This document shows, piece after piece, positions 1-64,000 of a DNA stretch of 64,000 nt. Numbering within the stretch: position 1 is the first letter of the stretch; every line of letters starts with the position of its first letter. The translations under genes were made by a program, and so were the position numbers. The DNA comes from a virus: the IMG/VR virus record IMGVR_UViG_3300044716_000883, positions 1 through 64,000 of that record; one strand, given 5' to 3'. The notes below the pieces were generated by a model that worked only from the letters and a program-made list of their open reading frames with translations, did not search any database and was not told the DNA's origin.

Positions 1-188
1 ACTGTCAAGGAGATGAATATGGTGAATGGTATTCTGATTATAAATCAGCTGCATCAGTAGAGCGTATTGAAGCATTCATTAAATTAGGACGTCCTGATCC
101 TGTAGCATATGCTGACGAAACAGGTCCTGTAACATGGGAAGTAGCTAAGGCTCATGTAGAAAAAGTATTAGCTGAACACAATTCGTAA
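1..188 (+). CDS. C-terminal end of an unrecognised protein (partial)
   Basis: An open frame enters from the left edge and ends at the TAA at 186-188, giving 61 C-terminal residues. The tail begins CQGDEYGEW and ends AKAHVEKVLAEHNS. It is hydrophilic and probably helical near the end, with no motif I recognise. Codon use matches the genes downstream. The start lies outside the window. Confidence 0.6.
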   Translation, partial: CQGDEYGEWYSDYKSAASVERIEAFIKLGRPDPVAYADETGPVTWEVAKAHVEKVLAEHNS

Positions 189-207
189 ACAAAAATCAAA
201 TATAGTT

Positions 208-444
208 ATGAGTTATCAAACTAAAGTACGTGCGAACTACTTAAACCGCACAGCAAAATTAGCATTTTTTACTCACCGTCAAAAGCAAGGTGATTTAACA
301 AGATTATCAGAAGAAACTGATTACTCTGTTAGCCACTTGTCAAACATTACAAACGGTAGACGTAGAGTAAACGATACAATTGCTAACGCAATGTACATGT
401 TAACACGTCGTCGTGTAAAAAACACTGAATTCGCTCAAGCGTAA
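208..444 (+). CDS. Small helix-turn-helix-like DNA-binding protein
   Basis: Encodes 78 aa. Residues about 25-65 (LTRLSEETDYSVSHLSNITNGRR) look like a Cro/CI-type helix-turn-helix: a helix with LSEETDYS, a turn, then SHLSNITNGRR as the recognition helix. The protein is strongly basic at its ends. It is followed directly by a rho-independent terminator, so it closes the upstream transcription unit. A role as a small regulator is inferred from fold and size only. Confidence 0.6.
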   Translation: MSYQTKVRANYLNRTAKLAFFTHRQKQGDLTRLSEETDYSVSHLSNITNGRRRVNDTIANAMYMLTRRRVKNTEFAQA

Positions 445-451
445 TTCACCC

Positions 452-485
452 AACATCCACCCCTAAAAAGGTGGATGTTTTTTTA
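452..485 (+). terminator. Rho-independent terminator
   Basis: A 10-bp inverted repeat, AACATCCACC paired with GGTGGATGTT, encloses an 8-nt loop and runs straight into a T tract. It separates the HTH gene from the QueE/FolE group. Confidence 0.9.
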
Positions 486-495
486 ATTTATTATT

Positions 496-618
496 ATGCA
501 TGAAGTATTACATATATTAGGACTGTGTGGAGATAAACATCCAAGCATTGCTGCTTTTATTTTAGAGTGGCATAATTTTGGTCCTATATTTAATTATATA
601 AAAACATTATTCAAATGA
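496..618 (+). CDS. 40-aa hypothetical protein upstream of queE
   Basis: An ATG at 496 opens a 40-aa frame beginning MHEVLHILGLCGDKHPS. Its TGA overlaps the ATG of the next gene in an ATGA arrangement (615-618), so translation is probably coupled. The CGDKH segment is cysteine- and histidine-containing, but I recognise no domain. The tight coupling and normal codon use support a real gene. Confidence 0.5.
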   Translation: MHEVLHILGLCGDKHPSIAAFILEWHNFGPIFNYIKTLFK

Positions 619-1454
619 GTAAAATCGATCCACACAAACTACTAATCAGTAGTGATTTCTACACTGTGCAGGGTGAAGGTATTTCATCAGGCGTTCCTTC
701 ATACTTCGTACGTTTTGGTATTTGTAACCTAACTTGTGGTATGAGTAGAGCATTTACCAACCAATTAATGAAAGATAAGAACCTAGAAGACGGTGAAATC
801 TTCGAAGGTGATTTACATAAAGAAGGTAAAGCAACCTGGACTTGCGACAGTACATCTCAGTGGTTATGGAGAGGCGAAGATAAAGAATTCGATTATCTAA
901 TCAATCGTTGGAAAGAAGAAGGTGTATACGATTATATTAAAGATGGTTCTGTTCATATTATTTGGACTGGTGGTGAACCAACAATTAAAGGACACCAAGA
1001 ATCAATCGTTAACTTTACTAACTATTGGTTAAGTAGATATCTTGATAGAAATGATGTAACACCATTCTATGAAATTGAAACTAATGGCACAATTGTAATT
1101 GAAGAACCATTATTTAAAATGTTGGATCAAATCAACTGTTCACCTAAATTAAATAATTCAGGTATGACAGAGAAACAACGTATTGTTCCTGCTGCTATCA
1201 AGCGTATTATGGAACATAAGAACTATCAGTTTAAGTTCGTTATCAGCACAGAAGAAGATGTACAAGAATTATTCCGTGACTTCGTAGTACCATTTAATAT
1301 ACCGCTTAAAAACGTTGTTTGTATGCCTGGTTTAGACGATGCTGAGAATTTCGAAGAGCGTACTCAATTCTGTCTTGAAATGGCTAAAAAATATCGTTTC
1401 CGTGGTTTAACTAGATTGCATATTGCCGCTTGGAATAAAACATTAAATGTATAA
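615..1454 (+). CDS. queE: 7-carboxy-7-deazaguanine synthase (QueE-type radical SAM enzyme)
   Basis: QueE converts 6-carboxytetrahydropterin to 7-carboxy-7-deazaguanine, the ring-contraction step of preQ0 synthesis. The N-terminus has the family opening FYTVQGEG (residues 15-22), a cysteine cluster beginning RFGICNLTC, and a radical-SAM GGEPT motif near residue 118. The length, 279 aa, is above a typical QueE because about 35 residues separate the second cluster cysteine (C41) from the third (C77 in TWTCDS); the usual spacing is CX3CX2C. It lies two genes from folE, the enzyme that starts the same pathway. In phages this pathway supplies 7-deazaguanine modification of DNA, which is the likely purpose here, although queC and queD are not in the window. 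Confidence 0.88.
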   Translation: MSKIDPHKLLISSDFYTVQGEGISSGVPSYFVRFGICNLTCGMSRAFTNQLMKDKNLEDGEIFEGDLHKEGKATWTCDSTSQWLWRGEDKEFDYLINRWKEEGVYDYIKDGSVHIIWTGGEPTIKGHQESIVNFTNYWLSRYLDRNDVTPFYEIETNGTIVIEEPLFKMLDQINCSPKLNNSGMTEKQRIVPAAIKRIMEHKNYQFKFVISTEEDVQELFRDFVVPFNIPLKNVVCMPGLDDAENFEERTQFCLEMAKKYRFRGLTRLHIAAWNKTLNV

Positions 1455-1455
1455 T

Positions 1456-1551
1456 ATGGAAGAATTAATTATATGGGGCTATGTCGTTATAGCTATATTA
1501 TCAGCATTCGGTGCTGTAAACATGATTAGACAAATCAATAAATTAAAGTAA
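1456..1551 (+). CDS. 31-aa single-pass membrane peptide
   Basis: The ATG follows the queE stop in the TAATATG arrangement used repeatedly in this genome. The 31-aa product has one hydrophobic helix (IIWGYVVIAILSAFGAV) and a basic tail ending NKLK, so it should insert in the inner membrane. No function can be assigned. It lies between queE and folE and is probably co-transcribed with them. Confidence 0.5.
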   Translation: MEELIIWGYVVIAILSAFGAVNMIRQINKLK

Positions 1552-1562
1552 AAAATAAATAA

Positions 1563-2195
1563 ATGGAACTATTAAAAAAATCAAATGGTAATTTAGCTCG
1601 TACACCAGAAGAGATTGAGCAAATGATTAATAATGCATCTGAGGCGTATGCTCAGTTCCTTACAGCAGTGGGGTTTGATTACAAAGCGGATAGACAAACT
1701 GAAGATACACCTCGTCGTGTAGCTAAAGCGTGGTTAAAGGACTTAATCGTAGGTAGTATTAGTGATGAACCAAACATTACAGTATTCCCTAATGATGAAG
1801 GATATGATGGATTAGTAATCCAATCAGGTATCCCTATTGTTAGTATGTGTGCTCACCACAATTTAGCATTTACAGGATATGCTACTGTAGCATATGTTCC
1901 TGCTGAAAACGTTATTGGTTTAAGTAAATTAAATCGTATCGTTGAATGGTTTGGACGTAGACCACAAATGCAAGAGTCATTAACAACACAAATCCACGAT
2001 TATATTGCTAATAAAATGCAATGTGAATCAGTAGCAGTTAGTATTGCTTGTAAGCATACATGTTGCTCACATAGAGGTATTAAACACGGTTCTACTATGA
2101 CTACAAATAAGTTTAGTGGTGTGTTTATGGAAAAAGATAATTTAATTAGAGAAGAATTCTTACACGCGATTGAAGTAAATGGAACAAAATTCTAA
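1563..2195 (+). CDS. folE: GTP cyclohydrolase I
   Basis: FolE converts GTP to 7,8-dihydroneopterin triphosphate, the entry step for both folate and 7-deazaguanine synthesis. The 210-aa protein has the family core: CAHHN (residues 96-100), GLSKLNRIVEWFGRRPQ (119-135) and KHTCCSHRG (164-172). C96, H99 and C167 correspond to the zinc ligands. Its length is normal for the family. With queE just upstream, its product is probably routed to preQ0-type bases rather than folate. The A-rich leader AAAAAATAAATAA precedes the ATG. Confidence 0.93.
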   Translation: MELLKKSNGNLARTPEEIEQMINNASEAYAQFLTAVGFDYKADRQTEDTPRRVAKAWLKDLIVGSISDEPNITVFPNDEGYDGLVIQSGIPIVSMCAHHNLAFTGYATVAYVPAENVIGLSKLNRIVEWFGRRPQMQESLTTQIHDYIANKMQCESVAVSIACKHTCCSHRGIKHGSTMTTNKFSGVFMEKDNLIREEFLHAIEVNGTKF

Positions 2196-2196
2196 T

Positions 2197-2589
2197 ATGA
2201 ACAAAAGATTTATTACCTGGGACTATATTGAGACTGCTGTGAATAACATAGCGTCTCAAATAGAATCCAGTGGGCTAGATATTCAATATATATTTGGAAT
2301 GCCTAGAGGAGGATTAATACCTGCTGTAATGTTATCTCATAAATTAAACATTCCATTATTTAAATTTGGAATGGTACTAGATAGTAAAGTACTAATAGTA
2401 GATGATATCTGCGATTCAGGACTAACATTACACAAGTATAATGTTCCAACAGCAACAATTCATACAAAAGAATCTGCATCCGTACAACCAACATTCCACT
2501 ACGAAGTAGTAGATAAAGATTGGATAGTTTATCCATGGGAAAGAGCAGATTCAAAAACAATACAAGATTATGCAACCAAAGGAGAGTAA
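2197..2589 (+). CDS. Phosphoribosyltransferase-like protein
   Basis: I place the start at the ATG at 2197, just after the folE stop (TAATATG). An upstream in-frame ATG at 2179 would overlap folE by 17 nt. The product, about 130 aa, has a type I PRTase pattern: FGMPRGGLIPAV near residues 33-44 and the PRPP-binding loop VLIVDDICDSGLTL near 65-78. These resemble the xanthine-guanine phosphoribosyltransferase group. It probably salvages purine bases, perhaps including deazapurines given its neighbours; the substrate is an inference. Confidence 0.75.
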   Translation: MNKRFITWDYIETAVNNIASQIESSGLDIQYIFGMPRGGLIPAVMLSHKLNIPLFKFGMVLDSKVLIVDDICDSGLTLHKYNVPTATIHTKESASVQPTFHYEVVDKDWIVYPWERADSKTIQDYATKGE

Positions 2590-2728
2590 AACAAATTGGC
2601 ATTTTTCAATTAGTTTCGCTAAATCATTAATCAGAATGGGTGCCTGTATTGGGCTTCTATTTAGTACTGGAATATTTGTTCTAGGAATGATAATAGCTGA
2701 AGTACTTGGAATTGTAGAAGAACTTTAA
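2570..2728 (+). CDS. 52-aa membrane protein
   Basis: Overlaps the end of the phosphoribosyltransferase gene by 20 nt in another frame and ends 12 nt before the dCTP deaminase-like gene. The product has a hydrophilic N-terminus (MQPKESKTNW) and a glycine-rich hydrophobic stretch of about 22 residues (MGACIGLLFSTGIFVLGMII). It is a probable single-pass inner-membrane protein with no recognised family. Confidence 0.5.
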   Translation: MQPKESKTNWHFSISFAKSLIRMGACIGLLFSTGIFVLGMIIAEVLGIVEEL

Positions 2729-2740
2729 TAAATTTAAAAT

Positions 2741-3268
2741 ATGTTAAACGCAAAACAAATTGTAGACGAGGGTCTATTATTATTAGAAACAACACAAGGT
2801 AAACCGGCACAAGTAGGTTATGACTTATCACTTAAAGCAGTACAGAAAGTTGGTAATAAAATTGGTGGTAATTTTATAGCGGATGGTAAAATTGGTAAAG
2901 TACTAAAAGATAAAACTGAATTAACCACATATACCCCATTTGAATCTATCAAATTAGATGGTGCTGAAGGATGGTTATTATATGAAGGTGTATACGATAT
3001 TACATTTAATGAAGGTTGTAAAATACCTGATAATCGTGTAGCATTCATTAAGCAACGCTCATCATTATATCGTAACGGTGCAATTATCAACAGTCCTGTA
3101 TTTGACCCAGGATTTGAAACACAATATATGGGTACATTATTGTATGTTCATGAAACTATATTCATTGAAAAAGATGCTCGTGTAGCACAAATCTACTTCC
3201 ACGAATGTAATGGTGCTGAATTATACAATGGACAATGGCAAAATGATAAACAGAGAAATTCATTATAA
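2741..3268 (+). CDS. dCTP deaminase/dUTPase-superfamily protein
   Basis: A 175-aa protein with the trimeric dUTPase/dCTP deaminase fold signature: VGYDLSL near residues 26-32, RSSLYRNGA near 106-114, and SPVFDPGFE near 118-126 followed by VAQIYF near 148-153. These match the conserved motifs that form the shared active site. Such enzymes make dUMP from dCTP or dUTP and feed thymidylate synthesis, useful for an AT-rich phage. Whether it is a deaminase, a dUTPase or bifunctional cannot be told from motifs alone. Confidence 0.85.
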   Translation: MLNAKQIVDEGLLLLETTQGKPAQVGYDLSLKAVQKVGNKIGGNFIADGKIGKVLKDKTELTTYTPFESIKLDGAEGWLLYEGVYDITFNEGCKIPDNRVAFIKQRSSLYRNGAIINSPVFDPGFETQYMGTLLYVHETIFIEKDARVAQIYFHECNGAELYNGQWQNDKQRNSL

Positions 3269-3271
3269 TAA

Positions 3272-4990
3272 ATGGATAATCTAGTAAAAAAAGTTTTAGA
3301 TAGTGGGGGTTCTATTACCCCCCTACTAATACCCTCTGATTTAACAAACGGAACAGGTTTAATGAACCCATCAATATACGTTGATAAGGGTAAATTAATC
3401 CTTAATCTCCGTCACGTTAATTATACACTATATCACTGCGAAGGAGAACAATTATTTATTAATCGTTGGGGTCCCTTATCATACCTAAACCCAGAAAACG
3501 ATATCCACTTAAGAACAACAAATTGGCTTTGTGAGCTAAACGATGATCTAACAATTAAAAATTGGAACAAAGTAGATACATCAAAGCTTGATGTTGAGCC
3601 TGTTTGGGAATTTATTGGATTAGAAGATGGTAGATTGGTAAGGTGGGATGATAAACTATATTTGTGTGGTGTTAGAAGAGATACTAAAACTAATGGTGAG
3701 GGTAGAATGGAACTATCTGAACTAAAAAAACACAAAGAAGTAAAGCGTAGTAGAATAGAACCACCAAACGATCCAAACTCATACTGTGAGAAAAATTGGA
3801 TGCCTATTATTGATATGCCTTATCACTTTGTAAAATGGACTAATCCAACTGAAGTAGTAAAGGTAAATCCTGAAACTAATACTTCTGAAACAGTAGTATT
3901 AAAAGAAGGTGTAGGTGAATTTCAAAATTTAAGAGGTGGATCTCAAATTATTCCTTATGGTGATGATAGAATCTGTATTATTCATGAAGTAGATTTATGG
4001 AAAAATAAATTAGAACAAAGAGACGCTAAATATACTCATCGACTAGTAATATGGGATAAAGACTGGAATATAAAACACATCTCAGAACCTTTTAGTTTTA
4101 TGGGTGGTGAAATAGAATTCTGCTGTGGGTTAGCTAAATACCAAGACAATTTACTTATCACTTTTGGATTTCAAGATAATGCCGCTTATATATTGAAAAT
4201 GCCAATTACTTTTCTAGATAATTTTATTAGAAATAATAAAAAATTAAATGGACTTAAACTAGCTAATTGTATTAGTTTAGAAAGTTCAAAAGATAGACAG
4301 TCAAAAACAATAGACGAATTCTGTAAATTTGGAACTGATGTTAAAATAATACAAGCATATGATGGTAGAGTAACGGATTATCAAAATAATCCCACAGTTG
4401 AAGGACTATACCTACACCAAATGGATTCGGGAGCAATAGCAACTGTATTATCACACTTGAAAGCTATTAAAGATTGGTATAACACCACAAACGAAGATTA
4501 TGGTTTTTTTTGTGAAGATGATATGTTAATAAGCAATGCTAATAATTGGTTATTTAATTGGGATGATGTTATAAATAATTTACCTAAAGGTTGGAAAGCA
4601 ATACAACTTTCTGTTATTAAAGATATAAAAGAAAGTGATATGAAATTAAACATTAGAAAATGGGATAATTGGGCATGTGGTGCTTATATATTGAGTAGAA
4701 CTTATGTAAAAACAATAATAGATAAATATTATCCTAATGATAAATTTATATTAATAAATGATAATTTAATACCATTAGTTGAAAATATAATATACGGCGT
4801 TGAAAATAAAGACATCTACACATTACCTTTATTTACAGAAGATATTTCTTTTAAATCAACATTTTACCCAAAATTTATTGATACTGAATATAAAAATAGT
4901 CAAAAATCTAGTGCAGATTTTATAAAAAATTGGTGGGAAAAAATAGGCAAAACCAAAACAATTAAAGAATTATGCAAGATAGATTATTAA
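3272..4990 (+). CDS. Two-domain protein: beta-propeller glycosidase/phosphorylase-like plus GT25 glycosyltransferase
   Basis: The 572-aa product splits near residue 325. The N-terminal part has repeated strand-rich segments (GLMNPSIYVDKGKLILNLR, FIGLEDGRLVRWDDKLYL) resembling the five-bladed propeller of GH130-like phosphorylases. The C-terminal part starts CISLESSKDRQ and contains YGFFCEDDMLI near residue 411, as in family 25 glycosyltransferases that add sugars to LPS or protein; the EDD is the likely metal site. Fusion of a sugar-cleaving-type fold to a transferase is unusual. It overlaps the next gene by 19 nt, and both may act in virion or host-surface glycosylation. Confidence 0.7.
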   Translation: MDNLVKKVLDSGGSITPLLIPSDLTNGTGLMNPSIYVDKGKLILNLRHVNYTLYHCEGEQLFINRWGPLSYLNPENDIHLRTTNWLCELNDDLTIKNWNKVDTSKLDVEPVWEFIGLEDGRLVRWDDKLYLCGVRRDTKTNGEGRMELSELKKHKEVKRSRIEPPNDPNSYCEKNWMPIIDMPYHFVKWTNPTEVVKVNPETNTSETVVLKEGVGEFQNLRGGSQIIPYGDDRICIIHEVDLWKNKLEQRDAKYTHRLVIWDKDWNIKHISEPFSFMGGEIEFCCGLAKYQDNLLITFGFQDNAAYILKMPITFLDNFIRNNKKLNGLKLANCISLESSKDRQSKTIDEFCKFGTDVKIIQAYDGRVTDYQNNPTVEGLYLHQMDSGAIATVLSHLKAIKDWYNTTNEDYGFFCEDDMLISNANNWLFNWDDVINNLPKGWKAIQLSVIKDIKESDMKLNIRKWDNWACGAYILSRTYVKTIIDKYYPNDKFILINDNLIPLVENIIYGVENKDIYTLPLFTEDISFKSTFYPKFIDTEYKNSQKSSADFIKNWWEKIGKTKTIKELCKIDY

Positions 4991-5523
4991 AAGCATATAT
5001 TAATAATCCAAAAGACAGTAATATTAACTTTGAACTTGGATGTGAATATGAAGATATAGGACAAACAGCATCCGCTGCTGGTTATTATCTTAGAAGCATA
5101 GAATTTGGAAATGATAATAATAGAATTTACGAAGCATTACTAAGAATAGCTTTATGTTTTGAAAAACAAGGCAATAGAGTATTTACTATAAAAGGTATAT
5201 TATTACGAGCAATATCGCTACTCCCAAAACGTCCTGAAGCATATTTCCTGCTTAGCAGAACATATGAACGAAATAAAGACTGGCAGGAAAGCTACACAAT
5301 GGCTATTATTGGATATACATTAGCAACAGATGAACCTAATACCATTACAGATGTAGAATATCCAAATAGGTGGGTATTCTTATTTGAACAAGCAGTAGCA
5401 GGGTGGTGGATTGGATTACACGATGAATCAATACGTTTATTTAAAACACTGTTTATGGAATACAAACTTACACCACTATACAAAAAAGCAGTAATGAATA
5501 ATCTTGATAATTTAGATAAGTAA
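4972..5523 (+). CDS. TPR-repeat protein
   Basis: A 183-aa, all-helical protein with tetratricopeptide-like repeats. Examples are NFELGCEYEDIGQTASAAGYYLRS (about 19-42) and AYFLLSRTYERNKDWQESY (about 90-108), each with the expected small/aromatic pattern. It overlaps the preceding GT25 fusion gene by 19 nt, so the two are translationally linked. TPR domains often hold glycosyltransferase substrates or partners; that role is inferred from context. Confidence 0.7.
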   Translation: MQDRLLKAYINNPKDSNINFELGCEYEDIGQTASAAGYYLRSIEFGNDNNRIYEALLRIALCFEKQGNRVFTIKGILLRAISLLPKRPEAYFLLSRTYERNKDWQESYTMAIIGYTLATDEPNTITDVEYPNRWVFLFEQAVAGWWIGLHDESIRLFKTLFMEYKLTPLYKKAVMNNLDNLDK

Positions 5524-5534
5524 TATTTATAGGT

Positions 5535-6245
5535 ATGCCTATAACGTTTATTAATACATCAGGAGCTGGTAACTTTACATTAGTTAATAATAGTAATAGT
5601 GGAAGTTTTATTTTAAATTCATCTTTAACCACAACAAGCACCACAACAACCACCACCACTACATCACCTGGATCATTTAACTACACCCCAGGCACTTTCT
5701 TTGATGTATTTACTCAACAATCTGGTGTTTCTTCTAGTATTGGTATTAATACTAATAACGGAGCTTGGCAATTATTTTATGCTAACCAACCAGTAACAAT
5801 GTCTGCTGGTTCTGGAAATATTGGATTAGTACCTCATTCTAATGGTAGTAACTCATGGGCTTGGTATGTGGCTACTGGATCTGTAGATAACAGTACAGGT
5901 AGTTGGAGTACTGTAAGTACTATAACACCATCAAACTCATTTAGCTATACTGGTGGTACTTTAACAACATCATCACTTAACACCACTATCAGAATTCCAG
6001 CAAACAGATACTTCTTAATAGCTAACAGTGGTGGTCCATTCTATAGACAAGTTAGAGCATTAGCTAATAATAGAATAGGTAATGTTTCCGGATCAGCATT
6101 TGTAACAGCTATAAATAGAGTTGCTTTAGGTAACTGGCCTTCAGGTGGCACAACTACAATCCCAACACAATTCGGTGGTTCAGGCACAGGCTATACATTG
6201 TATACTGGGTCAGTACACGTAATGAGTGTTAAATTTACTCAATAA
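5535..6245 (+). CDS. Possible virion or fiber-associated protein with a Thr-rich linker
   Basis: A 236-aa protein rich in Ser, Thr, Gly and Asn and without a signal peptide. Residues about 32-44 form a Thr/Ser-only linker, followed by an apparently all-beta domain (FNYTPGTFFDVFTQQ onward). The composition is like that of phage adhesins or decoration proteins. A TAATATTTATAGG element stands just ahead of the ATG and may be its promoter. No catalytic motif is visible, and the structural assignment is inferred from composition. Confidence 0.45.
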   Translation: MPITFINTSGAGNFTLVNNSNSGSFILNSSLTTTSTTTTTTTTSPGSFNYTPGTFFDVFTQQSGVSSSIGINTNNGAWQLFYANQPVTMSAGSGNIGLVPHSNGSNSWAWYVATGSVDNSTGSWSTVSTITPSNSFSYTGGTLTTSSLNTTIRIPANRYFLIANSGGPFYRQVRALANNRIGNVSGSAFVTAINRVALGNWPSGGTTTIPTQFGGSGTGYTLYTGSVHVMSVKFTQ

Positions 6246-6246
6246 A

Positions 6247-6278
6247 TTTGATTCTGTCAAGATAATATCTTATATTTA
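6247..6278 (+). promoter_or_regulatory. Bacteroidota-type promoter for DNA polymerase
   Basis: TTTG at 6247-6250, a 20-nt spacer, then TATATTTA at 6271-6278, close to the TTTG-N19-TANNTTTG consensus. The polymerase start codon follows 5 nt later. Confidence 0.5.
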
Positions 6279-6282
6279 AGGT

Positions 6283-8859
6283 ATGTATCAATCAATATTT
6301 TACGAGGGTAAACCCAACTATAAATTTCATTTACGCGACGATAAGAAAGGATGGACTGAATTTCAGTATACCATACCTCGCTTCGCTATTGACCCTAATG
6401 GTCAGTATCCAACATTAGATGGTAAACGAGCTAAAGCCGTTACCAAATATGAATGGAACGATAATCATCTATATGAGTCTGATATTGACAGACTAACCGC
6501 TGTATTAATTGATAAATACAAAGACAGCGATGATACCCCTGAATGGCAGAACATTATCTACTTCGATATTGAGTGTGAGATTGGGGGTGCCTTAACTACA
6601 GAATACATTAAGACAGCACCAATGAAGATTACTTCAATCTCATTGTACGATGCTACAGCTAAAAAATACTACTGTCTAATCTTAGACGAGAAAAAACAAT
6701 TAACGTCTATTGATGAAGAAGATAAGCAGGTTATACCGTGTGATGATGAAGAACAGTTATTACGCTTATTCCTTGACTTATGGGAATCAGTTGATCCAAC
6801 TATCATCACAGGATGGAATAGTGGATTCTTTGACGTTCCTTACCTGTATTATAGATTATGTAATGTACTAGGTAGAGATGAAGCTGCTCGTTTATCTCCA
6901 ATTCGTAAAATTAAATTTACTGAATGGGATCAAGCTCAACCTATTGAATTAGGAGGTATTAATCACTTAGATTATCTACTACTATACAAAAAGTATAATC
7001 CTAAAAACGAACCATCTTATAAATTAGGTGATATAGGAACTAAATACGTTAAATTAGGTAAGATTGAATATGAAGGTAATTTAGATCGTTTATTTAGAGA
7101 TGATGTAAATAAGTACATTGAGTATAATATTCGTGACGTTGAAATTATTATTGAATTAGAAAAGAAATTTAAATTCATAGAATTAACAGTTGCTATCTGT
7201 CATCTGTGCCACGTGCCTTATGAAATGATTTACTTATCAACTGTATTAAATGATGGTGCTATATTAACTTACCTAAAACGTAACAATATAGTATCACCAA
7301 ACAAACCAACTACTACTAATCCATCACTTAAGGAAGCATATGAAGAATATGCAGGTGGATATTTAAAAGACCCAGTACCAGGATTATATGAATGGGTTAT
7401 TGACTTAGACTTTACTTCACTTTATCCGTCTATTATTCGTTCTTTAAATATTGGTATTGAAACGTTCGTTGGGCGAATAGTAAATAGAGATAAATACGAT
7501 AATAACTGGACATTAGATGATTTACGACAAATGGATCCTAATGAAGTGATTACTATTGAAAAACTAACAGCAAAACAAACAACACAACAAGCAGCAGTTA
7601 AAGTAGGTACTCTACTATCATTAATTCAAGAAAATGGATGGTTATTAGCAGCATCAGGTGCTATGTTTAGAACAGATCGCTCATCAGTAGTATGTGAAGT
7701 ATTAACTGATTGGTTCAATAAACGTGTTGAATATAAGAATAAAATGAAGAAAGCATACAAATCAGGTGATGCTGTTAAAGGCGAATTCTATAATAGACGT
7801 CAACATGCTTATAAAATTAAATTGAATGACGTTTATGGTTGTTATGCTATTAATGGTTGGCGCTATACTGATGGTCATAAAATGATATCTAAAGCAATCA
7901 CATTAACTGGTCAACGTGTAACTCAAGAATCAATTAAGTTTGTAAATGAATGGATGAATGAAAAATTAGGTACTGAAGATAAAGATTATGTAGTTACATC
8001 TGATACTGACTCATTATTCATTCAATGTAAGGATCTAGTATTACAACGCTATCCTGAAACATCAACTAAGGACGAATACATTAAAGCAGTATTAGAAATT
8101 GCTACTGAAATACAAACAGCAGCAAATAATAATATTGATAGAGTAACTAGAGATTACTTTAATGTTGGTACACGTGATCATTACTTTGAGTTAAAGCAAG
8201 AAGTGATTATTGAACGGGGTTACTTTGCAGGTAAACGTCGTTATGCAATGTATATTGTAAATAAAGAAGGTGTTACTGTTGATGAATTAGATATGAAGGG
8301 TCTAGACCTAATGAAATCAAATATGACTCCAATGTATTCTAAATTTGGAGAGAAATTGATTCAAGACATTATGTTTGGTAAACCTAAACCAGAAATTGAT
8401 CAACAAATAATTGATTTTAAAAAATACGTTAAGGATATTCCTATTGATCAATTAGCTAAACCTACTGGAGTTAAAAATGTAGAGTCATATATTGAGCGTG
8501 CTCCTAGAACAGGTGAGATATTTAGTACATTGAAATTGAAATGTCCTATCAATGCTAAAGCAGCTATCTACTACAATGACTTACTTAAATTTAAGAAAGT
8601 ACAAAAGCAATATCCATTATTCACTGCTGGTGATAAGATGAAATACATTCAACTTAAAACTAATCCATATAACATCGATGTAATTGGATTTACAGGTAAT
8701 GATCCTGAAGTGATTAATAAATTAATTGAGGAATTTGCTGATAGAGAGGAGGGATTCGAATCAACACTACTAAATAAACTAAAAGGCATTTATGAAGATT
8801 TAGGATGGACATTCCCATCATTAAATGATAAGGTAAATAAATTCTTCAAATTTGTCTAG
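6283..8859 (+). CDS. Family B DNA polymerase (T4 gp43 type)
   Basis: The replicative polymerase with proofreading, 858 aa (T4 gp43 is 898). The 3'-5' exonuclease motifs are IIYFDIECEI (D95, E97), WNSGFFDVPYLY, and YIEYNIRDVEI. The polymerase motifs are DLDFTSLYPSI (motif A, near residue 374), RRQHAYKIKLNDVYG (motif B, near 505) and TSDTDSLF (motif C, near 574). All expected metal-binding acidic residues are present, so both activities should be intact. It acts with the clamp and clamp loader encoded a few kilobases downstream. I see no intein or intron. Confidence 0.97.
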   Translation: MYQSIFYEGKPNYKFHLRDDKKGWTEFQYTIPRFAIDPNGQYPTLDGKRAKAVTKYEWNDNHLYESDIDRLTAVLIDKYKDSDDTPEWQNIIYFDIECEIGGALTTEYIKTAPMKITSISLYDATAKKYYCLILDEKKQLTSIDEEDKQVIPCDDEEQLLRLFLDLWESVDPTIITGWNSGFFDVPYLYYRLCNVLGRDEAARLSPIRKIKFTEWDQAQPIELGGINHLDYLLLYKKYNPKNEPSYKLGDIGTKYVKLGKIEYEGNLDRLFRDDVNKYIEYNIRDVEIIIELEKKFKFIELTVAICHLCHVPYEMIYLSTVLNDGAILTYLKRNNIVSPNKPTTTNPSLKEAYEEYAGGYLKDPVPGLYEWVIDLDFTSLYPSIIRSLNIGIETFVGRIVNRDKYDNNWTLDDLRQMDPNEVITIEKLTAKQTTQQAAVKVGTLLSLIQENGWLLAASGAMFRTDRSSVVCEVLTDWFNKRVEYKNKMKKAYKSGDAVKGEFYNRRQHAYKIKLNDVYGCYAINGWRYTDGHKMISKAITLTGQRVTQESIKFVNEWMNEKLGTEDKDYVVTSDTDSLFIQCKDLVLQRYPETSTKDEYIKAVLEIATEIQTAANNNIDRVTRDYFNVGTRDHYFELKQEVIIERGYFAGKRRYAMYIVNKEGVTVDELDMKGLDLMKSNMTPMYSKFGEKLIQDIMFGKPKPEIDQQIIDFKKYVKDIPIDQLAKPTGVKNVESYIERAPRTGEIFSTLKLKCPINAKAAIYYNDLLKFKKVQKQYPLFTAGDKMKYIQLKTNPYNIDVIGFTGNDPEVINKLIEEFADREEGFESTLLNKLKGIYEDLGWTFPSLNDKVNKFFKFV

Positions 8860-8882
8860 GCCAAATATTAATCATACATTCG
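8859..8882 (+). promoter_or_regulatory. GGCA/TANATTYA promoter copy
   Basis: GGCCAAA, a 9-nt spacer, then TACATTCG. It starts inside the polymerase stop codon, and the next ATG (8887) begins only 4 nt after the element, so the transcript may be leaderless. Confidence 0.5.
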
Positions 8883-8886
8883 CGTT

Positions 8887-9225
8887 ATGAATTTATTAAA
8901 AGGTTTTATATTTGGTTTATTAGCCCAAATCGTTACATTTCTCCAACTACAAGGACAAATCAAATATGAATGGTTTAAAAATAACCCACTAATAGTAGCA
9001 TTTATGGGTGTACCAATATCACTACTATTTATGTACTCAGTACGTAATTTTGTAGCTGCTTATGATGGTCAAATATGGCCATCACGTTTGATCGGATTTG
9101 GTATTGGGGTAGTAGTATTTACAGTTATGTCTCATTATATGTTTAATGAACCTTTAACTCCTAAAACACTTACTTGTTTGAGCCTAGGAGTTGTCATAAT
9201 TTTAATTCAAATATTTTGGAAATAA
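8887..9225 (+). CDS. Polytopic inner-membrane protein
   Basis: A 112-aa protein with four predicted transmembrane helices (about 3-18, 34-52, 64-83, 93-110). The FNEPLTPKT loop followed by a final hydrophobic helix resembles half-size drug/metabolite transporters (SMR/EamA-like), but length and motifs are not decisive. It sits between polymerase and sliding clamp and ends one base before the clamp start codon, so it is probably co-expressed with replication genes. Function unknown. Confidence 0.6.
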   Translation: MNLLKGFIFGLLAQIVTFLQLQGQIKYEWFKNNPLIVAFMGVPISLLFMYSVRNFVAAYDGQIWPSRLIGFGIGVVVFTVMSHYMFNEPLTPKTLTCLSLGVVIILIQIFWK

Positions 9226-9226
9226 T

Positions 9227-9958
9227 ATGGAAAAACAGTTACTAACATCAGTCATCGAAAAATATTACTTAGGTGGTATTCACGATAAGGTAAAATGGAC
9301 AATTAAAGATAAGAAAGTACAAGTACTATTCACATCACAAACAAAGGATCTAGCAGGTTCAATTGAAGCACCTGACTTTGATATTGATGATTGTACTTTA
9401 GGTATCTATGACACAAATAAATTACTTAAATTAGTAAACATCACTAATCAATTCATTCAATTAAACGTTGAAACTAAAAACGGCACATCAACTAAATTAT
9501 CAATTGCTGATAATGAATATGATTTAGTTTACAATTTAGCTGATTTAAGGATGATGCCTACCGAAACAATGGTATTAGATGAAACACAAATTTCATTTGA
9601 TTACTCATTTGAAATTGATAGTGACTTTATAGAGCGCTATGGTAAGGCTAAAAAAGCATTAGGTAGTGATGAAGTAAAAGTACAAGCATTAATTAATAGT
9701 AGTGGTGATAAAGGTATTTACTTTACAATTGGTGGTAAAACATCACACGATAATAAAGTAGCATTTCAAACTAGTACATCTACATTTGAAATCCCATCAC
9801 CCGAATTTCTATATAATGCAGATTATCTATTAGAGATATTTGCTAATAATAAGGGAGCAGAAGGTGTAGGTTATTTTGATGAGAATGGTATTTTGAAACT
9901 AGAATTTACCGACGAAAAATCTATCAAAGCCTTATATTATCTCCCACCGAAGAACTAA
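9227..9958 (+). CDS. Sliding clamp (gp45-like DNA polymerase processivity factor)
   Basis: A 243-aa protein, close to the 228 aa of T4 gp45. The segment LGIYDTNKLLKLVNIT (about 64-79) followed by alternating strands is characteristic of T4-type clamps, as is the second-domain start TMVLDETQISFDYSFEID. It forms a ring on DNA that tethers the polymerase and, in T4, also activates late transcription together with the gp55 sigma factor; a gp55-like gene begins at 63562. It is grouped with polymerase and clamp-loader genes. Confidence 0.85.
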   Translation: MEKQLLTSVIEKYYLGGIHDKVKWTIKDKKVQVLFTSQTKDLAGSIEAPDFDIDDCTLGIYDTNKLLKLVNITNQFIQLNVETKNGTSTKLSIADNEYDLVYNLADLRMMPTETMVLDETQISFDYSFEIDSDFIERYGKAKKALGSDEVKVQALINSSGDKGIYFTIGGKTSHDNKVAFQTSTSTFEIPSPEFLYNADYLLEIFANNKGAEGVGYFDENGILKLEFTDEKSIKALYYLPPKN

Positions 9959-10047
9959 TCCGTATATATTTATTAACGAGATACGACAGGTCTCAGTTAT
10001 GTATTATTATTAAACCGCTCACCTTAGGGGAGCACAAATGTAAAAAA
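9959..10047 (+). promoter_or_regulatory. Leader of the hsp20 gene with promoter-like box and hairpin
   Basis: TATATTTA at 9965-9972 is a promoter-like box. Downstream is an imperfect hairpin (GCTC at 10017-10020 with GAGC at 10030-10033, inner CC/GG pairs, one A-G mismatch) just before an A-rich stretch and the start codon. A small ATG-TAA minimal frame lies directly ahead of the real start. The hairpin could modulate translation, which I cannot test. Confidence 0.4.
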
Positions 10048-10503
10048 ATGACACAAATACCTCGTGGATTTGAACATTGGGCATTAGACCCATTTGACAT
10101 CGTTTGGAAGAACTTCTTCGATTCAAACGCACAATTTAACACACTAGAAAACAAAATCAACTACCCAGTTGACATTTATGAAGTAGGAAACGATTTACGT
10201 TTCGAATTAGCAGTAGTAGGTCTCGATCAAGAAGACTTAGATATCCTAGTAGAAGGAGATACACTTAGAATTACACACGACAGAAAGAAAACAGATGACA
10301 CTCGCCCTTATATTCAAAGGGGTATTGCTAGACGCTCATTTGATTTAGCTTGGAAAGTAGCAAGCAAGTTTGACTTAAGTCAACTAACAGCTACAATGGA
10401 TAAGGGATTGTTAATCATTGATATCCCAATTTCGGAAGAAAAAGCACCTAAGAAAATAACAATCAATACTCCGCTTGAATTAAAAACAAGCAAGAAAAAA
10501 TAA
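10048..10503 (+). CDS. Small heat shock protein, Hsp20/alpha-crystallin family
   Basis: A 151-aa holdase chaperone. The alpha-crystallin domain spans about residues 45-140 (DIYEVGNDLRFELAVVGL, then DLDILVEGDTLRI and KGLLIIDIPI), and the C-terminal ITI motif (KKITINTP) matches the IXI anchor used in oligomer assembly. Hsp20 genes are a recurring feature of T4-like phages, where they probably protect folding of virion proteins. It is followed by groES and groEL, forming a chaperone block inside the replication region. Confidence 0.92.
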   Translation: MTQIPRGFEHWALDPFDIVWKNFFDSNAQFNTLENKINYPVDIYEVGNDLRFELAVVGLDQEDLDILVEGDTLRITHDRKKTDDTRPYIQRGIARRSFDLAWKVASKFDLSQLTATMDKGLLIIDIPISEEKAPKKITINTPLELKTSKKK

Positions 10504-10505
10504 GT

Positions 10506-10536
10506 TTTGAAACTAAGAAGATCTGTCGTATCTTTA
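10506..10536 (+). promoter_or_regulatory. Bacteroidota-type promoter for groES-groEL
   Basis: TTTG at 10506-10509, a 19-nt spacer, and TATCTTTA at 10529-10536: an almost exact match to the Bacteroidota housekeeping consensus. It gives the chaperonin pair its own start, with the groES ATG 16 nt downstream. Confidence 0.65.
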
Positions 10537-10552
10537 TAAAACAATTTATAAT

Positions 10553-10846
10553 ATGAAAATAAAACCATTACACAATCACGTTGTGATTAAACAACAAGAC
10601 GAAACTGAAACAATGTACGGTAACATTGTAGTACCTGATTTAGGAAAAGAAAAACCACTTATGGGTGAAGTAGTAGCAGTAGGACCTGGTGTCTATTCTG
10701 TTACTGGAGAAGCATTTTTGGAAACCAAAATTCAAGTGGGTGAACTAGTAGTATTTCCTGCATTTGGAGGTACCAAAATGACTATTGAAGGTGAAGAATT
10801 CGTTGTTATGAAGGAACAAGATTTATTAGCAATTTTAGAAAAATAA
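10553..10846 (+). CDS. groES: Co-chaperonin GroES
   Basis: A 97-aa protein of normal GroES length. It has the N-terminal strand IKPLHNHVVIKQ, a mobile-loop region (about residues 16-32, TETMYGNIVVPD) carrying the hydrophobic IVV used to bind GroEL, the dome turn VGPGVY, and the C-terminal FVVMKEQDLLAIL. T4 itself encodes only a GroES substitute, gp31. Here the phage has a sequence-conventional GroES directly upstream of its own GroEL, with 3 nt between the genes. Confidence 0.95.
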   Translation: MKIKPLHNHVVIKQQDETETMYGNIVVPDLGKEKPLMGEVVAVGPGVYSVTGEAFLETKIQVGELVVFPAFGGTKMTIEGEEFVVMKEQDLLAILEK

Positions 10847-10849
10847 ACT

Positions 10850-12475
10850 ATGAGTAAAATAATAAGTTTCGATCGTGAAGCAAAAGAAAAGCTTCAAAAA
10901 GGTATCGATAAAGTAAACAAAGCAGTATCCGTTACAATGGGTCCTTTTGGACGTAACGTGTTAATTGAAAAAGAACATGGTCAAGTAGTATCTACTAAAG
11001 ACGGTGTTACTGTAGCTAAAACAATCACATTGGAAGATCCAATTGAGAATATGGCTGCAACAGTAATTAAGCAAGCAGCATCAAAAACAGTAGATGCAGC
11101 AGGTGATGGTACTACAACATCAACAGTATTAGCTCATTCAATTGCAACTCAAGCATTAGAAGCAACATCGTATGCTTCAACAAATGCTACTCAAGTAAAA
11201 CGTGGTATTGAAGCTGCTGTTAAAGAAGTAGTTGCTGAATTAAAAACAATGTCAGTAGACATTACTAATGAAGAACAAATCAAGCAAATTGCTACATTAT
11301 CAGCAAATGGTGATACTGAGATTGGTGAATTAGTAGCTACTGCTATTGATAAAGTAGGTAGAGACGGAGTAGTAACTGTAGAAGAATCTCGTTCAGGTGA
11401 AACATCACTTGAAGTAGTAGAAGGCTTACAGTTTGATAGAGGTTATAAGTCACCTTACATGGTAACAGATAACAACTCAATGCAAGCAGTATTAACTGAT
11501 GCTTTAGTATTGTTATTTGATGGTAAAATTAGCGCTGTAAAGGATTTATTACCCATTCTAGAGCGTGTATCATCAGAAAACAAATCATTATTAGTTGTAG
11601 CTGAAGATATTGATGGTGAAGCGTTATCTACTCTTATTGTAAATAAAATGAGAGGTATCTTAAAGGTAGTAGCTGTTAAAGCACCTGACTTCGGTGAACG
11701 TAGAACATTAATCTTAGAAGATATCGCTGCTGTAACAGGTGGTACTTTAATTTCACCTACTAAAGGTATGAAATTAGATCGTTTCAATATGGAATGGTTC
11801 GGTAACGCTAGGACTGTTACTGTAGGTAAAGAAACAACTACAATTGTTGATGGTAAAGGTGATACAGCCAAAATTAATGAACGCATTTCAGAATTAAAAG
11901 CTCAAATCGAAGGATCTAATTCACCATACGAAATTGAACGTTTACAAGATCGTTTAGCTAAAATGATTGGTGGTGTAGCTATTATCAATGTAGGTGGTGG
12001 TACTGAAATCGAGATGAAAGAAAAGAAAGATCGTATTGATGATGCTTTACAAGCAACTAAAGCCGCATTAGAAGAAGGTATCTTACCTGGTGCTGGTGTA
12101 GCATTACTAAACGCTAGAAACTCAATCAGCAATAGAGACAATAATGATTTCGGTAAAGGTGGTCAAATAGTATTTAAAGCATGTGCTAAACCATTACAAC
12201 AAATCTTAAGTAATGCTGGTGAAGATTATCATCAATGGGCATCTCATTTAGATAAAGCTGTAAATAACAAGGTTGTACCTAATATTGGTGAAGAAAGATT
12301 AGTAGACGCATTTGAAGCAGGTATTATCGACCCAACTAAAGTAGTACGTTGCGCACTTGAAAATGCCGCTGCTGCTGCCGTTACCTTACTAATGACTGAA
12401 TGTGTTATCAATGATAAACCTGAAGATAAGAAAAAATCAGGTGGTGATTTTGATATGGCAGGATTAGGAATGTAA
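10850..12475 (+). CDS. groEL: Chaperonin GroEL (full length)
   Basis: A complete 541-aa chaperonin. ATP-site residues are conserved: TKDGVTV (D51), GDGTTT (86-90) and IDDALQAT carrying the ATPase aspartate equivalent to E. coli D398. Apical-domain and hinge segments ([24 protein letters not shown]) are also intact. The C-terminus is [11 protein letters not shown], lacking the usual GGM repeats that line the chamber. Full GroEL genes are uncommon in phages. With GroES it should form a folding machine tuned to phage proteins or replace a host chaperonin. Confidence 0.97.
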
Positions 12476-12493
12476 TTTGATTAAAAATAAGTT

Positions 12494-13417
12494 ATGAACA
12501 AACAACATACTCTCTGGATTGAGAAATATAGATCAGAAACATTAGAACAATACATCGGCAATGATGCGGTTAAAGCCCGCATCGCCGATTGTATTGCTAA
12601 TAACGATATACCCCATTTCATCTTCGCTGGTAGCGCAGGGACAGGTAAGACTACCCTCGCGAAGTTAATTGTTAAGAACATCAAATGTGATTATCTTTAC
12701 ATTAACGCCAGTGACGAAAATGGAATTGACATCATTAGAGACAAAGTAAAAACATTTGCCTCTACGTCATCCTTCCAACCACTCAAGGTAGTCATATTGG
12801 ACGAGGCTGATTTCTTAACTCAACCCGCCCAAGCCGCACTTCGTAATTTGATTGAAGAGTATTCAATGGTAACTCGATTTGTACTTACTTGTAATTACAT
12901 TGAGCGTCTAATTGAGCCTCTTCAGTCTCGTTGCGAAATTCATATTTTAAAACCACCAACTAAATCTGCTGTTGCAAAACACATTTGCACTAACATTTTA
13001 GATGTTGAAGGTGTAACATATGATATCCAAGATGTAGCTAAGGTAATTAATGAACTATATCCTGACGTTCGCTCTATTATTAAAGTATTACAATCAAATG
13101 TTAAAGATAGTAAATTAACTATCACTACATTGGATGATAACTGGTGTAAACAATTAGTTCAAATACTAAATAAACGCGAGAAAAACGCTTGGTATCAAGT
13201 TAGACAACTAGTAGCTGACGCGCAAGTAGATGATTTTCAAACCGCTTATCGCTATATGTTTGACCACCTAGCTGACTTCAGTTACGGACACGATGCTGAA
13301 TTATCAGTTATATTAGATGATTTTATCTGGAGAGCAGGTGTAGTGCCAGATAAGGAAATTAACTTTGCAGCTGCAATAGCTAAAATATTAGACACAAATA
13401 AAAAACAAGTATTATAA
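12494..13417 (+). CDS. Clamp loader large subunit (gp44-like AAA+ ATPase)
   Basis: A 307-aa RFC-type ATPase. Walker A is GSAGTGKTT (46-54), Walker B is VVILDEAD (99-106), sensor 1 is LTCN (132-135) and the SRC arginine-finger motif is QSRCE (144-148). It opens and loads the gp45-like clamp at primer ends. T4 gp44 is 319 aa, so length fits. The small subunit is encoded at 13888, separated by two short genes rather than being adjacent as in T4. Confidence 0.95.
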   Translation: MNKQHTLWIEKYRSETLEQYIGNDAVKARIADCIANNDIPHFIFAGSAGTGKTTLAKLIVKNIKCDYLYINASDENGIDIIRDKVKTFASTSSFQPLKVVILDEADFLTQPAQAALRNLIEEYSMVTRFVLTCNYIERLIEPLQSRCEIHILKPPTKSAVAKHICTNILDVEGVTYDIQDVAKVINELYPDVRSIIKVLQSNVKDSKLTITTLDDNWCKQLVQILNKREKNAWYQVRQLVADAQVDDFQTAYRYMFDHLADFSYGHDAELSVILDDFIWRAGVVPDKEINFAAAIAKILDTNKKQVL

Positions 13418-13662
13418 TGGATCAACAACAAATGAATCTAAACATCACTTTAGACAAAACAACACCAGTAGTATGTGATGAATGTGGTAGTGAGACATTC
13501 CATGAAGTAGTATTACTTCGTAAAGCATCTCGCTTCGTAACAGGAACAGCACAAGACGCTCTTATTCCTATCCCAGCATTTGCCTGTGTTAAATGTGGAC
13601 ACGTAAATGAAGATTTATTACCACCACAACTAAGGAAAAATGAAGATACTGAATCTATTTAA
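13417..13662 (+). CDS. Small zinc-ribbon protein between clamp-loader genes
   Basis: Eighty-one residues with two CxxC pairs, CDEC (20-23) and CVKC (57-60), spaced for a zinc ribbon. The start codon overlaps the last base of the gp44-like gene, so expression is coupled to it. The position suggests a replication-associated accessory protein. No closer family can be named. Confidence 0.65.
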   Translation: MDQQQMNLNITLDKTTPVVCDECGSETFHEVVLLRKASRFVTGTAQDALIPIPAFACVKCGHVNEDLLPPQLRKNEDTESI

Positions 13663-13888
13663 TAAACGTAAACGTGAAATAGAACGTTTAAATGTTGTTA
13701 TAGATAGGCTAATAGAAAGAAACGAACAACTTGAAAAATCAGTTCGCGTTATGAAAGCTGAAAGAGATCTATCAGAACGAGCATTAACAACAGCTAATAA
13801 AAACATACTTGATTTAACAAATGAAGTAGGTTATCTTAAAATGCAGGTTGATAATTCCAAAGACAAAAACGATTCAAGATACTATTAA
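13640..13888 (+). CDS. Coiled-coil protein
   Basis: An 82-aa, highly charged protein. After a basic N-terminus (MKILNLFNKRKREIERL) it shows a heptad pattern to about residue 70 (DRLIERNEQLEKSVRVMKAERDL, then NKNILDLTNEVGYLKMQV), as expected for a coiled coil. It overlaps both neighbours by short stretches, so it is part of the clamp-loader operon. Function unknown. Confidence 0.6.
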   Translation: MKILNLFNKRKREIERLNVVIDRLIERNEQLEKSVRVMKAERDLSERALTTANKNILDLTNEVGYLKMQVDNSKDKNDSRYY

Positions 13889-14259
13889 TGAATATATTCG
13901 ACCATATTAAGAATATCACAACCAATAAGGGACCATACTTAGGTGACGAAGGTTGGAATAACTGGATGATTAATCGTTATCTCAGTATGGACCCTGATTA
14001 CTGTGAGGTAGTTAATATTGTGCAAAAGAATACTTGGCAGATGAAAGGTGAGTACCTATACAACCTGTATAAGGACCTTATACCTCAACAATACAAGTAT
14101 CTAAAATATATTAAGGCTAAAAACAAGAAAGAATATAAAGTCGAACAAGTAGAAGCAGTAGCTATTTATTTTGAAGTTAGTAAGAAGGAAGCTAAGGAAT
14201 ATATTAGCATGTTACCTAAATCAGAAGTAGAAAATATAACAGCACAAATCAATGGATAA
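13888..14259 (+). CDS. Clamp loader small subunit (gp62-like)
   Basis: A 123-aa protein whose N-terminal segment WNNWMINRYLSMDPDYCEV is the recognisable signature of T4-type gp62 proteins. It is shorter than T4 gp62 (187 aa), which is common in distant T4-like phages. It should join the gp44-like ATPase to form the clamp loader. Supporting context: the start overlaps the previous stop, and the gene lies in the replication block. Confidence 0.8.
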   Translation: MNIFDHIKNITTNKGPYLGDEGWNNWMINRYLSMDPDYCEVVNIVQKNTWQMKGEYLYNLYKDLIPQQYKYLKYIKAKNKKEYKVEQVEAVAIYFEVSKKEAKEYISMLPKSEVENITAQING

Positions 14260-14464
14260 TAAATTAGATTCAGTAGTTACTGCAATTATAGAGCAATTCA
14301 CATCCCGAGCTAAAATGGGAAAGGCAAAGTACGGTGTTGACCTTGATCGTACTGATTTAACATTATTAGAATGGATTGAGCATGCTAAACAAGAACACAT
14401 GGATGCTATCCTATATTTAGAAAAAATTAAACAAGAAGTAAGTGGCCAAGGCAAAATCTACTGA
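14252..14464 (+). CDS. Small conserved helical phage protein, possibly MazG-like
   Basis: A 70-aa helical protein with RAKMGKAKYGVDLDRTDLTLLEW followed by EHMDAILYLEKI. The arrangement, an acidic patch on paired helices, is like small proteins in many phages annotated as MazG-like or of unknown function. It overlaps gp62 by 8 nt and the next gene by 23 nt. A nucleotide pyrophosphohydrolase role is possible but not shown. Confidence 0.6.
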   Translation: MDNKLDSVVTAIIEQFTSRAKMGKAKYGVDLDRTDLTLLEWIEHAKQEHMDAILYLEKIKQEVSGQGKIY

Positions 14465-15386
14465 GATAGAGCTCAAGATAAAGAATTATCAAGCACCAGA
14501 GATTAACCCTGCGTTTCATAAAACTGTATCCTATTCTCAATATTCAATGTGGGACAAATGTCCTTACCAATGGTATCTCACTTATGTAGAGAACAAGCAG
14601 CCATACCAAGCTAGTATTCATACTGTGTTTGGAACAGCATTTCATGAAACATTACAAGACTATATTACAGTAATGTATGAACAAAGTGGAGCTGCTGCTG
14701 ATAGAATGGATCTGATCACATTATTTCAAGACAAGTTTAGAGAAATATACGCTAAAGAATATAAAAAAGCAGGAGCACACTTCAGCAATGCTGGTGAAAT
14801 GAGTGAATTCTTTGATGATAGCGTAGCAATATTAAATTTCATAAAGAAAAACCGTAATAAACTATTTACCATACGTAAAATGCGCTTATTAGGTATAGAG
14901 ATACCTCTATTACTAAAAGTAGCAAATAACGTTTATTTAAAAGGTTTCATTGACTTTGTTTTGTATGATGAAGATCTAGATAAAGTTTACATATATGATA
15001 TCAAAACATCAACACGAGGCTGGAGCGATAAAGAAAAGAAAGACGATAGTAAAATTGCTCAAATCTTACTATACAAGGAATACTTTTCAAAACAATTTGG
15101 ATTTGACGTTGAAAAAATTGATGTTGAATTCTTTATTGTTAAACGCAGAATCTGGGAGCAATCAGAATATCCAATCCCAAGAACACAAAGCTTCAAACCA
15201 GCAAGTGGAAAGAATAAACGGAAATTAGCAGTAGATAGCTTTCAATCATTTATAAAGGATTGCTTTGATGAAGGTGGTAAGCCTCAAATGAAGTCGTACC
15301 TTAAAAATATAGGTGAGAGTAGCTGCAAATGGTGTCCTTACAGAGACAAACCAGAACTTTGCGATAAAGTTGCGTCCTCTATATAA
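14442..15386 (+). CDS. PD-(D/E)XK nuclease of the Cas4/RecB type with probable Fe-S cluster
   Basis: A 314-aa protein with a GTG start inside the preceding gene. It has H67 in FGTAFHETL, then GFIDFVLYDE and YIYDIKTS (about 168-190), giving the D-x(n)-D-x-K nuclease core, followed by QILLYKEYF as the QxxxY helix. Four cysteines, C40 in WDKCPYQW and C295, C298, C307 near the end, match the [4Fe-4S] arrangement of Cas4 and AddB. Its place beside the clamp loader suggests processing of DNA ends during replication or recombination, not CRISPR; no array or cas genes are present. Confidence 0.85.
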   Translation: MAKAKSTEIELKIKNYQAPEINPAFHKTVSYSQYSMWDKCPYQWYLTYVENKQPYQASIHTVFGTAFHETLQDYITVMYEQSGAAADRMDLITLFQDKFREIYAKEYKKAGAHFSNAGEMSEFFDDSVAILNFIKKNRNKLFTIRKMRLLGIEIPLLLKVANNVYLKGFIDFVLYDEDLDKVYIYDIKTSTRGWSDKEKKDDSKIAQILLYKEYFSKQFGFDVEKIDVEFFIVKRRIWEQSEYPIPRTQSFKPASGKNKRKLAVDSFQSFIKDCFDEGGKPQMKSYLKNIGESSCKWCPYRDKPELCDKVASSI

Positions 15387-15399
15387 GCGTATATATTTA
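15369..15399 (+). promoter_or_regulatory. Bacteroidota-type promoter
   Basis: GTTG at 15369-15372, 19 nt, then TATATTTA at 15392-15399. It lies over the end of the nuclease gene and 17 nt before the ribbon-helix-helix gene. Confidence 0.45.
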
Positions 15400-15416
15400 T
15401 ATCAAAATATAATATT

Positions 15417-15611
15417 ATGGGAAACAAAATGCAATTAACAAGCGTGAAAGTTCCTGAAGATTTATTTGAGCAATTTAAGATTGCATGTGTAAAGTACAAA
15501 TTTAGCGTACAAAAATTAACAGAACGCTCAATGTACTTATACCTAACAAATGATGACTTCAGAAAAACAATTCACAATCAACTAGACACACAATTTACAG
15601 GAAGTATTTAA
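15417..15611 (+). CDS. Ribbon-helix-helix-like regulator
   Basis: A 64-aa protein with the order strand-helix-helix: LTSVKVPEDLFEQFKIACVK, then the FSVQKLTERSMYLYL helix. This fits the MetJ/Arc/CopG fold, in which VKV would be the DNA-contacting ribbon. It is the first gene after a promoter and precedes the glycosylation operon, so it could control that operon. The regulatory target is an inference. Confidence 0.6.
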   Translation: MGNKMQLTSVKVPEDLFEQFKIACVKYKFSVQKLTERSMYLYLTNDDFRKTIHNQLDTQFTGSI

Positions 15612-15619
15612 ATTAGTTT

Positions 15620-17077
15620 ATGAAAGAAGGTTATATTCCACAAGAAAAACGTAAGAAAATCTTATTGTTATGTGACGACATTCGAATGACAAGTGGTATT
15701 TCCACTATGGCTCGTGAAATCGTTATTGGTACAGCCCATCATTATAATTGGGTTAATATTGGAGGTGCAATTACACATCCTGATAAAGGTAAAAGATTTG
15801 ACTTAAATGACGATACCAATAAACAAGCTGGTATTAGCGATGCAAGTGTTTATCTTTACCCAATTGATGGTTATGGCTCTCCAGAGCTTATTAGACAAAT
15901 GATAGAACTTGAAAAGCCAGATGCTATTATGATGTTTACAGATCCACGCTATTGGATTTGGTTATTTCAGATGGAGCATGAAATTAGGAAACAAATGCCT
16001 ATTATTTATTTAAACATTTGGGATGATTTACCTTATCCAATGTATAATAAATCGTATTATGAATCATGTGATGGTTTATTAGCTATTAGTAAACAAACAG
16101 AAAACATTAATCTAACAGTATTAGGTGATGTAGCTAAAGAGAAAGTAATTAAATATGTTCCTCACGGAATTAATGAAAAATTCTTCTTCCCAATCAAAAC
16201 AGAACACCCAGAATACTTAACACTACAAGAATTTAAAAAACGTTTATATGGAGAAGAAACATACGATTTTACTCTATTATATAATGCGCGTAACATCCGT
16301 CGTAAATCTGTTCCTGATTTGATGTTAGCATGGAAGATATTCATCGACCAACTACCAGAAGATAAGGCTAAGAAGTGTGCTTTAGTAATGCATACTCAAA
16401 GAATAGATGATAATGGAACTGACTTACCAGCAGTAAAGGATATGATGTTTGGTAACTTACCTCAGTATAAAATCATATTTGATGAAAGTAAGTACCCAAC
16501 AAACTTAATGAATTTACTTTACAACTCAGTAGATGGATGTGCTTTAATTTCATCTAATGAAGGATGGGGATTATCATTAACTGAAGCAATGATGTGTGGT
16601 AAACCTATTATCGCTACCGTAACAGGTGGTATGCAAGACCAAATGAGATTTGAAGACGAAAATGGTGAGTGGATTAAATTTACTTCTGAATTTGGATCAA
16701 ACCATAGAGGTAAATATAGAAAACATGGTAAATGGGCCTACCCAGTATTCCCATCTAACTTATCAATTGTTGGATCAGTACCAACACCATATATCTTTGA
16801 TGATAGAGCAGAACCATTTGATATTGCTACTGCTATTGCAGAACTTTATGCTACTAAAATGTATGGTCCTGAAGAATATGAAGAACAATGCAAAGCAGCT
16901 TATGAGTGGGTTACTTCAGACGAATCAATGATGTCAGCTAAATTAATGTCTAAAAATATCATTGATGGTATTGATGAAACATTTGATAAATGGGAGCCAA
17001 GATATGCTTATGAGATCATCAATGTAAAACCACTTGAACAACCTAAACACTTTGTAAAACACGTTATCGCAAAATAA
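15620..17077 (+). CDS. Family 4-like glycosyltransferase (GT-B)
   Basis: A 485-aa GT-B enzyme. The N-terminal domain starts ILLLCDDIRMTSGIS and contains the inter-domain segment VPHGINEKFF (about 176-185). The C-terminal nucleotide-sugar domain carries SSNEGWGLSLTEAMMCGKPIIATVTGG (near 311-338), the E-x7-E-type motif of retaining GT4 enzymes. It is the first of a run of sugar genes reaching 28875 and is followed after 1 nt by another GT4-like gene. Donor and acceptor are unknown. Confidence 0.88.
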   Translation: MKEGYIPQEKRKKILLLCDDIRMTSGISTMAREIVIGTAHHYNWVNIGGAITHPDKGKRFDLNDDTNKQAGISDASVYLYPIDGYGSPELIRQMIELEKPDAIMMFTDPRYWIWLFQMEHEIRKQMPIIYLNIWDDLPYPMYNKSYYESCDGLLAISKQTENINLTVLGDVAKEKVIKYVPHGINEKFFFPIKTEHPEYLTLQEFKKRLYGEETYDFTLLYNARNIRRKSVPDLMLAWKIFIDQLPEDKAKKCALVMHTQRIDDNGTDLPAVKDMMFGNLPQYKIIFDESKYPTNLMNLLYNSVDGCALISSNEGWGLSLTEAMMCGKPIIATVTGGMQDQMRFEDENGEWIKFTSEFGSNHRGKYRKHGKWAYPVFPSNLSIVGSVPTPYIFDDRAEPFDIATAIAELYATKMYGPEEYEEQCKAAYEWVTSDESMMSAKLMSKNIIDGIDETFDKWEPRYAYEIINVKPLEQPKHFVKHVIAK

Positions 17078-17078
17078 T

Positions 17079-18377
17079 ATGAAACCACTAATAGTTATAA
17101 GCTGCCCAATCGATACATTTTCAGGATATGGAGCAAGAAGTAGAGATATAGTATTATCAATCATCAAATCTGAAAAATATGAGGTAAAAGTATTACCTCA
17201 AAGATGGGGTAGTACACCTTGGGGATTCTTAGAAGAAGGAAACCCTAATCACAAATTAATGAAAGATTGTCTATTGAGTTCACCTCAATTACCAAAGCAA
17301 CCAGACATATGGATGCAAATTACAGTACCAAACGAATTTCAACCACTTGGAAAATTCAATATTGGCGTTACAGCAGGTATTGAAACTACATTATGCGATG
17401 CTACTTGGATTGAGGGTGTTAATAGAATGAATTTAACACTAGTATCTTCAAATCATGCTAAAAAGGTATTCGAAAATTCAGCATTTGAAAAACGTAATAC
17501 TCAAACACAACAAGTAGAGGCTGTAATAAAATTAGAATCACCAGTAGAAGTATTATTTGAAGGTGCTGATACTAATATCTATAAAAAATTAGATAAAGTA
17601 GAAGGTGATTTAAGTGATTCTTTAAGTATTATTAAGGAAGAATTCAACTATCTGTTTGTAGGACATTGGTTACAAGGTATTACTGGTCAAGATAGAAAAG
17701 ATGTAGGTATGTTAGTTAAAACATTCCTTGAAACATTTAAAAATAAAAAACAACGCCCTGGTTTAATTCTAAAAACATCAAGTGCTACTCCATCTGTAAT
17801 GGATAGAGAAGAAATACTAGATAAAATTAGAATTATTGAAGAAGAAGTAGGTGGTGATATACCTAATATTTACTTAGTACATGGTGAATTAACTAACGAT
17901 GAAATGAACGAGTTATATAACCACCCTAAAGTAAAAGCACACGTATCATTTGCTAAAGGTGAAGGATTCGGTAGACCACTACTTGAAGCATCAATTTCAG
18001 GCAAACCAGTAATTGCTCCTAACTGGAGCGGACACACAGATTTTCTAGATGCTGAAATGTCAACATTATTACCTGGAAATTTAACCCAAATACACGGATC
18101 GGCAGTAGTAAAAAACATGTTGCTTCCTGAAAGTAGCTGGTTTACAGTTGATTATAGTACAGCTTCTAATACATTAGTAGACGTCTATAAAAACTATAAA
18201 AAGTATACTGATGGGGCAAAGAGACAATCATACCGTTCACGTACTGAATTTAGTCTAGATAAAATGTCTGAAAAATTAATCAGCATATTAGAAACAAAAG
18301 TACCTGTAAAAGTAGAATTTAAGTTACCTCAGTTAAAGAAAATCGAATTACCTAAACTAAAGAAAGATGACAAGTAA
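17079..18377 (+). CDS. Family 4-like glycosyltransferase (GT-B)
   Basis: A 432-aa protein opening with ISCPIDTFSGYGARSRDIV, a GT-B N-terminal glycine turn, and carrying VSFAKGEGFGRPLLEASISGKPVIAP (near 288-313) as the donor-site motif. The C-terminus is basic and repetitive (KKIELPKLKK), perhaps for membrane attachment. It overlaps the next gene by 11 nt, consistent with one operon. Confidence 0.85.
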   Translation: MKPLIVISCPIDTFSGYGARSRDIVLSIIKSEKYEVKVLPQRWGSTPWGFLEEGNPNHKLMKDCLLSSPQLPKQPDIWMQITVPNEFQPLGKFNIGVTAGIETTLCDATWIEGVNRMNLTLVSSNHAKKVFENSAFEKRNTQTQQVEAVIKLESPVEVLFEGADTNIYKKLDKVEGDLSDSLSIIKEEFNYLFVGHWLQGITGQDRKDVGMLVKTFLETFKNKKQRPGLILKTSSATPSVMDREEILDKIRIIEEEVGGDIPNIYLVHGELTNDEMNELYNHPKVKAHVSFAKGEGFGRPLLEASISGKPVIAPNWSGHTDFLDAEMSTLLPGNLTQIHGSAVVKNMLLPESSWFTVDYSTASNTLVDVYKNYKKYTDGAKRQSYRSRTEFSLDKMSEKLISILETKVPVKVEFKLPQLKKIELPKLKKDDK

Positions 18378-18609
18378 AGAATTTGTTATTTGGTTAAAAG
18401 GATTCACTGAAGGAGTTCACGATTTTAACGTGACTCCTAAACAGTGGGATTTACTAAAGGAAAAATTAGCAGAAGTAAATGACCATCCATATTCAATATC
18501 TGTAGGAATAGGTGGGTTTGGAACTACTAGTACAGGTACTATATATACAACTGGTAGTGGAGCTTGGCATTATACCAACACAACACAAAATTTAGATAAC
18601 AATGAATGA
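18367..18609 (+). CDS. Small conserved phage protein
   Basis: Eighty residues. The N-terminal half (KEFVIWLKGFTEGVHDFN, then PKQWDLLKEKLAEV) is a helical motif I associate with short proteins of unknown function in many tailed phages. The C-terminal half is a Gly/Thr/Ser-rich tail. It overlaps both neighbours, so it is translated with the glycosyltransferase cluster though probably not an enzyme. Confidence 0.6.
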   Translation: MTSKEFVIWLKGFTEGVHDFNVTPKQWDLLKEKLAEVNDHPYSISVGIGGFGTTSTGTIYTTGSGAWHYTNTTQNLDNNE

Positions 18610-19003
18610 GAAATTAACGATATGCCCTAGATGTGGTGGTGACGCATGTCACGAAGCATCAAATGAAAAACTTACTGTTTGGAGTTGCTTCGGATGTGGA
18701 TTTACATCTAACTCAACTATGGTAGAAGGTAATCTACAAGAAGTAGAAGCAGTAGTACCTCAATTATACAAAGATTTAAAATTTAAAGATGCAAACGGAT
18801 ACTATTGGTATCCTAACACAGTAATTCTAGAAGACAAATCAATGGTGTTTGGTGATGGTAAATCAACTGAAGATTGGAAATGGGCAGCTGTGCAGTCTAA
18901 AGACGGTAAGGCAGACATGACTACAAAACAAGAATACGAACAATACGACTTTATGGAAGCCCTAGATTATGTAGGTTTCTTTAAGTATGCCCAACAACAA
19001 TAA
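18602..19003 (+). CDS. Zinc-ribbon protein
   Basis: A 133-aa protein with CPRCGG (8-13) and CFGCGF (29-34), a treble-clef or zinc-ribbon pair, followed by an acidic, aromatic-rich domain with the segment GYYWYPNTVILEDKSMVFGDG. It overlaps its predecessor by 8 nt. No known family beyond the ribbon can be assigned. Confidence 0.6.
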   Translation: MNEKLTICPRCGGDACHEASNEKLTVWSCFGCGFTSNSTMVEGNLQEVEAVVPQLYKDLKFKDANGYYWYPNTVILEDKSMVFGDGKSTEDWKWAAVQSKDGKADMTTKQEYEQYDFMEALDYVGFFKYAQQQ

Positions 19004-19004
19004 T

Positions 19005-19616
19005 ATGCCCTCAATCAGTTATGCAATCACAGCTTGTAATGAGCATGTTGAGTTAGATCGTTTATTAGATCAACTAACATCATCTATTAGAGATGAAGAT
19101 GAAATAGTAGTACAAATGGATTTTACTGCTACCGATGAAGTAAAAGATGTAGTTAACAAATATAAGTTAATGAATTACTTTCATCCATTAAATGGTGATT
19201 TCGCTACATTCAAGAATAATCTTAGTAGCCTATGTACCAAAGATTACATATTCCAGATTGATGCTGATGAATATCCACACCCAGAATTGGTGCCATTATT
19301 GCCATCTATATTAGAGGCAAACGATGATACTGATGTATTTCTAGTTCCTAGAATTAATACAGTAGAGGGCTTAACTGAACAACATATTAAACAATGGGGA
19401 TGGAATGTTGATTACCATAATAGAGTTAACTTCCCCGATTACCAATGGCGCGTTTGGAAAAACGTATCTACAATCAAATGGATAAATAAAGTACATGAGC
19501 GTTTAGATGGATTTGGATTATATACTAATTTTCCTCCATTAGAAGAAATGTGTTTATATCATCCTAAAGATATAGCAAGGCAAGAAAAACAAAATGCATT
19601 TTATGACCAAATTTAA
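19005..19616 (+). CDS. Family 2-like glycosyltransferase (GT-A)
   Basis: I choose the ATG at 19005 in a TAATATG context; an earlier ATG at 18987 overlaps the zinc-ribbon gene. The protein, about 203 aa, has the GT-A nucleotide-binding opening SISYAITACNEH and the DADEYPHPEL motif, a DxD metal site, near residue 85. HERLDGFG in the C-terminal part resembles lid segments of GT2 proteins. A role in surface glycan assembly follows from its neighbours. Confidence 0.78.
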   Translation: MPSISYAITACNEHVELDRLLDQLTSSIRDEDEIVVQMDFTATDEVKDVVNKYKLMNYFHPLNGDFATFKNNLSSLCTKDYIFQIDADEYPHPELVPLLPSILEANDDTDVFLVPRINTVEGLTEQHIKQWGWNVDYHNRVNFPDYQWRVWKNVSTIKWINKVHERLDGFGLYTNFPPLEEMCLYHPKDIARQEKQNAFYDQI

Positions 19617-19645
19617 AATTGGAAAAGTAGTATAAATAAATAAAA

Positions 19646-20296
19646 ATGTTTAAAAACAATTTATCCGAGCCTGAAGTTATTCGCAATTTAACTAGTACCG
19701 TTAAACGATTTGATTTAATTAACTACTTAATTGAAAAATATAAAGTTATTAATTACTTAGAAATTGGAGTATTTAAAGGGGAAAACATTAGAGAAATTAA
19801 AGCACCACATAAAGATGGGGTTGACCCAGGAGTTGAAGGTTACGTACCACCTGAGGTAAACTATCCAATGACATCAGATGATTTCTTTGAATTAATTAAA
19901 GGACATGATGAAATTAAATATGATCTTATTTTTATAGATGGTCTACATCATGCTGATCAAGTAGCTAAAGATATTCAAAACGCTCTTAATCATATTGTAG
20001 ATGGTGGATTTATATTATTACATGATTGTAATCCTGCAAGCTATGATGCTCAGCTAGTACCAAGAGAAACTATCGCCTGGAACGGTGATACTTGGAAAGC
20101 TTTTGTTGATTTTAAAGCACATTACCCTAAAATGCAATGTAATGTTGTTGATACTGACTTTGGAGTTGGTGTTATTAAAGTAGGAGACAAAACATCTACT
20201 TATCAACAAGAAATATGGACCTGGAAGAGATTTGAATCTAATAAAAAAGAATTATTAAATCTAATATCAGTAGATGAATTTAAAGCAACTTATTAA
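19646..20296 (+). CDS. Class I SAM-dependent methyltransferase-like protein
   Basis: A 216-aa protein with motif I-like YLEIGVFKGENI (about 34-45), an acidic motif in YDLIFIDGLHHADQ (about 93-106) and GGFILLHDCNP (about 117-127). This is the pattern of Methyltransf_24 enzymes, which modify small molecules or sugars. It probably O-methylates a sugar in the glycan built by this operon. An intergenic TATAAATAAATAAAA stretch precedes the ATG and may be a late promoter-like or A-rich translation signal. Confidence 0.78.
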   Translation: MFKNNLSEPEVIRNLTSTVKRFDLINYLIEKYKVINYLEIGVFKGENIREIKAPHKDGVDPGVEGYVPPEVNYPMTSDDFFELIKGHDEIKYDLIFIDGLHHADQVAKDIQNALNHIVDGGFILLHDCNPASYDAQLVPRETIAWNGDTWKAFVDFKAHYPKMQCNVVDTDFGVGVIKVGDKTSTYQQEIWTWKRFESNKKELLNLISVDEFKATY

Positions 20297-21071
20297 TAAA
20301 TCAATATATGGTACTATAGGATATATTTCATCTCAGGATGACTTAAACCTATTAGAACAATATATTTCATATAATTTACCTGTATTAAAGGAATTTAAAC
20401 AGATAATAGTTGCTACTAACTATAAGGATAATTCATTAGCCTCTAAAAACAATGAATTATGGAGTAAATATTTTTCTAATTGTGTTTGTCTTGATTCTAA
20501 AATAAACAGAGGACATACTCTAGGAACAGCTGATTTAGATAATATAGTATTTGATTATTGCAAAAAAAATAATGAAGAATGGTTATGCAAATCAGCAAAC
20601 GACGTTATTATAAACGAAAGTATACTAACAAAAGAAATTGATGAAGCTGATTTTTATTATTTAGGTGGGATTGGATTTTCAGGATTAAATGATTATAATT
20701 TTGATTTTGAAAAAATATTTAAAGAAGTATTTTATCCTCAAACAAATTTTTATTTTATAAACGTTAGTAAAACCGATTACTTAAACAGCAAACAGGATTT
20801 GAATGATGCTTACACATTAACTCAAACAACACCTAATTATAACGGACGAATATTTGATTACATTGAAGGATTTTGCTGTGAACAAATTTTAAGACAATGT
20901 GTTGAGCGAAATAATCTCACTACATTACCTCTATTATCAAAAGAAGAATATTTTACTTTACTAGAAGTAGTAAAACAATATAATGTACATGATGGTAGCC
21001 ATAAAAATATAATGATGAGTGGAGTTTGCCATTTTCATTTCGCAGAACAACCAATAATAGAAATTAATTAA
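20274..21071 (+). CDS. Probable glycosyltransferase-like protein
   Basis: A 265-aa protein that overlaps the methyltransferase gene by 23 nt. The opening YGTIGYISSQDDLNLLEQYI and the later WLCKSANDVIIN resemble a GT-A fold with a variant metal site (SAND instead of DxD). It ends MMSGVCHFHFAEQ. Sequence evidence alone is weak; the assignment leans on the position between a methyltransferase and another glycosyltransferase. Confidence 0.55.
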   Translation: MNLKQLINKSIYGTIGYISSQDDLNLLEQYISYNLPVLKEFKQIIVATNYKDNSLASKNNELWSKYFSNCVCLDSKINRGHTLGTADLDNIVFDYCKKNNEEWLCKSANDVIINESILTKEIDEADFYYLGGIGFSGLNDYNFDFEKIFKEVFYPQTNFYFINVSKTDYLNSKQDLNDAYTLTQTTPNYNGRIFDYIEGFCCEQILRQCVERNNLTTLPLLSKEEYFTLLEVVKQYNVHDGSHKNIMMSGVCHFHFAEQPIIEIN

Positions 21072-21073
21072 CA

Positions 21074-21928
21074 ATGATATTCATAACAACATTTACAGAA
21101 GAAATATATAATATATGTGGTAGAAACCTACTTAAATCATTTATTGAAACTAAAAACTCAGAAACACATCAATTATATGTATTCTTTGAAAATGAAAGTG
21201 ATTTATATACTGAATACTATCCTGAATGGTTATTAGAATGGGCTAATGAACCTAGTATAGTAATAGCTAATCTAATGAACTATGAGTACGATAATAAAAA
21301 AATAATACCATATGTTGATGAAGCATTAGGACCTAAAATATCATTTACAGATGAATATAGCAGCCCTAGAAGTGTTAAATGGTTTAGACCAGTAGCTGCT
21401 ATGCAATATGCTTATGAAATATTAGGAAACCAAAACTTCAGCTCAATAGATTCCGATTGCTTATTTATAAATAAAGTTGAAGAATCATTTTTCGATTCTA
21501 TATTATCTGAATATAATGTTGCTTTCCTAGGTAGAGAGAATTTTAAATTAATGAGACATGGAGGGTATGCTCCTGATGGAAATTATGTTCATACCAATAC
21601 CGTTGAAGCAACTAAAAAAGATACTCACACTGAAACAGGATATTTAGGATTCAACATGAATAAAGAAGGTACTGCTGAGTTTATAAAAAGAAACTTCGAG
21701 TATTGGACAAAACAAGATATTCTAAACTTGGAGTTCAAAACAGATTGTCATACCTTCGACGCAACAAGAAAAGAATTACCATTGAGTTACAATAATCTAT
21801 GTGAACCTATGGGTGAATTATCTCCTATTGGAAGTAGAGTTATTGAAGCATCGGTACTAGGCAGCTTTATGATTCACCATAAAGGTACCATAGGGCCTAT
21901 TCTATACCAGAAAAATTTATTAAAATAA
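21074..21928 (+). CDS. Probable GT-A glycosyltransferase
   Basis: A 284-aa protein starting MIFITTFTEEIYNICGRNLL, as in GT-A sugar transferases, with a DxD-like IDSDCLF near residue 127 and the late GSFMIHHKGTIGP segment supplying a histidine like those that complete the metal site. The stop codon overlaps the start of the aminotransferase gene. Donor sugar not predictable. Confidence 0.65.
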   Translation: MIFITTFTEEIYNICGRNLLKSFIETKNSETHQLYVFFENESDLYTEYYPEWLLEWANEPSIVIANLMNYEYDNKKIIPYVDEALGPKISFTDEYSSPRSVKWFRPVAAMQYAYEILGNQNFSSIDSDCLFINKVEESFFDSILSEYNVAFLGRENFKLMRHGGYAPDGNYVHTNTVEATKKDTHTETGYLGFNMNKEGTAEFIKRNFEYWTKQDILNLEFKTDCHTFDATRKELPLSYNNLCEPMGELSPIGSRVIEASVLGSFMIHHKGTIGPILYQKNLLK

Positions 21929-23001
21929 TGATACCTATTTCAATTCCATATTTGTATGAAGAGGATAAGCAATTAGCAATTAAAGCCATTCAAGATGGAT
22001 TTATAGCTAATGGTAAACAAATTAGTGAGTTTGAAGAAAAATTTGCTAGTTATTGTAATAGAAAATACGGTGTTACTTGTAGTAATGGTACTGTTGCCTT
22101 ATATTTAGCTATTAAAGCGCTTAACTTACCTGAGGGTAGTGAGGTAATATTACCTTCAATGACTATAATGTCTTGTTTAACTGCTATTGTGGAAAACAAT
22201 TTAACACCTGTATTCTGTGATATTAATCCAATAACATGGAATGTTGATATTGAATCAGTAAGAAATAAAATAACACCAAATACTTCAGCTTTAATCGTAG
22301 TAGATACTTACGGCTTAACTGTAAATGTAGATGAAATTAATAAATTAAAACAAGATTATCCTAATATTAAAGTTATTGAAGATGCTTCAGAAGCACACGG
22401 TAGCAATTATAAGGGAATAAAAGCAGGATCTGTTGGAGATATTAGTACATTTTCATTCTATGCTAATAAAATTATTACTACTGGTGAAGGCGGAATGGTA
22501 TTAACTGATGATGAAGAAACATACCAACATCTATTAATGTTAAGAAATCTTAACTTCACCAACAGAAAAAAATATATCCATTCAGATGCAGGATGGAACT
22601 TCAGACTAACGAATCTACAATGTTGTTTAGGTTTAGGTCAACTACAAAATATAGATAAAACAATTGAACATAGAAGAAGAATAGCTGAAAGATATAATAA
22701 CAATTTAAGTCACGTTCATATTCAATTACCCTTTGAAGATAAAGATAATTACAACGTGTACTGGTATTACTCAATCTTAGTTAAGTCAAATCACAATAAT
22801 GTACTTAAAGCATTAGATGAAAACAGTATTGATTATAGACATTTCTTCTACCCATTGCATCTACAACCATTCATAAAAACTAATGTCTTACTCCCTACAT
22901 CTCAGTATGTATCAGGACAGGGATTGATTCTACCTACATTCACTGAATTAACTAATAATCAAATAGACTTCATATCTGAAGTAATATTAAAACAACTATG
23001 A
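21928..23001 (+). CDS. DegT/DnrJ/EryC1/StrS-type PLP sugar aminotransferase
   Basis: A 357-aa enzyme that transfers an amino group to a keto-sugar nucleotide. The cofactor lysine is K181 in FYANKIITTGEGG, D152 in IEDASEAHG contacts the PLP ring nitrogen, and SNGTVALYLAIKAL (52-65) binds phosphate. It most resembles GDP-perosamine synthase-type enzymes. With the dehydratase/epimerase at 23497 and the acyltransferase at 24428 it could make an N-acylated amino sugar. It overlaps the next gene by 4 nt. Confidence 0.9.
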   Translation: MIPISIPYLYEEDKQLAIKAIQDGFIANGKQISEFEEKFASYCNRKYGVTCSNGTVALYLAIKALNLPEGSEVILPSMTIMSCLTAIVENNLTPVFCDINPITWNVDIESVRNKITPNTSALIVVDTYGLTVNVDEINKLKQDYPNIKVIEDASEAHGSNYKGIKAGSVGDISTFSFYANKIITTGEGGMVLTDDEETYQHLLMLRNLNFTNRKKYIHSDAGWNFRLTNLQCCLGLGQLQNIDKTIEHRRRIAERYNNNLSHVHIQLPFEDKDNYNVYWYYSILVKSNHNNVLKALDENSIDYRHFFYPLHLQPFIKTNVLLPTSQYVSGQGLILPTFTELTNNQIDFISEVILKQL

Positions 23002-23495
23002 AACTAAATCTAGCATCAGGACATATGTATCTAGAAGGATACGTTAATATAGATAATAAATCAATGTATCATGGGAATATGATGGTTGATAAGGAAGCGG
23101 ACATATTTACCTTAGAATGGGAAGATAATACTGTAGATGAAATAATTTTATCTCATTTTGCTATGTATATCCCATATCAAGAAATGGAAATACTTCTAAA
23201 AAGATGGTTGGGATGGCTAAAAGAAGGTGGTAAATTGATAATAGAAACAGGAAATGTAAAATCCATAGCTCAACATATACTAAGCAATAACGACCCAAAT
23301 GAAATAAATGGTAGTAATGGTGTAATGCAGTTATTCGGATGGGAAACAACAGCAGGTCATAAATGGGCTTGGTGTCCTGAGACTTTAGGTGACCTAATGA
23401 ATAAAGCAGGGTTTAAAGATATTGATGCTTATGAAGGATATTTTCATAATAACCCAAAAAGAGACTTTTTAATAACAGGAACAAATAAAAAATAA
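22998..23495 (+). CDS. Small SAM-dependent methyltransferase-like protein
   Basis: A 165-aa protein beginning MKLNLASGHMYLEGYVNID, a motif I variant in which NLASG takes the place of the usual glycine loop. Then come TVDEIILSHFAMYIP (motif II region) and LKEGGKLIIETGN (motif III-type strand). These are typical of sugar-cluster methyltransferases. The start is coupled to the aminotransferase by ATGA overlap. Confidence 0.7.
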   Translation: MKLNLASGHMYLEGYVNIDNKSMYHGNMMVDKEADIFTLEWEDNTVDEIILSHFAMYIPYQEMEILLKRWLGWLKEGGKLIIETGNVKSIAQHILSNNDPNEINGSNGVMQLFGWETTAGHKWAWCPETLGDLMNKAGFKDIDAYEGYFHNNPKRDFLITGTNKK

Positions 23496-23496
23496 A

Positions 23497-24456
23497 ATGA
23501 GAAAAGTACAAAATTCAAATGTATGTGTAATTGGAGGGGCTGGTTTTATTGGCTCTCATCTAGTTGATTACTTAGTAGAAGAAAAAAACTGTAATGTAAT
23601 TGTACTAGATAATTTAATTACTGGTCAAACCAAAAACATTAACTCTAAAGCTAAATTTATTTGGCATGATATTAGAGACAATGAGAATGAATTAGCTAGA
23701 ATATTAAAAGAAAATAGTATTGAATATGTTTTCAACTACGCTGCTGAACCTTACATTCCAGAGTGTTTTGAGCGTCCAATGCATTTCTTTGATATTAATG
23801 CCACTTCAGTATTAAGAGTATTAAATGCATGTCAAACAGCAGGTATTAAAGCCCTATTACAAGTATCTTCAGCCGAAATTTACGGTGATATGAAGGGTAA
23901 AATTAAAGAAAACGATCCTGTAGAACCACACTCAACATACGGTGTTTCTAAATTAGCAGCAGATGGCTTAGTACAAGTAAGATGGAAAGAAGCTGAAGTA
24001 CCAGCTATTGCTTTAAGACAATTCAATTGTGTAGGTGAAAGGGAAACTCACGAATATGTTATTCCTGAAATTATCAGCCAATTAGCTGAATCTAATGTAG
24101 TTAACCTAGGTAATAATTCATTCAGAGATTTCTTATATGCTGGTGATGCTGTTAGAATGGCTGTTGAATTATTAGAAAAAGGACAATTTGGTGAAGTATA
24201 TAACATGGGTAGTGAAGATGGAATTCAAATCTACGACTTAGCTAATTTAATTGGTAAGTTAATAGGCCACTCTGAAATTATTATTAATGTTGATCAAGCT
24301 AGAATTCGCCCTTGGGAAATCTGGCACTTACAATCAGACAATACTAAACTATATTCAGTAATTGAATCTAAATCAATAACAAGTTTAGAAGATGCTTTAG
24401 ATAAAACTATTAAGTATTATTATAACAATGGAAAAAAATGGAATTGGGTTAAATAA
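23497..24456 (+). CDS. NAD(P)-dependent sugar epimerase/dehydratase (SDR family)
   Basis: A 319-aa extended SDR enzyme. The Rossmann motif is GGAGFIGSH (13-21), and the active-site residues are S124 or S125 in VSSAEIYG and Y148/K152 in YGVSK. These act on NDP-sugars; GDP-mannose 4,6-dehydratase or UDP-glucuronate/galactose epimerase activities are possible. It probably supplies the keto sugar for the aminotransferase two genes upstream. The gene overlaps the acyltransferase by 29 nt. Confidence 0.9.
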   Translation: MRKVQNSNVCVIGGAGFIGSHLVDYLVEEKNCNVIVLDNLITGQTKNINSKAKFIWHDIRDNENELARILKENSIEYVFNYAAEPYIPECFERPMHFFDINATSVLRVLNACQTAGIKALLQVSSAEIYGDMKGKIKENDPVEPHSTYGVSKLAADGLVQVRWKEAEVPAIALRQFNCVGERETHEYVIPEIISQLAESNVVNLGNNSFRDFLYAGDAVRMAVELLEKGQFGEVYNMGSEDGIQIYDLANLIGKLIGHSEIIINVDQARIRPWEIWHLQSDNTKLYSVIESKSITSLEDALDKTIKYYYNNGKKWNWVK

Positions 24457-25051
24457 CATCCATCCTACGTCCATAATAGGCCCTAATGTAGTGTTAGGAA
24501 ATAACAATTACATAGGGCCTTTTTGTTATATTGTAGGGGATACTATTATTGGAGATAATAATAGATTCGAAGCGTATTGCTCCGTAGGTACTCCTGCTGA
24601 ACATAAAGGTTATTTTGAATCATTAACAGGTAAAACTGTTATTGGAAATAACAATATATTTAGAGAATACATCTCTATACATCAAGGCACAGAAAAAACT
24701 ACTATATTAGGTGATAATATAATAATGCAAAGAAATAGTCATCTTGGCCACGACAGTATTGTAGAAAATTTAACATCATTATCTTGTAATGTTATTATTG
24801 GTGGGTTTTCTTATGTTATGGAAGGAGTTAACTTTGGATTAGGGAGTATATGCCATCAACGAAGTATAATAGGTGCTTATACTATGATAGGAATGGGATG
24901 TATAATAACAAAAACATCTAAAATAGAACCAGGAAAAGTGTATGTGGGGGCCCCTGCCGTTTATTTAAAAGATAATACATTTGGTTTAGAAAAACATAAT
25001 GTTAGTAATGATTATTTCGAATCACTAATAGAGAAATATAATAACTTATGA
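24428..25051 (+). CDS. LpxA-like left-handed beta-helix acyltransferase
   Basis: A 207-aa protein made of hexapeptide repeats (IIGPNVVLGNNNYIGPF, IIGDNNRF, VIGNNNIF, ILGDNIIM), giving a left-handed beta-helix trimer. HLGHDS near residue 105 matches the catalytic histidine region of LpxA-type UDP-GlcNAc acyltransferases. It is shorter than E. coli LpxA (262 aa), lacking most of the C-terminal helical part. It may acylate an amino sugar made by this cluster or alter host lipid A; sequence cannot decide. Confidence 0.82.
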   Translation: MEKNGIGLNNIHPTSIIGPNVVLGNNNYIGPFCYIVGDTIIGDNNRFEAYCSVGTPAEHKGYFESLTGKTVIGNNNIFREYISIHQGTEKTTILGDNIIMQRNSHLGHDSIVENLTSLSCNVIIGGFSYVMEGVNFGLGSICHQRSIIGAYTMIGMGCIITKTSKIEPGKVYVGAPAVYLKDNTFGLEKHNVSNDYFESLIEKYNNL

Positions 25052-25914
25052 TAAGAAAAATATCATATATTCAAAACATGCATGCTGGTGGGACAGAAAC
25101 AAGAATTTCTCGTAATTTAATACCTGAATTCAATAAAAGAGGTATTGATTTAGTAATTAATGATTGTGATAATGAATGTGAATTTATACTTTCAATAAAT
25201 GGACTTAGCCATTTATTTCAAATTAAGGCAATTAGTGATAAATACCCAACTAAAAAAGTAATAGTATATGTTTGGGATTTATATCCTTGGACTGAATATG
25301 TTAAAGGATATGATTGGATAAATGCAAAGGAAATAGTAGAAATATGGGTACCATCAAATGAAGTAGCTTTAAGATTAAATGAAATATATGATGTCCCTAC
25401 ATCTAAAGTAAAAGTAATTAAATGTTATACTGAATTCTTTGAAGATGTTGATAATGTATCTTCCAATAGGGACTATGTTTATCATTTTGCTAGGGATTAT
25501 AAAGATCCAAACTTTAAATTTACAGACAAAGCATGTGACTCTTTAAATATACCTTATATAAGAAGTGCTCATAATTTAGATTTTGAAAAGTATAAAGATA
25601 CTATTTTAAGATCCTCATTTCTGGTTACTGAATATATGGAAGCGTCAACTGGAGGACTAACACTAATAGAAGGATATTACCACGGCAAAAATGTCTTAAT
25701 ATCTGACTCTATATACCAGGGAGCAAGAGATTACTTTGGAGATCGAGCATATTACTTTAAAGATGGTGATATAGAAGATTTTAAATCTAAAGTAAAAATG
25801 TTGTGGGAATTAAAAGAAGACATAGATTTACAAGATAGAAAACAATTCTGTCAGCAATATACAATAGAAGGTATGATGGACAGAATAATAGAAAGACTTA
25901 ACTTATTAAAATGA
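25048..25914 (+). CDS. Probable glycosyltransferase (GT-B type)
   Basis: A 288-aa protein starting ISYIQNMHAGGTETRIS, a GT4-type glycine-containing N-terminus, with TGGLTLIEGYYHGKNVLISDS (about 206-226) as the donor-binding E-x(n)-G motif. Both ends overlap neighbouring genes by 4 nt, as expected in a compact operon. Confidence 0.75.
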   Translation: MIRKISYIQNMHAGGTETRISRNLIPEFNKRGIDLVINDCDNECEFILSINGLSHLFQIKAISDKYPTKKVIVYVWDLYPWTEYVKGYDWINAKEIVEIWVPSNEVALRLNEIYDVPTSKVKVIKCYTEFFEDVDNVSSNRDYVYHFARDYKDPNFKFTDKACDSLNIPYIRSAHNLDFEKYKDTILRSSFLVTEYMEASTGGLTLIEGYYHGKNVLISDSIYQGARDYFGDRAYYFKDGDIEDFKSKVKMLWELKEDIDLQDRKQFCQQYTIEGMMDRIIERLNLLK

Positions 25915-26870
25915 AACATATCTATTATATAAATGAATTGGGTTTTTCACCTGGAAACCATCAATTTGATCTTCATCGTCTACCACAGGCATATATAGAA
26001 TTATTTCCATGGTATTGCCTTGGATGGGAAAACATTGATCAAATACAAGGAGAAAATAATATTATAATTGTTCAGTCTCCATGTAGTGATGAACTTAATA
26101 AATTAAATAAGTTACTTTCTATAATTGATAATAATACAGTATTTATAAATCAAGAATCAAATATATTTGACTGGTTTGATTGGGATGGTCCCACACAACA
26201 AGCATATATTGAATGTTTGTCTAAATGTAGAGCCTTCTGCTACCATAGTGAACATGATAAAGATGTGATGAAAATATTTACTAATAACTTTGTCAAATAC
26301 CCAGGATGTATAAACATATCAGTAGATCAACCTAAGAAGTTTAACGAAGGTGACTATGTAGTTATTCCAAATCCTATAAAAAGATATCAGAGAGGAATGA
26401 TATCACATAAGATAGCTCAATCATTTATCAAGAACGTTCCTATATATTCAATGGCCTATAATAGACCAAAAACAACAGAACTATTGGCTTTCCCTGATGT
26501 TTATAAATTAGAAGGAATAACAATATCAAATAGAATGAATTTAAATGAATGGCTACAGTTCATATATAATGCTAAATTTGGAATTGATATTCATCGTGAA
26601 TTTTCAGGAGGAAATTGCTCTTTGGAATTCGGATCTTTGGGCGTACCTTTAATAGGTAACATTAATTTAGATACACAGCGTGATATATTCCCTGACTTAT
26701 CATTTGAATTTAATAATTACGACGGAATTAAAAATGCAATTAATTTACTCCTAAATGATAAAGATTTCTTTGAAGAGGTAAGTAATAAAGCATTAACTAA
26801 CACTAAAGAAAAATATAATAGTCAAACAGTAGTTGAAAACTTTAAACAAGAAATAAATAAATTTTTATGA
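25911..26870 (+). CDS. Probable glycosyltransferase
   Basis: A 319-aa protein with a Rossmann-like second half. FGIDIHREFSGGNCSLEFGSLG (about 223-244) resembles the nucleotide-sugar segment of GT-B enzymes, with GVPLIG following. The N-terminal half is poorly conserved. It overlaps the upstream and downstream genes by 4 nt each. The acceptor and linkage are unknown. Confidence 0.62.
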   Translation: MKHIYYINELGFSPGNHQFDLHRLPQAYIELFPWYCLGWENIDQIQGENNIIIVQSPCSDELNKLNKLLSIIDNNTVFINQESNIFDWFDWDGPTQQAYIECLSKCRAFCYHSEHDKDVMKIFTNNFVKYPGCINISVDQPKKFNEGDYVVIPNPIKRYQRGMISHKIAQSFIKNVPIYSMAYNRPKTTELLAFPDVYKLEGITISNRMNLNEWLQFIYNAKFGIDIHREFSGGNCSLEFGSLGVPLIGNINLDTQRDIFPDLSFEFNNYDGIKNAINLLLNDKDFFEEVSNKALTNTKEKYNSQTVVENFKQEINKFL

Positions 26871-27715
26871 GAGTATTAGTAACAGGAGGTGCCGGGTTTG
26901 TAGGTACCAATCTAATTAAACGATTACTAAAAGAAGGACATGAAGTAATATCAATTGATAATTACAAAACTGGATTCAAAGATAACCACCAACCAGGAGC
27001 AACATATATTTCCTTTGATATCAGAAATATTACAGATTATTCAGCTTGGGGTCCAATTGATGTAATATACCATTTAGCTGCTATAGCTAGAATACAACCA
27101 TCATTTAAAGATCCAATTGATTACTTTACAACTAATGCTAATAGTACTTTACTTATAGCTCAATACTGTGCCAAAAACAATGTACCCTTAGTATACGCTG
27201 GAAGTAGCTCACACCACTCAGGTAAACTCAAAAATCCATATACATTCAGTAAGGATGTAGGTGAGGAAATTATTAATCTATATCAAATTCATTTTGGATT
27301 AAAAGCATCAACAACTCGTTTCTATAATGTTTATGGTCCTCATCATTTGAAAGAAGGTGGATATTGTACTCTGATTGGTAAATGGGAAAAAGCAATTGAA
27401 GATGGTAATTCATTAACAATATATGGTGATGGTACTAAACGTAGAGATTTTACTCATATTGATGATATTGTAGACGCTTTAGTATTAATAAACGAAAAAC
27501 AAGCTTGGGGGAATGTGTTTGAATTAGGTAGAGGTAAAAACTACTCTATTAAAGACATAGCTGATATGTTTGGTAAAGATATTGTATATGAAGATAATAA
27601 ACCAGGTGAAGCTGATGTTACTTTATGTGATTACAGTGTTGCTAATTCAATATTAGGATGGGAACCAACAATTAACATTGAAGATTATATTAAAGATTAC
27701 TTATGCAAAAAATAA
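26867..27715 (+). CDS. NAD-dependent epimerase (UDP-glucose 4-epimerase-like)
   Basis: A 282-aa SDR protein with VTGGAGFVGTNL (5-16), the active-site serines in AGSSSHHSG (111-119) and Y125/K129 in YTFSK. The segment FYNVYGPHH near 150 and RDFTHIDDIVDAL near 190 are typical of sugar-nucleotide epimerases. It is shorter than GalE (338 aa) at the C-terminus. This is the second epimerase of the operon, implying at least two NDP-sugar routes. Confidence 0.9.
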   Translation: MRVLVTGGAGFVGTNLIKRLLKEGHEVISIDNYKTGFKDNHQPGATYISFDIRNITDYSAWGPIDVIYHLAAIARIQPSFKDPIDYFTTNANSTLLIAQYCAKNNVPLVYAGSSSHHSGKLKNPYTFSKDVGEEIINLYQIHFGLKASTTRFYNVYGPHHLKEGGYCTLIGKWEKAIEDGNSLTIYGDGTKRRDFTHIDDIVDALVLINEKQAWGNVFELGRGKNYSIKDIADMFGKDIVYEDNKPGEADVTLCDYSVANSILGWEPTINIEDYIKDYLCKK

Positions 27716-28875
27716 CATTTGTATTACCTAGTAGAAATAATTTAGAATTTCTTCAACTAGCATATAAATCGATTCGCAATTTAGAAACTAAACATGAAGT
27801 ATTAGTTTTAGATGATGCTAGTATAGATGGTACTCAAGAGTGGATTAAATCACTTAATGATGAGGATTTAATCACATACCACAATCCAGGACCAGAACGT
27901 ATTGGTATTGTAGGTATGTTTGATAAAGGCATTGAAATGGCTAGAACAGAAATTATATTTGCATTTCACGCTGATATGGTAGCTGCACCTAAATTAGATG
28001 AAAATATATTAAAACATCTAAAACCAGGAGTAGTAGTAAGTGCAACTAGAATAGAACCACCACTTCACCCTCCAGGAGTAGAAAAAATAACTCAAGATTT
28101 TGGAGTTGAAGATAATGAATTTAAATGGAATGAATTTAATGAATTTTGTTTAAAAACAATTGAAGAAAATAAAGATAAAACAACAGAAGGTATATTTGCT
28201 CCATGGTGTATGTATAAATCTGATTTTCTAGGACATGATGAATTATTTGCTCCTCAATCTAAAGAAGACAGTGATCTATTTAATCGCTTTGTATTAAGTG
28301 GATATAAAGTAATACAATCATGGGATGGTTTAGTTTATCACTTTACAAGTAGAGGTAGTAGATTTAATAAGCATGTTGGTGGTGGTGCTGGTAAAAATAG
28401 CAATGAATGGCTTTATACTACAACTAAAAACGGTAGAAATTTCATTCGCAAATGGGGACATTTTGTTAAGCATGATCCATACATGAAACCAATTATACCT
28501 AACAAATATAACATTGGATTTGCAGTACATAATTGCAGTTATGAATTACTCAGTGCATTAGAACCATGGTGTGACAGGATCTATATTGATAATGATTCAT
28601 TTATTTCTCGCTATGTAAATGAAGAACAACCAAATACGACTATGGATCTATTAACGAGAGTCATGAATATAAAATCTCAAAACCCAACAGATTATGATGA
28701 TGTAATAGTTGAATTTGATGCTACTAAACTAACACAACAAAGCTATCAATTAATTCAACAACTCCCAGAAATACTAACAGAATCAGGTGAAATAGGTGTA
28801 TTTGAACTAGACATATTTAATATAGCAATTAGCAGTTTAGAATTACACACACCAAAATTACTTTGTAAGTCATAA
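27703..28875 (+). CDS. Family 2 glycosyltransferase (GT-A)
   Basis: A 390-aa protein with a clear GT2 domain: ITFVLPSRNNLEFLQLAYKS (3-22), VLVLDDASIDGTQEW (34-48), and FHADMVAAP near 88-96 as the DxD site. Residues from about 255 form a separate C-terminal domain without recognisable motifs (VHNCSYELLSALEPW). It overlaps the epimerase gene by 13 nt and is the last gene of the sugar operon. Confidence 0.85.
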   Translation: MQKITFVLPSRNNLEFLQLAYKSIRNLETKHEVLVLDDASIDGTQEWIKSLNDEDLITYHNPGPERIGIVGMFDKGIEMARTEIIFAFHADMVAAPKLDENILKHLKPGVVVSATRIEPPLHPPGVEKITQDFGVEDNEFKWNEFNEFCLKTIEENKDKTTEGIFAPWCMYKSDFLGHDELFAPQSKEDSDLFNRFVLSGYKVIQSWDGLVYHFTSRGSRFNKHVGGGAGKNSNEWLYTTTKNGRNFIRKWGHFVKHDPYMKPIIPNKYNIGFAVHNCSYELLSALEPWCDRIYIDNDSFISRYVNEEQPNTTMDLLTRVMNIKSQNPTDYDDVIVEFDATKLTQQSYQLIQQLPEILTESGEIGVFELDIFNIAISSLELHTPKLLCKS

Positions 28876-28892
28876 AATGGGTCTTATATTTA
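28862..28892 (+). promoter_or_regulatory. Bacteroidota-type promoter for clpP
   Basis: TTTG at 28862-28865, exactly 19 nt, TATATTTA at 28885-28892. It spans the end of the last glycosyltransferase gene; the clpP ATG is 15 nt downstream. Confidence 0.6.
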
Positions 28893-28907
28893 TCAAAAAA
28901 TACGTCT

Positions 28908-29444
28908 ATGAGAGAGCGTCGTTCCAAACTAGATCCGTTAAGTCGCATTATAACATTGGGTGATATAGAATGTGAAACAGTTAATGAAATAATACAAGAT
29001 ATATATGAGATTAATGAAGAGGACGCTAAAAAACAAACAGTAGAACCAATAAAGCTCATTATCAACTCATTTGGTGGGGAAGTATTTAGTGGATTGGCCT
29101 TAATTGATGTAATTGATACTTCGCAGACTCCAATCCACACTATATGTCACGGTACGGCAATGTCCATGGCTCTAATAGTATATGCTGCTGGACATGTTAG
29201 ATATGCGAGTAAATACTCGACATTCATGTACCATGAAGCGGCATATGAAATAGAAGGTAAAGTAGCATTCCATAAACAGGAATTAAAAGAAACAGAGCGT
29301 ATTGATAAAATATGTGATGCCTATTTAATATCTAAAACCAAATTAACAGACAAAGTATTAAAACCCCATAGAGACAGACAAGCAGAATGGTATTTCGATG
29401 TGAAAGTCGCGCAAAGATATGGGTTAGTAGATGAAATTTTATAA
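28908..29444 (+). CDS. ClpP-like serine protease
   Basis: A 178-aa member of the ClpP/crotonase-fold proteases. The catalytic triad is S86 in GTAMSMAL, H109 in FMYHEAA and D164 in YFDVKVA; NSFGGEVF (53-60) forms the strand that holds the substrate. The length is slightly shorter than host ClpP (about 200 aa). Phage ClpP-like proteins can act in capsid maturation or in host proteolysis. No ClpX-like partner is in the window, so it may use the host unfoldase or work alone. Confidence 0.9.
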   Translation: MRERRSKLDPLSRIITLGDIECETVNEIIQDIYEINEEDAKKQTVEPIKLIINSFGGEVFSGLALIDVIDTSQTPIHTICHGTAMSMALIVYAAGHVRYASKYSTFMYHEAAYEIEGKVAFHKQELKETERIDKICDAYLISKTKLTDKVLKPHRDRQAEWYFDVKVAQRYGLVDEIL

Positions 29445-29466
29445 TATTTATACGTAAACATAAACA

Positions 29467-29769
29467 ATGGCAATTAGTCCTAAACTTAGAGTAGATGTAA
29501 ATCATAACCCAACTAAAAAGGGTGTTAAAGTACAATTCGTATTACCTCAAGAACTTGAAGGTGATGCTAAAGCAACTGCTACTCAGAAATTACAAGCAAA
29601 ATTAAACCAAGGATTATCTCAGTATAATCTAACAGTAAGCCAAGACACGGACGTTCCTTATTCAAATGTAATTGGATTTTTAATTCCAATCGCTGATATC
29701 AAATTGTTTATTAAAAACGCTATTAGTGGAACTGCAGAAGCAGCCCCAGAAGAAGAGCCAAAAGCATAA
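29467..29769 (+). CDS. Conserved hypothetical protein
   Basis: A 100-aa protein with an N-terminal beta-type segment (LRVDVNHNPTKKGVKVQFVLP), a central helix rich in Ala and Lys, and an acidic tail (AAPEEEPKA). An AATATTTATACG element lies ahead of it. I do not recognise the family. Confidence 0.55.
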   Translation: MAISPKLRVDVNHNPTKKGVKVQFVLPQELEGDAKATATQKLQAKLNQGLSQYNLTVSQDTDVPYSNVIGFLIPIADIKLFIKNAISGTAEAAPEEEPKA

Positions 29770-29775
29770 TCTAAA

Positions 29776-30078
29776 ATGAAGCGCAAAATACCAGTATTCA
29801 GAGTGAGTGTTCAACCTGGTGCTGATTATAGTCAGCTAGAAGAGCATCCAGGAGTTAAAGAAGTAGTAATAGAAGAGGTTATTGTTGCAATTAAAGAAGC
29901 TATCAAAACTAAAAAAACAAGCATATCTTTATTTGAAGTAGCAAATTCAGGTTATTATATTGAACTAAAGAAAGAGCAGTTTAAATCGTCCCTAGAAAGT
30001 GCTTTAGAATATTTTCTTGAAAAAGAAGAATATAATAGATGTGCTGAATGTAGAGACTTGATTAACAAAATAAATTAA
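29776..30078 (+). CDS. Small protein with a UVR-like C-terminal motif
   Basis: A 100-aa protein. The C-terminal part (LEYFLEKEEYNRCAECRDLIN) resembles the UVR motif of UvrB/UvrC, a short helical hairpin used for protein contact. It is paralogous to the protein at 32612: both have a Lys-rich KKT(S/I) segment, an aromatic strand and a final EEY-x2-CA-x7-I helix. Function unknown; no nuclease domain is attached. Confidence 0.6.
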   Translation: MKRKIPVFRVSVQPGADYSQLEEHPGVKEVVIEEVIVAIKEAIKTKKTSISLFEVANSGYYIELKKEQFKSSLESALEYFLEKEEYNRCAECRDLINKIN

Positions 30079-30081
30079 GTT

Positions 30082-30501
30082 ATGAAAAATGAAGGTGAGC
30101 AACACGCTCAAGGGGTTAAATCATCTCTTGAGGGTATAATGGGTGCAGATTTATCTCTTAAACGCAAACGCAAGACAGAAAGAGACATCAATCGAGAAAC
30201 ATTTGAGAAAATAATACTAGCCCTAGAAAAGGCAAGTGTTAGATCATCTATTATTGGAGGTGATTTTCAATTAGATTTCACTGAATATGATGAAACATTT
30301 TACGAGATAATTGATAACTTAATACTAATGCACTTTGGTAAGGAAGCATCTGAAATTATATTCTTCTACGTTTATGAACGAATAAATCCAGATGGTAGTG
30401 TTAACGCATTAGCCGATGTAGACGGAAATGTAGTTCCAATGAATGGACCTTCAGACCTATGGGAATTAATTCAGTTCATGAAAAATAAGAAAAGCAAATA
30501 A
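30082..30501 (+). CDS. Conserved hypothetical phage protein
   Basis: A 139-aa protein. After a basic linker (LKRKRKTERDINRETFEK) it has a helical region and an acidic beta segment (YERINPDGSVNALADVDG) ending in a helix, DLWELIQFMKNKKSK. The overall pattern is like small conserved proteins of T4-like phages near structural genes, but I cannot name it. The stop overlaps the next start codon. Confidence 0.55.
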   Translation: MKNEGEQHAQGVKSSLEGIMGADLSLKRKRKTERDINRETFEKIILALEKASVRSSIIGGDFQLDFTEYDETFYEIIDNLILMHFGKEASEIIFFYVYERINPDGSVNALADVDGNVVPMNGPSDLWELIQFMKNKKSK

Positions 30502-31103
30502 TGCCATTACGTAAAGTATATAGTAGAGATGATATTCTCAGAGCAATGCGCTACACGAAATCAAATCGTGCAGCAGCTAAATATTTGGGATGTTCATACC
30601 AACACTATAAACCGTATGCTAAGTTATATAGGGTTGATGAAAATGACCATACTTCGTCTACATTATTTGATGCTCATAAAAACCAATGTGGTAAAGGTAT
30701 TCCTAAATTCCTACCTAATAGACGTAAGGAACCAAATGTTAAAAACATAATTGAAACAGGTACTGGATGGGAATCGTTTACACCTGAAAAAATTAAAGCA
30801 AGATTAGTTGCTGAAGGTTATTTAAAGGAAGAATGTTACGCTTGTGGATTCTGTGAACGTCGAGTTACAGACTACAAAATGCCGTTACTACTTAATTTTA
30901 AAGATGGTTACAAGAACAACTATCTATTAGATAACTTAGAATTGTTATGTTATAACCACTATTACCTATTAGTAGCTGACCCACTAACACCAGATCAAGT
31001 ACGTCACATTGAAGATAATACAGGTGTTAGAGCAGTAGCGCACGACTGGGACCTAGATGAAGCCGCTTTAGAGAACATGAAAGCATTAGGATTGTTGGAT
31101 TAG
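30501..31103 (+). CDS. HNH-endonuclease-like protein with N-terminal helix-turn-helix; active site apparently degenerate
   Basis: A 200-aa protein. Residues about 8-45 (RDDILRAMRYTKSNRAAAKYLG) look like an HTH of the homeodomain type. CYACGFCERRV (near 113) and LDNLELLCYNHYY (near 142-154) match the zinc and C-terminal halves of an HNH domain. The expected histidine pair is replaced by LLLNFKDG, so the catalytic first His is missing. It may now be a DNA-binding protein derived from a homing nuclease. Confidence 0.65.
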   Translation: MPLRKVYSRDDILRAMRYTKSNRAAAKYLGCSYQHYKPYAKLYRVDENDHTSSTLFDAHKNQCGKGIPKFLPNRRKEPNVKNIIETGTGWESFTPEKIKARLVAEGYLKEECYACGFCERRVTDYKMPLLLNFKDGYKNNYLLDNLELLCYNHYYLLVADPLTPDQVRHIEDNTGVRAVAHDWDLDEAALENMKALGLLD

Positions 31104-31126
31104 GCAAAATAAAGTCGTACATTTAC
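31104..31126 (+). promoter_or_regulatory. GGCA/TANATTYA promoter copy
   Basis: GGCAAAA overlapping the end of the preceding stop codon, an 8-nt spacer and TACATTTA. The ATG of the next gene follows after an A-rich leader of about 20 nt. Confidence 0.6.
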
Positions 31127-31145
31127 GGTATAAATAAATAAAAAT

Positions 31146-31439
31146 ATGAGTTACGAATTAGCACAAAAATACGCTGACTTTCAAATTCCAAAGGAAATTA
31201 AACAAGCGTACAAATCAGGAGTACAACTAGCTGGATCATTAGGATTTACTAAGATGATGATGTTCGCAAATGAAAATCAAATCACAAACGATGATATTGA
31301 TTATTACATGAACAGAAAACCTCAAAGACAAGAAGACGAGACAGTAGAACAAATGAAAGTACGAGGTAAATTCTCACAAGCATTATATAAGTACAGAGCA
31401 TATTTGTACGATTATTCAGTATACGAAAACCAAAATTAA
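31146..31439 (+). CDS. Hypothetical protein
   Basis: A 97-aa, mainly helical protein with paired charged helices (YADFQIPKEIKQAYKSG and VEQMKVRGKFSQALYKYRAYLY). It has its own promoter of the GGCA class and is separated by 5 nt from the next gene. I recognise no domain. Confidence 0.55.
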   Translation: MSYELAQKYADFQIPKEIKQAYKSGVQLAGSLGFTKMMMFANENQITNDDIDYYMNRKPQRQEDETVEQMKVRGKFSQALYKYRAYLYDYSVYENQN

Positions 31440-31444
31440 TAAAC

Positions 31445-31666
31445 ATGGGACAGTATTTTCAAGTAAAAGTACAATTTTCTGATATCGATGATAAAGGAAA
31501 GGTAAAAAAGGAAAACATTGCATATTTAGTCGACGCGCAGTCAGTAACTGAGGCAGAAGCTAGAGTAGTAAAATTCCTGACAGATGAAGATGAAACTAAC
31601 TTTGAAGTTAAAGCAGCATCTGAATCTAAAATTGCTCAAGTAATTGTTGCTGATTCAGCAGAATAA
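31445..31666 (+). CDS. DUF4494-like protein
   Basis: A 73-aa protein with the pattern YFQVKVQFSDIDDKGKVKKE, AYLVDAQSVTEAEARVVKFL, and a C-terminal strand IAQVIVAD. This matches DUF4494 proteins, small proteins known mainly from Bacteroidota and their phages, which supports the host assignment. The function of the family is unknown. Confidence 0.7.
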   Translation: MGQYFQVKVQFSDIDDKGKVKKENIAYLVDAQSVTEAEARVVKFLTDEDETNFEVKAASESKIAQVIVADSAE

Positions 31667-31672
31667 CCAGCA

Positions 31673-31744
31673 GCTCAGTTCGACTAAGGGTTAGGTCACA
31701 TCCCTTTCACGGATGTAATACGGGTTCGAATCCCGTACTGAGTA
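31673..31744 (+). tRNA. tRNA-Glu (anticodon TTC)
   Basis: Full cloverleaf: acceptor GCTCAGT/ACTGAGT, D arm GACT/GGTC, anticodon stem CATCC/GGATG with loop CTTTCAC, and T arm CGGG-TTCGAAT-CCCG. The CCA end is not encoded. It reads GAA codons, which dominate Glu use in this genome. Confidence 0.93.
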
Positions 31745-31749
31745 CACAC

Positions 31750-31825
31750 TCCAGAATAGCTCAGCAGGTAGAGCAACTGATTTGTAATCAGTAGGTCGCA
31801 AGTTCGATTCTTGTTTCTGGATCCA
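31750..31825 (+). tRNA. tRNA-Thr (anticodon TGT)
   Basis: Acceptor TCCAGAA/TTCTGGA, D arm GCTC/GAGC, anticodon stem ACTGA/TCAGT with loop TTTGTAA, and T arm CAAG-TTCGATT-CTTG. The 3' CCA is encoded (31823-31825). It reads ACA codons. Confidence 0.95.
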
Positions 31826-31929
31826 AGCCGAATCGTAATCGGAAAACCAAGTGCAAAAGCTCAACCACGGCCGTGGAAGCACAGGCTAACGACCTAATAT
31901 GAGCCAGGTATAGGGGTGCTATACCAAAT
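31826..31929 (+). ncRNA. Structured 104-nt spacer between tRNA-Thr and tRNA-Ser; possible small RNA
   Basis: No open frame or tRNA is visible, but several stems are. These are CCGA/TCGG (31828-31842), GTGC/GCAC (31851-31854 with 31879-31882) enclosing the palindrome CCACGGCCGTGG (31865-31876), GGCT/AGCC (31884-31887 with 31902-31905), and a perfect 7-bp hairpin GGTATAG/CTATACC (31907-31925). The density of stems is much greater than in other spacers. It might be a small RNA or only a processing spacer. Confidence 0.4.
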
Positions 31930-32016
31930 GGAAGCTTGCCAGAGTGGTTGAATGGAACGGTCTTGAAAACCGTCATACTGGAAACGGTATCTGGGGTTCG
32001 AATCCCTGAGCTTCCG
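31930..32016 (+). tRNA. tRNA-Ser (anticodon TGA)
   Basis: Class II tRNA of 87 nt. It has acceptor GGAAGCT/AGCTTCC with discriminator G, anticodon stem ACGGT/ACCGT with loop CTTGAAA, a long variable arm (ATACTGGAAACGGTAT) and T arm TGGGG-TTCGAAT-CCCTG. It reads UCA codons. CCA is not fully encoded. Confidence 0.95.
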
Positions 32017-32021
32017 CAAAC

Positions 32022-32092
32022 TGCCCTTTAGTATAACGGTAGTACGACAGTTTTTGGTACTGTTTGTTGAGGTTCGAATCCTTGAGGGGCAA
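32022..32092 (+). tRNA. tRNA-Gln (anticodon TTG)
   Basis: Acceptor TGCCCTT/AGGGGCA (one G-T pair), anticodon stem ACAGT/ACTGT with loop TTTTGGT, and T arm ending GGTTCGAATCC. It lies 5 nt after tRNA-Ser and reads CAA codons. Confidence 0.93.
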
Positions 32093-32123
32093 CATTAGAT
32101 TATTATCTTAAAAATAAAAAATT

Positions 32124-32351
32124 ATGTTTTGGACAATTTACGCAATAAGCGTTATTTATTGCTTTTATCAATTAGTAAAACGCTACAGAGCAACTGACTT
32201 AAGAGGTGGTGGATTAGATTCAGCCCCAGGATTAGATGGAGTTATGGTACTTTTCCTAGCACCAGTATTAGCTGTAGTTGACGTTACTTTAACTTGGATA
32301 AGAATTTATAAAGAAGCTGAAGAAGCAAGACGAAGAAACAATACACTGTAG
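32124..32351 (+). CDS. Small membrane protein within the tRNA cluster
   Basis: A 75-aa protein with two hydrophobic segments (FWTIYAISVIYCFYQLV and GVMVLFLAPVLAVVDVTL) and a basic C-terminal tail (EEARRRNNTL). The TAG stop lies within the 5' acceptor strand of the tRNA-like element that follows. A single protein gene embedded among tRNAs is unusual. Function unknown. Confidence 0.55.
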   Translation: MFWTIYAISVIYCFYQLVKRYRATDLRGGGLDSAPGLDGVMVLFLAPVLAVVDVTLTWIRIYKEAEEARRRNNTL

Positions 32352-32505
32352 GGTGGCGGAATAGAGGTAGCTCCTCGTGGCAGACGTGCCCTCTCGTCTA
32401 GGGGGTGCTGATCAGAGACAGATGTAAGATATGGGTTGACCACAAAGCCGGCTTATTTGTCTTACATTGAATCGCAGCGTGCTGGTTCAACCCCAGCCCC
32501 TACAG
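32347..32505 (+). ncRNA. Oversized tRNA-like RNA (159 nt)
   Basis: The ends are tRNA-like: a 7-bp acceptor TGTAGGG/CCCTACA and a T arm GCTGG-TTCAACC-CCAGC, with a discriminator G. After the acceptor comes TGGCGGAAT, as in tRNA-Leu. Inside are hairpins GAGG/CCTC (32364-32376) and AGACG/CGTCT (32382-32399, 8-nt loop), then a long arm built from GTGCTG/CAGCGT and ATGTAAGA/TCTTACAT (32405-32480). No valid anticodon loop is evident. It could be a tRNA interrupted by insertions, a tRNA with a giant variable arm, or a tRNA-derived small RNA. Confidence 0.55.
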
Positions 32506-32510
32506 CAAAT

Positions 32511-32596
32511 GCCTTGGTGGTGAAATAGGTAGACACGCAGGACTTAAAATCCTGTTCGCAGCAATGCGAGTGCGAGTTCGATTCTCGCCTGAGGCA
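32511..32596 (+). tRNA. tRNA-Leu (anticodon TAA)
   Basis: Class II tRNA, 86 nt. It has acceptor GCCTTGG/CTGAGGC, the leucine-type GTGAAATAGGTAGACAC D arm, anticodon stem CAGGA/TCCTG with loop CTTAAAA, variable arm TTCGCAGCAATGCGAG and T arm TGCGAG-TTCGATT-CTCGC. It reads UUA, the most used Leu codon here. Confidence 0.95.
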
Positions 32597-32611
32597 CAAA
32601 TAATTATATAC

Positions 32612-32944
32612 ATGGCATGTCACTGCTTATACTTGAAAAATTCAGATGAATTTTACTCATTATTAAAGAGTAGAGATTCAGATATGATCATGAAGATGGT
32701 CAAATGTGTACTTAGTGCAGCTAAACGAAATAAAAAAACCATCGATATATTTGATATCACGTTCAAAAATACAGATGGTTTGATTTTTACTATTGATAAA
32801 TCGCAGTATACCGAATTATTAAGCAACTGCCTAAACGATCTAATCGCACTTGAAGAATACGAATTGTGCGCTGAGATCAAGAAATTTATTGATAAGAAAT
32901 CAAAAAGTAAAAAATCAGGGGATGTCCAGGTATTTGATCTATAA
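32612..32944 (+). CDS. Paralog of the UVR-like protein at 29776
   Basis: The ATG at 32612 lies 15 nt after tRNA-Leu; a longer frame starting at 32564 would read through the tRNA and is rejected. The 110-aa product aligns with the 29776 protein over RNKKTIDIFDITF, LIFTIDKSQY and ALEEYELCAEIKKFIDK, then ends in a Lys/Ser-rich tail. The CHCLYL N-terminus is specific to this copy. The two copies flank the RNA cluster. Confidence 0.6.
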   Translation: MACHCLYLKNSDEFYSLLKSRDSDMIMKMVKCVLSAAKRNKKTIDIFDITFKNTDGLIFTIDKSQYTELLSNCLNDLIALEEYELCAEIKKFIDKKSKSKKSGDVQVFDL

Positions 32945-32947
32945 TCT

Positions 32948-33283
32948 GGAGGTAGTACCACACGCGGACAAAGCATGAATGTCCTTAAACCCTTGCGAAA
33001 CAATAACTGTAGAATTATCTACTATGACCTTCGACGACATGATGTCTTTCGTAGGTGCGAACGAGTACGCATTAGCGGCTTAATTAGCGTCGGGTGTAAC
33101 ATCCTAGGAACAGAAGTTACAAGCAGTTTACCCAAACGTTAAATGGGTTGGTGGAACGCTATACTAACCATATGGCCCCAATTCTTTTGGAACAGTAGTA
33201 AGATTAAACTGTTAAACTAAGCGTGTGAGACGTTGGTATTATTGTTCGTTATAGAGACACCGGTTCGACTCCGGTCATCTCCA
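32948..33283 (+). ncRNA. ssrA: Transfer-messenger RNA (tmRNA)
   Basis: About 336 nt. The tRNA-like ends are GGAGGT at the 5' side pairing with ATCTCC at the 3' side, plus T arm ACCGG-TTCGACT-CCGGT. In the middle, TAGGT precedes a resume codon GCG at 33057, giving the tag ANEYALAA and a TAA at 33081-33083; E. coli has UAGUC before GCA and a tag ending YALAA. A strong terminator follows. tmRNA rescues stalled ribosomes and tags the broken product for proteolysis. The third acceptor pair is A-T, whereas tmRNAs normally have the G-U pair read by alanyl-tRNA synthetase. Confidence 0.88.
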
Positions 33284-33290
33284 CAACTTA

Positions 33291-33317
33291 AAGCAACCGT
33301 AACTGGTTGCTTTTTTT
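33291..33317 (+). terminator. Rho-independent terminator after tmRNA
   Basis: AAGCAACC, a 6-nt loop, GGTTGCTT and a T run. It ends the RNA cluster. Confidence 0.92.
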
Positions 33318-33353
33318 CATCATATTTATAGGTAACCATTATAAATTAAAAAG

Positions 33354-34004
33354 ATGAAACAAAAAATTAGTGCTATCGCCATAGGCATGCGCGACAAATT
33401 AGTACTGGGTTTTTTTATGCTTGTTGGAGTCATTATTATGGCTGCCCTAGTAGCTCAGTTGTACTTCGTATATTGTGAGATTTTCAAATCACACGAAGAA
33501 AACCTACAAATGGTTAATGAAATTAACTGGAAAATTGACGGTAGGTGGAAAAACGACCCAAACAACATTTGGTATAACGCAGATGAACATATCTGGGTTC
33601 AAAGCGTAACTAACAAAGTAGTTATCGGTAAATTAGCAGGTAACCGCAACTTAGAGTTCGGTGTTAAAAACGTACTAGAAGAGTACTTACAAGAAAAAGG
33701 ATTAAACCTATCCCCAGATGCTGAACAAAAAATTAAAGTAGAAATCATTTATTTAGATGTTTTAACTACTAAGAAAAATGTGTCTGTATTTCATAAAAAC
33801 GAACAAGAAGTCGTTATTCGCTTAAAAGGTATACTATACAAAGACGGTATTAAAGAGAAAGAGGTAATAGTTGAAGAATCATCATCTGAAATCTCTATGT
33901 CAACTCTAATAGTAGATGAAGGTGGTAAATTCAACCAAACAAGCTTAAGTAATGCACTTAAGAAGGGTTGTGATAAATTAATCACAAAACTATTAGAAAA
34001 ATAA
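33354..34004 (+). CDS. Membrane-anchored periplasmic protein
   Basis: A 216-aa protein with a transmembrane anchor at about 15-42 (KLVLGFFMLVGVIIMAALVAQLYFV) and a soluble mixed domain outside. The region around residues 125-200 (IKVEIIYLDVLTTKK, then VVIRLKGILYKDG) resembles the beta/alpha pattern of CsgG/YajG-like envelope proteins and ends with a helix like that of the CsgG-like protein at 39877. The promoter is probably the ATATTTATAGG box near 33322. Role unknown, probably envelope-associated. Confidence 0.5.
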   Translation: MKQKISAIAIGMRDKLVLGFFMLVGVIIMAALVAQLYFVYCEIFKSHEENLQMVNEINWKIDGRWKNDPNNIWYNADEHIWVQSVTNKVVIGKLAGNRNLEFGVKNVLEEYLQEKGLNLSPDAEQKIKVEIIYLDVLTTKKNVSVFHKNEQEVVIRLKGILYKDGIKEKEVIVEESSSEISMSTLIVDEGGKFNQTSLSNALKKGCDKLITKLLEK

Positions 34005-35633
34005 ATGAAAAAACTATTACTAATTATTGGGATACTAATAGTATCCATAACAACTAATGCTCAGATAGTTGTAAACCAATCTATTTCTGCTGGACCTTAT
34101 AAAGTAGGTGATACAGTTACTGTAACTTATACAGTTGATAAGGGTATAACTAAACCACGTTATTTCTGGTTAAGATACCAATTTAACAATAAGGCTTTAA
34201 CTTATTTATCAACTACATTCTCACAGGGTAGTCAAGCTCAAACATTCTATACTGGTTGGACTAACTATAGATTTACACCTAAATCAAATATAAGCGATAC
34301 ATCGCTGTATGGTCAGTATCAAGCTACACCTTGGTCGTATGCTGTAAACGCAGATTGGAATGTTGGACAATTAGCAATCCAAAGAGCAGACAGAAGTATA
34401 GATGGTATAATAGCAACTCAAAGATATATTCTTAAAGACCAAAATGTATATGAGAATTTTCATGATTTAGATTTATCATATGCGTTAGACAGTGCAACTG
34501 GTAATAATATTCCGTTTGTTAGAACAACTGCTGTTCCTTTATCAATTACTGGAGTAAGTGGTAATACATCTTTCTTTAAAGTAAGAGTATTATTTCCATC
34601 TGGATACAATATCAGTGATCATTCAGTTCAGTTAATGAGATTAAAAACTGATGGTAGTGGTGATATTGATTGGTCACAACAACCAATTTTACAGAAAGCA
34701 TTAGATGCTAGTGGTGAGGCTATATTCACAACAGGTGTTAAAGTTGGTGATTCGTTAGGTGTATTCGTTGGAAACGCATCATCTAAAAGCTGGATGAATA
34801 ATGTAATAACTGTATCAGATGCATATAGAGCATTTTTAGGACATTCTCAAACTGATATAGCAGGTAATAGTACATTCTTTACAAGACCTACACTTGAAAG
34901 AAGAATTGGTAATGTGACTAGAAACGATATGACATTTACTGAAGCAGATGCTTATTATTCATTTGCACACGTAATGGGAATTGATGTATCTGCTAATGCT
35001 TTCATTCCAACATCAACATCTACATCTTGGAGATGGCATAGTGGATTATTAAATCAAAGTTGGTTAGATGGTACTTCAAGATATAGAGTGTATATTACTC
35101 AACCTGCACAAACAGTAGATGCTGTATTTGCTTGGGGTGGTGACTTAGATTGGTCACATTCATCTCATCCTGATACAATCGCTGCAAGAATATCAAGTGG
35201 TGTATTTACAAATAGTACAGGTGAAACTATAAAAATTGGTACTATGTCTTACAAAGCACCAGTACTAGAGAAAGCAACATTAAGTTTAACCTCAGCAATT
35301 GAAAATAACAAAGTAACATTATCAGCAAACTTAACTAAAGCGGATTTAGCTGGTTTAGAAGTAATTATGCAATATGATAGTACTAAATTAACATTAACAG
35401 ATGTTATATTTGATGCTGGTAGCACAATTACAAATTTCTCAACACACAATGATGGTAGATTAACATTTGGTTCTATTGATCAATTAAAGACAGCTAGAAT
35501 TAAAGTTGGTACTCCATATAAATTAATATTCACGCCTAAAGTACCTTTAAGTAACACTGCAGGTTTATTCTATACAGTATTAGCAGATGCAGTTGATGCG
35601 ACTGGTAAAAAGATAGAATTAATAGTTGAATAG
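34005..35633 (+). CDS. Secreted protein with dockerin-like and cohesin-like domains
   Basis: A 542-aa protein with a signal peptide (MKKLLLIIGILIVSITTNA, cleavage before QI). A strand-rich N-terminal domain (GPYKVGDTVTVTYTVDKG) is followed by dockerin-like segments near residues 265-325 (VSDAYRAFLGHSQ, then FTEADAYYSFAHVMG). The C-terminal ~120 residues (ATLSLTSAIENNKVTLSANL, LEVIMQYDSTKLTL) have the fold pattern of a cohesin. It is paralogous to the C-terminal half of the next protein. Cohesin-dockerin pairing would give a surface complex or scaffold, which is an inference. Confidence 0.6.
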   Translation: MKKLLLIIGILIVSITTNAQIVVNQSISAGPYKVGDTVTVTYTVDKGITKPRYFWLRYQFNNKALTYLSTTFSQGSQAQTFYTGWTNYRFTPKSNISDTSLYGQYQATPWSYAVNADWNVGQLAIQRADRSIDGIIATQRYILKDQNVYENFHDLDLSYALDSATGNNIPFVRTTAVPLSITGVSGNTSFFKVRVLFPSGYNISDHSVQLMRLKTDGSGDIDWSQQPILQKALDASGEAIFTTGVKVGDSLGVFVGNASSKSWMNNVITVSDAYRAFLGHSQTDIAGNSTFFTRPTLERRIGNVTRNDMTFTEADAYYSFAHVMGIDVSANAFIPTSTSTSWRWHSGLLNQSWLDGTSRYRVYITQPAQTVDAVFAWGGDLDWSHSSHPDTIAARISSGVFTNSTGETIKIGTMSYKAPVLEKATLSLTSAIENNKVTLSANLTKADLAGLEVIMQYDSTKLTLTDVIFDAGSTITNFSTHNDGRLTFGSIDQLKTARIKVGTPYKLIFTPKVPLSNTAGLFYTVLADAVDATGKKIELIVE

Positions 35634-35634
35634 T

Positions 35635-37908
35635 ATGAAACAAATATTAGTTACATTATTCTTATTGATATCATTTTTAGGGTTCGGACAGAGTGTATCT
35701 GCTCCGGACTCTAAATCGTTCTTACCTTCTACAGCAGGGCAAGATGCTAGTGGGTTTAGTTTAAGTGGTTTTAGCTCAACTGCTAATTTACTAGCATCAA
35801 TCAGTTTAGTTAATCCACCAACTGGTACAACATTTAACCTAACTACAACAACAGGTCTAACCGCAGCAAGTGGATTCACTTTAGCAGGTAATAAAACTCG
35901 TTTAGTGGTAACAGGAACAATGGCTAATATCAATACGGCATTAGCATCTCTAAAAGTAAACACAGGTTCGGTAAGAGGTAATGTTCAATTATCGGTAGCA
36001 GCAACTGTAAACCCAACTGGTTTCTTTTACAATGGAACAAACGGACACTTTTATAGACCAATATCAACAACGGCAACTTATACAGGAGCAAGAGCGGCCG
36101 CTGAATTAACAACATTCAAAGGCCAGCAAGGATATTTAGTAACAATAACTTCAGCCGATGAAGATGCTTTTATTTTTAATAATGTACCACAAGGTAATAT
36201 TTGGTTTGCATTAACCGATGAAGCAAGTGAAGCAAGATGGACAATTGATGCAGGTCCTGAAAAAGGAACTTTAATTAAAATCAATAATGGTCAATTAAAT
36301 GGAAACATACCAGGTCAATACAATAACTGGGCACCTGGTGAACCGAACAATAGTGGTAATGAAGATTACGCAGTAACTAAATGGAGTGGTGGTTCTCAAT
36401 GGAATGATTTACCAAATGGTTTTTGGAATCCTTATGTAATTGAATATGGAACTTGGACTAATCCTGATGATGCTACATTCACTGAATTCTATACTAATAG
36501 TGTAACACACTCAAATGGTGAAGTATTAACAGCACGCTTTAATTTTGATTTTGGAGGTAATGTAGATGAAACTAGATTCTCAACTAAAGCAAATACATTT
36601 GTAAACAATACTTGGAATGAAGTAAGTAGTATAACTAGACCATTAAGTGGTTTAGGTAAAGTGGATGCAACGAGCCTATTAGATACCCTAAAAGTTAATG
36701 ATGGTATTAAAGCAACTATAGTACCAGGACAAGTAGAATGGTCACTTATAAACCCATATGAAACATCAAGAAACGGACATAGATTGCAAATCGATGAAAG
36801 AGTATTTAGTGGGACTGGTATTAACTTAAACACAGTAAAATATGTAAAGTTATTTGATATATACGAAGGTCCAATCGCACCAATGGATTTTAATGGATGG
36901 TGGAAACAATGGGTAGTACCTGGAAATGTTAATTTGGCTAGTAAAGTAACAGCAAGTTCATTTCAAAATAATATACGATTACAAGATGGGTGGTATGCAT
37001 TTAGAGCAGATTATTCATTTGCACCAAATACAATGTTTAAACAACATGGTATTGAATTAACAACTAATCAAACTGATTTAAATACATTATATAATAGTAT
37101 AGTAACTGTATCAGATGTGTTTATAGCATTTAAAGAATTATCAAATGGTGGTATATTCGGAAATGAAACTGGTAATGAGTTTGCGTATGGTATTCAATAT
37201 ATGAATGCTGATGTTGATGGCAATGGTGTATTCAATGAAGCAGATACTTATAGACTATTACAACATTTAACAGGAGTAAAATCACTTACAGAATATTCAA
37301 CATTAACGTACTTAATGAAATTGTATGGTAAATCGGATTACGACGCTATAACTAAATCAAATTGGAATACACAGTTTAACTATACAAGAAATTTATACCC
37401 ATTCAGCCTAAATACAGGTACACTTAACAACACTTACAATATAGATGTAACTTGGGTTGGTGATGTAAACTTATCCCACTCAGCAATACCTGCTTCAAAT
37501 AACGTAACAATTATGTCTGTAGGTACTACATCTGTACCAAATGAAATTAACGCTTCAATTGTTACTGAGGTAAGTGATAAAATATATGCTTACATTACTT
37601 TAGACCCACTACAACAACAAGTAGTGGGAACCCAATTCCAATTAAATTATGATAATTCAGTATTGAAATTTGAAGGTGTAGAATTTAAAACTAAGGGTAG
37701 TCCAATGAACTATGGTACTAATAAAAATAGCTTTATAAATTTAGGCTCACTAATTAGTGATGGTAGTACTACATTAGATAATACTACTGAATATAAAATA
37801 ACATTCACATCAACAACTAAACTTGATAATATATTAGGTTTAATATCAATAGGTGCTACTGATGCCGTTAATAAAGCAGGCGTACAATTAAAAGTTAAAG
37901 TAAAATAA
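35635..37908 (+). CDS. Secreted C-type-lectin-domain protein with dockerin and cohesin-like modules
   Basis: About 757 aa; the ATG at 35635 follows the previous stop and gives a clean signal peptide (KQILVTLFLLISFLGFGQSVSA). Residues about 130-270 form a C-type-lectin-like domain (RPISTTATYTGARAAAEL, GYLVTITSADEDAFI, NNWAPGEPNNSGNEDYAV, WNDLPNGFW) lacking the usual cysteines. A dockerin loop with DVDGNGVFNEAD lies near 525-536. The C-terminus (about 645-757) is cohesin-like. It might bind glycans on host or neighbouring cells. Whether it is in the virion or displayed on the infected cell is not known. Confidence 0.7.
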   Translation: MKQILVTLFLLISFLGFGQSVSAPDSKSFLPSTAGQDASGFSLSGFSSTANLLASISLVNPPTGTTFNLTTTTGLTAASGFTLAGNKTRLVVTGTMANINTALASLKVNTGSVRGNVQLSVAATVNPTGFFYNGTNGHFYRPISTTATYTGARAAAELTTFKGQQGYLVTITSADEDAFIFNNVPQGNIWFALTDEASEARWTIDAGPEKGTLIKINNGQLNGNIPGQYNNWAPGEPNNSGNEDYAVTKWSGGSQWNDLPNGFWNPYVIEYGTWTNPDDATFTEFYTNSVTHSNGEVLTARFNFDFGGNVDETRFSTKANTFVNNTWNEVSSITRPLSGLGKVDATSLLDTLKVNDGIKATIVPGQVEWSLINPYETSRNGHRLQIDERVFSGTGINLNTVKYVKLFDIYEGPIAPMDFNGWWKQWVVPGNVNLASKVTASSFQNNIRLQDGWYAFRADYSFAPNTMFKQHGIELTTNQTDLNTLYNSIVTVSDVFIAFKELSNGGIFGNETGNEFAYGIQYMNADVDGNGVFNEADTYRLLQHLTGVKSLTEYSTLTYLMKLYGKSDYDAITKSNWNTQFNYTRNLYPFSLNTGTLNNTYNIDVTWVGDVNLSHSAIPASNNVTIMSVGTTSVPNEINASIVTEVSDKIYAYITLDPLQQQVVGTQFQLNYDNSVLKFEGVEFKTKGSPMNYGTNKNSFINLGSLISDGSTTLDNTTEYKITFTSTTKLDNILGLISIGATDAVNKAGVQLKVKVK

Positions 37909-38243
37909 TGAAAAAATTACTATTCATATTATTACTATTATCAGCTTGTAAAAAGGTAGACGTACCACCACAACCACCAACGGTACAGGATATATTCAGC
38001 GTTGCTGAATCTACTGTGTCTAATGGTGGAGATATTTACTTTGATTTGAAAGCAGCAGGTACATATACCTTAACAATGTTAGACCAAACCCAAAACGTAA
38101 TCACAAGGGAGCGTATTAGTGGTAAAGTTGGCCAAAACAAATTAAAAATATACACTAGTTCGCTACCAGTTAAATATTTATATCTAGTACTGGAAGACCA
38201 ATCCCGTACTCAAATAGGTAAAACCGCCATTAAAATTAATTAA
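37908..38243 (+). CDS. Lipoprotein with a C-terminal sorting-domain-like fold
   Basis: A 111-aa protein with a lipoprotein signal, lipobox LLSAC (cysteine at residue 14), followed by KKVDVPPQPP. The rest (YTLTMLDQTQNVITRERISG, KLKIYTSSLPVKYLYLVLED) looks like the beta-sandwich of type IX secretion C-terminal domains. It is a sister of the next gene. The stop and start codons overlap with the lectin gene. Confidence 0.6.
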   Translation: MKKLLFILLLLSACKKVDVPPQPPTVQDIFSVAESTVSNGGDIYFDLKAAGTYTLTMLDQTQNVITRERISGKVGQNKLKIYTSSLPVKYLYLVLEDQSRTQIGKTAIKIN

Positions 38244-38245
38244 AG

Positions 38246-38620
38246 ATGAACGCAATGAAGAAAATATTAGCAGTTGCAGCTATCCTATTTGTAGGATGTA
38301 CTAAAGTGGATGTACCAACACCACAACCCCCAGTAACAAACGCTGAATTAAAAATAACTAGCGCAGTAGGTATTAAATTACAATCACCATTCGTAACAAA
38401 CGAAGTTGCTATGAATGTTAAAAGTGATGTAGCGCAGTCAGTTACAATTAGAATATTTGATATCTCAAACAGAGTAGTATCAAAAGAAACAGTAAACGTA
38501 ATCGTTGGTGATAATATCTTAAAAGTATACACATCAGCATTACCACCATCAGCGTACAGAATTGGATTATTCGATGCTAATGGTAATCAATTAGGAATCA
38601 CAGATTTTAACAAACTATAA
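38246..38620 (+). CDS. Second lipoprotein of the same pair
   Basis: A 124-aa protein; an alternative in-frame ATG is at 38255. The lipobox is LFVGC, followed by TKVDVPTPQPP as in the previous lipoprotein. The C-terminal part (VTIRIFDISNRVVSKETV, ILKVYTSALPPSAYRIGLFD) has the same sorting-domain-like pattern. The two probably arose by duplication. They may sit in the outer membrane of the infected cell. Confidence 0.6.
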   Translation: MNAMKKILAVAAILFVGCTKVDVPTPQPPVTNAELKITSAVGIKLQSPFVTNEVAMNVKSDVAQSVTIRIFDISNRVVSKETVNVIVGDNILKVYTSALPPSAYRIGLFDANGNQLGITDFNKL

Positions 38621-38632
38621 AAATTAAATAAC

Positions 38633-38941
38633 ATGTCAGAAGAAGTAGAACAAGAATCAACTGGTAAATCGTTTAAAAACATTATCATTGGTCTAGTTAG
38701 TACAGTTACACTAGGTGTAGGTGGATTTATTACTAACAAATTAACAGGTGGTGGTGATGAAGCAGCTCCTGCACCAGCAGCAGCTCCAGTAATTAACATT
38801 ACTAACAGCAACCAACAACAACAAGCAGCAGGTGGTAAAACTGTAATCATTAAAGAGAAAGCAGCAGAACCAGCTAAACCAGCAGCTCCAGTTAAGAAAA
38901 AAGACGGTGACGAATTTAAAGAAAAAGAACCACAGTGGTAA
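38633..38941 (+). CDS. Single-pass membrane protein with Ala/Pro-rich tail
   Basis: A 102-aa protein with a hydrophobic helix at about 16-36 (NIIIGLVSTVTLGVGGFIT), then a Gly/Ala/Pro region and a highly charged, Lys/Glu-rich C-terminus. The layout would suit a spanin or a holin partner because two holin-like genes follow, but no diagnostic motif is visible. Confidence 0.5.
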   Translation: MSEEVEQESTGKSFKNIIIGLVSTVTLGVGGFITNKLTGGGDEAAPAPAAAPVINITNSNQQQQAAGGKTVIIKEKAAEPAKPAAPVKKKDGDEFKEKEPQW

Positions 38942-38958
38942 TTTATAAAAAATAAAGT

Positions 38959-39567
38959 ATGCAACCAAATACAGGATTTAGAGAACTATTAAATAAAATG
39001 ATGTCCCGCAGATGGTACATCACAGCTATGGTATTAGGTGGATTCATTGTAATCATTGCTGGTATATTCGCAGCAATCAGTTTACAAACACCAATGGCCG
39101 CAGCATGGAAAGAATTATTAATGTTATTATTAGGTGCCTTCATTGGTAGCTATGGTAAAATCATCGACTACTGGTTCAGTGATACTGACAAAGATAAAAT
39201 GTTAGTACAGAAAATGGATGAAGAAGATGGTGTAGCACTAGGTAGTGTTAATGACATTAAAGAATCAAACAAACCATTTACTCCATTAATTCCAGATGCT
39301 TTCGTAGCAGGTGCAGCAGCCGCTAGAGATTTAGCTGTAGTTGAAAACAAACAAAACTTTGAATTAGCTGCTGATCAACAAGAACATGATCAAAAGTTAG
39401 AAGCTGACCAACAAGAGCACGAGCAGGAAATGGCTAAATTAAAATTAGAACACGAACTTAAAGCACATAGATATTGCGAACATGAATGGGGTGACTCAGA
39501 CAATGATGGTGAACTAGAATGCCAAAAATGTGGTCTATTAAAAGATGCTTACGACGAATCTCACTAA
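38959..39567 (+). CDS. Membrane protein with coiled coil and C-terminal zinc ribbon
   Basis: A 202-aa protein with two transmembrane helices (about 20-43 and 51-67), a Gly/Ala patch, a repetitive Gln/Glu/His coiled coil (ADQQEHDQKLEADQQEHEQEM, about 136-156) and a terminal pair of cysteine/histidine sites (CEHEWGDSDNDGELECQKCG). The N-terminal part resembles a holin-like hairpin. Repetition of the AADQQEH unit suggests recent internal duplication. Confidence 0.55.
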   Translation: MQPNTGFRELLNKMMSRRWYITAMVLGGFIVIIAGIFAAISLQTPMAAAWKELLMLLLGAFIGSYGKIIDYWFSDTDKDKMLVQKMDEEDGVALGSVNDIKESNKPFTPLIPDAFVAGAAAARDLAVVENKQNFELAADQQEHDQKLEADQQEHEQEMAKLKLEHELKAHRYCEHEWGDSDNDGELECQKCGLLKDAYDESH

Positions 39568-39585
39568 CCATTAAAAATTAAAAGT

Positions 39586-39825
39586 ATGAATTTCAAACAG
39601 TGGGTTATTGATCTATTCAAAGATGAAAGAGGATCAACTTCAGTAAAACCGGTTATCGCGTTTGTAGGTGCAATGTTTTTATGTGTAACAATGATGTTAA
39701 ATTCATTTTCACATGCAGATTTTGCTCCATCAGCAGAACTAGTAAATGCAGTAATGATTATTACTGGTATTGGAATGGGTGCTGATACATTTGACAAATT
39801 CTCTCATAAAAAGAAAGAAGATTAA
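39586..39825 (+). CDS. Putative holin-like protein
   Basis: A 79-aa protein with a charged N-terminus (MNFKQWVIDLFKDERGSTSV), two hydrophobic segments (about 22-38 and 50-66) and a basic tail (SHKKKED). This matches small phage proteins annotated as holins, with a short periplasmic loop. A strong terminator follows. Assignment is from topology and resemblance, not proof of lysis. Confidence 0.55.
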   Translation: MNFKQWVIDLFKDERGSTSVKPVIAFVGAMFLCVTMMLNSFSHADFAPSAELVNAVMIITGIGMGADTFDKFSHKKKED

Positions 39826-39835
39826 AAACAAAACT

Positions 39836-39861
39836 AAAGGGAACTTCGGTTCCCTTTTTTT
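39836..39861 (+). terminator. Rho-independent terminator with TTCG loop
   Basis: A 9-bp stem AAAGGGAAC/GTTCCCTTT closed by a TTCG tetraloop, then a T run. It divides the holin-like genes from the CsgG-like gene. Confidence 0.95.
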
Positions 39862-39876
39862 AAATCAAATTTATGT

Positions 39877-40593
39877 ATGAAAAATTTATTAATATTATTA
39901 GGTCTATTACTGACCATAAGTGCGGGTGCCCAAACTGTCGGATCAACGAAGACAGAGCAGTACAAAGCTTCATTCGAAACCAAAATAGACATTAGTCAAT
40001 TTTTAAATTATGAAGGCAAAACAATACCGATTCAGATTCTCAAATGCGGTATTGGTGATGATCTTTATGAGCAATATCCTGAACTCAAAGAAAAGAAAGT
40101 GGGTTTGGGTGTGGCTAACATCACGCTTGAATATCTTGAAAATCTTAACCGCTTTACATTTACAGAAGATAAAACAGAAATTAAAAACAGAATGGTAAAG
40201 CAATTCCAAGCATCACAAGCTGGAATTAGCCAAGATAAATTAGATGGTAGAGGTAAGATTAGATTAGCTCATTACTTCGTTGAAATTGAAGTATACGATT
40301 GGTCAGTTTCAGATGACGAAGAAGTAAACTTAAAAGACGGAGTTAAAAATACAATGGTTACACGTTTAGGCTTACAAGTACGCTTTACAGATGCTGAAAC
40401 AGGAGAAATTATAGCAGCATCTGGTTTAGGTGAAGCTAAAACAACAAGAGAATTAACATTATTATCTGACGCAACAATAGATCCAGTTAAATTTAATCAA
40501 TCAACAGTTAGTATTGCGACTAAAAAAGCATTAGACATTGCTTGTGCTCGTATATTACCTCGTATGATTAAAAAGGGTGTATTTCCAAACTAA
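39877..40593 (+). CDS. CsgG-like secreted protein
   Basis: A 238-aa protein with a signal peptide (MKNLLILLGLLLTISAGA, then QTVG). The mature part has the CsgG/curli-secretin pattern: a VGLGVANITLEYLEN segment, LAHYFVEIEVYDW, and RLGLQVRFTDAETGEIIAAS followed by a C-terminal helix ending RILPRM. CsgG forms a nonameric outer-membrane pore for curli. There is no lipobox, so anchoring, if any, would differ. It may help export or assembly of nearby secreted proteins. Confidence 0.65.
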   Translation: MKNLLILLGLLLTISAGAQTVGSTKTEQYKASFETKIDISQFLNYEGKTIPIQILKCGIGDDLYEQYPELKEKKVGLGVANITLEYLENLNRFTFTEDKTEIKNRMVKQFQASQAGISQDKLDGRGKIRLAHYFVEIEVYDWSVSDDEEVNLKDGVKNTMVTRLGLQVRFTDAETGEIIAASGLGEAKTTRELTLLSDATIDPVKFNQSTVSIATKKALDIACARILPRMIKKGVFPN

Positions 40594-40598
40594 TTAAA

Positions 40599-40706
40599 AT
40601 GGGAACAAAAGCAAAAAAGAAAAGAGCAATGAGATCTAGAAAATCTGGACTTAAAACAGTAGCTCAAATAAGCAAAAATTTAGCAATCCTTTCAAAACTA
40701 AAGTAG
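40599..40706 (+). CDS. 35-aa very basic peptide
   Basis: An ATG 6 nt after the CsgG-like stop opens 35 codons, starting MGTKAKKKRAMRSRKSG and ending SKLK. It has about a dozen Lys or Arg residues and no hydrophobic anchor, so it may bind nucleic acid. The start of the next gene is 1 nt after its stop. Confidence 0.45.
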   Translation: MGTKAKKKRAMRSRKSGLKTVAQISKNLAILSKLK

Positions 40707-40707
40707 T

Positions 40708-41535
40708 ATGAAAAACTTATTATTTTTATTAGTATTTCTTCCAACATTAGCTTTATCACAAGTTAGCACTTGGAGAGGTGCTACGTCAACACCTAGAGTA
40801 TCAACACAATCATTTCAACAATCAACTCCACAGCGAAATGTTAGTAGCTGGAGAAACGAATCACCAAGAGAATTTAATAGACCTGCAAGAACAAGATCAG
40901 GCTCAAATATTATTGTTAATGATCCTTGGTTAGGTAATAACTGGGGTTGGGGATGGAATAGATGGGATATGTGGGGTGCACCAGCATTTGGTTGGAACTT
41001 TTGGCAACCAATGTGGTACTGGAATGATTGGGGTTATAGACAACCTGCAAGAATCTATGTATATGATAATGGCAAGAGAGATACTATTAAAGGCAAAAAA
41101 CCAATTATCAGCTTTGGTATTCAGGGAACAACAGATGATCAAGTGGGTGGTTTCTTTACAATAGGAAATAAAGGATACTTTATAGTAGAATATACAGCAA
41201 GTAATCTAAGAGATAACTCAACATTCTTTCCTTTTGGAAATATAGCTCAAGTTGATTTTCCAATGGTAAACGACTTAGTTCAAAGACAGAGCTTTTATGT
41301 TGGTGTAGGTAAGCGAATTAAAAGAACAGGTATCCATATGATGATTGGAACTGTAAGTGAAGACGCTAAATGGAGAGGTAAAGATGATTTAGGTTACATA
41401 ACATTTCCTAAGTACTTAGATAGATTTACAACAGTAAAAATAGGTGCACTACACGACTATAAAAATTTTACAATAAAGTTTGATTATGACCCAATAATCA
41501 ATAATAGAACTTTTGGATTGGGTGTTAATTTCTAA
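40708..41535 (+). CDS. Secreted, probable outer-membrane beta-barrel protein
   Basis: A 275-aa protein with a signal peptide (MKNLLFLLVFLPTLALS), a Ser/Arg-rich linker and a striking Trp-rich stretch near residues 75-110 (WGWGWNRWDMWGAPAFGWNF). The C-terminal ~150 residues have amphipathic strand pairs (FFTIGNKGYFIVEYTASN, RIKRTGIHMMIGTV) ending in FGLGVNF, a terminal aromatic typical of outer-membrane proteins. It may change the surface of the infected cell. Confidence 0.55.
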   Translation: MKNLLFLLVFLPTLALSQVSTWRGATSTPRVSTQSFQQSTPQRNVSSWRNESPREFNRPARTRSGSNIIVNDPWLGNNWGWGWNRWDMWGAPAFGWNFWQPMWYWNDWGYRQPARIYVYDNGKRDTIKGKKPIISFGIQGTTDDQVGGFFTIGNKGYFIVEYTASNLRDNSTFFPFGNIAQVDFPMVNDLVQRQSFYVGVGKRIKRTGIHMMIGTVSEDAKWRGKDDLGYITFPKYLDRFTTVKIGALHDYKNFTIKFDYDPIINNRTFGLGVNF

Positions 41536-41536
41536 A

Positions 41537-42988
41537 ATGAAAAAATGGTTAGTAAGTATATTATTAATCGTTATATGTTTATTCGCTAAGATAGCGAACG
41601 GACAAGTTTACACTCAAACATTCATTGACAAATGCACTGGTCAAACCAAAGTAGCTACAACTACAATGGTTAACGGAAACGCTATCGTTTCATTCTATGG
41701 TCAAATTAAGACATTTACTCCAGCGCAAGTAACAAACGGAGAATTACAAGCTTGGCTTCAAGCAACGTATGTATCCTACAATTCACTAGCATGTCCAGTA
41801 TCAACTCCCGTAGTAACACAGACAGTGACTCAGGCAGTGTCGCAGGCAGCATCACAAGCAGCATCATCAGCAGCAAGCTCAGCAGCGTCATCAGCCGCTT
41901 CATCAGCAGCCTCAAGCGCAGCAAGTGGAGCAGCTTCAGGAGCAGCAAGCGGAGCCGCAAGTGGAGCAGCATCAAGCGGAGCAGCAGCTTCAAGTGGCGC
42001 TTCAGCCTCAAGCGGTACAGCAGCATCCTCGAGTGGATCTTCATCCCAATCATCATCGGGTTCGTCCTCGTCTTCATCTTCTGGTTCGTCATCCTCATCT
42101 GGGGAATCGTCTTCATCAAGCTCATCTGGAAGCAGCAAAAGCGAAAGCAAATCAGAGACAAAATCAGAATCAAAGAGCGAATCTAAATCTGAAAGTAAAA
42201 GCGAATCTAAAGAAGAAAAGAAATCAGAAACTAAAGAGGAAAAAAAAGAGGAGAAGAAAGAAGAATCTAAAGAGGAAAAAAAGGAAGAGAAAAAAGAAGA
42301 TAAGAAAGAAGACAAAAAGGATGATAAGAAACAAGCCAAAATGAATCCTATAATGATAGGTTCAGATCTAACTGTAGCACAAAATCCTACAGGTGGATTC
42401 ACACCAATCATATCATTAAGTATGTCTCAAGCATCTGCTACAGGCGAATCAAGTTGGGGTATATCAAGTATGGTATGGGCTGATTTAAAGTCATTCGCTT
42501 TATCTGCGAATAAAAGCGATATGAACTTTAAGAACGGAGTACTCAAATCAATAGATGCTTATTCATATACCGTTGCTTACGTCGCAGGTACGCATATGAC
42601 TTTTGGTGGTTATACTCACATTATACCACATCCAAAATATGGTACGTTCGGCTATAACTTATCTGTTATTAATATTAAATTGAAAGAAGCTGTTGGTTAC
42701 TCATATTCAATGATGTCATCAACAACAGCATTCTGGACTAAACCATATCAAATAAGCAGAAAATCAACATTATCTCCAGGTGTATTCTTAATGGCGTCGC
42801 CATACACGTACAACAGCAAATCAGGCAGTACATGGAATTACAATGTAATGGGTTTGGTGGGCACAGGATATAGTTTTAAATTGAGTAAACGATTTGGGTT
42901 TAATATTGACTATAAAGCAAGCTTATCAACAGTACCAGGTACACCAATACTTAGCTTCTTCCTTGTAGGTTCAAGATTACAACTATAA
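41537..42988 (+). CDS. Secreted low-complexity protein with C-terminal beta-barrel-like domain
   Basis: The ATG at 41537 gives the proper signal peptide (KKWLVSILLIVICLFAKIANG); an ORF extension upstream is unlikely. After a short N-terminal domain (to about residue 95), residues about 100-195 are Ala/Ser repeats (AASSAASS, then GSSSSSS). Residues about 195-265 are Ser/Lys/Glu and then Lys/Glu/Asp-rich. The last ~210 residues look like an outer-membrane barrel (SSWGISSMVWADL, YSYTVAYVAGTHMTFGGYTH, ending FLVGSRLQL). Possibly a surface-exposed spacer on a barrel anchor. Confidence 0.65.
   Translation: MKKWLVSILLIVICLFAKIANGQVYTQTFIDKCTGQTKVATTTMVNGNAIVSFYGQIKTFTPAQVTNGELQAWLQATYVSYNSLACPVSTPVVTQTVTQAVSQAASQAASSAASSAASSAASSAASSAASGAASGAASGAASGAASSGAAASSGASASSGTAASSSGSSSQSSSGSSSSSSSGSSSSSGESSSSSSSGSSKSESKSETKSESKSESKSESKSESKEEKKSETKEEKKEEKKEESKEEKKEEKKEDKKEDKKDDKKQAKMNPIMIGSDLTVAQNPTGGFTPIISLSMSQASATGESSWGISSMVWADLKSFALSANKSDMNFKNGVLKSIDAYSYTVAYVAGTHMTFGGYTHIIPHPKYGTFGYNLSVINIKLKEAVGYSYSMMSSTTAFWTKPYQISRKSTLSPGVFLMASPYTYNSKSGSTWNYNVMGLVGTGYSFKLSKRFGFNIDYKASLSTVPGTPILSFFLVGSRLQL
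41820..42340 (+). repeat. Low-complexity coding repeat (Ala-Ser then Lys-Glu)
   Basis: Nearly continuous short repeats built from GCA/AGC/TCA codons and then GAA/AAA/AGA-type codons. Long frames on the opposite strand and in other + frames here are by-products of the composition. Confidence 0.9.
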
Positions 42989-42998
42989 ATTTGGGTTG

Positions 42999-43021
42999 GG
43001 CAAAATTTTAACGTATATTTA
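42999..43021 (+). promoter_or_regulatory. GGCA/TANATTYA promoter copy
   Basis: GGCAAAA, 8-nt spacer, TATATTTA; drives the small lipoprotein gene at 43057 after a 35-nt leader. Confidence 0.6.
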
Positions 43022-43056
43022 TTCTCGCTTAATTAATTAACAAAAACACAATTATT

Positions 43057-43218
43057 ATGAAAAAAGCAACATTAGTATTCGTAGTAGCATTAACATTAGC
43101 TGCTTGCGGAACTGGAAACACTGAGACTGTAGCAACTGATTCAACTGCTGTGTCTGCTGATACTACTGCTGTAGTAGCTGCTGACTCGACGAGTGTTGAT
43201 TCAACTACTACTAAGTAA
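43057..43218 (+). CDS. Small Ser/Thr-rich lipoprotein
   Basis: Fifty-three residues: a signal with lipobox LTLAAC (cysteine at residue 17), then a run of Asp, Ser, Thr, Val and Ala arranged in short repeats (TDSTAV, ADTTAV, ADSTSV). It is like the small disordered lipoproteins common in Bacteroidota. It has its own promoter and terminator, so it may be strongly expressed. Confidence 0.7.
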   Translation: MKKATLVFVVALTLAACGTGNTETVATDSTAVSADTTAVVAADSTSVDSTTTK

Positions 43219-43225
43219 TGATCGT

Positions 43226-43253
43226 GGCCTGTCTTTTGGACGGGCCAACTTTC
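43226..43253 (+). terminator. Terminator-like hairpin
   Basis: An 8-bp stem GGCCTGTC/GACGGGCC with one G-T pair, a 5-nt loop, and a mixed T-rich tail. Confidence 0.75.
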
Positions 43254-43270
43254 TGCTTTAAATTAACATT

Positions 43271-43636
43271 ATGTATAAGATTAAGAACAAAATAAGACAA
43301 ATACGTAAATTAATACGTTGGATACCTATCTTATGGAGAGATAGAGATTGGGATTATTATTTTGTTTATGAAATATTAAAACAAAAATTAATTGATACTG
43401 AAAAGTATATTCGTAGAGATGGTTTACATGTATTTAATGAGCACGATGCTGATAGTATTAAAACAGCAATCGAAATGATAGAGAAAGTACAAACTGAATA
43501 TCATCTTGATAAATACTTATCAGAAGCAACTGAGTGGACTACTGAGGGAATGAATAAAGCTATAAAGGATCATAATAAAGCTAAACAAGAATTATTCAAA
43601 TATCTAAACAATAACATTGAAAAATGGTGGGACTAG
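43271..43636 (+). CDS. Conserved phage protein of unknown function
   Basis: A 121-aa protein starting with a basic helix, then IRWIPILWRDRDWDYYFVYEILKQKL (about 15-40). This is a signature I associate with a family widespread in tailed phages of several phyla. The rest is charged helix (DADSIKTAIEMIEKV). It overlaps the next gene. No biochemical role is known. Confidence 0.7.
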   Translation: MYKIKNKIRQIRKLIRWIPILWRDRDWDYYFVYEILKQKLIDTEKYIRRDGLHVFNEHDADSIKTAIEMIEKVQTEYHLDKYLSEATEWTTEGMNKAIKDHNKAKQELFKYLNNNIEKWWD

Positions 43637-43854
43637 GTAAAAAATGTATTAAATGTTTACGTTGGTATCCTAAATTTATGTTTAGAAAGGATGGTAGGGT
43701 ATACCAAGTTGCAACTGAATTAGGTAAAGTTAGAACATGTAGAATATGTTCTTGGAAAGAATCAGGTAGAGATAGTGTTGTAAGATGGAATGGAACTAAA
43801 TTTGAAGTTGTAACTTTAACATTAAAGCAACGAATTAAAGAATTATTAGGATGA
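43624..43854 (+). CDS. Small zinc-finger protein
   Basis: A 76-aa protein with two CxxC pairs (CIKC, 8-11; CRIC, 39-42) separated by a basic, aromatic hairpin (RWYPKFMFRKDGRVYQ), consistent with a zinc finger. It overlaps the conserved protein upstream by 13 nt. Confidence 0.6.
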   Translation: MVGLGKKCIKCLRWYPKFMFRKDGRVYQVATELGKVRTCRICSWKESGRDSVVRWNGTKFEVVTLTLKQRIKELLG

Positions 43855-43991
43855 TAGCACTAATTATATCAATTGCAGTAGCAACTATTATATCTATACT
43901 TTGGGTTAGAGGTATAGATAACATGAAACAAAATCCTGACTATAAGGGATACGATTTATTTGATGAAGAAGATAAAAACAATATAATATGA
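43851..43991 (+). CDS. 46-aa membrane protein
   Basis: The ATG overlaps the previous TGA, and the TGA overlaps the next ATG, both as ATGA. A hydrophobic helix (LIISIAVATIISILWV) is followed by an acidic tail (YDLFDEEDKN). It may form a pair with the adjacent single-pass protein. Confidence 0.55.
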   Translation: MIALIISIAVATIISILWVRGIDNMKQNPDYKGYDLFDEEDKNNII

Positions 43992-44248
43992 AACAATACA
44001 TTAGCCCAATATTAACAGCATGCTCATTAATTGCCCTGTTAACAACAATTTACTTTCAGAATGAAAGAGTTAATCAATTTAAATTTGAAGTAAAAACATT
44101 AAAATCAACAGCAGATAGTTTACACGATGAATTATTTATTAGACACGTTATAAATGAAAGATACGAGTTATCTCTAGATCATTTACAGAAAGTAAATCCA
44201 AATGCTGCTCTTGAGTTTGTAAATTTTATGAACCACGAGACTGAATAG
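43988..44248 (+). CDS. Single-pass membrane protein with periplasmic coiled coil
   Basis: An 86-aa protein with a transmembrane helix at about 5-24 (ISPILTACSLIALLTTIYF) followed by a charged helical region (NERVNQFKFEVKTLKSTADSL). This is the layout of i-spanins and of several small phage inner-membrane proteins. A TATATTTATA element follows its end. Confidence 0.55.
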   Translation: MKQYISPILTACSLIALLTTIYFQNERVNQFKFEVKTLKSTADSLHDELFIRHVINERYELSLDHLQKVNPNAALEFVNFMNHETE

Positions 44249-44283
44249 TATCACTTCCTAATTAGCGTATATTTATATATGCT

Positions 44284-44511
44284 ATGATACGATACGCTAA
44301 ACATAATAATAAAGAATACATCGTAATAGATAGCTCGTTTGAAATTAACGGGCTAAAATCCCCACTGCACGTTCAAATTAATATTAATGGTTTTACTCAA
44401 GAGGAAAAAGACTTACTGTATAAAACATCTGCAGTAGCTTTTAATCGTCACATCAATTTCTCTAAAAAACCTACAGTAGCTCCTAAGAAACCTTGGTGGA
44501 ATATTTGGTGA
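44284..44511 (+). CDS. Small protein with C-terminal WWxxW motif
   Basis: A 75-aa protein with beta strands at the start (IRYAKHNNKEYIVIDSS), then a helix and a tail KKPWWNIW. A similar aromatic tail (PKRKWYQLW) ends the protein at 50174, so they may belong to one family. GTATATTTATATATG stands just upstream as promoter and leader. Confidence 0.5.
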   Translation: MIRYAKHNNKEYIVIDSSFEINGLKSPLHVQININGFTQEEKDLLYKTSAVAFNRHINFSKKPTVAPKKPWWNIW

Positions 44512-44512
44512 A

Positions 44513-44535
44513 GGCAAAACAATAGCTTAGATTTA
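44513..44535 (+). promoter_or_regulatory. GGCA/TANATTYA promoter copy
   Basis: GGCAAAA, 8-nt spacer, TAGATTTA; the phosphatase ATG is only 5 nt downstream, so its mRNA may be leaderless. Confidence 0.55.
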
Positions 44536-44539
44536 AGCT

Positions 44540-45340
44540 ATGAAATTAGTAGTAATAGGCGATATTCATGGTCGTGATATATGGAAACAAATCGTAGCTA
44601 AAGAGCACGACGATACAGATGAATTTATATTTGTAGGTGATTACTTTGATTCATTTACAGTTAAAGGTCTAGACCAAATAAATAACTTTCTAGACATTAT
44701 TGATTTCAGAAACACATCTATATACCATAAAGTAACATTATTAATTGGTAACCACGATTATCATTATTACCCAGGTATTGAGGATAATGGCACCTCAGGC
44801 TACCAAACATTAATGGCGCCATCAATCAAACACGTAGTAAGCGAAAATAAACAATATCTACAAGCAGCTTATCAAGTTGACGAATTTGTTTTTACACACG
44901 CTGGATTAAGTAGTGAATGGTTAGATGATAATATTGTAATGTGGGATGTACCTAATTTAGCAATGTATGTTAATGATTTATTCTATTATCAACCTCAAAA
45001 ATTAGCTTATCGTTCATATAAACAAGTTGGAGATAAAGTATATGGAGTTGGTGGTTATGGTAATGAAACATTTCAGGGTCCACTTTGGATCAGACCTAAA
45101 GCATTAATGGCTGCTAATAAGTCTACTCAAGACGGTAAACTTACTAATAAAGAAACCCTTAAAAACCATATCATTCAGGTAGTAGGACATACACCACAAG
45201 ATACAATTGATATTAAAGGTAAATCTACTGGCGGTAGATATTACTTCATAGACACACTTGAATATGGACAAAATCAATATTTGGTGATCAAAGATGGAGT
45301 CGTATCTTTAGGAGAATTAAATAATAAAGATGAAAAGTAA
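44540..45340 (+). CDS. Calcineurin-like metallophosphatase
   Basis: A 266-aa phosphoesterase. The metal-site motifs are all present in order: GDIHGRD (7-13), GDYFD (33-37), GNHDYHY (73-79), THAG (115-118) and GHTP (217-220). Such enzymes hydrolyse phosphoproteins, nucleotides or RNA ends; in phage lambda a related protein is a Ser/Thr phosphatase. It overlaps the next gene by 11 nt. Confidence 0.9.
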   Translation: MKLVVIGDIHGRDIWKQIVAKEHDDTDEFIFVGDYFDSFTVKGLDQINNFLDIIDFRNTSIYHKVTLLIGNHDYHYYPGIEDNGTSGYQTLMAPSIKHVVSENKQYLQAAYQVDEFVFTHAGLSSEWLDDNIVMWDVPNLAMYVNDLFYYQPQKLAYRSYKQVGDKVYGVGGYGNETFQGPLWIRPKALMAANKSTQDGKLTNKETLKNHIIQVVGHTPQDTIDIKGKSTGGRYYFIDTLEYGQNQYLVIKDGVVSLGELNNKDEK

Positions 45341-45950
45341 ATTCTACATCAAGGATAAACGAACACTAAAACAGAAACTAACTGACTTTGGTCATAGTAT
45401 GTTGTTCTGGAGGGGTAGAAAGAAAGGTATGATTCATACTAGGAATATTACTTGGAATGATATTAGAGCTGTATTCTTCCCTAAGAACTTCTATGAAAAA
45501 TATCATTACTTAGGATCAGTTCCATATAATAAGTTAGGTCCTATTTTTGAAGCAATGGAGCCGTTAGTAATCTTTATGGATTATAAAGCAAAGCCTTGGT
45601 GGTGTCCTAGATGGTTTCTTAGATTCTTACATTTGTTTGGTGATGATAATTCAATAGTGAGAGTTAGGAATAGGTTTCTAAGCAATCTAAAATGCAAAAT
45701 CACAGGACACATTGCAATGATGGACTACAAAACCAAATGGACTGATTATGATTTAAGAATATCAGTTGTAGGAAATAGGCAAGTACAAAATTTAACTGAT
45801 GCTATTGAAGCTAGATACTATGAAGTAGGTTATAGAACAGACCTTGCAGATCAAATCAAAAAATTAGATCCAGATACGGTATATAATAGTGGTTATACAA
45901 TTAGTAGTATGAAAGCAGAATTAATGAGATTAGGACATGAAGAATATTAA
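45330..45950 (+). CDS. Conserved phage protein of unknown function
   Basis: A 206-aa protein rich in aromatic and basic residues. KPWWCPRWFLRFLHLFGDD (about 88-106) and KTKWTDYDLRISVVGNRQ (about 135-152) resemble a widespread phage family with an invariant tryptophan/proline motif followed by a DLRI segment. It is all cytosolic by composition. Function unknown. Confidence 0.6.
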   Translation: MKSKFYIKDKRTLKQKLTDFGHSMLFWRGRKKGMIHTRNITWNDIRAVFFPKNFYEKYHYLGSVPYNKLGPIFEAMEPLVIFMDYKAKPWWCPRWFLRFLHLFGDDNSIVRVRNRFLSNLKCKITGHIAMMDYKTKWTDYDLRISVVGNRQVQNLTDAIEARYYEVGYRTDLADQIKKLDPDTVYNSGYTISSMKAELMRLGHEEY

Positions 45951-45965
45951 ACCAAAATATTTGAA

Positions 45966-46274
45966 ATGAAACGAGAAGATAAAAATAAGTTAATATTAAA
46001 GGAACTGATTGATAAGATGTTTGAGATGGCAGGACACGATCTTAAATTTGAAGATGTAGAAGATAGAAAGGATAATTGGTTTCAACAATACACAATGACT
46101 GAGGCTCAAAATGAGGAGTGGAGGGATTGGGGTATTAAATTAATAATGAAAAAGCGACGTTATAATAGGTACTTAGCAGATCGCGAAATGAGAATGTTAG
46201 ATTTATATTGTGGACTAAAAATATCAGATTCAAAATATGACACCAAAAGAAAAAGCAATAGAAATAGTAAATAA
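45966..46274 (+). CDS. Conserved phage protein of unknown function
   Basis: A 102-aa protein containing ELIDKMFEMAGHDLKFEDV and then DNWFQQYTMTEAQNEEWRDWG, an all-helical family that recurs in many phages. It overlaps the next gene by 38 nt in another frame. No function is known. Confidence 0.65.
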   Translation: MKREDKNKLILKELIDKMFEMAGHDLKFEDVEDRKDNWFQQYTMTEAQNEEWRDWGIKLIMKKRRYNRYLADREMRMLDLYCGLKISDSKYDTKRKSNRNSK

Positions 46275-46467
46275 ATACATGAGTATAAGAAGTATTAATT
46301 TACATGATCATTCAATAATATACTTACTACAACATAAACAGTGTGCATTGGTAGCAGTAGATGAGATAATAAAAGCAACAAAAGGATATTCATATGTAGT
46401 GGGATATGATATGTTGAGTCACGATATCTATTGGGAAGATGTAAAACAAGAAATAGAAAACCTATGA
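46237..46467 (+). CDS. Small conserved phage protein
   Basis: A 76-aa protein with KEKAIEIVNKYM at the start, QCALVAVDEIIKAT in the middle and YWEDVKQEIENL at the end. This pattern is frequent in phages of Bacteroidota. It is helical and acidic. The TGA is overlapped by the next ATG. Confidence 0.65.
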   Translation: MTPKEKAIEIVNKYMSIRSINLHDHSIIYLLQHKQCALVAVDEIIKATKGYSYVVGYDMLSHDIYWEDVKQEIENL

Positions 46468-46667
46468 CAGGTAAAAAACAACCTAAACGCAACTGGTTCA
46501 TTGTAATGAACTCACAACTAGAATACTTTTGTGGATTAATGTATGGTGGTCAGTTAGTATGGAGTAGTGATTACAACGAAGCAAAACCACTAGACGACGA
46601 ACGCAAATTTAGAACGTTACAAATGCTTTGTATGGGCGAGGAACTAGTCTTAGATTATATTAAATAA
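46464..46667 (+). CDS. Small hypothetical protein
   Basis: Starts at an ATG overlapping the previous TGA, giving 67 aa; a longer frame beginning at 46431 is unlikely. It is a basic N-terminus followed by NWFIVMNSQLEYFCGLMYGG. No family recognised. Confidence 0.5.
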   Translation: MTGKKQPKRNWFIVMNSQLEYFCGLMYGGQLVWSSDYNEAKPLDDERKFRTLQMLCMGEELVLDYIK

Positions 46668-46673
46668 GTAGTT

Positions 46674-46862
46674 ATGGAAGACGAATATATGAAACGCGTT
46701 CGAGAACGCTTCTATAAACAGGTAAGAGAAACAAATTGGGGAGCTGGTGATGAGAAAGTATGTAAACCTAGAGGCCGCAAACCAAAACAATACACTAGAC
46801 CAGATTCAGTCCCTTATAAATCACTAAACGATATAAAACAATCTAAATACAATTGGCTATGA
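46674..46862 (+). CDS. Small basic hypothetical protein
   Basis: Sixty-two residues, strongly basic (KRVRERFYKQVRE; KPRGRKPKQYTRP). The GRKP core is like a single AT-hook-type segment. The TGA overlaps the next ATG. Confidence 0.45.
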   Translation: MEDEYMKRVRERFYKQVRETNWGAGDEKVCKPRGRKPKQYTRPDSVPYKSLNDIKQSKYNWL

Positions 46863-47143
46863 GTAGTATCAGTATAGACGTAGACATTGATGATATCATC
46901 TGGGGAATGGGCTCTTATGATAGAAGAGAATTCTTTAAATCAATGCAAGATGAAGGTTACATTTCTAAATCATGTATCATTACAAAGGATGGTGAAGTTA
47001 AAGCAGCAGGCCATATAGAACGAAATAAAATAGCTGAAAGTAATGATGATTTTAACAAAGCGCTACAAATATTATTTGGTAGGGGTTGGCTGTTAACTAA
47101 GGAACAAGAACAATATGTAATTGAACTAGCAAAACGATTCTAA
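46859..47143 (+). CDS. Conserved phage protein
   Basis: The ATG at 46859 overlaps the previous stop. The 94-aa product begins ISIDVDIDDIIWGMGSYDRREF, a segment known to me from small proteins in Bacteroidota phages, and ends with LLTKEQEQYVIELAKRF. Acidic and helical; function unknown. Confidence 0.55.
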   Translation: MSSISIDVDIDDIIWGMGSYDRREFFKSMQDEGYISKSCIITKDGEVKAAGHIERNKIAESNDDFNKALQILFGRGWLLTKEQEQYVIELAKRF

Positions 47144-47144
47144 T

Positions 47145-47339
47145 ATGGAAAATAAGTATAAGTTACTACCTCACAATTATTTCGGATTTGAATTATTCGA
47201 AGAAGTATTTAAAGTAATTAATGAGCGTGGTTATCAACACGATGATCAAATGTTTAAAGCTGGTGTAGCAAGCGCCGAAGCTGCAGTTAGACGTTTACGT
47301 GAAGAATACTACGAAGCGATCTCAACCACTCCGTTCTAG
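47145..47339 (+). CDS. Small hypothetical protein
   Basis: Sixty-four residues with a TAATATG start. Helical (FELFEEVFKVINERGYQ; AAVRRLREEYYEAI). It is the last gene before the secreted nuclease. Confidence 0.5.
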   Translation: MENKYKLLPHNYFGFELFEEVFKVINERGYQHDDQMFKAGVASAEAAVRRLREEYYEAISTTPF

Positions 47340-47362
47340 TAGAGTTATGGATATTTATAGGC

Positions 47363-47995
47363 ATGAAGAAATGCCTAATATCCCTACTATTAACATTAGT
47401 AGCAGTTATATCTTATAGTCAAGATGTAGTTACATTAACACACAAGTCGTATACAACACATTATAGTAAGTCAAAACACTATCCAGTTAAGGTAGAGTGG
47501 TGGGTTACTAGAGCAAATTTAACATGTGCTGTTAAAGCCAAGCGTGGTGATAAATTTATAGCTGATCCTAAATTACCAGCCGAAACAAATTTACAAGCAG
47601 ATTATACAGGTCAAGGATTCGATCGTGGACACAATTTCCCAGCAGCAGACGCTGCTTGTGATCAAGTGGCAAACGACGAATCATTTTATTTTAGTAACAT
47701 GACCGCTCAATACCCAGCACTCAATCGTGGTGATTGGAAAGCATTAGAAACATTAGTACGCGACTACGCTATTAAAGAAGATTCAGTACACGTTTGGTGT
47801 GGGTCAGTAGGTGTAGCTAAGAAAATTGGTACAACATCAGTTCCAACACAGTGTTGGAAAGTAATATACTTCAAGAAATCAAACGAATGGATGGCTTTCT
47901 TATTTGATAACAATACAAGTAAAGCAGACGGACTTAAGAATAATGAAGCAACATTAGCTGATATTGAAAAATTAACTGGCTTTAAATTTAAGTAA
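47363..47995 (+). CDS. Secreted DNA/RNA non-specific endonuclease (NucA/EndoG family)
   Basis: A 210-aa protein with a signal peptide (KKCLISLLLTLVAVISYS, before QDVV). The catalytic motif is FDRGHNFPAAD (86-96, with the essential His90), followed by FYFSNMTAQYPALNRGDW (108-125) carrying the metal-binding Asn, as in bacterial NucA and mitochondrial EndoG. Export means it acts outside the cytoplasm. It could degrade DNA from competing phages or lysed neighbours, or free nucleotides at lysis. A GATATTTATAGG promoter-like box precedes it. Confidence 0.9.
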   Translation: MKKCLISLLLTLVAVISYSQDVVTLTHKSYTTHYSKSKHYPVKVEWWVTRANLTCAVKAKRGDKFIADPKLPAETNLQADYTGQGFDRGHNFPAADAACDQVANDESFYFSNMTAQYPALNRGDWKALETLVRDYAIKEDSVHVWCGSVGVAKKIGTTSVPTQCWKVIYFKKSNEWMAFLFDNNTSKADGLKNNEATLADIEKLTGFKFK

Positions 47996-47999
47996 AACA

Positions 48000-48398
48000 A
48001 TGTTTACCCCAAACCACTTACACCTATTAGTGAAAGGTTATATCACTAACCCCCCAAAATCAGAAGAAACTTTAAATATTTGGTTTCGAGAATTAGTAAA
48101 TAAAGTAGGAATGGTTGTTGTCGCAGGACCAACTTCAGTTTATGTTAATGAACCTGGAAATGAGGGCATAACAGGAACCGTAACTTTAGCTACATCACAT
48201 GCTTCAATTCACGTGTGGGATGCTTTAGAATTACCTATGTTCCAATTTGATTTATATAGTTGTTCAGATTTTACTCCTGAACAAGTACTAAATCACATCG
48301 ATGAGAATTTCTCATTACAATCAGCAACATGGCAGTTCATAGATAGGAATAGCGATGATTTCAAGTTGATTGATAGTGGGAAGTGGAAGGCAGAGTAA
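48000..48398 (+). CDS. S-adenosylmethionine decarboxylase-like protein
   Basis: A 132-aa SpeD-type protein. GITGTVTLATSHASIHVW (56-73) matches the self-cleavage region ESHxSIHTW: S66 would become the pyruvoyl group and H71 is kept. FDLYSCSD supplies the catalytic cysteine (C88). The residue before the serine is Thr instead of Glu. AdoMet decarboxylase makes the aminopropyl donor for spermidine. Cyanophages also carry speD. The changed cleavage site means activity should be checked. Confidence 0.75.
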   Translation: MFTPNHLHLLVKGYITNPPKSEETLNIWFRELVNKVGMVVVAGPTSVYVNEPGNEGITGTVTLATSHASIHVWDALELPMFQFDLYSCSDFTPEQVLNHIDENFSLQSATWQFIDRNSDDFKLIDSGKWKAE

Positions 48399-48412
48399 TG
48401 GTCGTAGATTTA
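48389..48412 (+). promoter_or_regulatory. GGCA/TANATTYA promoter copy
   Basis: GGCAGAG overlapping the stop of the speD-like gene, 9-nt spacer, TAGATTTA; next ATG at 48430. Confidence 0.6.
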
Positions 48413-48429
48413 CGTCAAATAAATAAATA

Positions 48430-48636
48430 ATGGCAATACAAACTAGAGACGAAGCACAAGACAAATTCAGTAGAAGAGTAGACAAAACATTATTTAAAAA
48501 GAAAAAACATGTGCCATTGAGCCAAGAGTCATGGGATGACTTGAGTCGTAGAGGTGCATCGTTGGCTGAGCAGGAAGAGTGGATTAAATTGAGACGTAGA
48601 CAAAAAGAACGAGAAGACAACATTAAAAATAGCTAA
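48430..48636 (+). CDS. Small charged hypothetical protein
   Basis: Sixty-eight residues, highly charged and helical (FKKKKHVPLSQESWDDLSRR; WIKLRRRQKEREDN). Follows a GGCA-class promoter. No family recognised. Confidence 0.5.
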   Translation: MAIQTRDEAQDKFSRRVDKTLFKKKKHVPLSQESWDDLSRRGASLAEQEEWIKLRRRQKEREDNIKNS

Positions 48637-48637
48637 G

Positions 48638-48832
48638 ATGACAACCAACACAGAGTTAGAACTTAAATGCCTTAAAATTGAGGCAATGGTTAGAGCAATG
48701 GTAATGAATGGCGTTACGGATAATCGAAAGTTAGTTGACGCTGTTAGCAACTATTACCCACCACTATCAGCATGGGAACAAGAAATGTTCAGTGAAGCGA
48801 TTATATACGCAAAGTATGGAGTCCTAAATTAG
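48638..48832 (+). CDS. Small hypothetical protein
   Basis: Sixty-four residues; the ATG follows one base after the previous stop. Helical (KCLKIEAMVRAMVMNGV) with an aromatic C-terminal segment (YYPPLSAWEQEMFSEAIIYA). Function unknown. Confidence 0.5.
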   Translation: MTTNTELELKCLKIEAMVRAMVMNGVTDNRKLVDAVSNYYPPLSAWEQEMFSEAIIYAKYGVLN

Positions 48833-48836
48833 GGCA

Positions 48837-48860
48837 GGCAGGGTAGATAGTGTAGATTTA
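48837..48860 (+). promoter_or_regulatory. GGCA/TANATTYA promoter copy
   Basis: GGCAGGG, 9-nt spacer, TAGATTTA; ahead of the DUF932 gene. Confidence 0.6.
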
Positions 48861-48889
48861 AGTATTATAAAAAATTAAAATAAAAGGTT

Positions 48890-49636
48890 ATGACTTACAG
48901 TATTGAAAGAATCAAGGAATTAGCACCGTCAGTATTTACAACTGAAAAAGCTTCACATTTAACGGATAAATATATCCAAACTCCTACAATTAGAGTAGTA
49001 GAAGATTTAATGAACTTAGGTTGGGAAGTAACTAAAGCCCAAGAGGTTAAAGCTCGTAAGAATAAGGGCTTCCAAAAACACTTGTTAGTGTTTCGTCATC
49101 CTGAAATCACAATTAAGGGTGCAAATGGAGATGATTCATTCCCTCAAATCCTATTAACCAACTCACATGACGGTAAAGCCGCATTTAACTTTAGAGTGGG
49201 TATCTTCAGAATGGTATGTAGTAATGGATTGGTAATTAGCGATGCTGATTTCGGAGTGATGTCTATTAGACATATGAATTATACCTTCGAATCATTGCAA
49301 TCTAAAGTTGCTGAAATGATTAGTAAGTTACCTGGATTAGTTCAGAAAATTAACTTATTCAAATCAACTCAGTTGACTGAAGCTCAAATGAATGAGTTTG
49401 CTACTAAAGCATCTGAATTGAGAACTAAGCAACGTGTTAATATTATGGACATGCTTACTCCAACACGTGCTGAAGATCAAGGTAATGATCTATGGGTTGT
49501 ATTCAATCGTATCCAAGAGAAAGTGTTAGGTGGTTCATACACATATGGTGGCCGTAAGGCTAGATCAGTAAAGAACTTCCAACAGGATATTAAATTAAAC
49601 GAACAATTGTTCGAATTAGCTGAAGCATATCTTTAA
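48890..49636 (+). CDS. DUF932 family phage/plasmid-like protein
   Basis: A 248-aa protein with DUF932 features: SHLTDKYIQTPTIRVVEDLMNLGW, the HLLVFRHPE strand, LTNSHDGKAAFNFRVGIFRMVCSNGLV and the late GGRKARSVKNFQQD. DUF932 proteins are spread by phages and plasmids; their biochemical role is not established. A promoter and an A-rich leader stand upstream, and a hairpin follows. Confidence 0.85.
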   Translation: MTYSIERIKELAPSVFTTEKASHLTDKYIQTPTIRVVEDLMNLGWEVTKAQEVKARKNKGFQKHLLVFRHPEITIKGANGDDSFPQILLTNSHDGKAAFNFRVGIFRMVCSNGLVISDADFGVMSIRHMNYTFESLQSKVAEMISKLPGLVQKINLFKSTQLTEAQMNEFATKASELRTKQRVNIMDMLTPTRAEDQGNDLWVVFNRIQEKVLGGSYTYGGRKARSVKNFQQDIKLNEQLFELAEAYL

Positions 49637-49642
49637 TTTTGA

Positions 49643-49670
49643 AAGGTGGGGGTGTCAAAGCCCTCACCTT
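49643..49670 (+). terminator. Terminator-like hairpin adjoining a promoter box
   Basis: AAGGTG/CACCTT plus inner GGG/CCC pairs. The 3' arm runs directly into TATATTTAT, so the end of one unit and the start of the next share sequence. Confidence 0.65.
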
Positions 49671-49693
49671 ATATTTATCTAAATAAATAAGTT

Positions 49694-49903
49694 ATGAACG
49701 AATCATATCAAGAAGAAATAGATAAACTAATAGCTAAGTTTTCATTAGCAATACTAGCCGAATTAGGACATAAATTACCTATGGACCAAGTCAAATCACT
49801 AGCTAAAGCAATAACAGTGGTTGCTATGGAGGAATTGGATAAGGAAGAATATGAAACCCATTTTTGGATGGAAGCAAGGGAATATTATACAAATCAAAAA
49901 TAA
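49694..49903 (+). CDS. Small helical hypothetical protein
   Basis: Sixty-nine residues, acidic and helical (EEIDKLIAKFSLAILAELG; QVKSLAKAITVVAMEELDKE). It follows a TATATTTAT box. No family recognised. Confidence 0.5.
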   Translation: MNESYQEEIDKLIAKFSLAILAELGHKLPMDQVKSLAKAITVVAMEELDKEEYETHFWMEAREYYTNQK

Positions 49904-49908
49904 AAGTT

Positions 49909-50187
49909 ATGAGAGTTATAGCAATTAGAGATAGTTACTTTAGTGATGGTAAAACATTAACTGATTTAGCTATTCATAAAGGTTCAGTCTACCACGTAAC
50001 AGAGACGTACTTCAAACCAGGAAAGCATTATTTCCAAGATACGGGAAGTTATTATCCAAACGGTGTTGGCTTCTACAGGTTATTAGAACAAACAGGTTCA
50101 CATGTTGAAGATATGTTCCTTGAATTACCTGATGATCTATTTGAAACTGAAACTGAAACTGAAGAAATACAATATGAACGAAAATAA
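49909..50187 (+). CDS. Hypothetical protein
   Basis: I start at the ATG at 49909, which follows an A-rich AAAAGTT leader; an upstream in-frame start at 49864 overlaps the previous gene. The 92-aa product begins VIAIRDSYFSDGKTLTDLAIHKGSVY, a strand-rich SH3-like pattern, and ends with an acidic ETETETEE tail. Confidence 0.5.
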   Translation: MRVIAIRDSYFSDGKTLTDLAIHKGSVYHVTETYFKPGKHYFQDTGSYYPNGVGFYRLLEQTGSHVEDMFLELPDDLFETETETEEIQYERK

Positions 50188-50482
50188 AAACGAAATACAT
50201 TTAATACATTTAGGATTTGGTTCACATCTAAACGTTCAAACGTCACAACTAGTATCAATTAACGAAACACTAATATTGATTAATGGAGCTAAAGACCCAA
50301 TTGAATTAAACGTTAAAATCGAAGCGGACTTTAACAGTATACCTTCAGAATACCATGAAATATTCTTAAACATGTTAACGTCTAAATATAGTAACAAAGC
50401 ATCATTTGGTGATAATCCGTTCTCAGTATGTCAACCCAAACCGAAACGCAAATGGTACCAGCTTTGGAAGGCGAAGTACTAA
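50174..50482 (+). CDS. Small protein with aromatic C-terminal motif
   Basis: The ATG at 50174 lies inside the end of the preceding gene. The 102-aa product has strands (IHLIHLGFGSHLNVQTS) and ends PKPKRKWYQLWKAKY, like the WWNIW ending at 44511. It may be a second member of that small family. Confidence 0.5.
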   Translation: MNENKNEIHLIHLGFGSHLNVQTSQLVSINETLILINGAKDPIELNVKIEADFNSIPSEYHEIFLNMLTSKYSNKASFGDNPFSVCQPKPKRKWYQLWKAKY

Positions 50483-50493
50483 GCGTACATTGA
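50470..50493 (+). promoter_or_regulatory. GGCA/TANATTYA promoter copy
   Basis: GGCGAAG, 9-nt spacer, TACATTGA; overlaps the end of the previous gene. The SWIM gene ATG is 20 nt downstream. Confidence 0.5.
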
Positions 50494-50512
50494 CGTTATA
50501 AAATTAAAGGTT

Positions 50513-50869
50513 ATGTCAGTTATAGTAGGAGGCGACAAGATAATTGTCCATAGTTACATTCCACCAATTGTGTTTACAGACCCAATTAAATCAGATAAGC
50601 GTTTCGTTATTGCTGATGGTAAATGGACTGAAATACCATTTCATTTAGGCCAAAAACACATCATACATTTCAAGAAAGAGTATAAAAACTCTAAAAACGA
50701 AGCGTTCAAAAACACATTTGAACAGGAAGTAGATGGCAGTAAAGGTAAGAAGTATACAGTTAAAAATGAAGATGATAGATGGAGCTGTACTTGCCCTGCA
50801 TTTGGTTGGTCAGGTAATAGTGGATGTAAACACATTAAACAAGTAAAAGCTGATAACGGATGGAACTAA
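50513..50869 (+). CDS. SWIM zinc-finger protein
   Basis: A 118-aa protein. The C-terminal part holds CxCx10CxH (C92, C94, C105, H107 in WSCTCPAFGWS and GCKHI), the SWIM zinc-binding signature used for DNA or protein contact. The N-terminal half is strand-rich. It overlaps the next gene by 10 nt. Confidence 0.75.
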   Translation: MSVIVGGDKIIVHSYIPPIVFTDPIKSDKRFVIADGKWTEIPFHLGQKHIIHFKKEYKNSKNEAFKNTFEQEVDGSKGKKYTVKNEDDRWSCTCPAFGWSGNSGCKHIKQVKADNGWN

Positions 50870-51297
50870 AAGATAAAATTGAAACATACACCCCAACAAA
50901 ATACAATCCGTATTACTGGTGGAGGCGTTTTAAGGGTAGAGAAACACTTCATAAGTATCAGCCACTTAAAGATAAAATAGTAAATGGCGATTACGAACCA
51001 AGTGATTATCATTGGTGGATGTTATGGGAGGATGAATTAGAACAGGAATCATTATCTAAAATAACTGATGTAGGTAAACAACACGAAGCAAGATGTTTAT
51101 TTGGGGAGCGTAGACGTAGATTAATAAATGACTTTGAAAAAGACGAAGCCAAAATATTAGAGGCAATGTATAAGGATTTCTGGTTAGCATTTAGAATGAA
51201 ACGAGATGAAGTTGAAGATGAAATGTTCAATTTCGATGGTACGTTGCTTGAATTCTATCATTATATTTATAGTAAAAAGAAACAAAATGGAAATTAA
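50860..51297 (+). CDS. Hypothetical phage protein
   Basis: A 145-aa protein rich in aromatic and charged residues, with YNPYYWWRRFKGRE (about 15-28) and SDYHWWMLWEDEL (about 48-60). Helical C-terminal half. It overlaps the SWIM gene and the next gene. No family recognised. Confidence 0.5.
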   Translation: MELKDKIETYTPTKYNPYYWWRRFKGRETLHKYQPLKDKIVNGDYEPSDYHWWMLWEDELEQESLSKITDVGKQHEARCLFGERRRRLINDFEKDEAKILEAMYKDFWLAFRMKRDEVEDEMFNFDGTLLEFYHYIYSKKKQNGN

Positions 51298-51505
51298 AGA
51301 CATTCTTAGTGAATTAATTACAGTAGCTACCTCAGCATTAAATGAACGTGGTGTACCTGAAAACTTCGATTTGGAAGACTTCATTGACACATTAGAAAGT
51401 TACTACAGTGAACTAGATGAAATAAGTGAATTCGTTTACATTGATGATAAAGACGAATACGATTTCAGTGATGATGGAGATGATTATTATAGAGGGCAAG
51501 ATTAA
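51287..51505 (+). CDS. Small acidic hypothetical protein
   Basis: The ATG at 51287 overlaps the end of the previous gene; 72 aa. It is extremely acidic at the end (DDKDEYDFSDDGDDYY), possibly a DNA mimic, but nothing else supports that. Confidence 0.5.
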   Translation: MEIKDILSELITVATSALNERGVPENFDLEDFIDTLESYYSELDEISEFVYIDDKDEYDFSDDGDDYYRGQD

Positions 51506-51518
51506 GGTTATATATTCA
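51495..51518 (+). promoter_or_regulatory. GGCA/TANATTYA promoter copy
   Basis: GGCAAGA overlapping the previous stop region, 9-nt spacer, TATATTCA, then CGTTATAAAAATTAAAG before the ATG at 51538. Confidence 0.65.
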
Positions 51519-51537
51519 CGTTATAAAAATTAAAGTT

Positions 51538-51798
51538 ATGTCAAGAAATAATGAACGCGTATTAAGCGATCAAATGATTTCAGATATCAAAGATTCAATT
51601 TTCATTGATTTGGTAAATGAACCTGATTCAGTATATCACTTAGTAGATGATGTTATGAATGCTTATTTAACTAATGATTGGAGTACAATTAAGGAAACCA
51701 TGACTGAAATTATTGAAGCCACAGAAGACGATATCTTACTAACACTGAATATGGAATTAGCAGAAGACGCATTTAATCAAGCAGAGAATGGTAATTAA
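51538..51798 (+). CDS. Small acidic hypothetical protein
   Basis: Eighty-six residues, acidic and helical (SDQMISDIKDSIFIDLVNE; IKETMTEIIEATEDDILLTL). Directly downstream of a GGCA-class promoter. Its end overlaps the next small membrane protein gene by 11 nt. Confidence 0.5.
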   Translation: MSRNNERVLSDQMISDIKDSIFIDLVNEPDSVYHLVDDVMNAYLTNDWSTIKETMTEIIEATEDDILLTLNMELAEDAFNQAENGN

Positions 51799-51955
51799 AT
51801 TGATATTGATTTGGTTTGCATGTGTAGCATTATTTGGAATAACAGCACTTACAATGGTATTATTAACAGGCTATTTGGGTGGTAAACCAAAATCAAATAA
51901 ATTTAGGAAGTGGTGGAGTGCAAATGTAGTGGATTTAGATAATTTATATCATTAA
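51788..51955 (+). CDS. 55-aa membrane protein
   Basis: The product has one long hydrophobic stretch (LILIWFACVALFGITALTMVLL) and a basic tail (KPKSNKFRKWW). The overlap with its predecessor suggests coupled translation. Function unknown. Confidence 0.5.
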   Translation: MVIKLILIWFACVALFGITALTMVLLTGYLGGKPKSNKFRKWWSANVVDLDNLYH

Positions 51956-51970
51956 GATATAAGTTGGTTG

Positions 51971-51994
51971 GGCAAAATAAGAGTTGTAGATTTA
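51971..51994 (+). promoter_or_regulatory. GGCA/TANATTYA promoter copy
   Basis: GGCAAAA, 9-nt spacer, TAGATTTA; ATG at 52023 after an A-rich leader. Confidence 0.65.
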
Positions 51995-52022
51995 AGTATA
52001 TTAAAATTAAAAAATTAAAGTT

Positions 52023-52403
52023 ATGGCTACAAGATCATTGATTGCAAAACAAACAAACGACGGTTACAAAGCGGTTTATTGTCATTGGGATGGTTACCCT
52101 TCACACAATGGAGCTGTATTAGTAGAAAACTACAATACACCAATAATGGCAGATAATTTATTAGCACTTGGAGATTTAAGTTCTTTAGATGTAACACTTC
52201 AAACAACTAAAGCATACCATAGAGATATGGGTCGCGATTATGAAGCAGCTGACTTTGTAAAGACATTCAGTGAGTTAAAGCAATTTGGAAAAGAATGTTG
52301 GGCTGATTACATTTACATATATAATAACGAATTAGAATGGGATTGCTATAATTCACAAGGCGTCCTATTAAATATATTAACCGATAATTTAATAACGGTT
52401 TAA
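52023..52403 (+). CDS. Conserved phage/plasmid hypothetical protein
   Basis: A 126-aa protein starting ATRSLIAKQTNDGYKAVYCHWDGYPSH, an opening shared by a widespread family of small phage and plasmid proteins of unknown function. It is soluble and mixed alpha/beta. A hairpin with terminator character follows. Confidence 0.7.
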   Translation: MATRSLIAKQTNDGYKAVYCHWDGYPSHNGAVLVENYNTPIMADNLLALGDLSSLDVTLQTTKAYHRDMGRDYEAADFVKTFSELKQFGKECWADYIYIYNNELEWDCYNSQGVLLNILTDNLITV

Positions 52404-52439
52404 AGAGGGTTCATACTTTTAATTTTTAATGGTTAGATT

Positions 52440-52461
52440 GAGCTGGGTTTCTACCCGGCTC
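52440..52461 (+). terminator. Strong hairpin (possible terminator)
   Basis: A 9-bp stem GAGCTGGGT/ACCCGGCTC with one G-T pair and a TTCT loop; no T run follows, so termination is uncertain. Confidence 0.6.
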
Positions 52462-52476
52462 TCTCGCTGCTTGGGA

Positions 52477-52500
52477 GGCAGAATAATAGTCGTAGATTCA
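52477..52500 (+). promoter_or_regulatory. GGCA/TANATTYA promoter copy
   Basis: GGCAGAA, 9-nt spacer, TAGATTCA; ATG at 52520. Confidence 0.65.
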
Positions 52501-52519
52501 CGTTATAAAATTATTAAGT

Positions 52520-52771
52520 ATGCCATATGTAGATCTAGAAAGTGTTAATAAAAACACAATAGTAAGTGATTTAAAATCAGTAATTGGTAAGAGAGTATCA
52601 CAAAACCAATCACCAACACTCGTAGCCAAATTAATTAAAGTTGGTAAAGTAAATTGCGTATTCGAATCAGTAGAATCCGATTTCAAATTATCTACTTTAG
52701 CACCTGGATATAAGGTAGGAGTGCAATATAAAGTACCTACACAATTCGCTTGGAACTCGTTCTTCTACTAG
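52520..52771 (+). CDS. Small hypothetical protein
   Basis: Eighty-three residues, strand-rich after a short helix (LVAKLIKVGKVNCVFESV; APGYKVGVQYKVP), perhaps an OB- or SH3-like fold. The upstream promoter and A-rich leader support expression. Confidence 0.5.
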   Translation: MPYVDLESVNKNTIVSDLKSVIGKRVSQNQSPTLVAKLIKVGKVNCVFESVESDFKLSTLAPGYKVGVQYKVPTQFAWNSFFY

Positions 52772-52775
52772 GGAG

Positions 52776-52799
52776 GGCGGGGTTCGAATCGTAGATTTA
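52776..52799 (+). promoter_or_regulatory. GGCA/TANATTYA promoter copy
   Basis: GGCGGGG, 9-nt spacer, TAGATTTA; starts 4 nt after the previous stop. Confidence 0.6.
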
Positions 52800-52822
52800 A
52801 GTATATTAAAAAATTAAAAGTT

Positions 52823-53035
52823 ATGAATACAGTTGAAACAATGAAATTTACAAAACGCGATTTAGTGTATTTAGACACAATTGAACAAGCTTGGGATGGT
52901 AGTGAATTAAAGATTGAAGATGGTGATGTTAGGATATGGCTTAACCCACGTGAAAATAGAGCATACGATGGTGACTATACCCTCGAAACACGAATCAATG
53001 GTAAATGGTCCCAAACCAAATGTTACTTTGAATAG
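52823..53035 (+). CDS. Small hypothetical protein
   Basis: Seventy residues, acidic with a strand-rich second half (DVRIWLNPRENRAYDGDY). An upstream promoter of the GGCA class is 23 nt before the ATG. No family recognised. Confidence 0.5.
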   Translation: MNTVETMKFTKRDLVYLDTIEQAWDGSELKIEDGDVRIWLNPRENRAYDGDYTLETRINGKWSQTKCYFE

Positions 53036-53058
53036 GCAAAACAACAACCGTAGATTTA
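53035..53058 (+). promoter_or_regulatory. GGCA/TANATTYA promoter copy
   Basis: GGCAAAA begins in the stop codon of the previous gene, 9-nt spacer, TAGATTTA. Confidence 0.65.
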
Positions 53059-53085
53059 AGTATATTAAAAATAAAAATAAAAGTT

Positions 53086-53964
53086 ATGAGTAAACAAATT
53101 ATCCTAGATGCATTAGCAGCACAATTTGCAGTTAAGCAAAATGAATTCACACAATACGATACAACAGTATATCAACCAGCATTAGCCGAACTGAATAAGA
53201 CTGTCAGTGATTGGTTCAGTATGGTATTAGACTTAAATCCATACCGCCTTACATTCAATGGTGATTATGTAGAAATTACTCCATCAGATGAAGGTAAATG
53301 GCATAGCATGATTACTATTAAAAGAAATTCAGGTTGGGGTATTGAAAAAGATACATATTCCATTGATTACAGAAGCGGTTATGGTAAAGCAGAAAATCAA
53401 ACTGACATGTACTACCTAACTACATTAGGTAAAGTAGCACAGAACATTGACTTGATAGTTGAAAATATGAAGTCTGAATGGAAACCAACACATCAATCGA
53501 TTTACAAGCCATATTATGAACTAAGTAATGAATTAGGTAAATTAGAGAGTGAAATAAATGGAGTTAAACAAGATATTCACAATGATAAACGTGAAGTATA
53601 TAAAGCACCAGGATTCGAACATACAGTAACATCTCAGCTTGCTTGTAAAATGAACTACGATACTAATGAATATGAATTAAAAACAGTACCGTATACAATT
53701 AGATTAGAGACAGGAAGTGGTAAGTGGGATTACATGTGGGTTAACTCATATAAAGTAATTGGACCTGCTAAATATAGAAAAATAGCTATACAAGTTAAAC
53801 GTAATGAAGGTGATGAGCGTTGGGAAGATATTGAAGTTAAAGGCGAATTCTTCGATCAATTCATCGCAGAGGTATATAATTGGGAAACTAGATTGAGAGA
53901 GAAGCGTGACGAAGACGAAACTAAACGCTACAATAAGTTCGTTGAGGCAAAGCAAACAGCATAG
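53086..53964 (+). CDS. Hypothetical protein with central coiled coil
   Basis: A 292-aa protein, the largest unidentified gene of this region. The N-terminal part is strand-rich (YRLTFNGDYVEITPSDEGKW). Residues about 135-175 are helical (LSNELGKLESEINGVKQDI). The C-terminal part has a long charged strand and helix (YRKIAIQVKRNEGDERWEDI). Cytosolic by composition. I recognise no family. Confidence 0.55.
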   Translation: MSKQIILDALAAQFAVKQNEFTQYDTTVYQPALAELNKTVSDWFSMVLDLNPYRLTFNGDYVEITPSDEGKWHSMITIKRNSGWGIEKDTYSIDYRSGYGKAENQTDMYYLTTLGKVAQNIDLIVENMKSEWKPTHQSIYKPYYELSNELGKLESEINGVKQDIHNDKREVYKAPGFEHTVTSQLACKMNYDTNEYELKTVPYTIRLETGSGKWDYMWVNSYKVIGPAKYRKIAIQVKRNEGDERWEDIEVKGEFFDQFIAEVYNWETRLREKRDEDETKRYNKFVEAKQTA

Positions 53965-53969
53965 ATTCA
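53946..53969 (+). promoter_or_regulatory. GGCA/TANATTYA promoter copy
   Basis: GGCAAAG lies inside the end of the previous gene, 9-nt spacer, TAGATTCA; ATG at 53989. Confidence 0.6.
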
Positions 53970-53988
53970 CGTTATAAAATTAATAAGT

Positions 53989-54198
53989 ATGAGTTTAACA
54001 ATTGAGGATTTAAAGACAATCAGAATCGGATTAAATAAAGTAGCATTCAGCGATAGAAATAATATACTTGAAACAATGAAGAATGTAGATGCAATGTTAG
54101 CAGAGCATAATTTAAAGTTCGAAATGGAAGCTAGACCAAAACGTAAATGGCAGCGTGACACTATTTACGACTATGTATTTAACCCTATAAATAACTAA
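53989..54198 (+). CDS. Small hypothetical protein
   Basis: Sixty-nine residues, helical (TIEDLKTIRIGLNKVAF; NILETMKNVDAMLAEH) then a basic tail (RPKRKWQRD). It is followed one base later by the next gene. Function unknown. Confidence 0.5.
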   Translation: MSLTIEDLKTIRIGLNKVAFSDRNNILETMKNVDAMLAEHNLKFEMEARPKRKWQRDTIYDYVFNPINN

Positions 54199-54199
54199 T

Positions 54200-54475
54200 A
54201 TGAAAACGTTTAACGATTTAGAATTCAAACAAGACATACAACGAGGACTAAACGCAGCTCGAATCATGTTCGATAATGGATACGGAGCGAGTGTAGTAAT
54301 AGGACCACACACATACGGTGGTGAAGATGGATTATATGAATTAGCCGTTATTTTAGGTAGTGATGGTAAATTAACATACGATACACCTGTAACAGATGAT
54401 GTTGAAGGATATCTAACAGAAGATGATGTGACTAAATTACTAGAACAAATACAGAACCTAGAAATAGCACCATAA
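54200..54475 (+). CDS. Small hypothetical protein
   Basis: A 91-aa protein with a helix followed by strands (GYGASVVIGPHTYGGEDGLYELAVI) and an acidic end (DDVEGYLTEDDVTKLLEQI). Widespread in pattern but of unknown function. Confidence 0.5.
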   Translation: MKTFNDLEFKQDIQRGLNAARIMFDNGYGASVVIGPHTYGGEDGLYELAVILGSDGKLTYDTPVTDDVEGYLTEDDVTKLLEQIQNLEIAP

Positions 54476-54536
54476 AATTCAGCTTAAGCTTTATGGCTCA
54501 CACACCACATATATAAATACGTATATACGATCCAAT

Positions 54537-54596
54537 ATGAATAGATTCATACCATGGTACCCAATTAACGAAGTAATTAAAACGAAGGATAGATGA
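54537..54596 (+). CDS. 19-aa leader-type ORF
   Basis: A tiny frame (MNRFIPWYPINEVIKTKDR) whose TGA overlaps the ATG of the next membrane-protein gene (54593). It may couple translation, or only mark the leader. Weak case on its own. Confidence 0.3.
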   Translation: MNRFIPWYPINEVIKTKDR

Positions 54597-54841
54597 TACT
54601 AATGCTAATATACCCACTTGGATTCTTAATAACGTTAACGTTCTTCAAATACTTTGGAAAGCGAATCGGATTCGATTATGATAATGAAGAAAAAACATAT
54701 GCCGACTATGGCGATTGGGAGAGTAATGAAGAGGCATATTTCGGATTCGCAACAATGTGGTTCATGATAGTACCAGTATTAATCGCAGTTGGATTATGTA
54801 AGGGACTATACATGATTAGTAAATGGTATTTAAAATTATAG
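54593..54841 (+). CDS. Membrane protein with two helices
   Basis: An 82-aa protein with hydrophobic segments at about 1-20 (ILMLIYPLGFLITLTFF) and 53-70 (MWFMIVPVLIAVGLC), a charged loop between them, and a short basic tail. Inner-membrane protein of unknown role. Confidence 0.55.
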   Translation: MILMLIYPLGFLITLTFFKYFGKRIGFDYDNEEKTYADYGDWESNEEAYFGFATMWFMIVPVLIAVGLCKGLYMISKWYLKL

Positions 54842-54845
54842 ATAG

Positions 54846-55190
54846 ATGGATAGCAATATTATAGAACGTTTAGAACGTATCGAAACGAAACTAGATGCAG
54901 TAATTAAGGCAATGTATGATTATGATGAAGGTACGTTGCATTGTGAATACAGTGGATTACCATCAGTTGAAGCATATAGCGACGAGGCGTATGGAGAATC
55001 ATCATTCGAAGCGTTTATAGATAACGAAGAAGAACTAAATAGACGAATGGACATTATAGGACAGAACGGTAATGAAGGAATACACTACGTGACGAACGAG
55101 GAAGCGGATGAAGATGCTATTAATACTCAGCCTAAACAAAAACGGTATTACAAAAATAAACGTAGTAAACGTAGCGAAAATAAAAAATAA
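54846..55190 (+). CDS. Acidic hypothetical protein with basic tail
   Basis: A 114-aa protein beginning with a helical heptad-like segment (IIERLERIETKLDAVIKAMY), then a very acidic middle (AYGESSFEAFIDNEEEL), then a Lys/Arg-rich C-terminus. Likely trimeric coiled coil at the start. Unknown. Confidence 0.5.
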   Translation: MDSNIIERLERIETKLDAVIKAMYDYDEGTLHCEYSGLPSVEAYSDEAYGESSFEAFIDNEEELNRRMDIIGQNGNEGIHYVTNEEADEDAINTQPKQKRYYKNKRSKRSENKK

Positions 55191-55214
55191 GGCAGAGTAG
55201 TAGTCGTATATTCA
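55191..55214 (+). promoter_or_regulatory. GGCA/TANATTYA promoter copy
   Basis: GGCAGAG directly after the previous stop codon, 9-nt spacer, TATATTCA; ATG at 55236. Confidence 0.65.
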
Positions 55215-55235
55215 TGGTATAAAAATTAATGATAG

Positions 55236-55442
55236 ATGAAAACAGCAATGCAAGAATTAATTGATGAACTAAAACTTATTGAGGCTTATCCTATGTCACC
55301 TTTAGTATTAAGAATGGCTAATGATTTACTTGAAAAAGAAAAACAGCAGATAATACAAGCAGCATACGAATTTATGGGAACTAACTTCGATTCTAATATG
55401 GGTAGAGCGGAATTATATTATAACGAAAAATATAAAAATTAA
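55236..55442 (+). CDS. Small hypothetical protein
   Basis: Sixty-eight residues, helical (TAMQELIDELKLIEAYPMS; KQQIIQAAYEFMGTNFDS). The pattern of a short helix pair followed by MGRAELYYNEKY is seen in small phage proteins of unknown function. Confidence 0.5.
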   Translation: MKTAMQELIDELKLIEAYPMSPLVLRMANDLLEKEKQQIIQAAYEFMGTNFDSNMGRAELYYNEKYKN

Positions 55443-55447
55443 GGATA

Positions 55448-55750
55448 GTGGAAGGTAAAATAGATAGATGTCAACATTGTGGTGAGGATAAAGCAGATTG
55501 TTATTACGGGTTTATAGCAATGACAATCCCAATTCCCGAAGCCGAAGCATTAATTGATAAATGGGGTAGAGCCAATTGGTGGGAGAATTTAGAGCGAATC
55601 GATCTAACAGATGATGAAATGAAGGAATTAGATGGTTTAAATACATACGATCAATTATTAAACACAGTAAGTAGAGGAGTTCAATGTAATGATTGTGCTA
55701 AAAAAGAAGACGAGTTATATAAAATATATTATAATAATAAAAAACGATAG
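55448..55750 (+). CDS. Zinc-binding hypothetical protein (GTG start)
   Basis: A GTG start (GGATAGTGG context). The 100-aa product has CQHCGEDKADC (8-18) and CNDCAKKEDE (84-93), a probable zinc site formed by both ends. The middle is acidic. No close family. Confidence 0.55.
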   Translation: MEGKIDRCQHCGEDKADCYYGFIAMTIPIPEAEALIDKWGRANWWENLERIDLTDDEMKELDGLNTYDQLLNTVSRGVQCNDCAKKEDELYKIYYNNKKR

Positions 55751-55753
55751 ACA

Positions 55754-55993
55754 GTGGCAGACTTCTCAAAACAATGGTGTGATATAAATGACCCGGATAT
55801 GCCGAGCGATTTCTGTATTGACGAAATATTCAATGGATTGAGCGAAAACTCGTATGTAAATTATATATGTGAAGGATTTGGATTTGATGCGATCGGGAAT
55901 ATAAATGGTGAGTTGATGGTGTCAATGCCGACTGGATCACATCAATTCAAGTGGATAACGTACGATGAACTGATAAATAAGCATAGGGGGTAG
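55754..55993 (+). CDS. Small acidic hypothetical protein (GTG start)
   Basis: A GTG start 4 nt after the previous gene; 79 aa. It is acidic with aromatic residues (DFSKQWCDINDPDMPSDFC; GSHQFKWITYDEL). No recognised fold. Confidence 0.45.
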   Translation: MADFSKQWCDINDPDMPSDFCIDEIFNGLSENSYVNYICEGFGFDAIGNINGELMVSMPTGSHQFKWITYDELINKHRG

Positions 55994-56032
55994 TGGGGGA
56001 TAGAGATACTCAGGATAATAAAATAAAATGAT

Positions 56033-56254
56033 ATGAATATGAAGAATCTAAAGAACATGTTGACGAATGAGAGAAGAAATGAAGTGGCAGCATTATTAAC
56101 AGTGTTATTCTGTTTGGGGTATGCGGCTCTATTAGTGAATGAAACAGCACGTGTTGTGATGGAATATACTTTAGTTGGGATGATAGGTGTAATGGCTGTG
56201 TGGTTTATATTTTCTATGATTAAGGATGTATTGGAGCAATTAGGCAAACGATAG
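56033..56254 (+). CDS. Membrane protein with two helices
   Basis: A 73-aa protein with a charged start (KNLKNMLTNERRNE) and hydrophobic segments at about 18-36 and 46-62. It precedes a strong terminator, and no promoter box is clear. Confidence 0.5.
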   Translation: MNMKNLKNMLTNERRNEVAALLTVLFCLGYAALLVNETARVVMEYTLVGMIGVMAVWFIFSMIKDVLEQLGKR

Positions 56255-56271
56255 AATGCATGCGTTTTTTT

Positions 56272-56304
56272 GCGCGTTAAATGCGCAAGTAACGCGCTTT
56301 TTTT
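56272..56304 (+). terminator. Rho-independent terminator
   Basis: An exact 8-bp stem GCGCGTTA/TAACGCGC with a 10-nt loop and a 7-T run. Confidence 0.93.
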
Positions 56305-56632
56305 ATCACAACGAACATGAGTTTTTTTGTTGCAATGGGTGGATAACTACACAATGTAGGGAACTACGGATAGTAGTACTACCTATACTAACGTTTTTAG
56401 TGTGATAGTATATGACATGATGTTGCTGTATGGGGATAGGGTGTTGCGACCCGACCAGTTTTTTTTCTTGCCACTCCACCTCCTTTTTATCGACGAAATA
56501 TATACTACTTTTTTTAGTCGATACTAATTTGTGTAGTACTAAGTTTTTTAGTAAAATTGTTTTTGTTGCAGCAAGGTTTTTTTCTTAATTTTTAACCAAT
56601 TTCTTTTTTTTCTTGAAAATTTTTTTTTCTGA
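56305..56632 (+). other. Untranslated T-tract-rich stretch
   Basis: No frame of useful length on the + strand; one of the longest gene-free intervals. It contains repeated runs of 5-9 T on the + strand, with AAGTTTTTTAG, GGTTTTTTTC and CTTTTTTTTC among them. There are short direct and inverted motifs (TAGTACTAC; ACTAAGTTTTTTAGT) and a GTTGCGACCCGACC segment. Strand-biased T tracts could give bent DNA or a replication or termination zone; I see no gene. Confidence 0.5.
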
Positions 56633-56656
56633 GGCAGAATTAGGGATGTAGATTTA
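56633..56656 (+). promoter_or_regulatory. GGCA/TANATTYA promoter copy
   Basis: GGCAGAA, 9-nt spacer, TAGATTTA; the next ATG (56661) is 4 nt downstream, so a leaderless transcript is possible. Confidence 0.6.
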
Positions 56657-56660
56657 CGTC

Positions 56661-57305
56661 ATGAAAATTATAGATAAACCATTAATAGTTGGAGGTGTTC
56701 AGTTGGGTGTTTTTCAAGCATACACCGACATCGAACCAGAACTAATCGCTACGGAATACCGTTCCCGTGTTTTACCCGCTCCTTTTTTTTATGAAAAGCG
56801 GTTGTTTTTTTATTTAGTTAAACGACACGAGCCGGGACAGAATAAGTTTTTTCCTAATGGTGGATTTGAGGTACGCGACGAGAGTGGTGGACTGAGATGT
56901 TATGATTTGGATCAGGTTATTATACATCCAGCCGTAATTAAACATAAGAAGACATTAGACAAAATGCACCGCACCGCGGAGAAAATTGCTAAGCAGAAAG
57001 AACGCGACGCGAAGCGTAGCGCTAAACCGAAACCGGAATCAACAGGGAAACGGGGTAGACCAGCACTAGACCCAGCACTTAAGGCAGCACGCGACGCCGA
57101 GAAAATAGCTAAATCGGAACGTAGTGGTGGTAAACGTGGCCGTCCAAAATCAGATAAAACACCAATCGTTAAGGCTAAAACAGGGGGTAAACGCGGCCGA
57201 CCAAAAGTAAGCGACGCTGTTATTGCGAGTCGTGTTGCAGCGAAAGCAGCGACTCGTGTCCGTACAGGGGGTAAACGTGGACGACCTAAATCAAATCGTA
57301 GGTAG
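56661..57305 (+). CDS. Multi-AT-hook DNA-binding protein
   Basis: A 214-aa protein. Residues 1-100 form a folded, strand-rich domain (PLIVGGVQLGVFQAYTDIEP). After that come four AT-hook cores, each KRGRP: near 130-134, 158-162, 177-181 and 206-210, joined by Lys/Ala/Arg-rich linkers. AT-hooks bind the minor groove of AT-rich DNA, which describes this genome. It could be a nucleoid-type or regulatory protein acting on phage or host DNA. A relative with three hooks lies at 58991. Confidence 0.85.
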   Translation: MKIIDKPLIVGGVQLGVFQAYTDIEPELIATEYRSRVLPAPFFYEKRLFFYLVKRHEPGQNKFFPNGGFEVRDESGGLRCYDLDQVIIHPAVIKHKKTLDKMHRTAEKIAKQKERDAKRSAKPKPESTGKRGRPALDPALKAARDAEKIAKSERSGGKRGRPKSDKTPIVKAKTGGKRGRPKVSDAVIASRVAAKAATRVRTGGKRGRPKSNRR

Positions 57306-57328
57306 GCCAAATTGTGTTCATATATTTG
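57305..57328 (+). promoter_or_regulatory. GGCA/TANATTYA promoter copy
   Basis: GGCCAAA beginning in the previous stop codon, 9-nt spacer, TATATTTG (the exact -7 Bacteroidota hexamer TANNTTTG). Confidence 0.65.
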
Positions 57329-57350
57329 TGTTACACAAAAATTAAAATAT

Positions 57351-57524
57351 ATGCCAAAAGAATTAGACGAAGAACTAACACAACTAAACTACATGGAAAA
57401 GTTAGCTATTATCAATGCTAATGTTAAACATTTGGTTGACTACTACGATGACAACAATATGATGGATATGATTCCTGATTATGTTTGGGGTTACATTCTT
57501 AAAATTGAAAAATATAGTAAATAA
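57351..57524 (+). CDS. Small acidic hypothetical protein
   Basis: Start chosen at the ATG at 57351, after the A-rich leader of the promoter; an upstream in-frame extension would run through the promoter. The 57-aa product is acidic and helical (KELDEELTQLNYMEKLAI). A hairpin follows. Confidence 0.5.
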   Translation: MPKELDEELTQLNYMEKLAIINANVKHLVDYYDDNNMMDMIPDYVWGYILKIEKYSK

Positions 57525-57527
57525 TTT

Positions 57528-57549
57528 GAAGCGGGGCAAAACCCGCTTC
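57528..57549 (+). terminator. Hairpin overlapping a GGCA promoter
   Basis: An 8-bp stem GAAGCGGG/CCCGCTTC whose loop is GCAAAA. The stem and loop contain the first part of the promoter at 57535-57558. Confidence 0.75.
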
Positions 57550-57558
57550 TTATATTTA
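57535..57558 (+). promoter_or_regulatory. GGCA/TANATTYA promoter copy inside a hairpin
   Basis: GGCAAAA lies at the top of the preceding hairpin, 9-nt spacer, TATATTTA; ATG at 57578. Confidence 0.65.
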
Positions 57559-57577
57559 CGTTATAAAATTAATAAGT

Positions 57578-57733
57578 ATGTATAGTTTAAAATGTGATTA
57601 TTACGGAGCCGAATTTACCTGCATTGGTGATTTGATTGCTCATATTATGATTTCAGGTATGGATCCTGATTATGAAATTACTAAAGATGGTAAATCGATA
57701 GGTCAAAAAGCCATTGATTATATTTCATTTTAG
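57578..57733 (+). CDS. 51-aa hypothetical protein
   Basis: A 51-aa frame (MYSLKCDYYGAEFTCIGDL, ending KAIDYISF) with the typical ATAAGTATG start context directly after its promoter. Two cysteines near the N-terminus; no recognised fold. Confidence 0.55.
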   Translation: MYSLKCDYYGAEFTCIGDLIAHIMISGMDPDYEITKDGKSIGQKAIDYISF

Positions 57734-57741
57734 TGGGGTGG

Positions 57742-57765
57742 GGCAGGACCCAATTCATATCTTCA
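57742..57765 (+). promoter_or_regulatory. GGCA/TANATTYA promoter copy
   Basis: GGCAGGA, 9-nt spacer, TATCTTCA; overlaps a short GGGT/ACCC hairpin. ATG at 57785. Confidence 0.6.
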
Positions 57766-57784
57766 TGTTATAAAATTAAAAAAT

Positions 57785-58003
57785 ATGAAAGAATTAAGTA
57801 AAAGAAGTAAAAAAATTGTAGATAATTGTATTATTAAAATTTATAATAATGAATTAAGTATAGGTGAAGTATATAATAAATGTGTTAAATATTATGGGAA
57901 TAGTGCATTTTGTTATTTTATAGATGAATTAGAAAGATTAAATATGTGTTATATAAGTGAAGGTATATTAGAAGAAAATAATAGATGTGATTGGAAAAAT
58001 TAA
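57785..58003 (+). CDS. Small helical hypothetical protein
   Basis: Seventy-two residues, helical (LSKRSKKIVDNCIIKIYNNE; CYFIDELERLNMCYI), exceptionally AT-rich in codon choice. It ends with a basic/aromatic tail (NRCDWKN). No family recognised. Confidence 0.5.
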   Translation: MKELSKRSKKIVDNCIIKIYNNELSIGEVYNKCVKYYGNSAFCYFIDELERLNMCYISEGILEENNRCDWKN

Positions 58004-58021
58004 TTAAATAAAATAGGGTGG

Positions 58022-58045
58022 GGCAAAACACAATTTATATCTTCA
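58022..58045 (+). promoter_or_regulatory. GGCA/TANATTYA promoter copy
   Basis: GGCAAAA, 9-nt spacer, TATCTTCA; ATG at 58065. Confidence 0.65.
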
Positions 58046-58064
58046 CGTTATAAAATTAATAGTT

Positions 58065-58289
58065 ATGATAACATTTGAACAATTAAAAGGCATATTATGT
58101 CAGGGCGAAGTAGAAATACAATACGATAATGAAGTACCTGATTCTGTTATTGGTGAAACAGAAAATAAATTTGAAAGGGCAAATACGTTGCTCGACCTAG
58201 TTAACATTTATGAAGATATGGGTTATGAAACACACACTGCCCATGAAGTAATTGTTAATACTATGATGCAATTAGCAACATTAGATTAG
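58065..58289 (+). CDS. Small acidic hypothetical protein
   Basis: Seventy-four residues, acidic (GEVEIQYDNEVPDSVIGE) then helical (LLDLVNIYEDMGYETHTAHE). The stop overlaps the next promoter. Function unknown. Confidence 0.5.
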   Translation: MITFEQLKGILCQGEVEIQYDNEVPDSVIGETENKFERANTLLDLVNIYEDMGYETHTAHEVIVNTMMQLATLD

Positions 58290-58312
58290 GCAGCGTTTCG
58301 TTTATATATTTA
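58289..58312 (+). promoter_or_regulatory. GGCA/TANATTYA promoter copy
   Basis: GGCAGCG starting in the stop codon, 9-nt spacer, TATATTTA; ATG at 58339. Confidence 0.6.
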
Positions 58313-58338
58313 CGTTACACAATTAAAAATTAAAAAAT

Positions 58339-58653
58339 ATGAAAGTTACACAAACGTTATTAATGGTTATGGTCGAAGTTCCGGTCCAAGTAGGTGAATT
58401 AAAATGTAAAGCACAAATGCAAGTTTGTAGAACACTTGGCACATTAAATGAGCCCAATGAAGGGGAAGATGAAATTGAATTTGCAGATATAAGTGATATT
58501 ACATATATGGGCATACCAATTGAAGGTTATAATAATTGGAGAAAGTTTAAGCAATTTCATTTGGAAATGGGAATTGATTGGGACAAGGCCCTTGCCCAAA
58601 AAATAAATGAAATGACAAATGATATTATAGAAGAAGTTAATGTAAGTTACTAA
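58339..58653 (+). CDS. Hypothetical protein
   Basis: A 104-aa protein with a strand-rich start (VTQTLLMVMVEVPVQVGE) and a helical C-terminus (NWRKFKQFHLEMGIDWDKAL). Acidic in the middle. No domain recognised. Confidence 0.5.
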   Translation: MKVTQTLLMVMVEVPVQVGELKCKAQMQVCRTLGTLNEPNEGEDEIEFADISDITYMGIPIEGYNNWRKFKQFHLEMGIDWDKALAQKINEMTNDIIEEVNVSY

Positions 58654-58661
58654 GTAAAAAT

Positions 58662-58683
58662 GAGGCGGGGCAAAACCCGCTTC
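58662..58683 (+). terminator. Hairpin overlapping a GGCA promoter
   Basis: An 8-bp stem GAGGCGGG/CCCGCTTC, loop GCAAAA, the same design as at 57528. Confidence 0.75.
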
Positions 58684-58692
58684 ATACATTTA
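58669..58692 (+). promoter_or_regulatory. GGCA/TANATTYA promoter copy inside a hairpin
   Basis: GGCAAAA in the hairpin loop, 9-nt spacer, TACATTTA; ATG at 58719. Confidence 0.65.
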
Positions 58693-58718
58693 CGGTACAC
58701 AAATAAAAATTAAAAGTT

Positions 58719-58922
58719 ATGAAATTAGAATTAGCGATTACAAAGGAAAGAGTACCTTACTTAGTAGAAGAATTAGGTGAAGATCGTATTGAAGTTAGAG
58801 AATACAATGACAACCAAGATTTAATCATATTTGAAGTGAATGATGGTATGGATGTATTATGTATATTTCATGCTGGGATTAGGTTTGGTAGTGATAGTAT
58901 GAGAAACGCTGTAGTGAGATAA
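58719..58922 (+). CDS. Small hypothetical protein
   Basis: Sixty-seven residues, strand-rich (ELAITKERVPYLVEELGED; LIIFEVNDGMDVLCIFHAG). It is typical of short early-region proteins; unknown. Confidence 0.5.
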   Translation: MKLELAITKERVPYLVEELGEDRIEVREYNDNQDLIIFEVNDGMDVLCIFHAGIRFGSDSMRNAVVR

Positions 58923-58930
58923 TTAGTCGA

Positions 58931-58954
58931 GGCAGAATTAAGTTCCGATATTTA
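58931..58954 (+). promoter_or_regulatory. GGCA/TANATTYA promoter copy
   Basis: GGCAGAA, 9-nt spacer, GATATTTA; ATG at 58991. Confidence 0.6.
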
Positions 58955-58990
58955 CAATACACAAATAATAAATAAATAAAACAAAAGGTT

Positions 58991-59245
58991 ATGTCAAAAA
59001 GTACAACAGTAAAAAACACAGGTAAAAGAGGTCGTCCAACAGTAAGTAATTCAGCTCGTCAAGCGCGTTTAGCAGCAAGAGCGGCTCGCGTAGCAGCGGG
59101 TGGTGAAGTAAAGCGTGGTAGACCCGCTAGTCAAGGTTCAGCACGTCAAGCGAAATTAGCAGCTCAAGCAGCTAGAATCGCAGCTGGTGAAACGATTAAG
59201 CGTGGTCGCCCAGCAAAAGCATTGATCGTTGAATCAGTAGCTTAA
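58991..59245 (+). CDS. Three-AT-hook DNA-binding protein
   Basis: An 84-aa protein made almost only of three AT-hook units: KRGRP at about 12-16, 41-45 and 70-74, exactly 29 residues apart. Each is followed by an Ala/Arg/Gln helix such as SARQARLAARAARVAAG. The regular spacing shows tandem duplication of a 29-residue unit. It is likely a nucleoid-binding or transcription-shaping protein like the larger one at 56661. Confidence 0.85.
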   Translation: MSKSTTVKNTGKRGRPTVSNSARQARLAARAARVAAGGEVKRGRPASQGSARQAKLAAQAARIAAGETIKRGRPAKALIVESVA

Positions 59246-59258
59246 TTAAAGTGGGTGG

Positions 59259-59282
59259 GGCGTAGCTCCACCCATATATTTA
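59259..59282 (+). promoter_or_regulatory. GGCA/TANATTYA promoter copy inside a hairpin
   Basis: GGCGTAG, 9-nt spacer, TATATTTA. A GGGTGG/CCACCC hairpin (59253-59273) contains the first element and most of the spacer. Confidence 0.6.
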
Positions 59283-59299
59283 CCACACAAATAAAAGTT

Positions 59300-59485
59300 A
59301 TGATAAATATACTAATAGAATTTCTATTTGGGGTTAAAGTCGTGGGTGAACCAATCAACATGGAATATGGCGTTGAGCAACCTAAACGCACCGTACAACC
59401 TCCGTCTAAGTTACCCGAGTTCGAATGGTGTCAACACGTACGATTCGGAAGCCTACACAACGTAGTGCAACGCGTCCACTTGTAG
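59300..59485 (+). CDS. Small hypothetical protein
   Basis: The ATG at 59300, in an ATAAAAGTTATG context after its promoter, gives 61 aa; the longer frame from 59255 would run through the promoter. A short hydrophobic start (INILIEFLFGVKVVG) and a proline-rich middle. Function unknown. Confidence 0.5.
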   Translation: MINILIEFLFGVKVVGEPINMEYGVEQPKRTVQPPSKLPEFEWCQHVRFGSLHNVVQRVHL

Positions 59486-59509
59486 GGCAATGTCCCGTTC
59501 ATATATTCA
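59486..59509 (+). promoter_or_regulatory. GGCA/TANATTYA promoter copy
   Basis: GGCAATG right after the previous stop, 9-nt spacer, TATATTCA; ATG at 59529. Confidence 0.6.
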
Positions 59510-59528
59510 CGGTATAAAATTAAATGAT

Positions 59529-59816
59529 ATGAATAAGAAAGAAATTAAGAACATGATTACAAGGACAGTATGTCAGTTCGTTAGTGATTTAGGTTACAGT
59601 GTTGACGATGATGGGTTTCATGGTTCATTAACATTCCAAAAACACGGCTCATCAATTGATGATTCAATCGAATGGAATCGTAGTTACCAAGATGCAATAT
59701 GCCTTAATTGGGCGAGCGATGAAGCTAAAGCCGATTGTGAGGCGATTAACGAGTATATGAAATCAATAATCATATATTGGGAAGCTCAATATACACCGAA
59801 ACGTGCCGTGGCATAG
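59529..59816 (+). CDS. Small hypothetical protein
   Basis: The ATG at 59529 follows the promoter and A-rich leader and gives 95 aa. A helix (KKEIKNMITRTVCQFVSDLG) leads into strands, ending basic. No family recognised. Confidence 0.5.
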   Translation: MNKKEIKNMITRTVCQFVSDLGYSVDDDGFHGSLTFQKHGSSIDDSIEWNRSYQDAICLNWASDEAKADCEAINEYMKSIIIYWEAQYTPKRAVA

Positions 59817-59833
59817 TTCGGTTCGTATATTCA
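59810..59833 (+). promoter_or_regulatory. GGCA/TANATTYA promoter copy
   Basis: GGCATAG includes the previous stop codon, 9-nt spacer, TATATTCA; ATG at 59853. Confidence 0.65.
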
Positions 59834-59852
59834 CGGTATAAAATTAATGAGT

Positions 59853-60095
59853 ATGAAACAAAAGATGATTAAAGCGTACCACATCGAGCATGATGGATGC
59901 TATAGTAACATAGTAGTAATCAACACACATAAAGAACACGTTGATAATTACCACACTACGTTCTTCAAATTAGCAGACGCTAAACGTGAGTTATTGAGTA
60001 GCCTAAAGTTACATATAGATGAATACACATATGCTGCTAAACGTATTAGAGCGATTAATAACGAAACAGTACCTCAACGCGCTACGGCAGAGTAA
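59853..60095 (+). CDS. Small hypothetical protein
   Basis: The start at 59853 fits the AGTATG context; another in-frame ATG is at 59847. An 80-aa, mixed strand/helix protein (KAYHIEHDGCYSNIVVINTH; FFKLADAKRELLSSLKLH). Unknown. Confidence 0.5.
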   Translation: MKQKMIKAYHIEHDGCYSNIVVINTHKEHVDNYHTTFFKLADAKRELLSSLKLHIDEYTYAAKRIRAINNETVPQRATAE

Positions 60096-60109
60096 CAATC
60101 GTATATTCA
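60086..60109 (+). promoter_or_regulatory. GGCA/TANATTYA promoter copy
   Basis: GGCAGAG overlapping the stop region, 9-nt spacer, TATATTCA; ATG at 60132. Confidence 0.65.
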
Positions 60110-60131
60110 CGTCATGATAAAATTAAAACGT

Positions 60132-60332
60132 ATGAAACAAACAGTAAGTAAAACAGGTGCTGCGTTATTAGCAGTATGGGCAGTAGTAATGGTAGCAGTA
60201 ATAGTAATTGGAGCTGGATCAGACGGTCCGATTGATGGCCCTGAACTCATTAACGCATGGACGTTCTACGGGTTCGTATTAGGTTTACCTACAATATCAG
60301 TTGCAATGATGAGATGGGGTGGTCAGAAATAA
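60132..60332 (+). CDS. Small membrane protein
   Basis: The start at 60132 is set by the promoter position; 66 aa. Two hydrophobic segments (about 10-28, GAALLAVWAVVMVAVIVIGA, and 44-60). Likely inner membrane; function unknown. Confidence 0.5.
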   Translation: MKQTVSKTGAALLAVWAVVMVAVIVIGAGSDGPIDGPELINAWTFYGFVLGLPTISVAMMRWGGQK

Positions 60333-60345
60333 ACACATATATTCA
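60322..60345 (+). promoter_or_regulatory. GGCA/TANATTYA promoter copy (variant)
   Basis: GTCAGAA in place of GGCAGAA, 9-nt spacer, TATATTCA; ATG at 60364. Confidence 0.5.
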
Positions 60346-60363
60346 CGTCATAATAATAATGAT

Positions 60364-60594
60364 ATGAAACAAATAACAACACAACCAGTAGTAACATTTC
60401 AAGTAGGTGATCGCGTTCAATTCAACAGATCAATTAACGATCGAGGTATGAGTATGTGGTTAAACACTGAGTACGGTATCATAATTAAAATGAACAAAGT
60501 AACGGCGTTAGTTAAAACACAAACCGCAACGTGGAAAATAGACATAGATGAATTAACTCAATATGTTGATCCATTTAGCGGTTGGGCTGAGTAA
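60364..60594 (+). CDS. Small beta-type hypothetical protein
   Basis: The start at 60364 follows the promoter, giving 76 aa. The sequence VVTFQVGDRVQFNRSINDRG, then GIIIKMNKVTALVKTQTATW has the strand pattern of a small SH3/KOW-like barrel, common in nucleic-acid binding. Unknown. Confidence 0.5.
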   Translation: MKQITTQPVVTFQVGDRVQFNRSINDRGMSMWLNTEYGIIIKMNKVTALVKTQTATWKIDIDELTQYVDPFSGWAE

Positions 60595-60608
60595 CGATCA
60601 TATATTCA
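60585..60608 (+). promoter_or_regulatory. GGCA/TANATTYA promoter copy
   Basis: GGCTGAG overlapping the stop, 9-nt spacer, TATATTCA; ATG at 60631. Confidence 0.6.
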
Positions 60609-60630
60609 CGTCATGATAAAATTAAAACGT

Positions 60631-60825
60631 ATGGAATTAACATTACAAGAGTTAAATGAAGTGTATTACAGCTTAAATGTATTACTAAACGACAAAGATT
60701 CACATTTCGTTAATGTGGATGTAGTAACTAACCTGATAGATAAAATCGGTGATGAGATTGGACGTCTAGCTATGGATGAAGTAAATGAGGAAATAAACGA
60801 ATTAAAATTAACAGGTAAACTATAA
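60631..60825 (+). CDS. Small acidic hypothetical protein
   Basis: The start at 60631 is set by the promoter; 64 aa. Helical and acidic (LTLQELNEVYYSLNVLLND; IGRLAMDEVNEEINELK). The next short gene starts 7 nt after its stop. Confidence 0.5.
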   Translation: MELTLQELNEVYYSLNVLLNDKDSHFVNVDVVTNLIDKIGDEIGRLAMDEVNEEINELKLTGKL

Positions 60826-60832
60826 TTAAAGT

Positions 60833-60988
60833 ATGAACACAAACGAATTAAAAGAACAACTACAACAGGACTTATTAAGTCTATTAGATGGAATGGGTAT
60901 TGAAGATACATTATCACCTAGTGATTATGAAAACCTCAAAAACGAAGTATGTGATATAGTAATTACTAACGTTAATAAATTAAAATAA
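60833..60988 (+). CDS. 51-aa hypothetical protein
   Basis: A 51-aa helical frame (NTNELKEQLQQDLLSLLDG, ending ITNVNKLK) with the AAAGTATG start context. It sits in a chain of short genes. Unknown. Confidence 0.5.
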   Translation: MNTNELKEQLQQDLLSLLDGMGIEDTLSPSDYENLKNEVCDIVITNVNKLK

Positions 60989-60995
60989 CCAGAGT

Positions 60996-61202
60996 ATGAA
61001 CGTAAACGAATTAATGAACATGAATGATATGTACTATGTAGGTAACATATACGATGTTGATGGTGATGGATGGGTATCGAAAGCGGAAGCACAAGCGATA
61101 TTAAATGAGATAGGCATGGGTGATGATAACTCAGGCGGATACGGTGACGAGTCACCAGATGAATACAAGCGCATGATGGCTACCGTGGGAATTAAAATCT
61201 AA
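60996..61202 (+). CDS. Small EF-hand protein
   Basis: A 68-aa protein with one complete EF-hand loop: D20, D22, D24, G25, W26, V27, S28, E31 in DVDGDGWVSKAE, followed by the exit helix AQAILNEIG. It probably binds calcium; a single hand suggests dimerisation or a structural role. The last gene before a long untranslated stretch. Confidence 0.7.
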   Translation: MNVNELMNMNDMYYVGNIYDVDGDGWVSKAEAQAILNEIGMGDDNSGGYGDESPDEYKRMMATVGIKI

Positions 61203-61483
61203 TGGGCATGATGCTCGGGCATACAAAGTTCTGAAGGATCGGGTCGCTAGCGGTTGTTAGCGTCCCGATAGCGGTCTGACGACGGAATGCTCCCATGATA
61301 ATTGCGGTCCATCGACGGGCCGTGGTTGCGCACAAAAAAGCTATGGGGATTTTCAACTCGCACACGATCTCTACGCCCCGACAGTATATACGCATATCCC
61401 CCATATTTATACCCGCATTTTCATTTAACCCATTTTGGAACCACTTGCGAAAACCTCAAAATCTCTTTTAAACAAAATTTTTT
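61203..61483 (+). other. GC-richer untranslated stretch, possible structured RNA
   Basis: About 280 bp without a convincing gene. The first 200 bp are clearly GC-richer than the surroundings and hold a hairpin of CGGG-T-CGCTA/TAGCG-T-CCCG (61240-61267) and further repeats of GGTC and CGACGG. A minus-strand frame here has no start context or family. It could encode a small RNA or a replication or packaging site. Confidence 0.45.
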
Positions 61484-61657
61484 ATGTCGAAAAAGTATAT
61501 ACAGGATTCATTGATGTTAACTAAAGAAGCATTCATCGAAGCGGCGTTACGTCAACAAACCGCGGAAGCCGCGCAATACGGATTAACACTTGATGAATGG
61601 CAACAAGCAATAATGAGTGGATCAGTTGTTCAGGCAAAACCTCCATCGGATATTTAA
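61484..61657 (+). CDS. Small hypothetical protein
   Basis: A 57-aa frame starting MSKKYIQDSLMLTKEAFIE, helical with Ala/Gln/Glu (TAEAAQYGLTLDEWQQ). Its 3' end contains the next gene's promoter. Confidence 0.5.
   Translation: MSKKYIQDSLMLTKEAFIEAALRQQTAEAAQYGLTLDEWQQAIMSGSVVQAKPPSDI
61633..61656 (+). promoter_or_regulatory. GGCA/TANATTYA promoter copy inside a coding end
   Basis: GGCAAAA, 9-nt spacer, GATATTTA, entirely within the end of the previous ORF; ATG at 61676. Confidence 0.6.
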
Positions 61658-61675
61658 CCAAACAAATAAAAGGTT

Positions 61676-61873
61676 ATGGAAATGTTCTTATTTTACGTGT
61701 TATTCAGCGGATTATTCATCGCTGGGTTCGTCAGTATACGCGAACACGAAAACAATCATCGTCACACACTACTTGATCTATCAATTAACTTTATCGGTGG
61801 TATATTATTCGGTTGGTTAATGCTACCGATAGTTGTAATAATTTATTTAGGACAAATTCGATTAAAAAAATAG
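61676..61873 (+). CDS. Small membrane protein
   Basis: A 65-aa protein with two hydrophobic helices (about 3-20, 37-57) joined by a charged HENNHRH loop. The ATG follows an AAAAGGTT leader. Confidence 0.55.
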   Translation: MEMFLFYVLFSGLFIAGFVSIREHENNHRHTLLDLSINFIGGILFGWLMLPIVVIIYLGQIRLKK

Positions 61874-61891
61874 TTTAAAACCACAAATCAA

Positions 61892-62062
61892 ATGAAATTA
61901 ACTAATATCTTACTAGTTTTATTAGGTCATATGGCCTTAATTTACCTTCATCGCTATCGTATGTCTGTCGTTGGAATTAGCCCATTACAATTTATGGGAT
62001 TTATGCTATTACACGCGATATGGCATTTCTTTACTGCTAAACGTGCGTATATACGTATCTAA
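61892..62062 (+). CDS. 56-aa membrane protein
   Basis: A 56-aa frame (MKLTNILLVLLGHMALIYL; then FMGFMLLHAIWHFFTA) with two hydrophobic segments and a basic end (KRAYIRI). Function unknown. Confidence 0.5.
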   Translation: MKLTNILLVLLGHMALIYLHRYRMSVVGISPLQFMGFMLLHAIWHFFTAKRAYIRI

Positions 62063-62137
62063 AGATTGGTGTTGGTAGCCACAAGACTATAATAGGGAGC
62101 GATGGCTTATTGCTGTTTGATATATTTATTGTAAACA

Positions 62138-62851
62138 ATGGCTACATTCAAAATAAAACTAGAAGACAAAGCTGCTTTTCTTAATCAAATGGAAAAAGCA
62201 GATGTTGAATTAAATACCAATCAAATGGTAGATAATGAGTTTAAGGGATATTTTGAAGTGACTATTGACGAACCAAAACAATTACAAATAGCTAAAGGTA
62301 TTTTAAAACAATCTCCAAAAATTAACACCATAAAAGAAATGGAAAATAACAAGAAAAAAATGACTAAAGACGAATTAAAAGAAATGGTTCGTCAAGAATT
62401 ACAAGCTGTATTAGCTGAAAAGAAAAAAGTTAAAGACGAAGACAAAGAAAAATTAGACGAGAACGAAGAAATTCTAGAAGAATCTCCTGCAGTTGAAATT
62501 TTATCTATCTTAGCTGGTGTTGCTGGTTTAGGTTTAGGTAGTGCGGCTATTATGAAAGCACAAGATGTTTTAAAAGCTAAAAAGCCAGAATTATTTAAGA
62601 AATTACAAGGTATCAGCGGTGCAATTGGTAAAGCAGATCCTTCTAAAAACTTAGAAGAAACTGAAGTAATTGAAGAATCTCCAGTAATGGATATCTTAGG
62701 TGTTTTAGCAGGTGTAGGTGGTTTAGGGTTAGGCAGTGCTGCTATCATGAAGTTACAAGATAAAATCAAACAAAAGAATCCAGAATTATACGCAAAATTA
62801 CAAAAGGCAAGTAGCGCTATTGGTGCAGCTGATCCTTCTAAGAAATTGTAA
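62138..62851 (+). CDS. Tandem-repeat protein, possibly structural
   Basis: A 237-aa protein. Residues 1-70 are a small domain (ATFKIKLEDKAAFLNQMEKAD). A charged helix follows (MTKDELKEMVRQELQAVLAEKK, about 75-96). Then two copies of a ~52-residue unit, each with ILAGVxGLGLGSAAIMK, PEL(F/Y)xKLQ and GAIG or SAIG...ADPSK. The repeats contain a Gly-rich hydrophobic helix. A TATATTTATTG box precedes it and a terminator follows. It resembles accessory head or tail proteins in T4-like phages only by position. Confidence 0.5.
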   Translation: MATFKIKLEDKAAFLNQMEKADVELNTNQMVDNEFKGYFEVTIDEPKQLQIAKGILKQSPKINTIKEMENNKKKMTKDELKEMVRQELQAVLAEKKKVKDEDKEKLDENEEILEESPAVEILSILAGVAGLGLGSAAIMKAQDVLKAKKPELFKKLQGISGAIGKADPSKNLEETEVIEESPVMDILGVLAGVGGLGLGSAAIMKLQDKIKQKNPELYAKLQKASSAIGAADPSKKL

Positions 62852-62876
62852 TAATTCACACATAATATAGAAAAGT

Positions 62877-62904
62877 AGGGTATCTTGAAAAAGATGCCCT
62901 TTTT
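62877..62904 (+). terminator. Rho-independent terminator
   Basis: A ten-base-pair-class stem AGGGTATCTT/AAGATGCCCT (one T-G pair) with a GAAA loop and a T run. Confidence 0.93.
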
Positions 62905-62945
62905 CTTTGGAGGTATAAAATCCCCTTCGTAACTTCCACCTACGC

Positions 62946-63003
62946 GGGTTGGGAAAAAGGGAATGGGGGAAATGGGAAAAACGGCGAGGGGTTGGGGAAC
63001 GGG
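62946..63003 (+). other. G-quadruplex-capable tract
   Basis: Eight runs of three to five G on the + strand, separated by 2-11 nt (GGGTTGGGAAAAAGGG and GGGGTTGGGGAACGGG among them). The first five satisfy the G3N1-7 rule. It stands out sharply in this AT-rich genome and sits just ahead of the TATATTTA box at 63012. Confidence 0.7.
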
Positions 63004-63011
63004 AAAGCACA

Positions 63012-63019
63012 TATATTTA
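63012..63019 (+). promoter_or_regulatory. TATATTTA promoter-like box
   Basis: Immediately after GGGAAAGCACA; the next gene's ATG is 16 nt downstream. Confidence 0.45.
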
Positions 63020-63035
63020 TATATAAACATATATT

Positions 63036-63233
63036 ATGAGATACAAAAATAACGTATTAGATAAATTAACACAATTAGAATCTACTATTACTAAAATTCA
63101 ATTCCAAGTAAATAGAGGAATGGATCAAGATCAAATTTTAGAGTCTATTGAAGATTTAAAAGAACAAGTAGAAAAAACACGTGAAATGATTTCTTTAGAA
63201 GGAGATGATTTTGCACAACAATTCGCTAGATAA
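63036..63233 (+). CDS. Small coiled-coil protein
   Basis: A 65-aa protein with heptad-like repeats (VLDKLTQLESTITKIQFQV; ILESIEDLKEQVEKTREMI). It lies three genes from the gp55-like sigma factor with matching codon use. Function unknown. Confidence 0.55.
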   Translation: MRYKNNVLDKLTQLESTITKIQFQVNRGMDQDQILESIEDLKEQVEKTREMISLEGDDFAQQFAR

Positions 63234-63235
63234 TT

Positions 63236-63508
63236 ATGTGGTTAACATTATTAATTGTACATATTGTTGAGTTAGCTGTAGTTGGTGGTATATTACTAAT
63301 TAGACGTAATGCTGCGCTTGAAAAAGCAGTTGTTGAACAACGTCAATATATTGATGCTATTAGTATTATAATTGCTAATTCGGATGCTAAATTAAAGGAA
63401 TTAGATATTCAAGGTGCATTTGAAGCAGATGATGAAGTAGGAACATTCTTTAATAATTTAAAGGAAATCCAAACCATCATAAGTGATTTTAATAATTCTA
63501 GAAACTAG
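63236..63508 (+). CDS. Membrane-anchored hypothetical protein
   Basis: A 90-aa protein with an N-terminal transmembrane helix (LTLLIVHIVELAVVGGILLI) followed by a long charged helix (RRNAALEKAVVEQRQYIDA) facing the cytoplasm or periplasm. No family recognised. Confidence 0.55.
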   Translation: MWLTLLIVHIVELAVVGGILLIRRNAALEKAVVEQRQYIDAISIIIANSDAKLKELDIQGAFEADDEVGTFFNNLKEIQTIISDFNNSRN

Positions 63509-63561
63509 TTTGGTTACGTAACTTTCCTTCCATATATTGGGAGTAAAATTAGGAAATCACT

Positions 63562-64000
63562 ATGTCATATTATGATAATTACGGTGCTGATATTTTCGCC
63601 GATGATGATAAATTAGCACTTACTAAACGAGGTAAACCGCGTAAGCGTAAACCAAAAGAACCTCGTATTTATTTCACTCAAGATACTGAAGACGCTATTG
63701 TAGAATATTTAGCTTGTATTGATCAAGCTGAACGTAATCGCATTTATAACGACCGTATTGAATATGGTTTTTATAAACTGTCCGAAAACATTATCCATAC
63801 ATTTAAGTTCTACTACACTGATACTGATACTATTGAGGAATTAAAGCACGAGGTAATTACATTCCTACTCGAAAAACTCCACTTATATAAACCTGAGAAG
63901 GGTAAAGCATTCTCTTATTTTGGTACTATTGCCAAACGCTATCTTATTGTATATAATGAAAATAACTACAAGAAACTTCAAGAAAAAGTTGATGTAGATG
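63562..64000 (+). CDS. Late-transcription sigma factor, gp55-like (partial, 5' part)
   Basis: The 146 visible residues start MSYYDNYGADIFADDDKLAL, then a basic linker, then IYFTQDTEDAIVEYLACID and ITFLLEKLHLYKPEKGKAFSYFGTIAKRYLIV. The last segment matches the sigma region 2-type helix of T4 gp55 proteins (K-GKA-SYF---A+RY). In T4 this protein with the gp45 clamp directs late promoters. The gene runs off the right edge. Confidence 0.85.
   Translation, partial: MSYYDNYGADIFADDDKLALTKRGKPRKRKPKEPRIYFTQDTEDAIVEYLACIDQAERNRIYNDRIEYGFYKLSENIIHTFKFYYTDTDTIEELKHEVITFLLEKLHLYKPEKGKAFSYFGTIAKRYLIVYNENNYKKLQEKVDVD

Follow-up and report, generated by a model that had tools for sequence, protein, structure and literature searches.

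The window analysed here, a 64,000-nt stretch of a 179,381-base phage record, carries a two-part repeat, GGCARRR followed by TANATTYA, in a cluster of small genes at 48-62 kb and in front of genes elsewhere in the record. The phage is a member of a clade of large T4-like viruses of Bacteroidota. A search for GGCARRR-N9-TANATTYA with no more than two mismatches detected 45 matches in the window, compared with 9.4 (sd 3.2) expected and a maximum of 17 among 100 shuffles. When the whole record was scanned with a matrix, as the preliminary description had proposed, 44 copies were found on the coding strand and none on the opposite strand; 31 of the 44 were located in 31104-61656, including 28 in the 48-62 kb region. 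A matrix built from half of the sites recovered 12 of the 12 held-out sites. The repeat, first reported as about 29 copies, was thus real and strong by both its excess and its strand bias. Each of the positions quoted then (48389, 52776, 53035, 57305, 58022, 60086 and 8859) held a copy, but 8859 was not the single additional one, as others were present at 569, 6256, 28869, 82542 and elsewhere.

The putative promoters of the small-gene cluster were all on the + strand, as were those outside it described below, and are given here with the gene that follows in parentheses. Those with a GGCA box were located at 48389..48412 (48430-48636), 48837..48860 (the DUF932 gene 48890-49636; conserved in six of six relatives with this gene), 51495..51518 (51538-51798), 51971..51994 (52023-52403), 52477..52500 (52520-52771), 53035..53058 (53086-53964; the box opens on the final base of the preceding TAG stop), 53946..53969 (53989-54198), 55191..55214 (55236-55442), 56633..56656 (56661-57305), 57535..57558 (57578-57733; box in the hairpin GAAGCGGG-GCAAAA-CCCGCTTC), 57742..57765 (57785-58003), 58022..58045 (58065-58289), 58289..58312 (58339-58653), 58669..58692 (58719-58922; with a hairpin), 58931..58954 (58991-59245), 59486..59509, 59810..59833 (59847-60095), 60086..60109 (60114-60332) and 61633..61656 (61676-61873). 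Variant boxes were GGCG at 50470..50493 (50513-50869), 52776..52799 (52823-53035) and 59259..59282 (with a 10-bp hairpin), GTCA at 49654..49677 (49694-49903; box within a 10-bp hairpin) and 60322..60345 (60364-60594), GGCC at 57305..57328 (57351-57524), and GGCT at 60585..60608 (60613-60825). Two further copies, at 48165 and 50648, are intragenic and probably arose by chance.

Outside the cluster, a GGCA-box copy at 569..592 preceded queE (615-1454), and an orthologous copy was found before queE in the relatives G021, G003 and G012. The others listed here combined a box with a -33 element. A -33 TTTG with a GTCA box and a spacer of 8 was located at 6256..6278 before the DNA polymerase gene (6283-8859), where the box was also present in G004, G003, G021, G012 and G014. 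The -33 TTTG accompanied a GGCC box at 8859..8882 (before 8887-9225; conserved in G021, G022, G014 and G012) and a GTCA box at 28869..28892 (before 28908-29444; not conserved in relatives). A -33 with a GGCA box and a spacer of 8 was seen at 31103..31125 (before 31146-31439; conserved in G002, G003 and G023), 42999..43021 (before 43057-43218) and 44513..44535 (before 44540-45340), and a weak copy (ATCAAAG) with a -33 at 45287..45310 (before 45330-45950).

The spacer was 9 nt in 36 of the 44 copies, 8 nt in seven and 10 nt in one, and the hit count was highest at a spacer of 9; GGCA and TA were accordingly 12 nt (36/44) or 11 nt (7/44) apart. The position of the copies just before start codons was confirmed, with a median distance of 19 nt from TANATTYA to the next ATG. 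In six copies the opening G of the box was also the last base of a TAG stop. The CG said to follow TANATTYA mostly was a bias only (C 44%, G 66%). Primary-sigma promoters of Bacteroidota consist of a -33 TTTG and a -7 TAnnTTTG. TANATTYA fits this -7 element as initially proposed, except that its last base is mostly A instead of G. The GGCARAR box would lie at about -28 to -22 and the -7 element at about -12 to -5. The transcription start is predicted at an A around the fifth nucleotide after TANATTYA, closer than the 6-8 nt suggested before, because the ATG of some genes directly follows the element. The promoter-like anatomy makes it probable that the repeats represent a pre-late promoter class of this phage, presumably with early or middle timing. 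A sigma-54 promoter, which has GG at -24 and GC at -12 with ten bases between, was rejected, as there was no GC at matrix positions 12-13 (G 27%, C 9%).

The copies fell into two sub-classes. A -33-like TTG was found 21-24 nt upstream of TA, the right distance for a Bacteroidota -33 TTTG, in 18 of the 44 copies. It was lacking in 22 of the 28 cluster copies but in only four of the 16 elsewhere (p = 0.001), so that 12 of the 16 copies outside the cluster retained it. The preliminary description had correctly placed the GGCA box downstream of the -33 position and had missed these upstream TTG elements. As many copies outside the cluster keep the -33 TTTG, the box is not a simple replacement of the -33 everywhere. 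The elements thus differ from ordinary primary-sigma promoters in the extra GGCARAR box between -33 and -7, as well as in the absence of the -33 from most cluster copies.

Relatives were gathered through their DNA polymerase, since a query with a cluster protein returned only near-identical records; named phage records yielded no match when searched at the DNA level. The matrix scan of eight in-clade genomes or fragments detected 227 coding-strand copies against six on the opposite strand, whereas two outgroup phages had two against two and three against two. The box consensus was GGCARAR in every in-clade genome. Absence of the box from homologous positions in relatives had been set beforehand as evidence against the promoter class; the box was in fact present in 40 of 73 orthologous upstream regions in the clade, compared with none of 15 in the two outgroup phages. 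Several of the outgroup regions had a TTGG-N17-TTATATT promoter at the same genes instead. In the DNA polymerase tree the box-bearing phages formed one clade, and when 2.9 million viral contigs were searched with a strict version of the motif, each of the 22 stretches recovered encoded proteins of this clade. The diverged relative G025 had another box, AAGGGG-N16-TTTGTGTAATA, in its small-gene cluster.

Ten Bacteroidota genomes, comprising candidate hosts and others, contained 67 hits at N9 compared with 89 at the N13 control, and a host promoter class was therefore rejected. A backward-read control in these genomes was set aside, as GGCA and its reverse differ in composition. The promoter anatomy, the restriction to one phage clade and the lack of spacing preference in candidate host genomes agree with the phage-specific class proposed at the outset.

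T4 middle promoters have a MotA box 12 +/- 1 bp upstream of the host -10 element (PMC2988021). The elements found here are similar in that a phage-specific box lies 11-12 bp upstream of a host-type -7 element, that the genes appear to be pre-late genes of a T4-like phage, and that the box takes the place of the -35/-33, here in only one sub-class (22 of the 28 cluster copies). They differ in the box itself, (a/t)(a/t)(a/t)TGCTTtA in T4 and GGCARAR here, in the -33 kept by the other sub-class and in the Bacteroidota-type -7 element. T4 appropriates sigma by MotA and AsiA. When 78 proteins of this phage, most of them small, were compared with Pfam and PHROG, neither MotA nor AsiA nor a second sigma factor was among the top 25 families of each scan, although very diverged homologues or weaker hits may have escaped. 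The suggested MotA-like activator agrees with the position of the box but found no counterpart among the families listed for these proteins. There was also no sign of a phage-encoded RNA polymerase among the largest proteins scanned. The cluster resembles T4 early promoters as well, with many near-identical strong promoters, one for almost every small variable gene, and conserved bases beyond the core elements; T4 early promoters, however, have an excellent -35, while the comparable cluster here lacks the -33 and has a different box.

Since one element restricted to the clade recurs at many promoters, its likeliest reader is a trans-acting factor that is likewise clade-specific. We consider it probable that the GGCA-box repeats are pre-late (early and/or middle) promoters read by way of a phage-encoded factor of this kind. 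The host RNA polymerase with its primary sigma factor would recognize the host-type -7 element TANATTYA, and the phage-encoded factor would bind the GGCARAR box and stabilize the polymerase. In the small-gene cluster the box would make up for the missing -33 TTTG, and at replication and metabolic genes it would aid the -33 retained there. The first expression of a phage-made activator presents a difficulty, as non-late promoters without the box are few in this phage; such an activator might be carried in the virion.

A 78-aa XRE-like helix-turn-helix (HTH) protein encoded at 208..444 (+) was considered as a candidate reader or co-regulator, which would be a specific form of the phage-encoded factor. 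It was the only recognizable HTH among the small proteins scanned (Pfam HTH_3, E 0.005, below the curated cut-off), and its AF2 model (mean pLDDT 86) predicted an XRE-like fold. Sixteen relatives with the box carried the gene and no record without the box did; in box-free G015, queC and folE adjoin without it. A single gain in the tree confounds this association, and the gene sits in a queuosine-type gene block. Its recognition helix differs among sub-clades (SVSHLSN, ERMIYYV and TTRFVNY) while the box remains GGCARAR, and we therefore kept the protein as a rival only and regard it as an unlikely reader.

The scarcity of box-free non-late promoters, which implies that the box is needed from the onset of infection, would also be explained if GGCA were an intrinsic strong-promoter element touched directly by the RNA polymerase of the clade's hosts, with no phage activator, and the change of element reflected a change of host. 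T4 early promoters likewise have an extra consensus of unknown role (PMC2988021), and box and -33 occurred together more often than expected (45/131 vs 63/374). However, the candidate host genomes showed no N9 preference, the position of the box falls between those that sigma regions 4 and 2 normally contact, and outgroup phages, which may have other hosts, have the same kind of -33/-7 layout without the box. We consider this explanation improbable, much as we do the HTH protein. A reader of host origin recruited by the phage, whether a regulator or an alternative sigma factor such as one of the ECF type, seems less probable again: Bacteroidota are rich in ECF sigma factors (PMC7366714) and host factors are present from the start of infection, but the ten genomes revealed no recognizable element class, and the -7 part resembles that of the primary sigma factor. 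An element acting in RNA, a terminator or an N4-type hairpin promoter is very improbable and was rejected. In its favour, the box lay within a strong GC hairpin in about 14% of copies, compared with 3% in shuffles. N4-type promoters, however, have a hairpin at each promoter, most copies here and all of those in G023 lacked one, and the fixed distances to the -7 element and the ATG fit a promoter.

The extra GGCA box, without counterpart in related viruses, suggests that the clade gained its own switch for steering host RNA polymerase. It may be, at somewhat less than even chance in our judgement, that a new non-MotA transcription factor was acquired at the base of this one Bacteroidota T4-like clade and that more than 40 unrelated promoters took the same box, so that a MotA-like way of redirecting the host polymerase would have originated independently. 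If so, the different box of G025 would indicate a family that has swapped pre-late promoter systems repeatedly. To our knowledge, phage redirection of the unusual Bacteroidota RNA polymerase has been little studied, and our literature search found no description of this kind of element. As box and spacing are defined and a start is predicted for over 40 promoters, and box-free outgroups are available, the missing activator is directly testable, and the clade and these outgroups form a natural experiment in which dozens of promoters changed together.

The late genes carried a separate element, ATATTTATW (45 against 3 by strand), which was present in the outgroups too. A sigma-like gene starts at 63562 on the + strand and runs through the end of the window (63562..64000) to 64338. 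Its protein matched Pfam Sigma70_r2 below the cut-off (E 0.024), and a PDB sequence search gave no useful match; the best fold matches were mostly sigma factors, none of them significant. The gene likely encodes the late sigma factor of this phage family, a counterpart of gp55.

The virus record of which the window forms the first 64 kb comprises 179,381 bases. As its final 87 or so bases repeat those at its beginning, it appears to be complete, either as a circle or as a circularly permuted genome. Almost all genes share a single strand. The gene content includes a family-B DNA polymerase, clamp loader, terminase, tail sheath, ribonucleotide reductase and sliding clamp; by sequence, the phage is classed as a T4-like myovirus. 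It also encodes a 1103-aa outer-membrane beta-barrel protein with a carboxypeptidase-regulatory-like domain (L010:382-3693, record 84382-87693), showing up to 70% identity to proteins of Bacteroidota MAGs, several of them named Sediminibacterium or Chitinophaga. This identity points to a host in the Bacteroidota, perhaps in the Chitinophagaceae.

The pattern GGCARRR-N8-9-TANATTYA had been proposed in the preliminary description as a repeated promoter motif, and a copy was indeed located at each position cited there (8859, 48389, 52776, 53035, 57305, 58022 and 60086). With up to two mismatches, the window contained 45 matches compared to 9.4 expected. A matrix scan of the whole phage genome allowing spacers of 8-10 detected 44 copies, every one of them on the coding strand, and a matrix built from half of the sites recovered all 12 of the 12 held-out sites. 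The consensus was GGCARAR, a spacer often ending in TCG, and TANATTYA, frequently followed by CG; the spacer length was 9 in 36 copies, 8 in seven and 10 in one. The median distance to the ATG was 19 nt. The region of 48-62 kb harbored 28 copies, about one per small gene. Elsewhere, copies preceded the DNA polymerase gene (6256), queE (569) and the genes at 8887, 31146 and 82570. Homologues of queC, queD and queE, along with a gene taken as folE, occupied 1-2195 and record 176833-179381, suggesting 7-deazaguanine chemistry, possibly for DNA modification.

Relatives were gathered via the DNA polymerase, giving 51 related loci. In four of them the polymerase gene was interrupted at one shared site (residue ~563-567) by approximately 0.6-1 kb with no read-through (L050 4699-5741, L051 4279-5186, L059 4693-5383 and L063 about 4648-5287), and these interruptions gave no Rfam intron match. 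The closer relatives had the motif in abundance on their coding strand; G016-G019, G024 and G025 either lacked it or had no more copies than expected by chance. The box-bearing phages formed one clade on the polymerase tree. The matrix scan of eight in-clade genomes or fragments detected 227 coding-strand versus 6 opposite-strand copies; the corresponding numbers in the box-free outgroups were 2 and 2 (G018) and 3 and 2 (G025). As the preliminary description had anticipated, the box recurred at homologous positions, being present in 40 of 73 in-clade regions upstream of genes orthologous to those downstream of the copies in this phage. It was found in none of the 15 orthologous regions of the two outgroups, several of which carried TTGG-N17-TTATATT promoters in place of box promoters. 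G025 also possessed another conserved two-part element, AAGGGG-N16-TTTGTGTAATA, with about 16 copies before small genes and one on the opposite strand (L095-L103, reverse orientation; mostly at 153-180 kb and 0-4.3 kb). Scanning 2.9 million viral contigs for a strict form of the motif produced 22 stretches, each with proteins in common with the box clade. In ten genomes of candidate hosts and other Bacteroidota, the element was no commoner at spacing 9 (67) than at spacing 13 (89).

Upstream of the TA in non-coding -7-like elements, GGC peaked at 16 nt and TTG at 23 nt, the latter apparently being the -33 TTTG of the Bacteroidota promoter consensus (PMC7366714). The earlier statement that the box does not occupy the -33 position was supported, but the accompanying -33 TTTG had been overlooked. 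This element was missing in 22 of the 28 copies in the small-gene cluster and present in 12 of the 16 elsewhere (p = 0.001), which suggests that the box can either replace -33 or adjoin it. It was carried by 18 of 24 spacer-8 copies versus 51 of 174 spacer-9 copies (p = 4e-5).

The box lay inside a strong GC hairpin in 14% of copies (e.g. 57535 and 58669) compared to 3% in shuffles, one example being GAAGCGGG-GCAAAA-CCCGCTTC followed by TTATATTTA; at this frequency, the hairpin was rejected as a defining feature. In the outgroups G018 and G025, the -33 TTGG frequently formed part of the stem of a terminator-like hairpin, with T's and then the -7 element coming after it (e.g. G025 89018, 97402 and 115028), as in GGCTTGGTTTTCCAAGCC-TTTTTT-ATTATATTAT. 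It seems that this phage family fuses its terminators to its promoters.

A separate class of promoter was represented by the late-type element ATATTTATW, with 45 copies on the coding strand and three on the opposite strand (e.g. 5523, 47351, 62122 and 63013; also L009-L014). Thirty copies stood no more than 60 nt from the start of a gene, with many of them preceding structural genes, and the strand bias was common to all six large genomes compared, outgroups included. As the ATG followed at exactly 3 nt in 10 cases (e.g. 5523 and 47351; record 67170, 81764, 157152 and 158728) and almost never at 4-11 nt, a set of late mRNAs may be leaderless, starting at the A of ATG. In the outgroups the distance peaked at 3-5 nt. 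By the same reasoning, an ATG at 4 nt after TATATTYA would place the start of box promoters at about the fifth base after TANATTYA, a position whose consensus base is A (71%); we therefore infer that TANATTYA spans -12 to -5 and the box -28 to -22. The sigma-like gene at 63562-64338 showed a weak Pfam Sigma70_r2 match, and its best fold matches were mostly sigma factors, none of them significant; it is likely the gp55 counterpart.

Many unrelated promoters share a box absent from the same genes of the outgroups, while the -7 element stays host-like, and the simplest explanation would be a clade-specific trans-acting reader working with the host polymerase: the factor would read the box and the polymerase would recognize the -7 element. 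The nearest functional parallel is T4 MotA, without membership of that family being implied. The MotA-like design put forward earlier agreed in spacing, as GGCA is 11-12 nt from TA in this phage and the MotA box 12 +/- 1 bp from -10 (PMC2988021), but not in the sequence of the box, GGCARAR, and neither MotA nor AsiA was among the best 25 families of each scan for 78 proteins. Alternatively, the box may be an intrinsic element read by the host, as there are few non-late promoters without it. The 78-aa XRE-like protein at 208-444 (+) is the sole recognizable HTH candidate with a matching distribution, occurring in 16 relatives with the box and absent from those lacking it (G004 and G023, with the box and no HTH match, are fragments beginning downstream of its position); however, we kept it only as a rival to the proposed reader, because its recognition helix varies between sub-clades while the box is constant.

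Near the replication genes, Hsp20-like, GroES-like and GroEL-like chaperone genes stood in a row (10048-12475), accompanied by three glycosyltransferase-like genes (3272-4990 and 15620-18377). The stretch 31673-33284 carried five tRNA genes together with a gene for a phage tmRNA (32918-33284), whose predicted tag is ANEYALAA.
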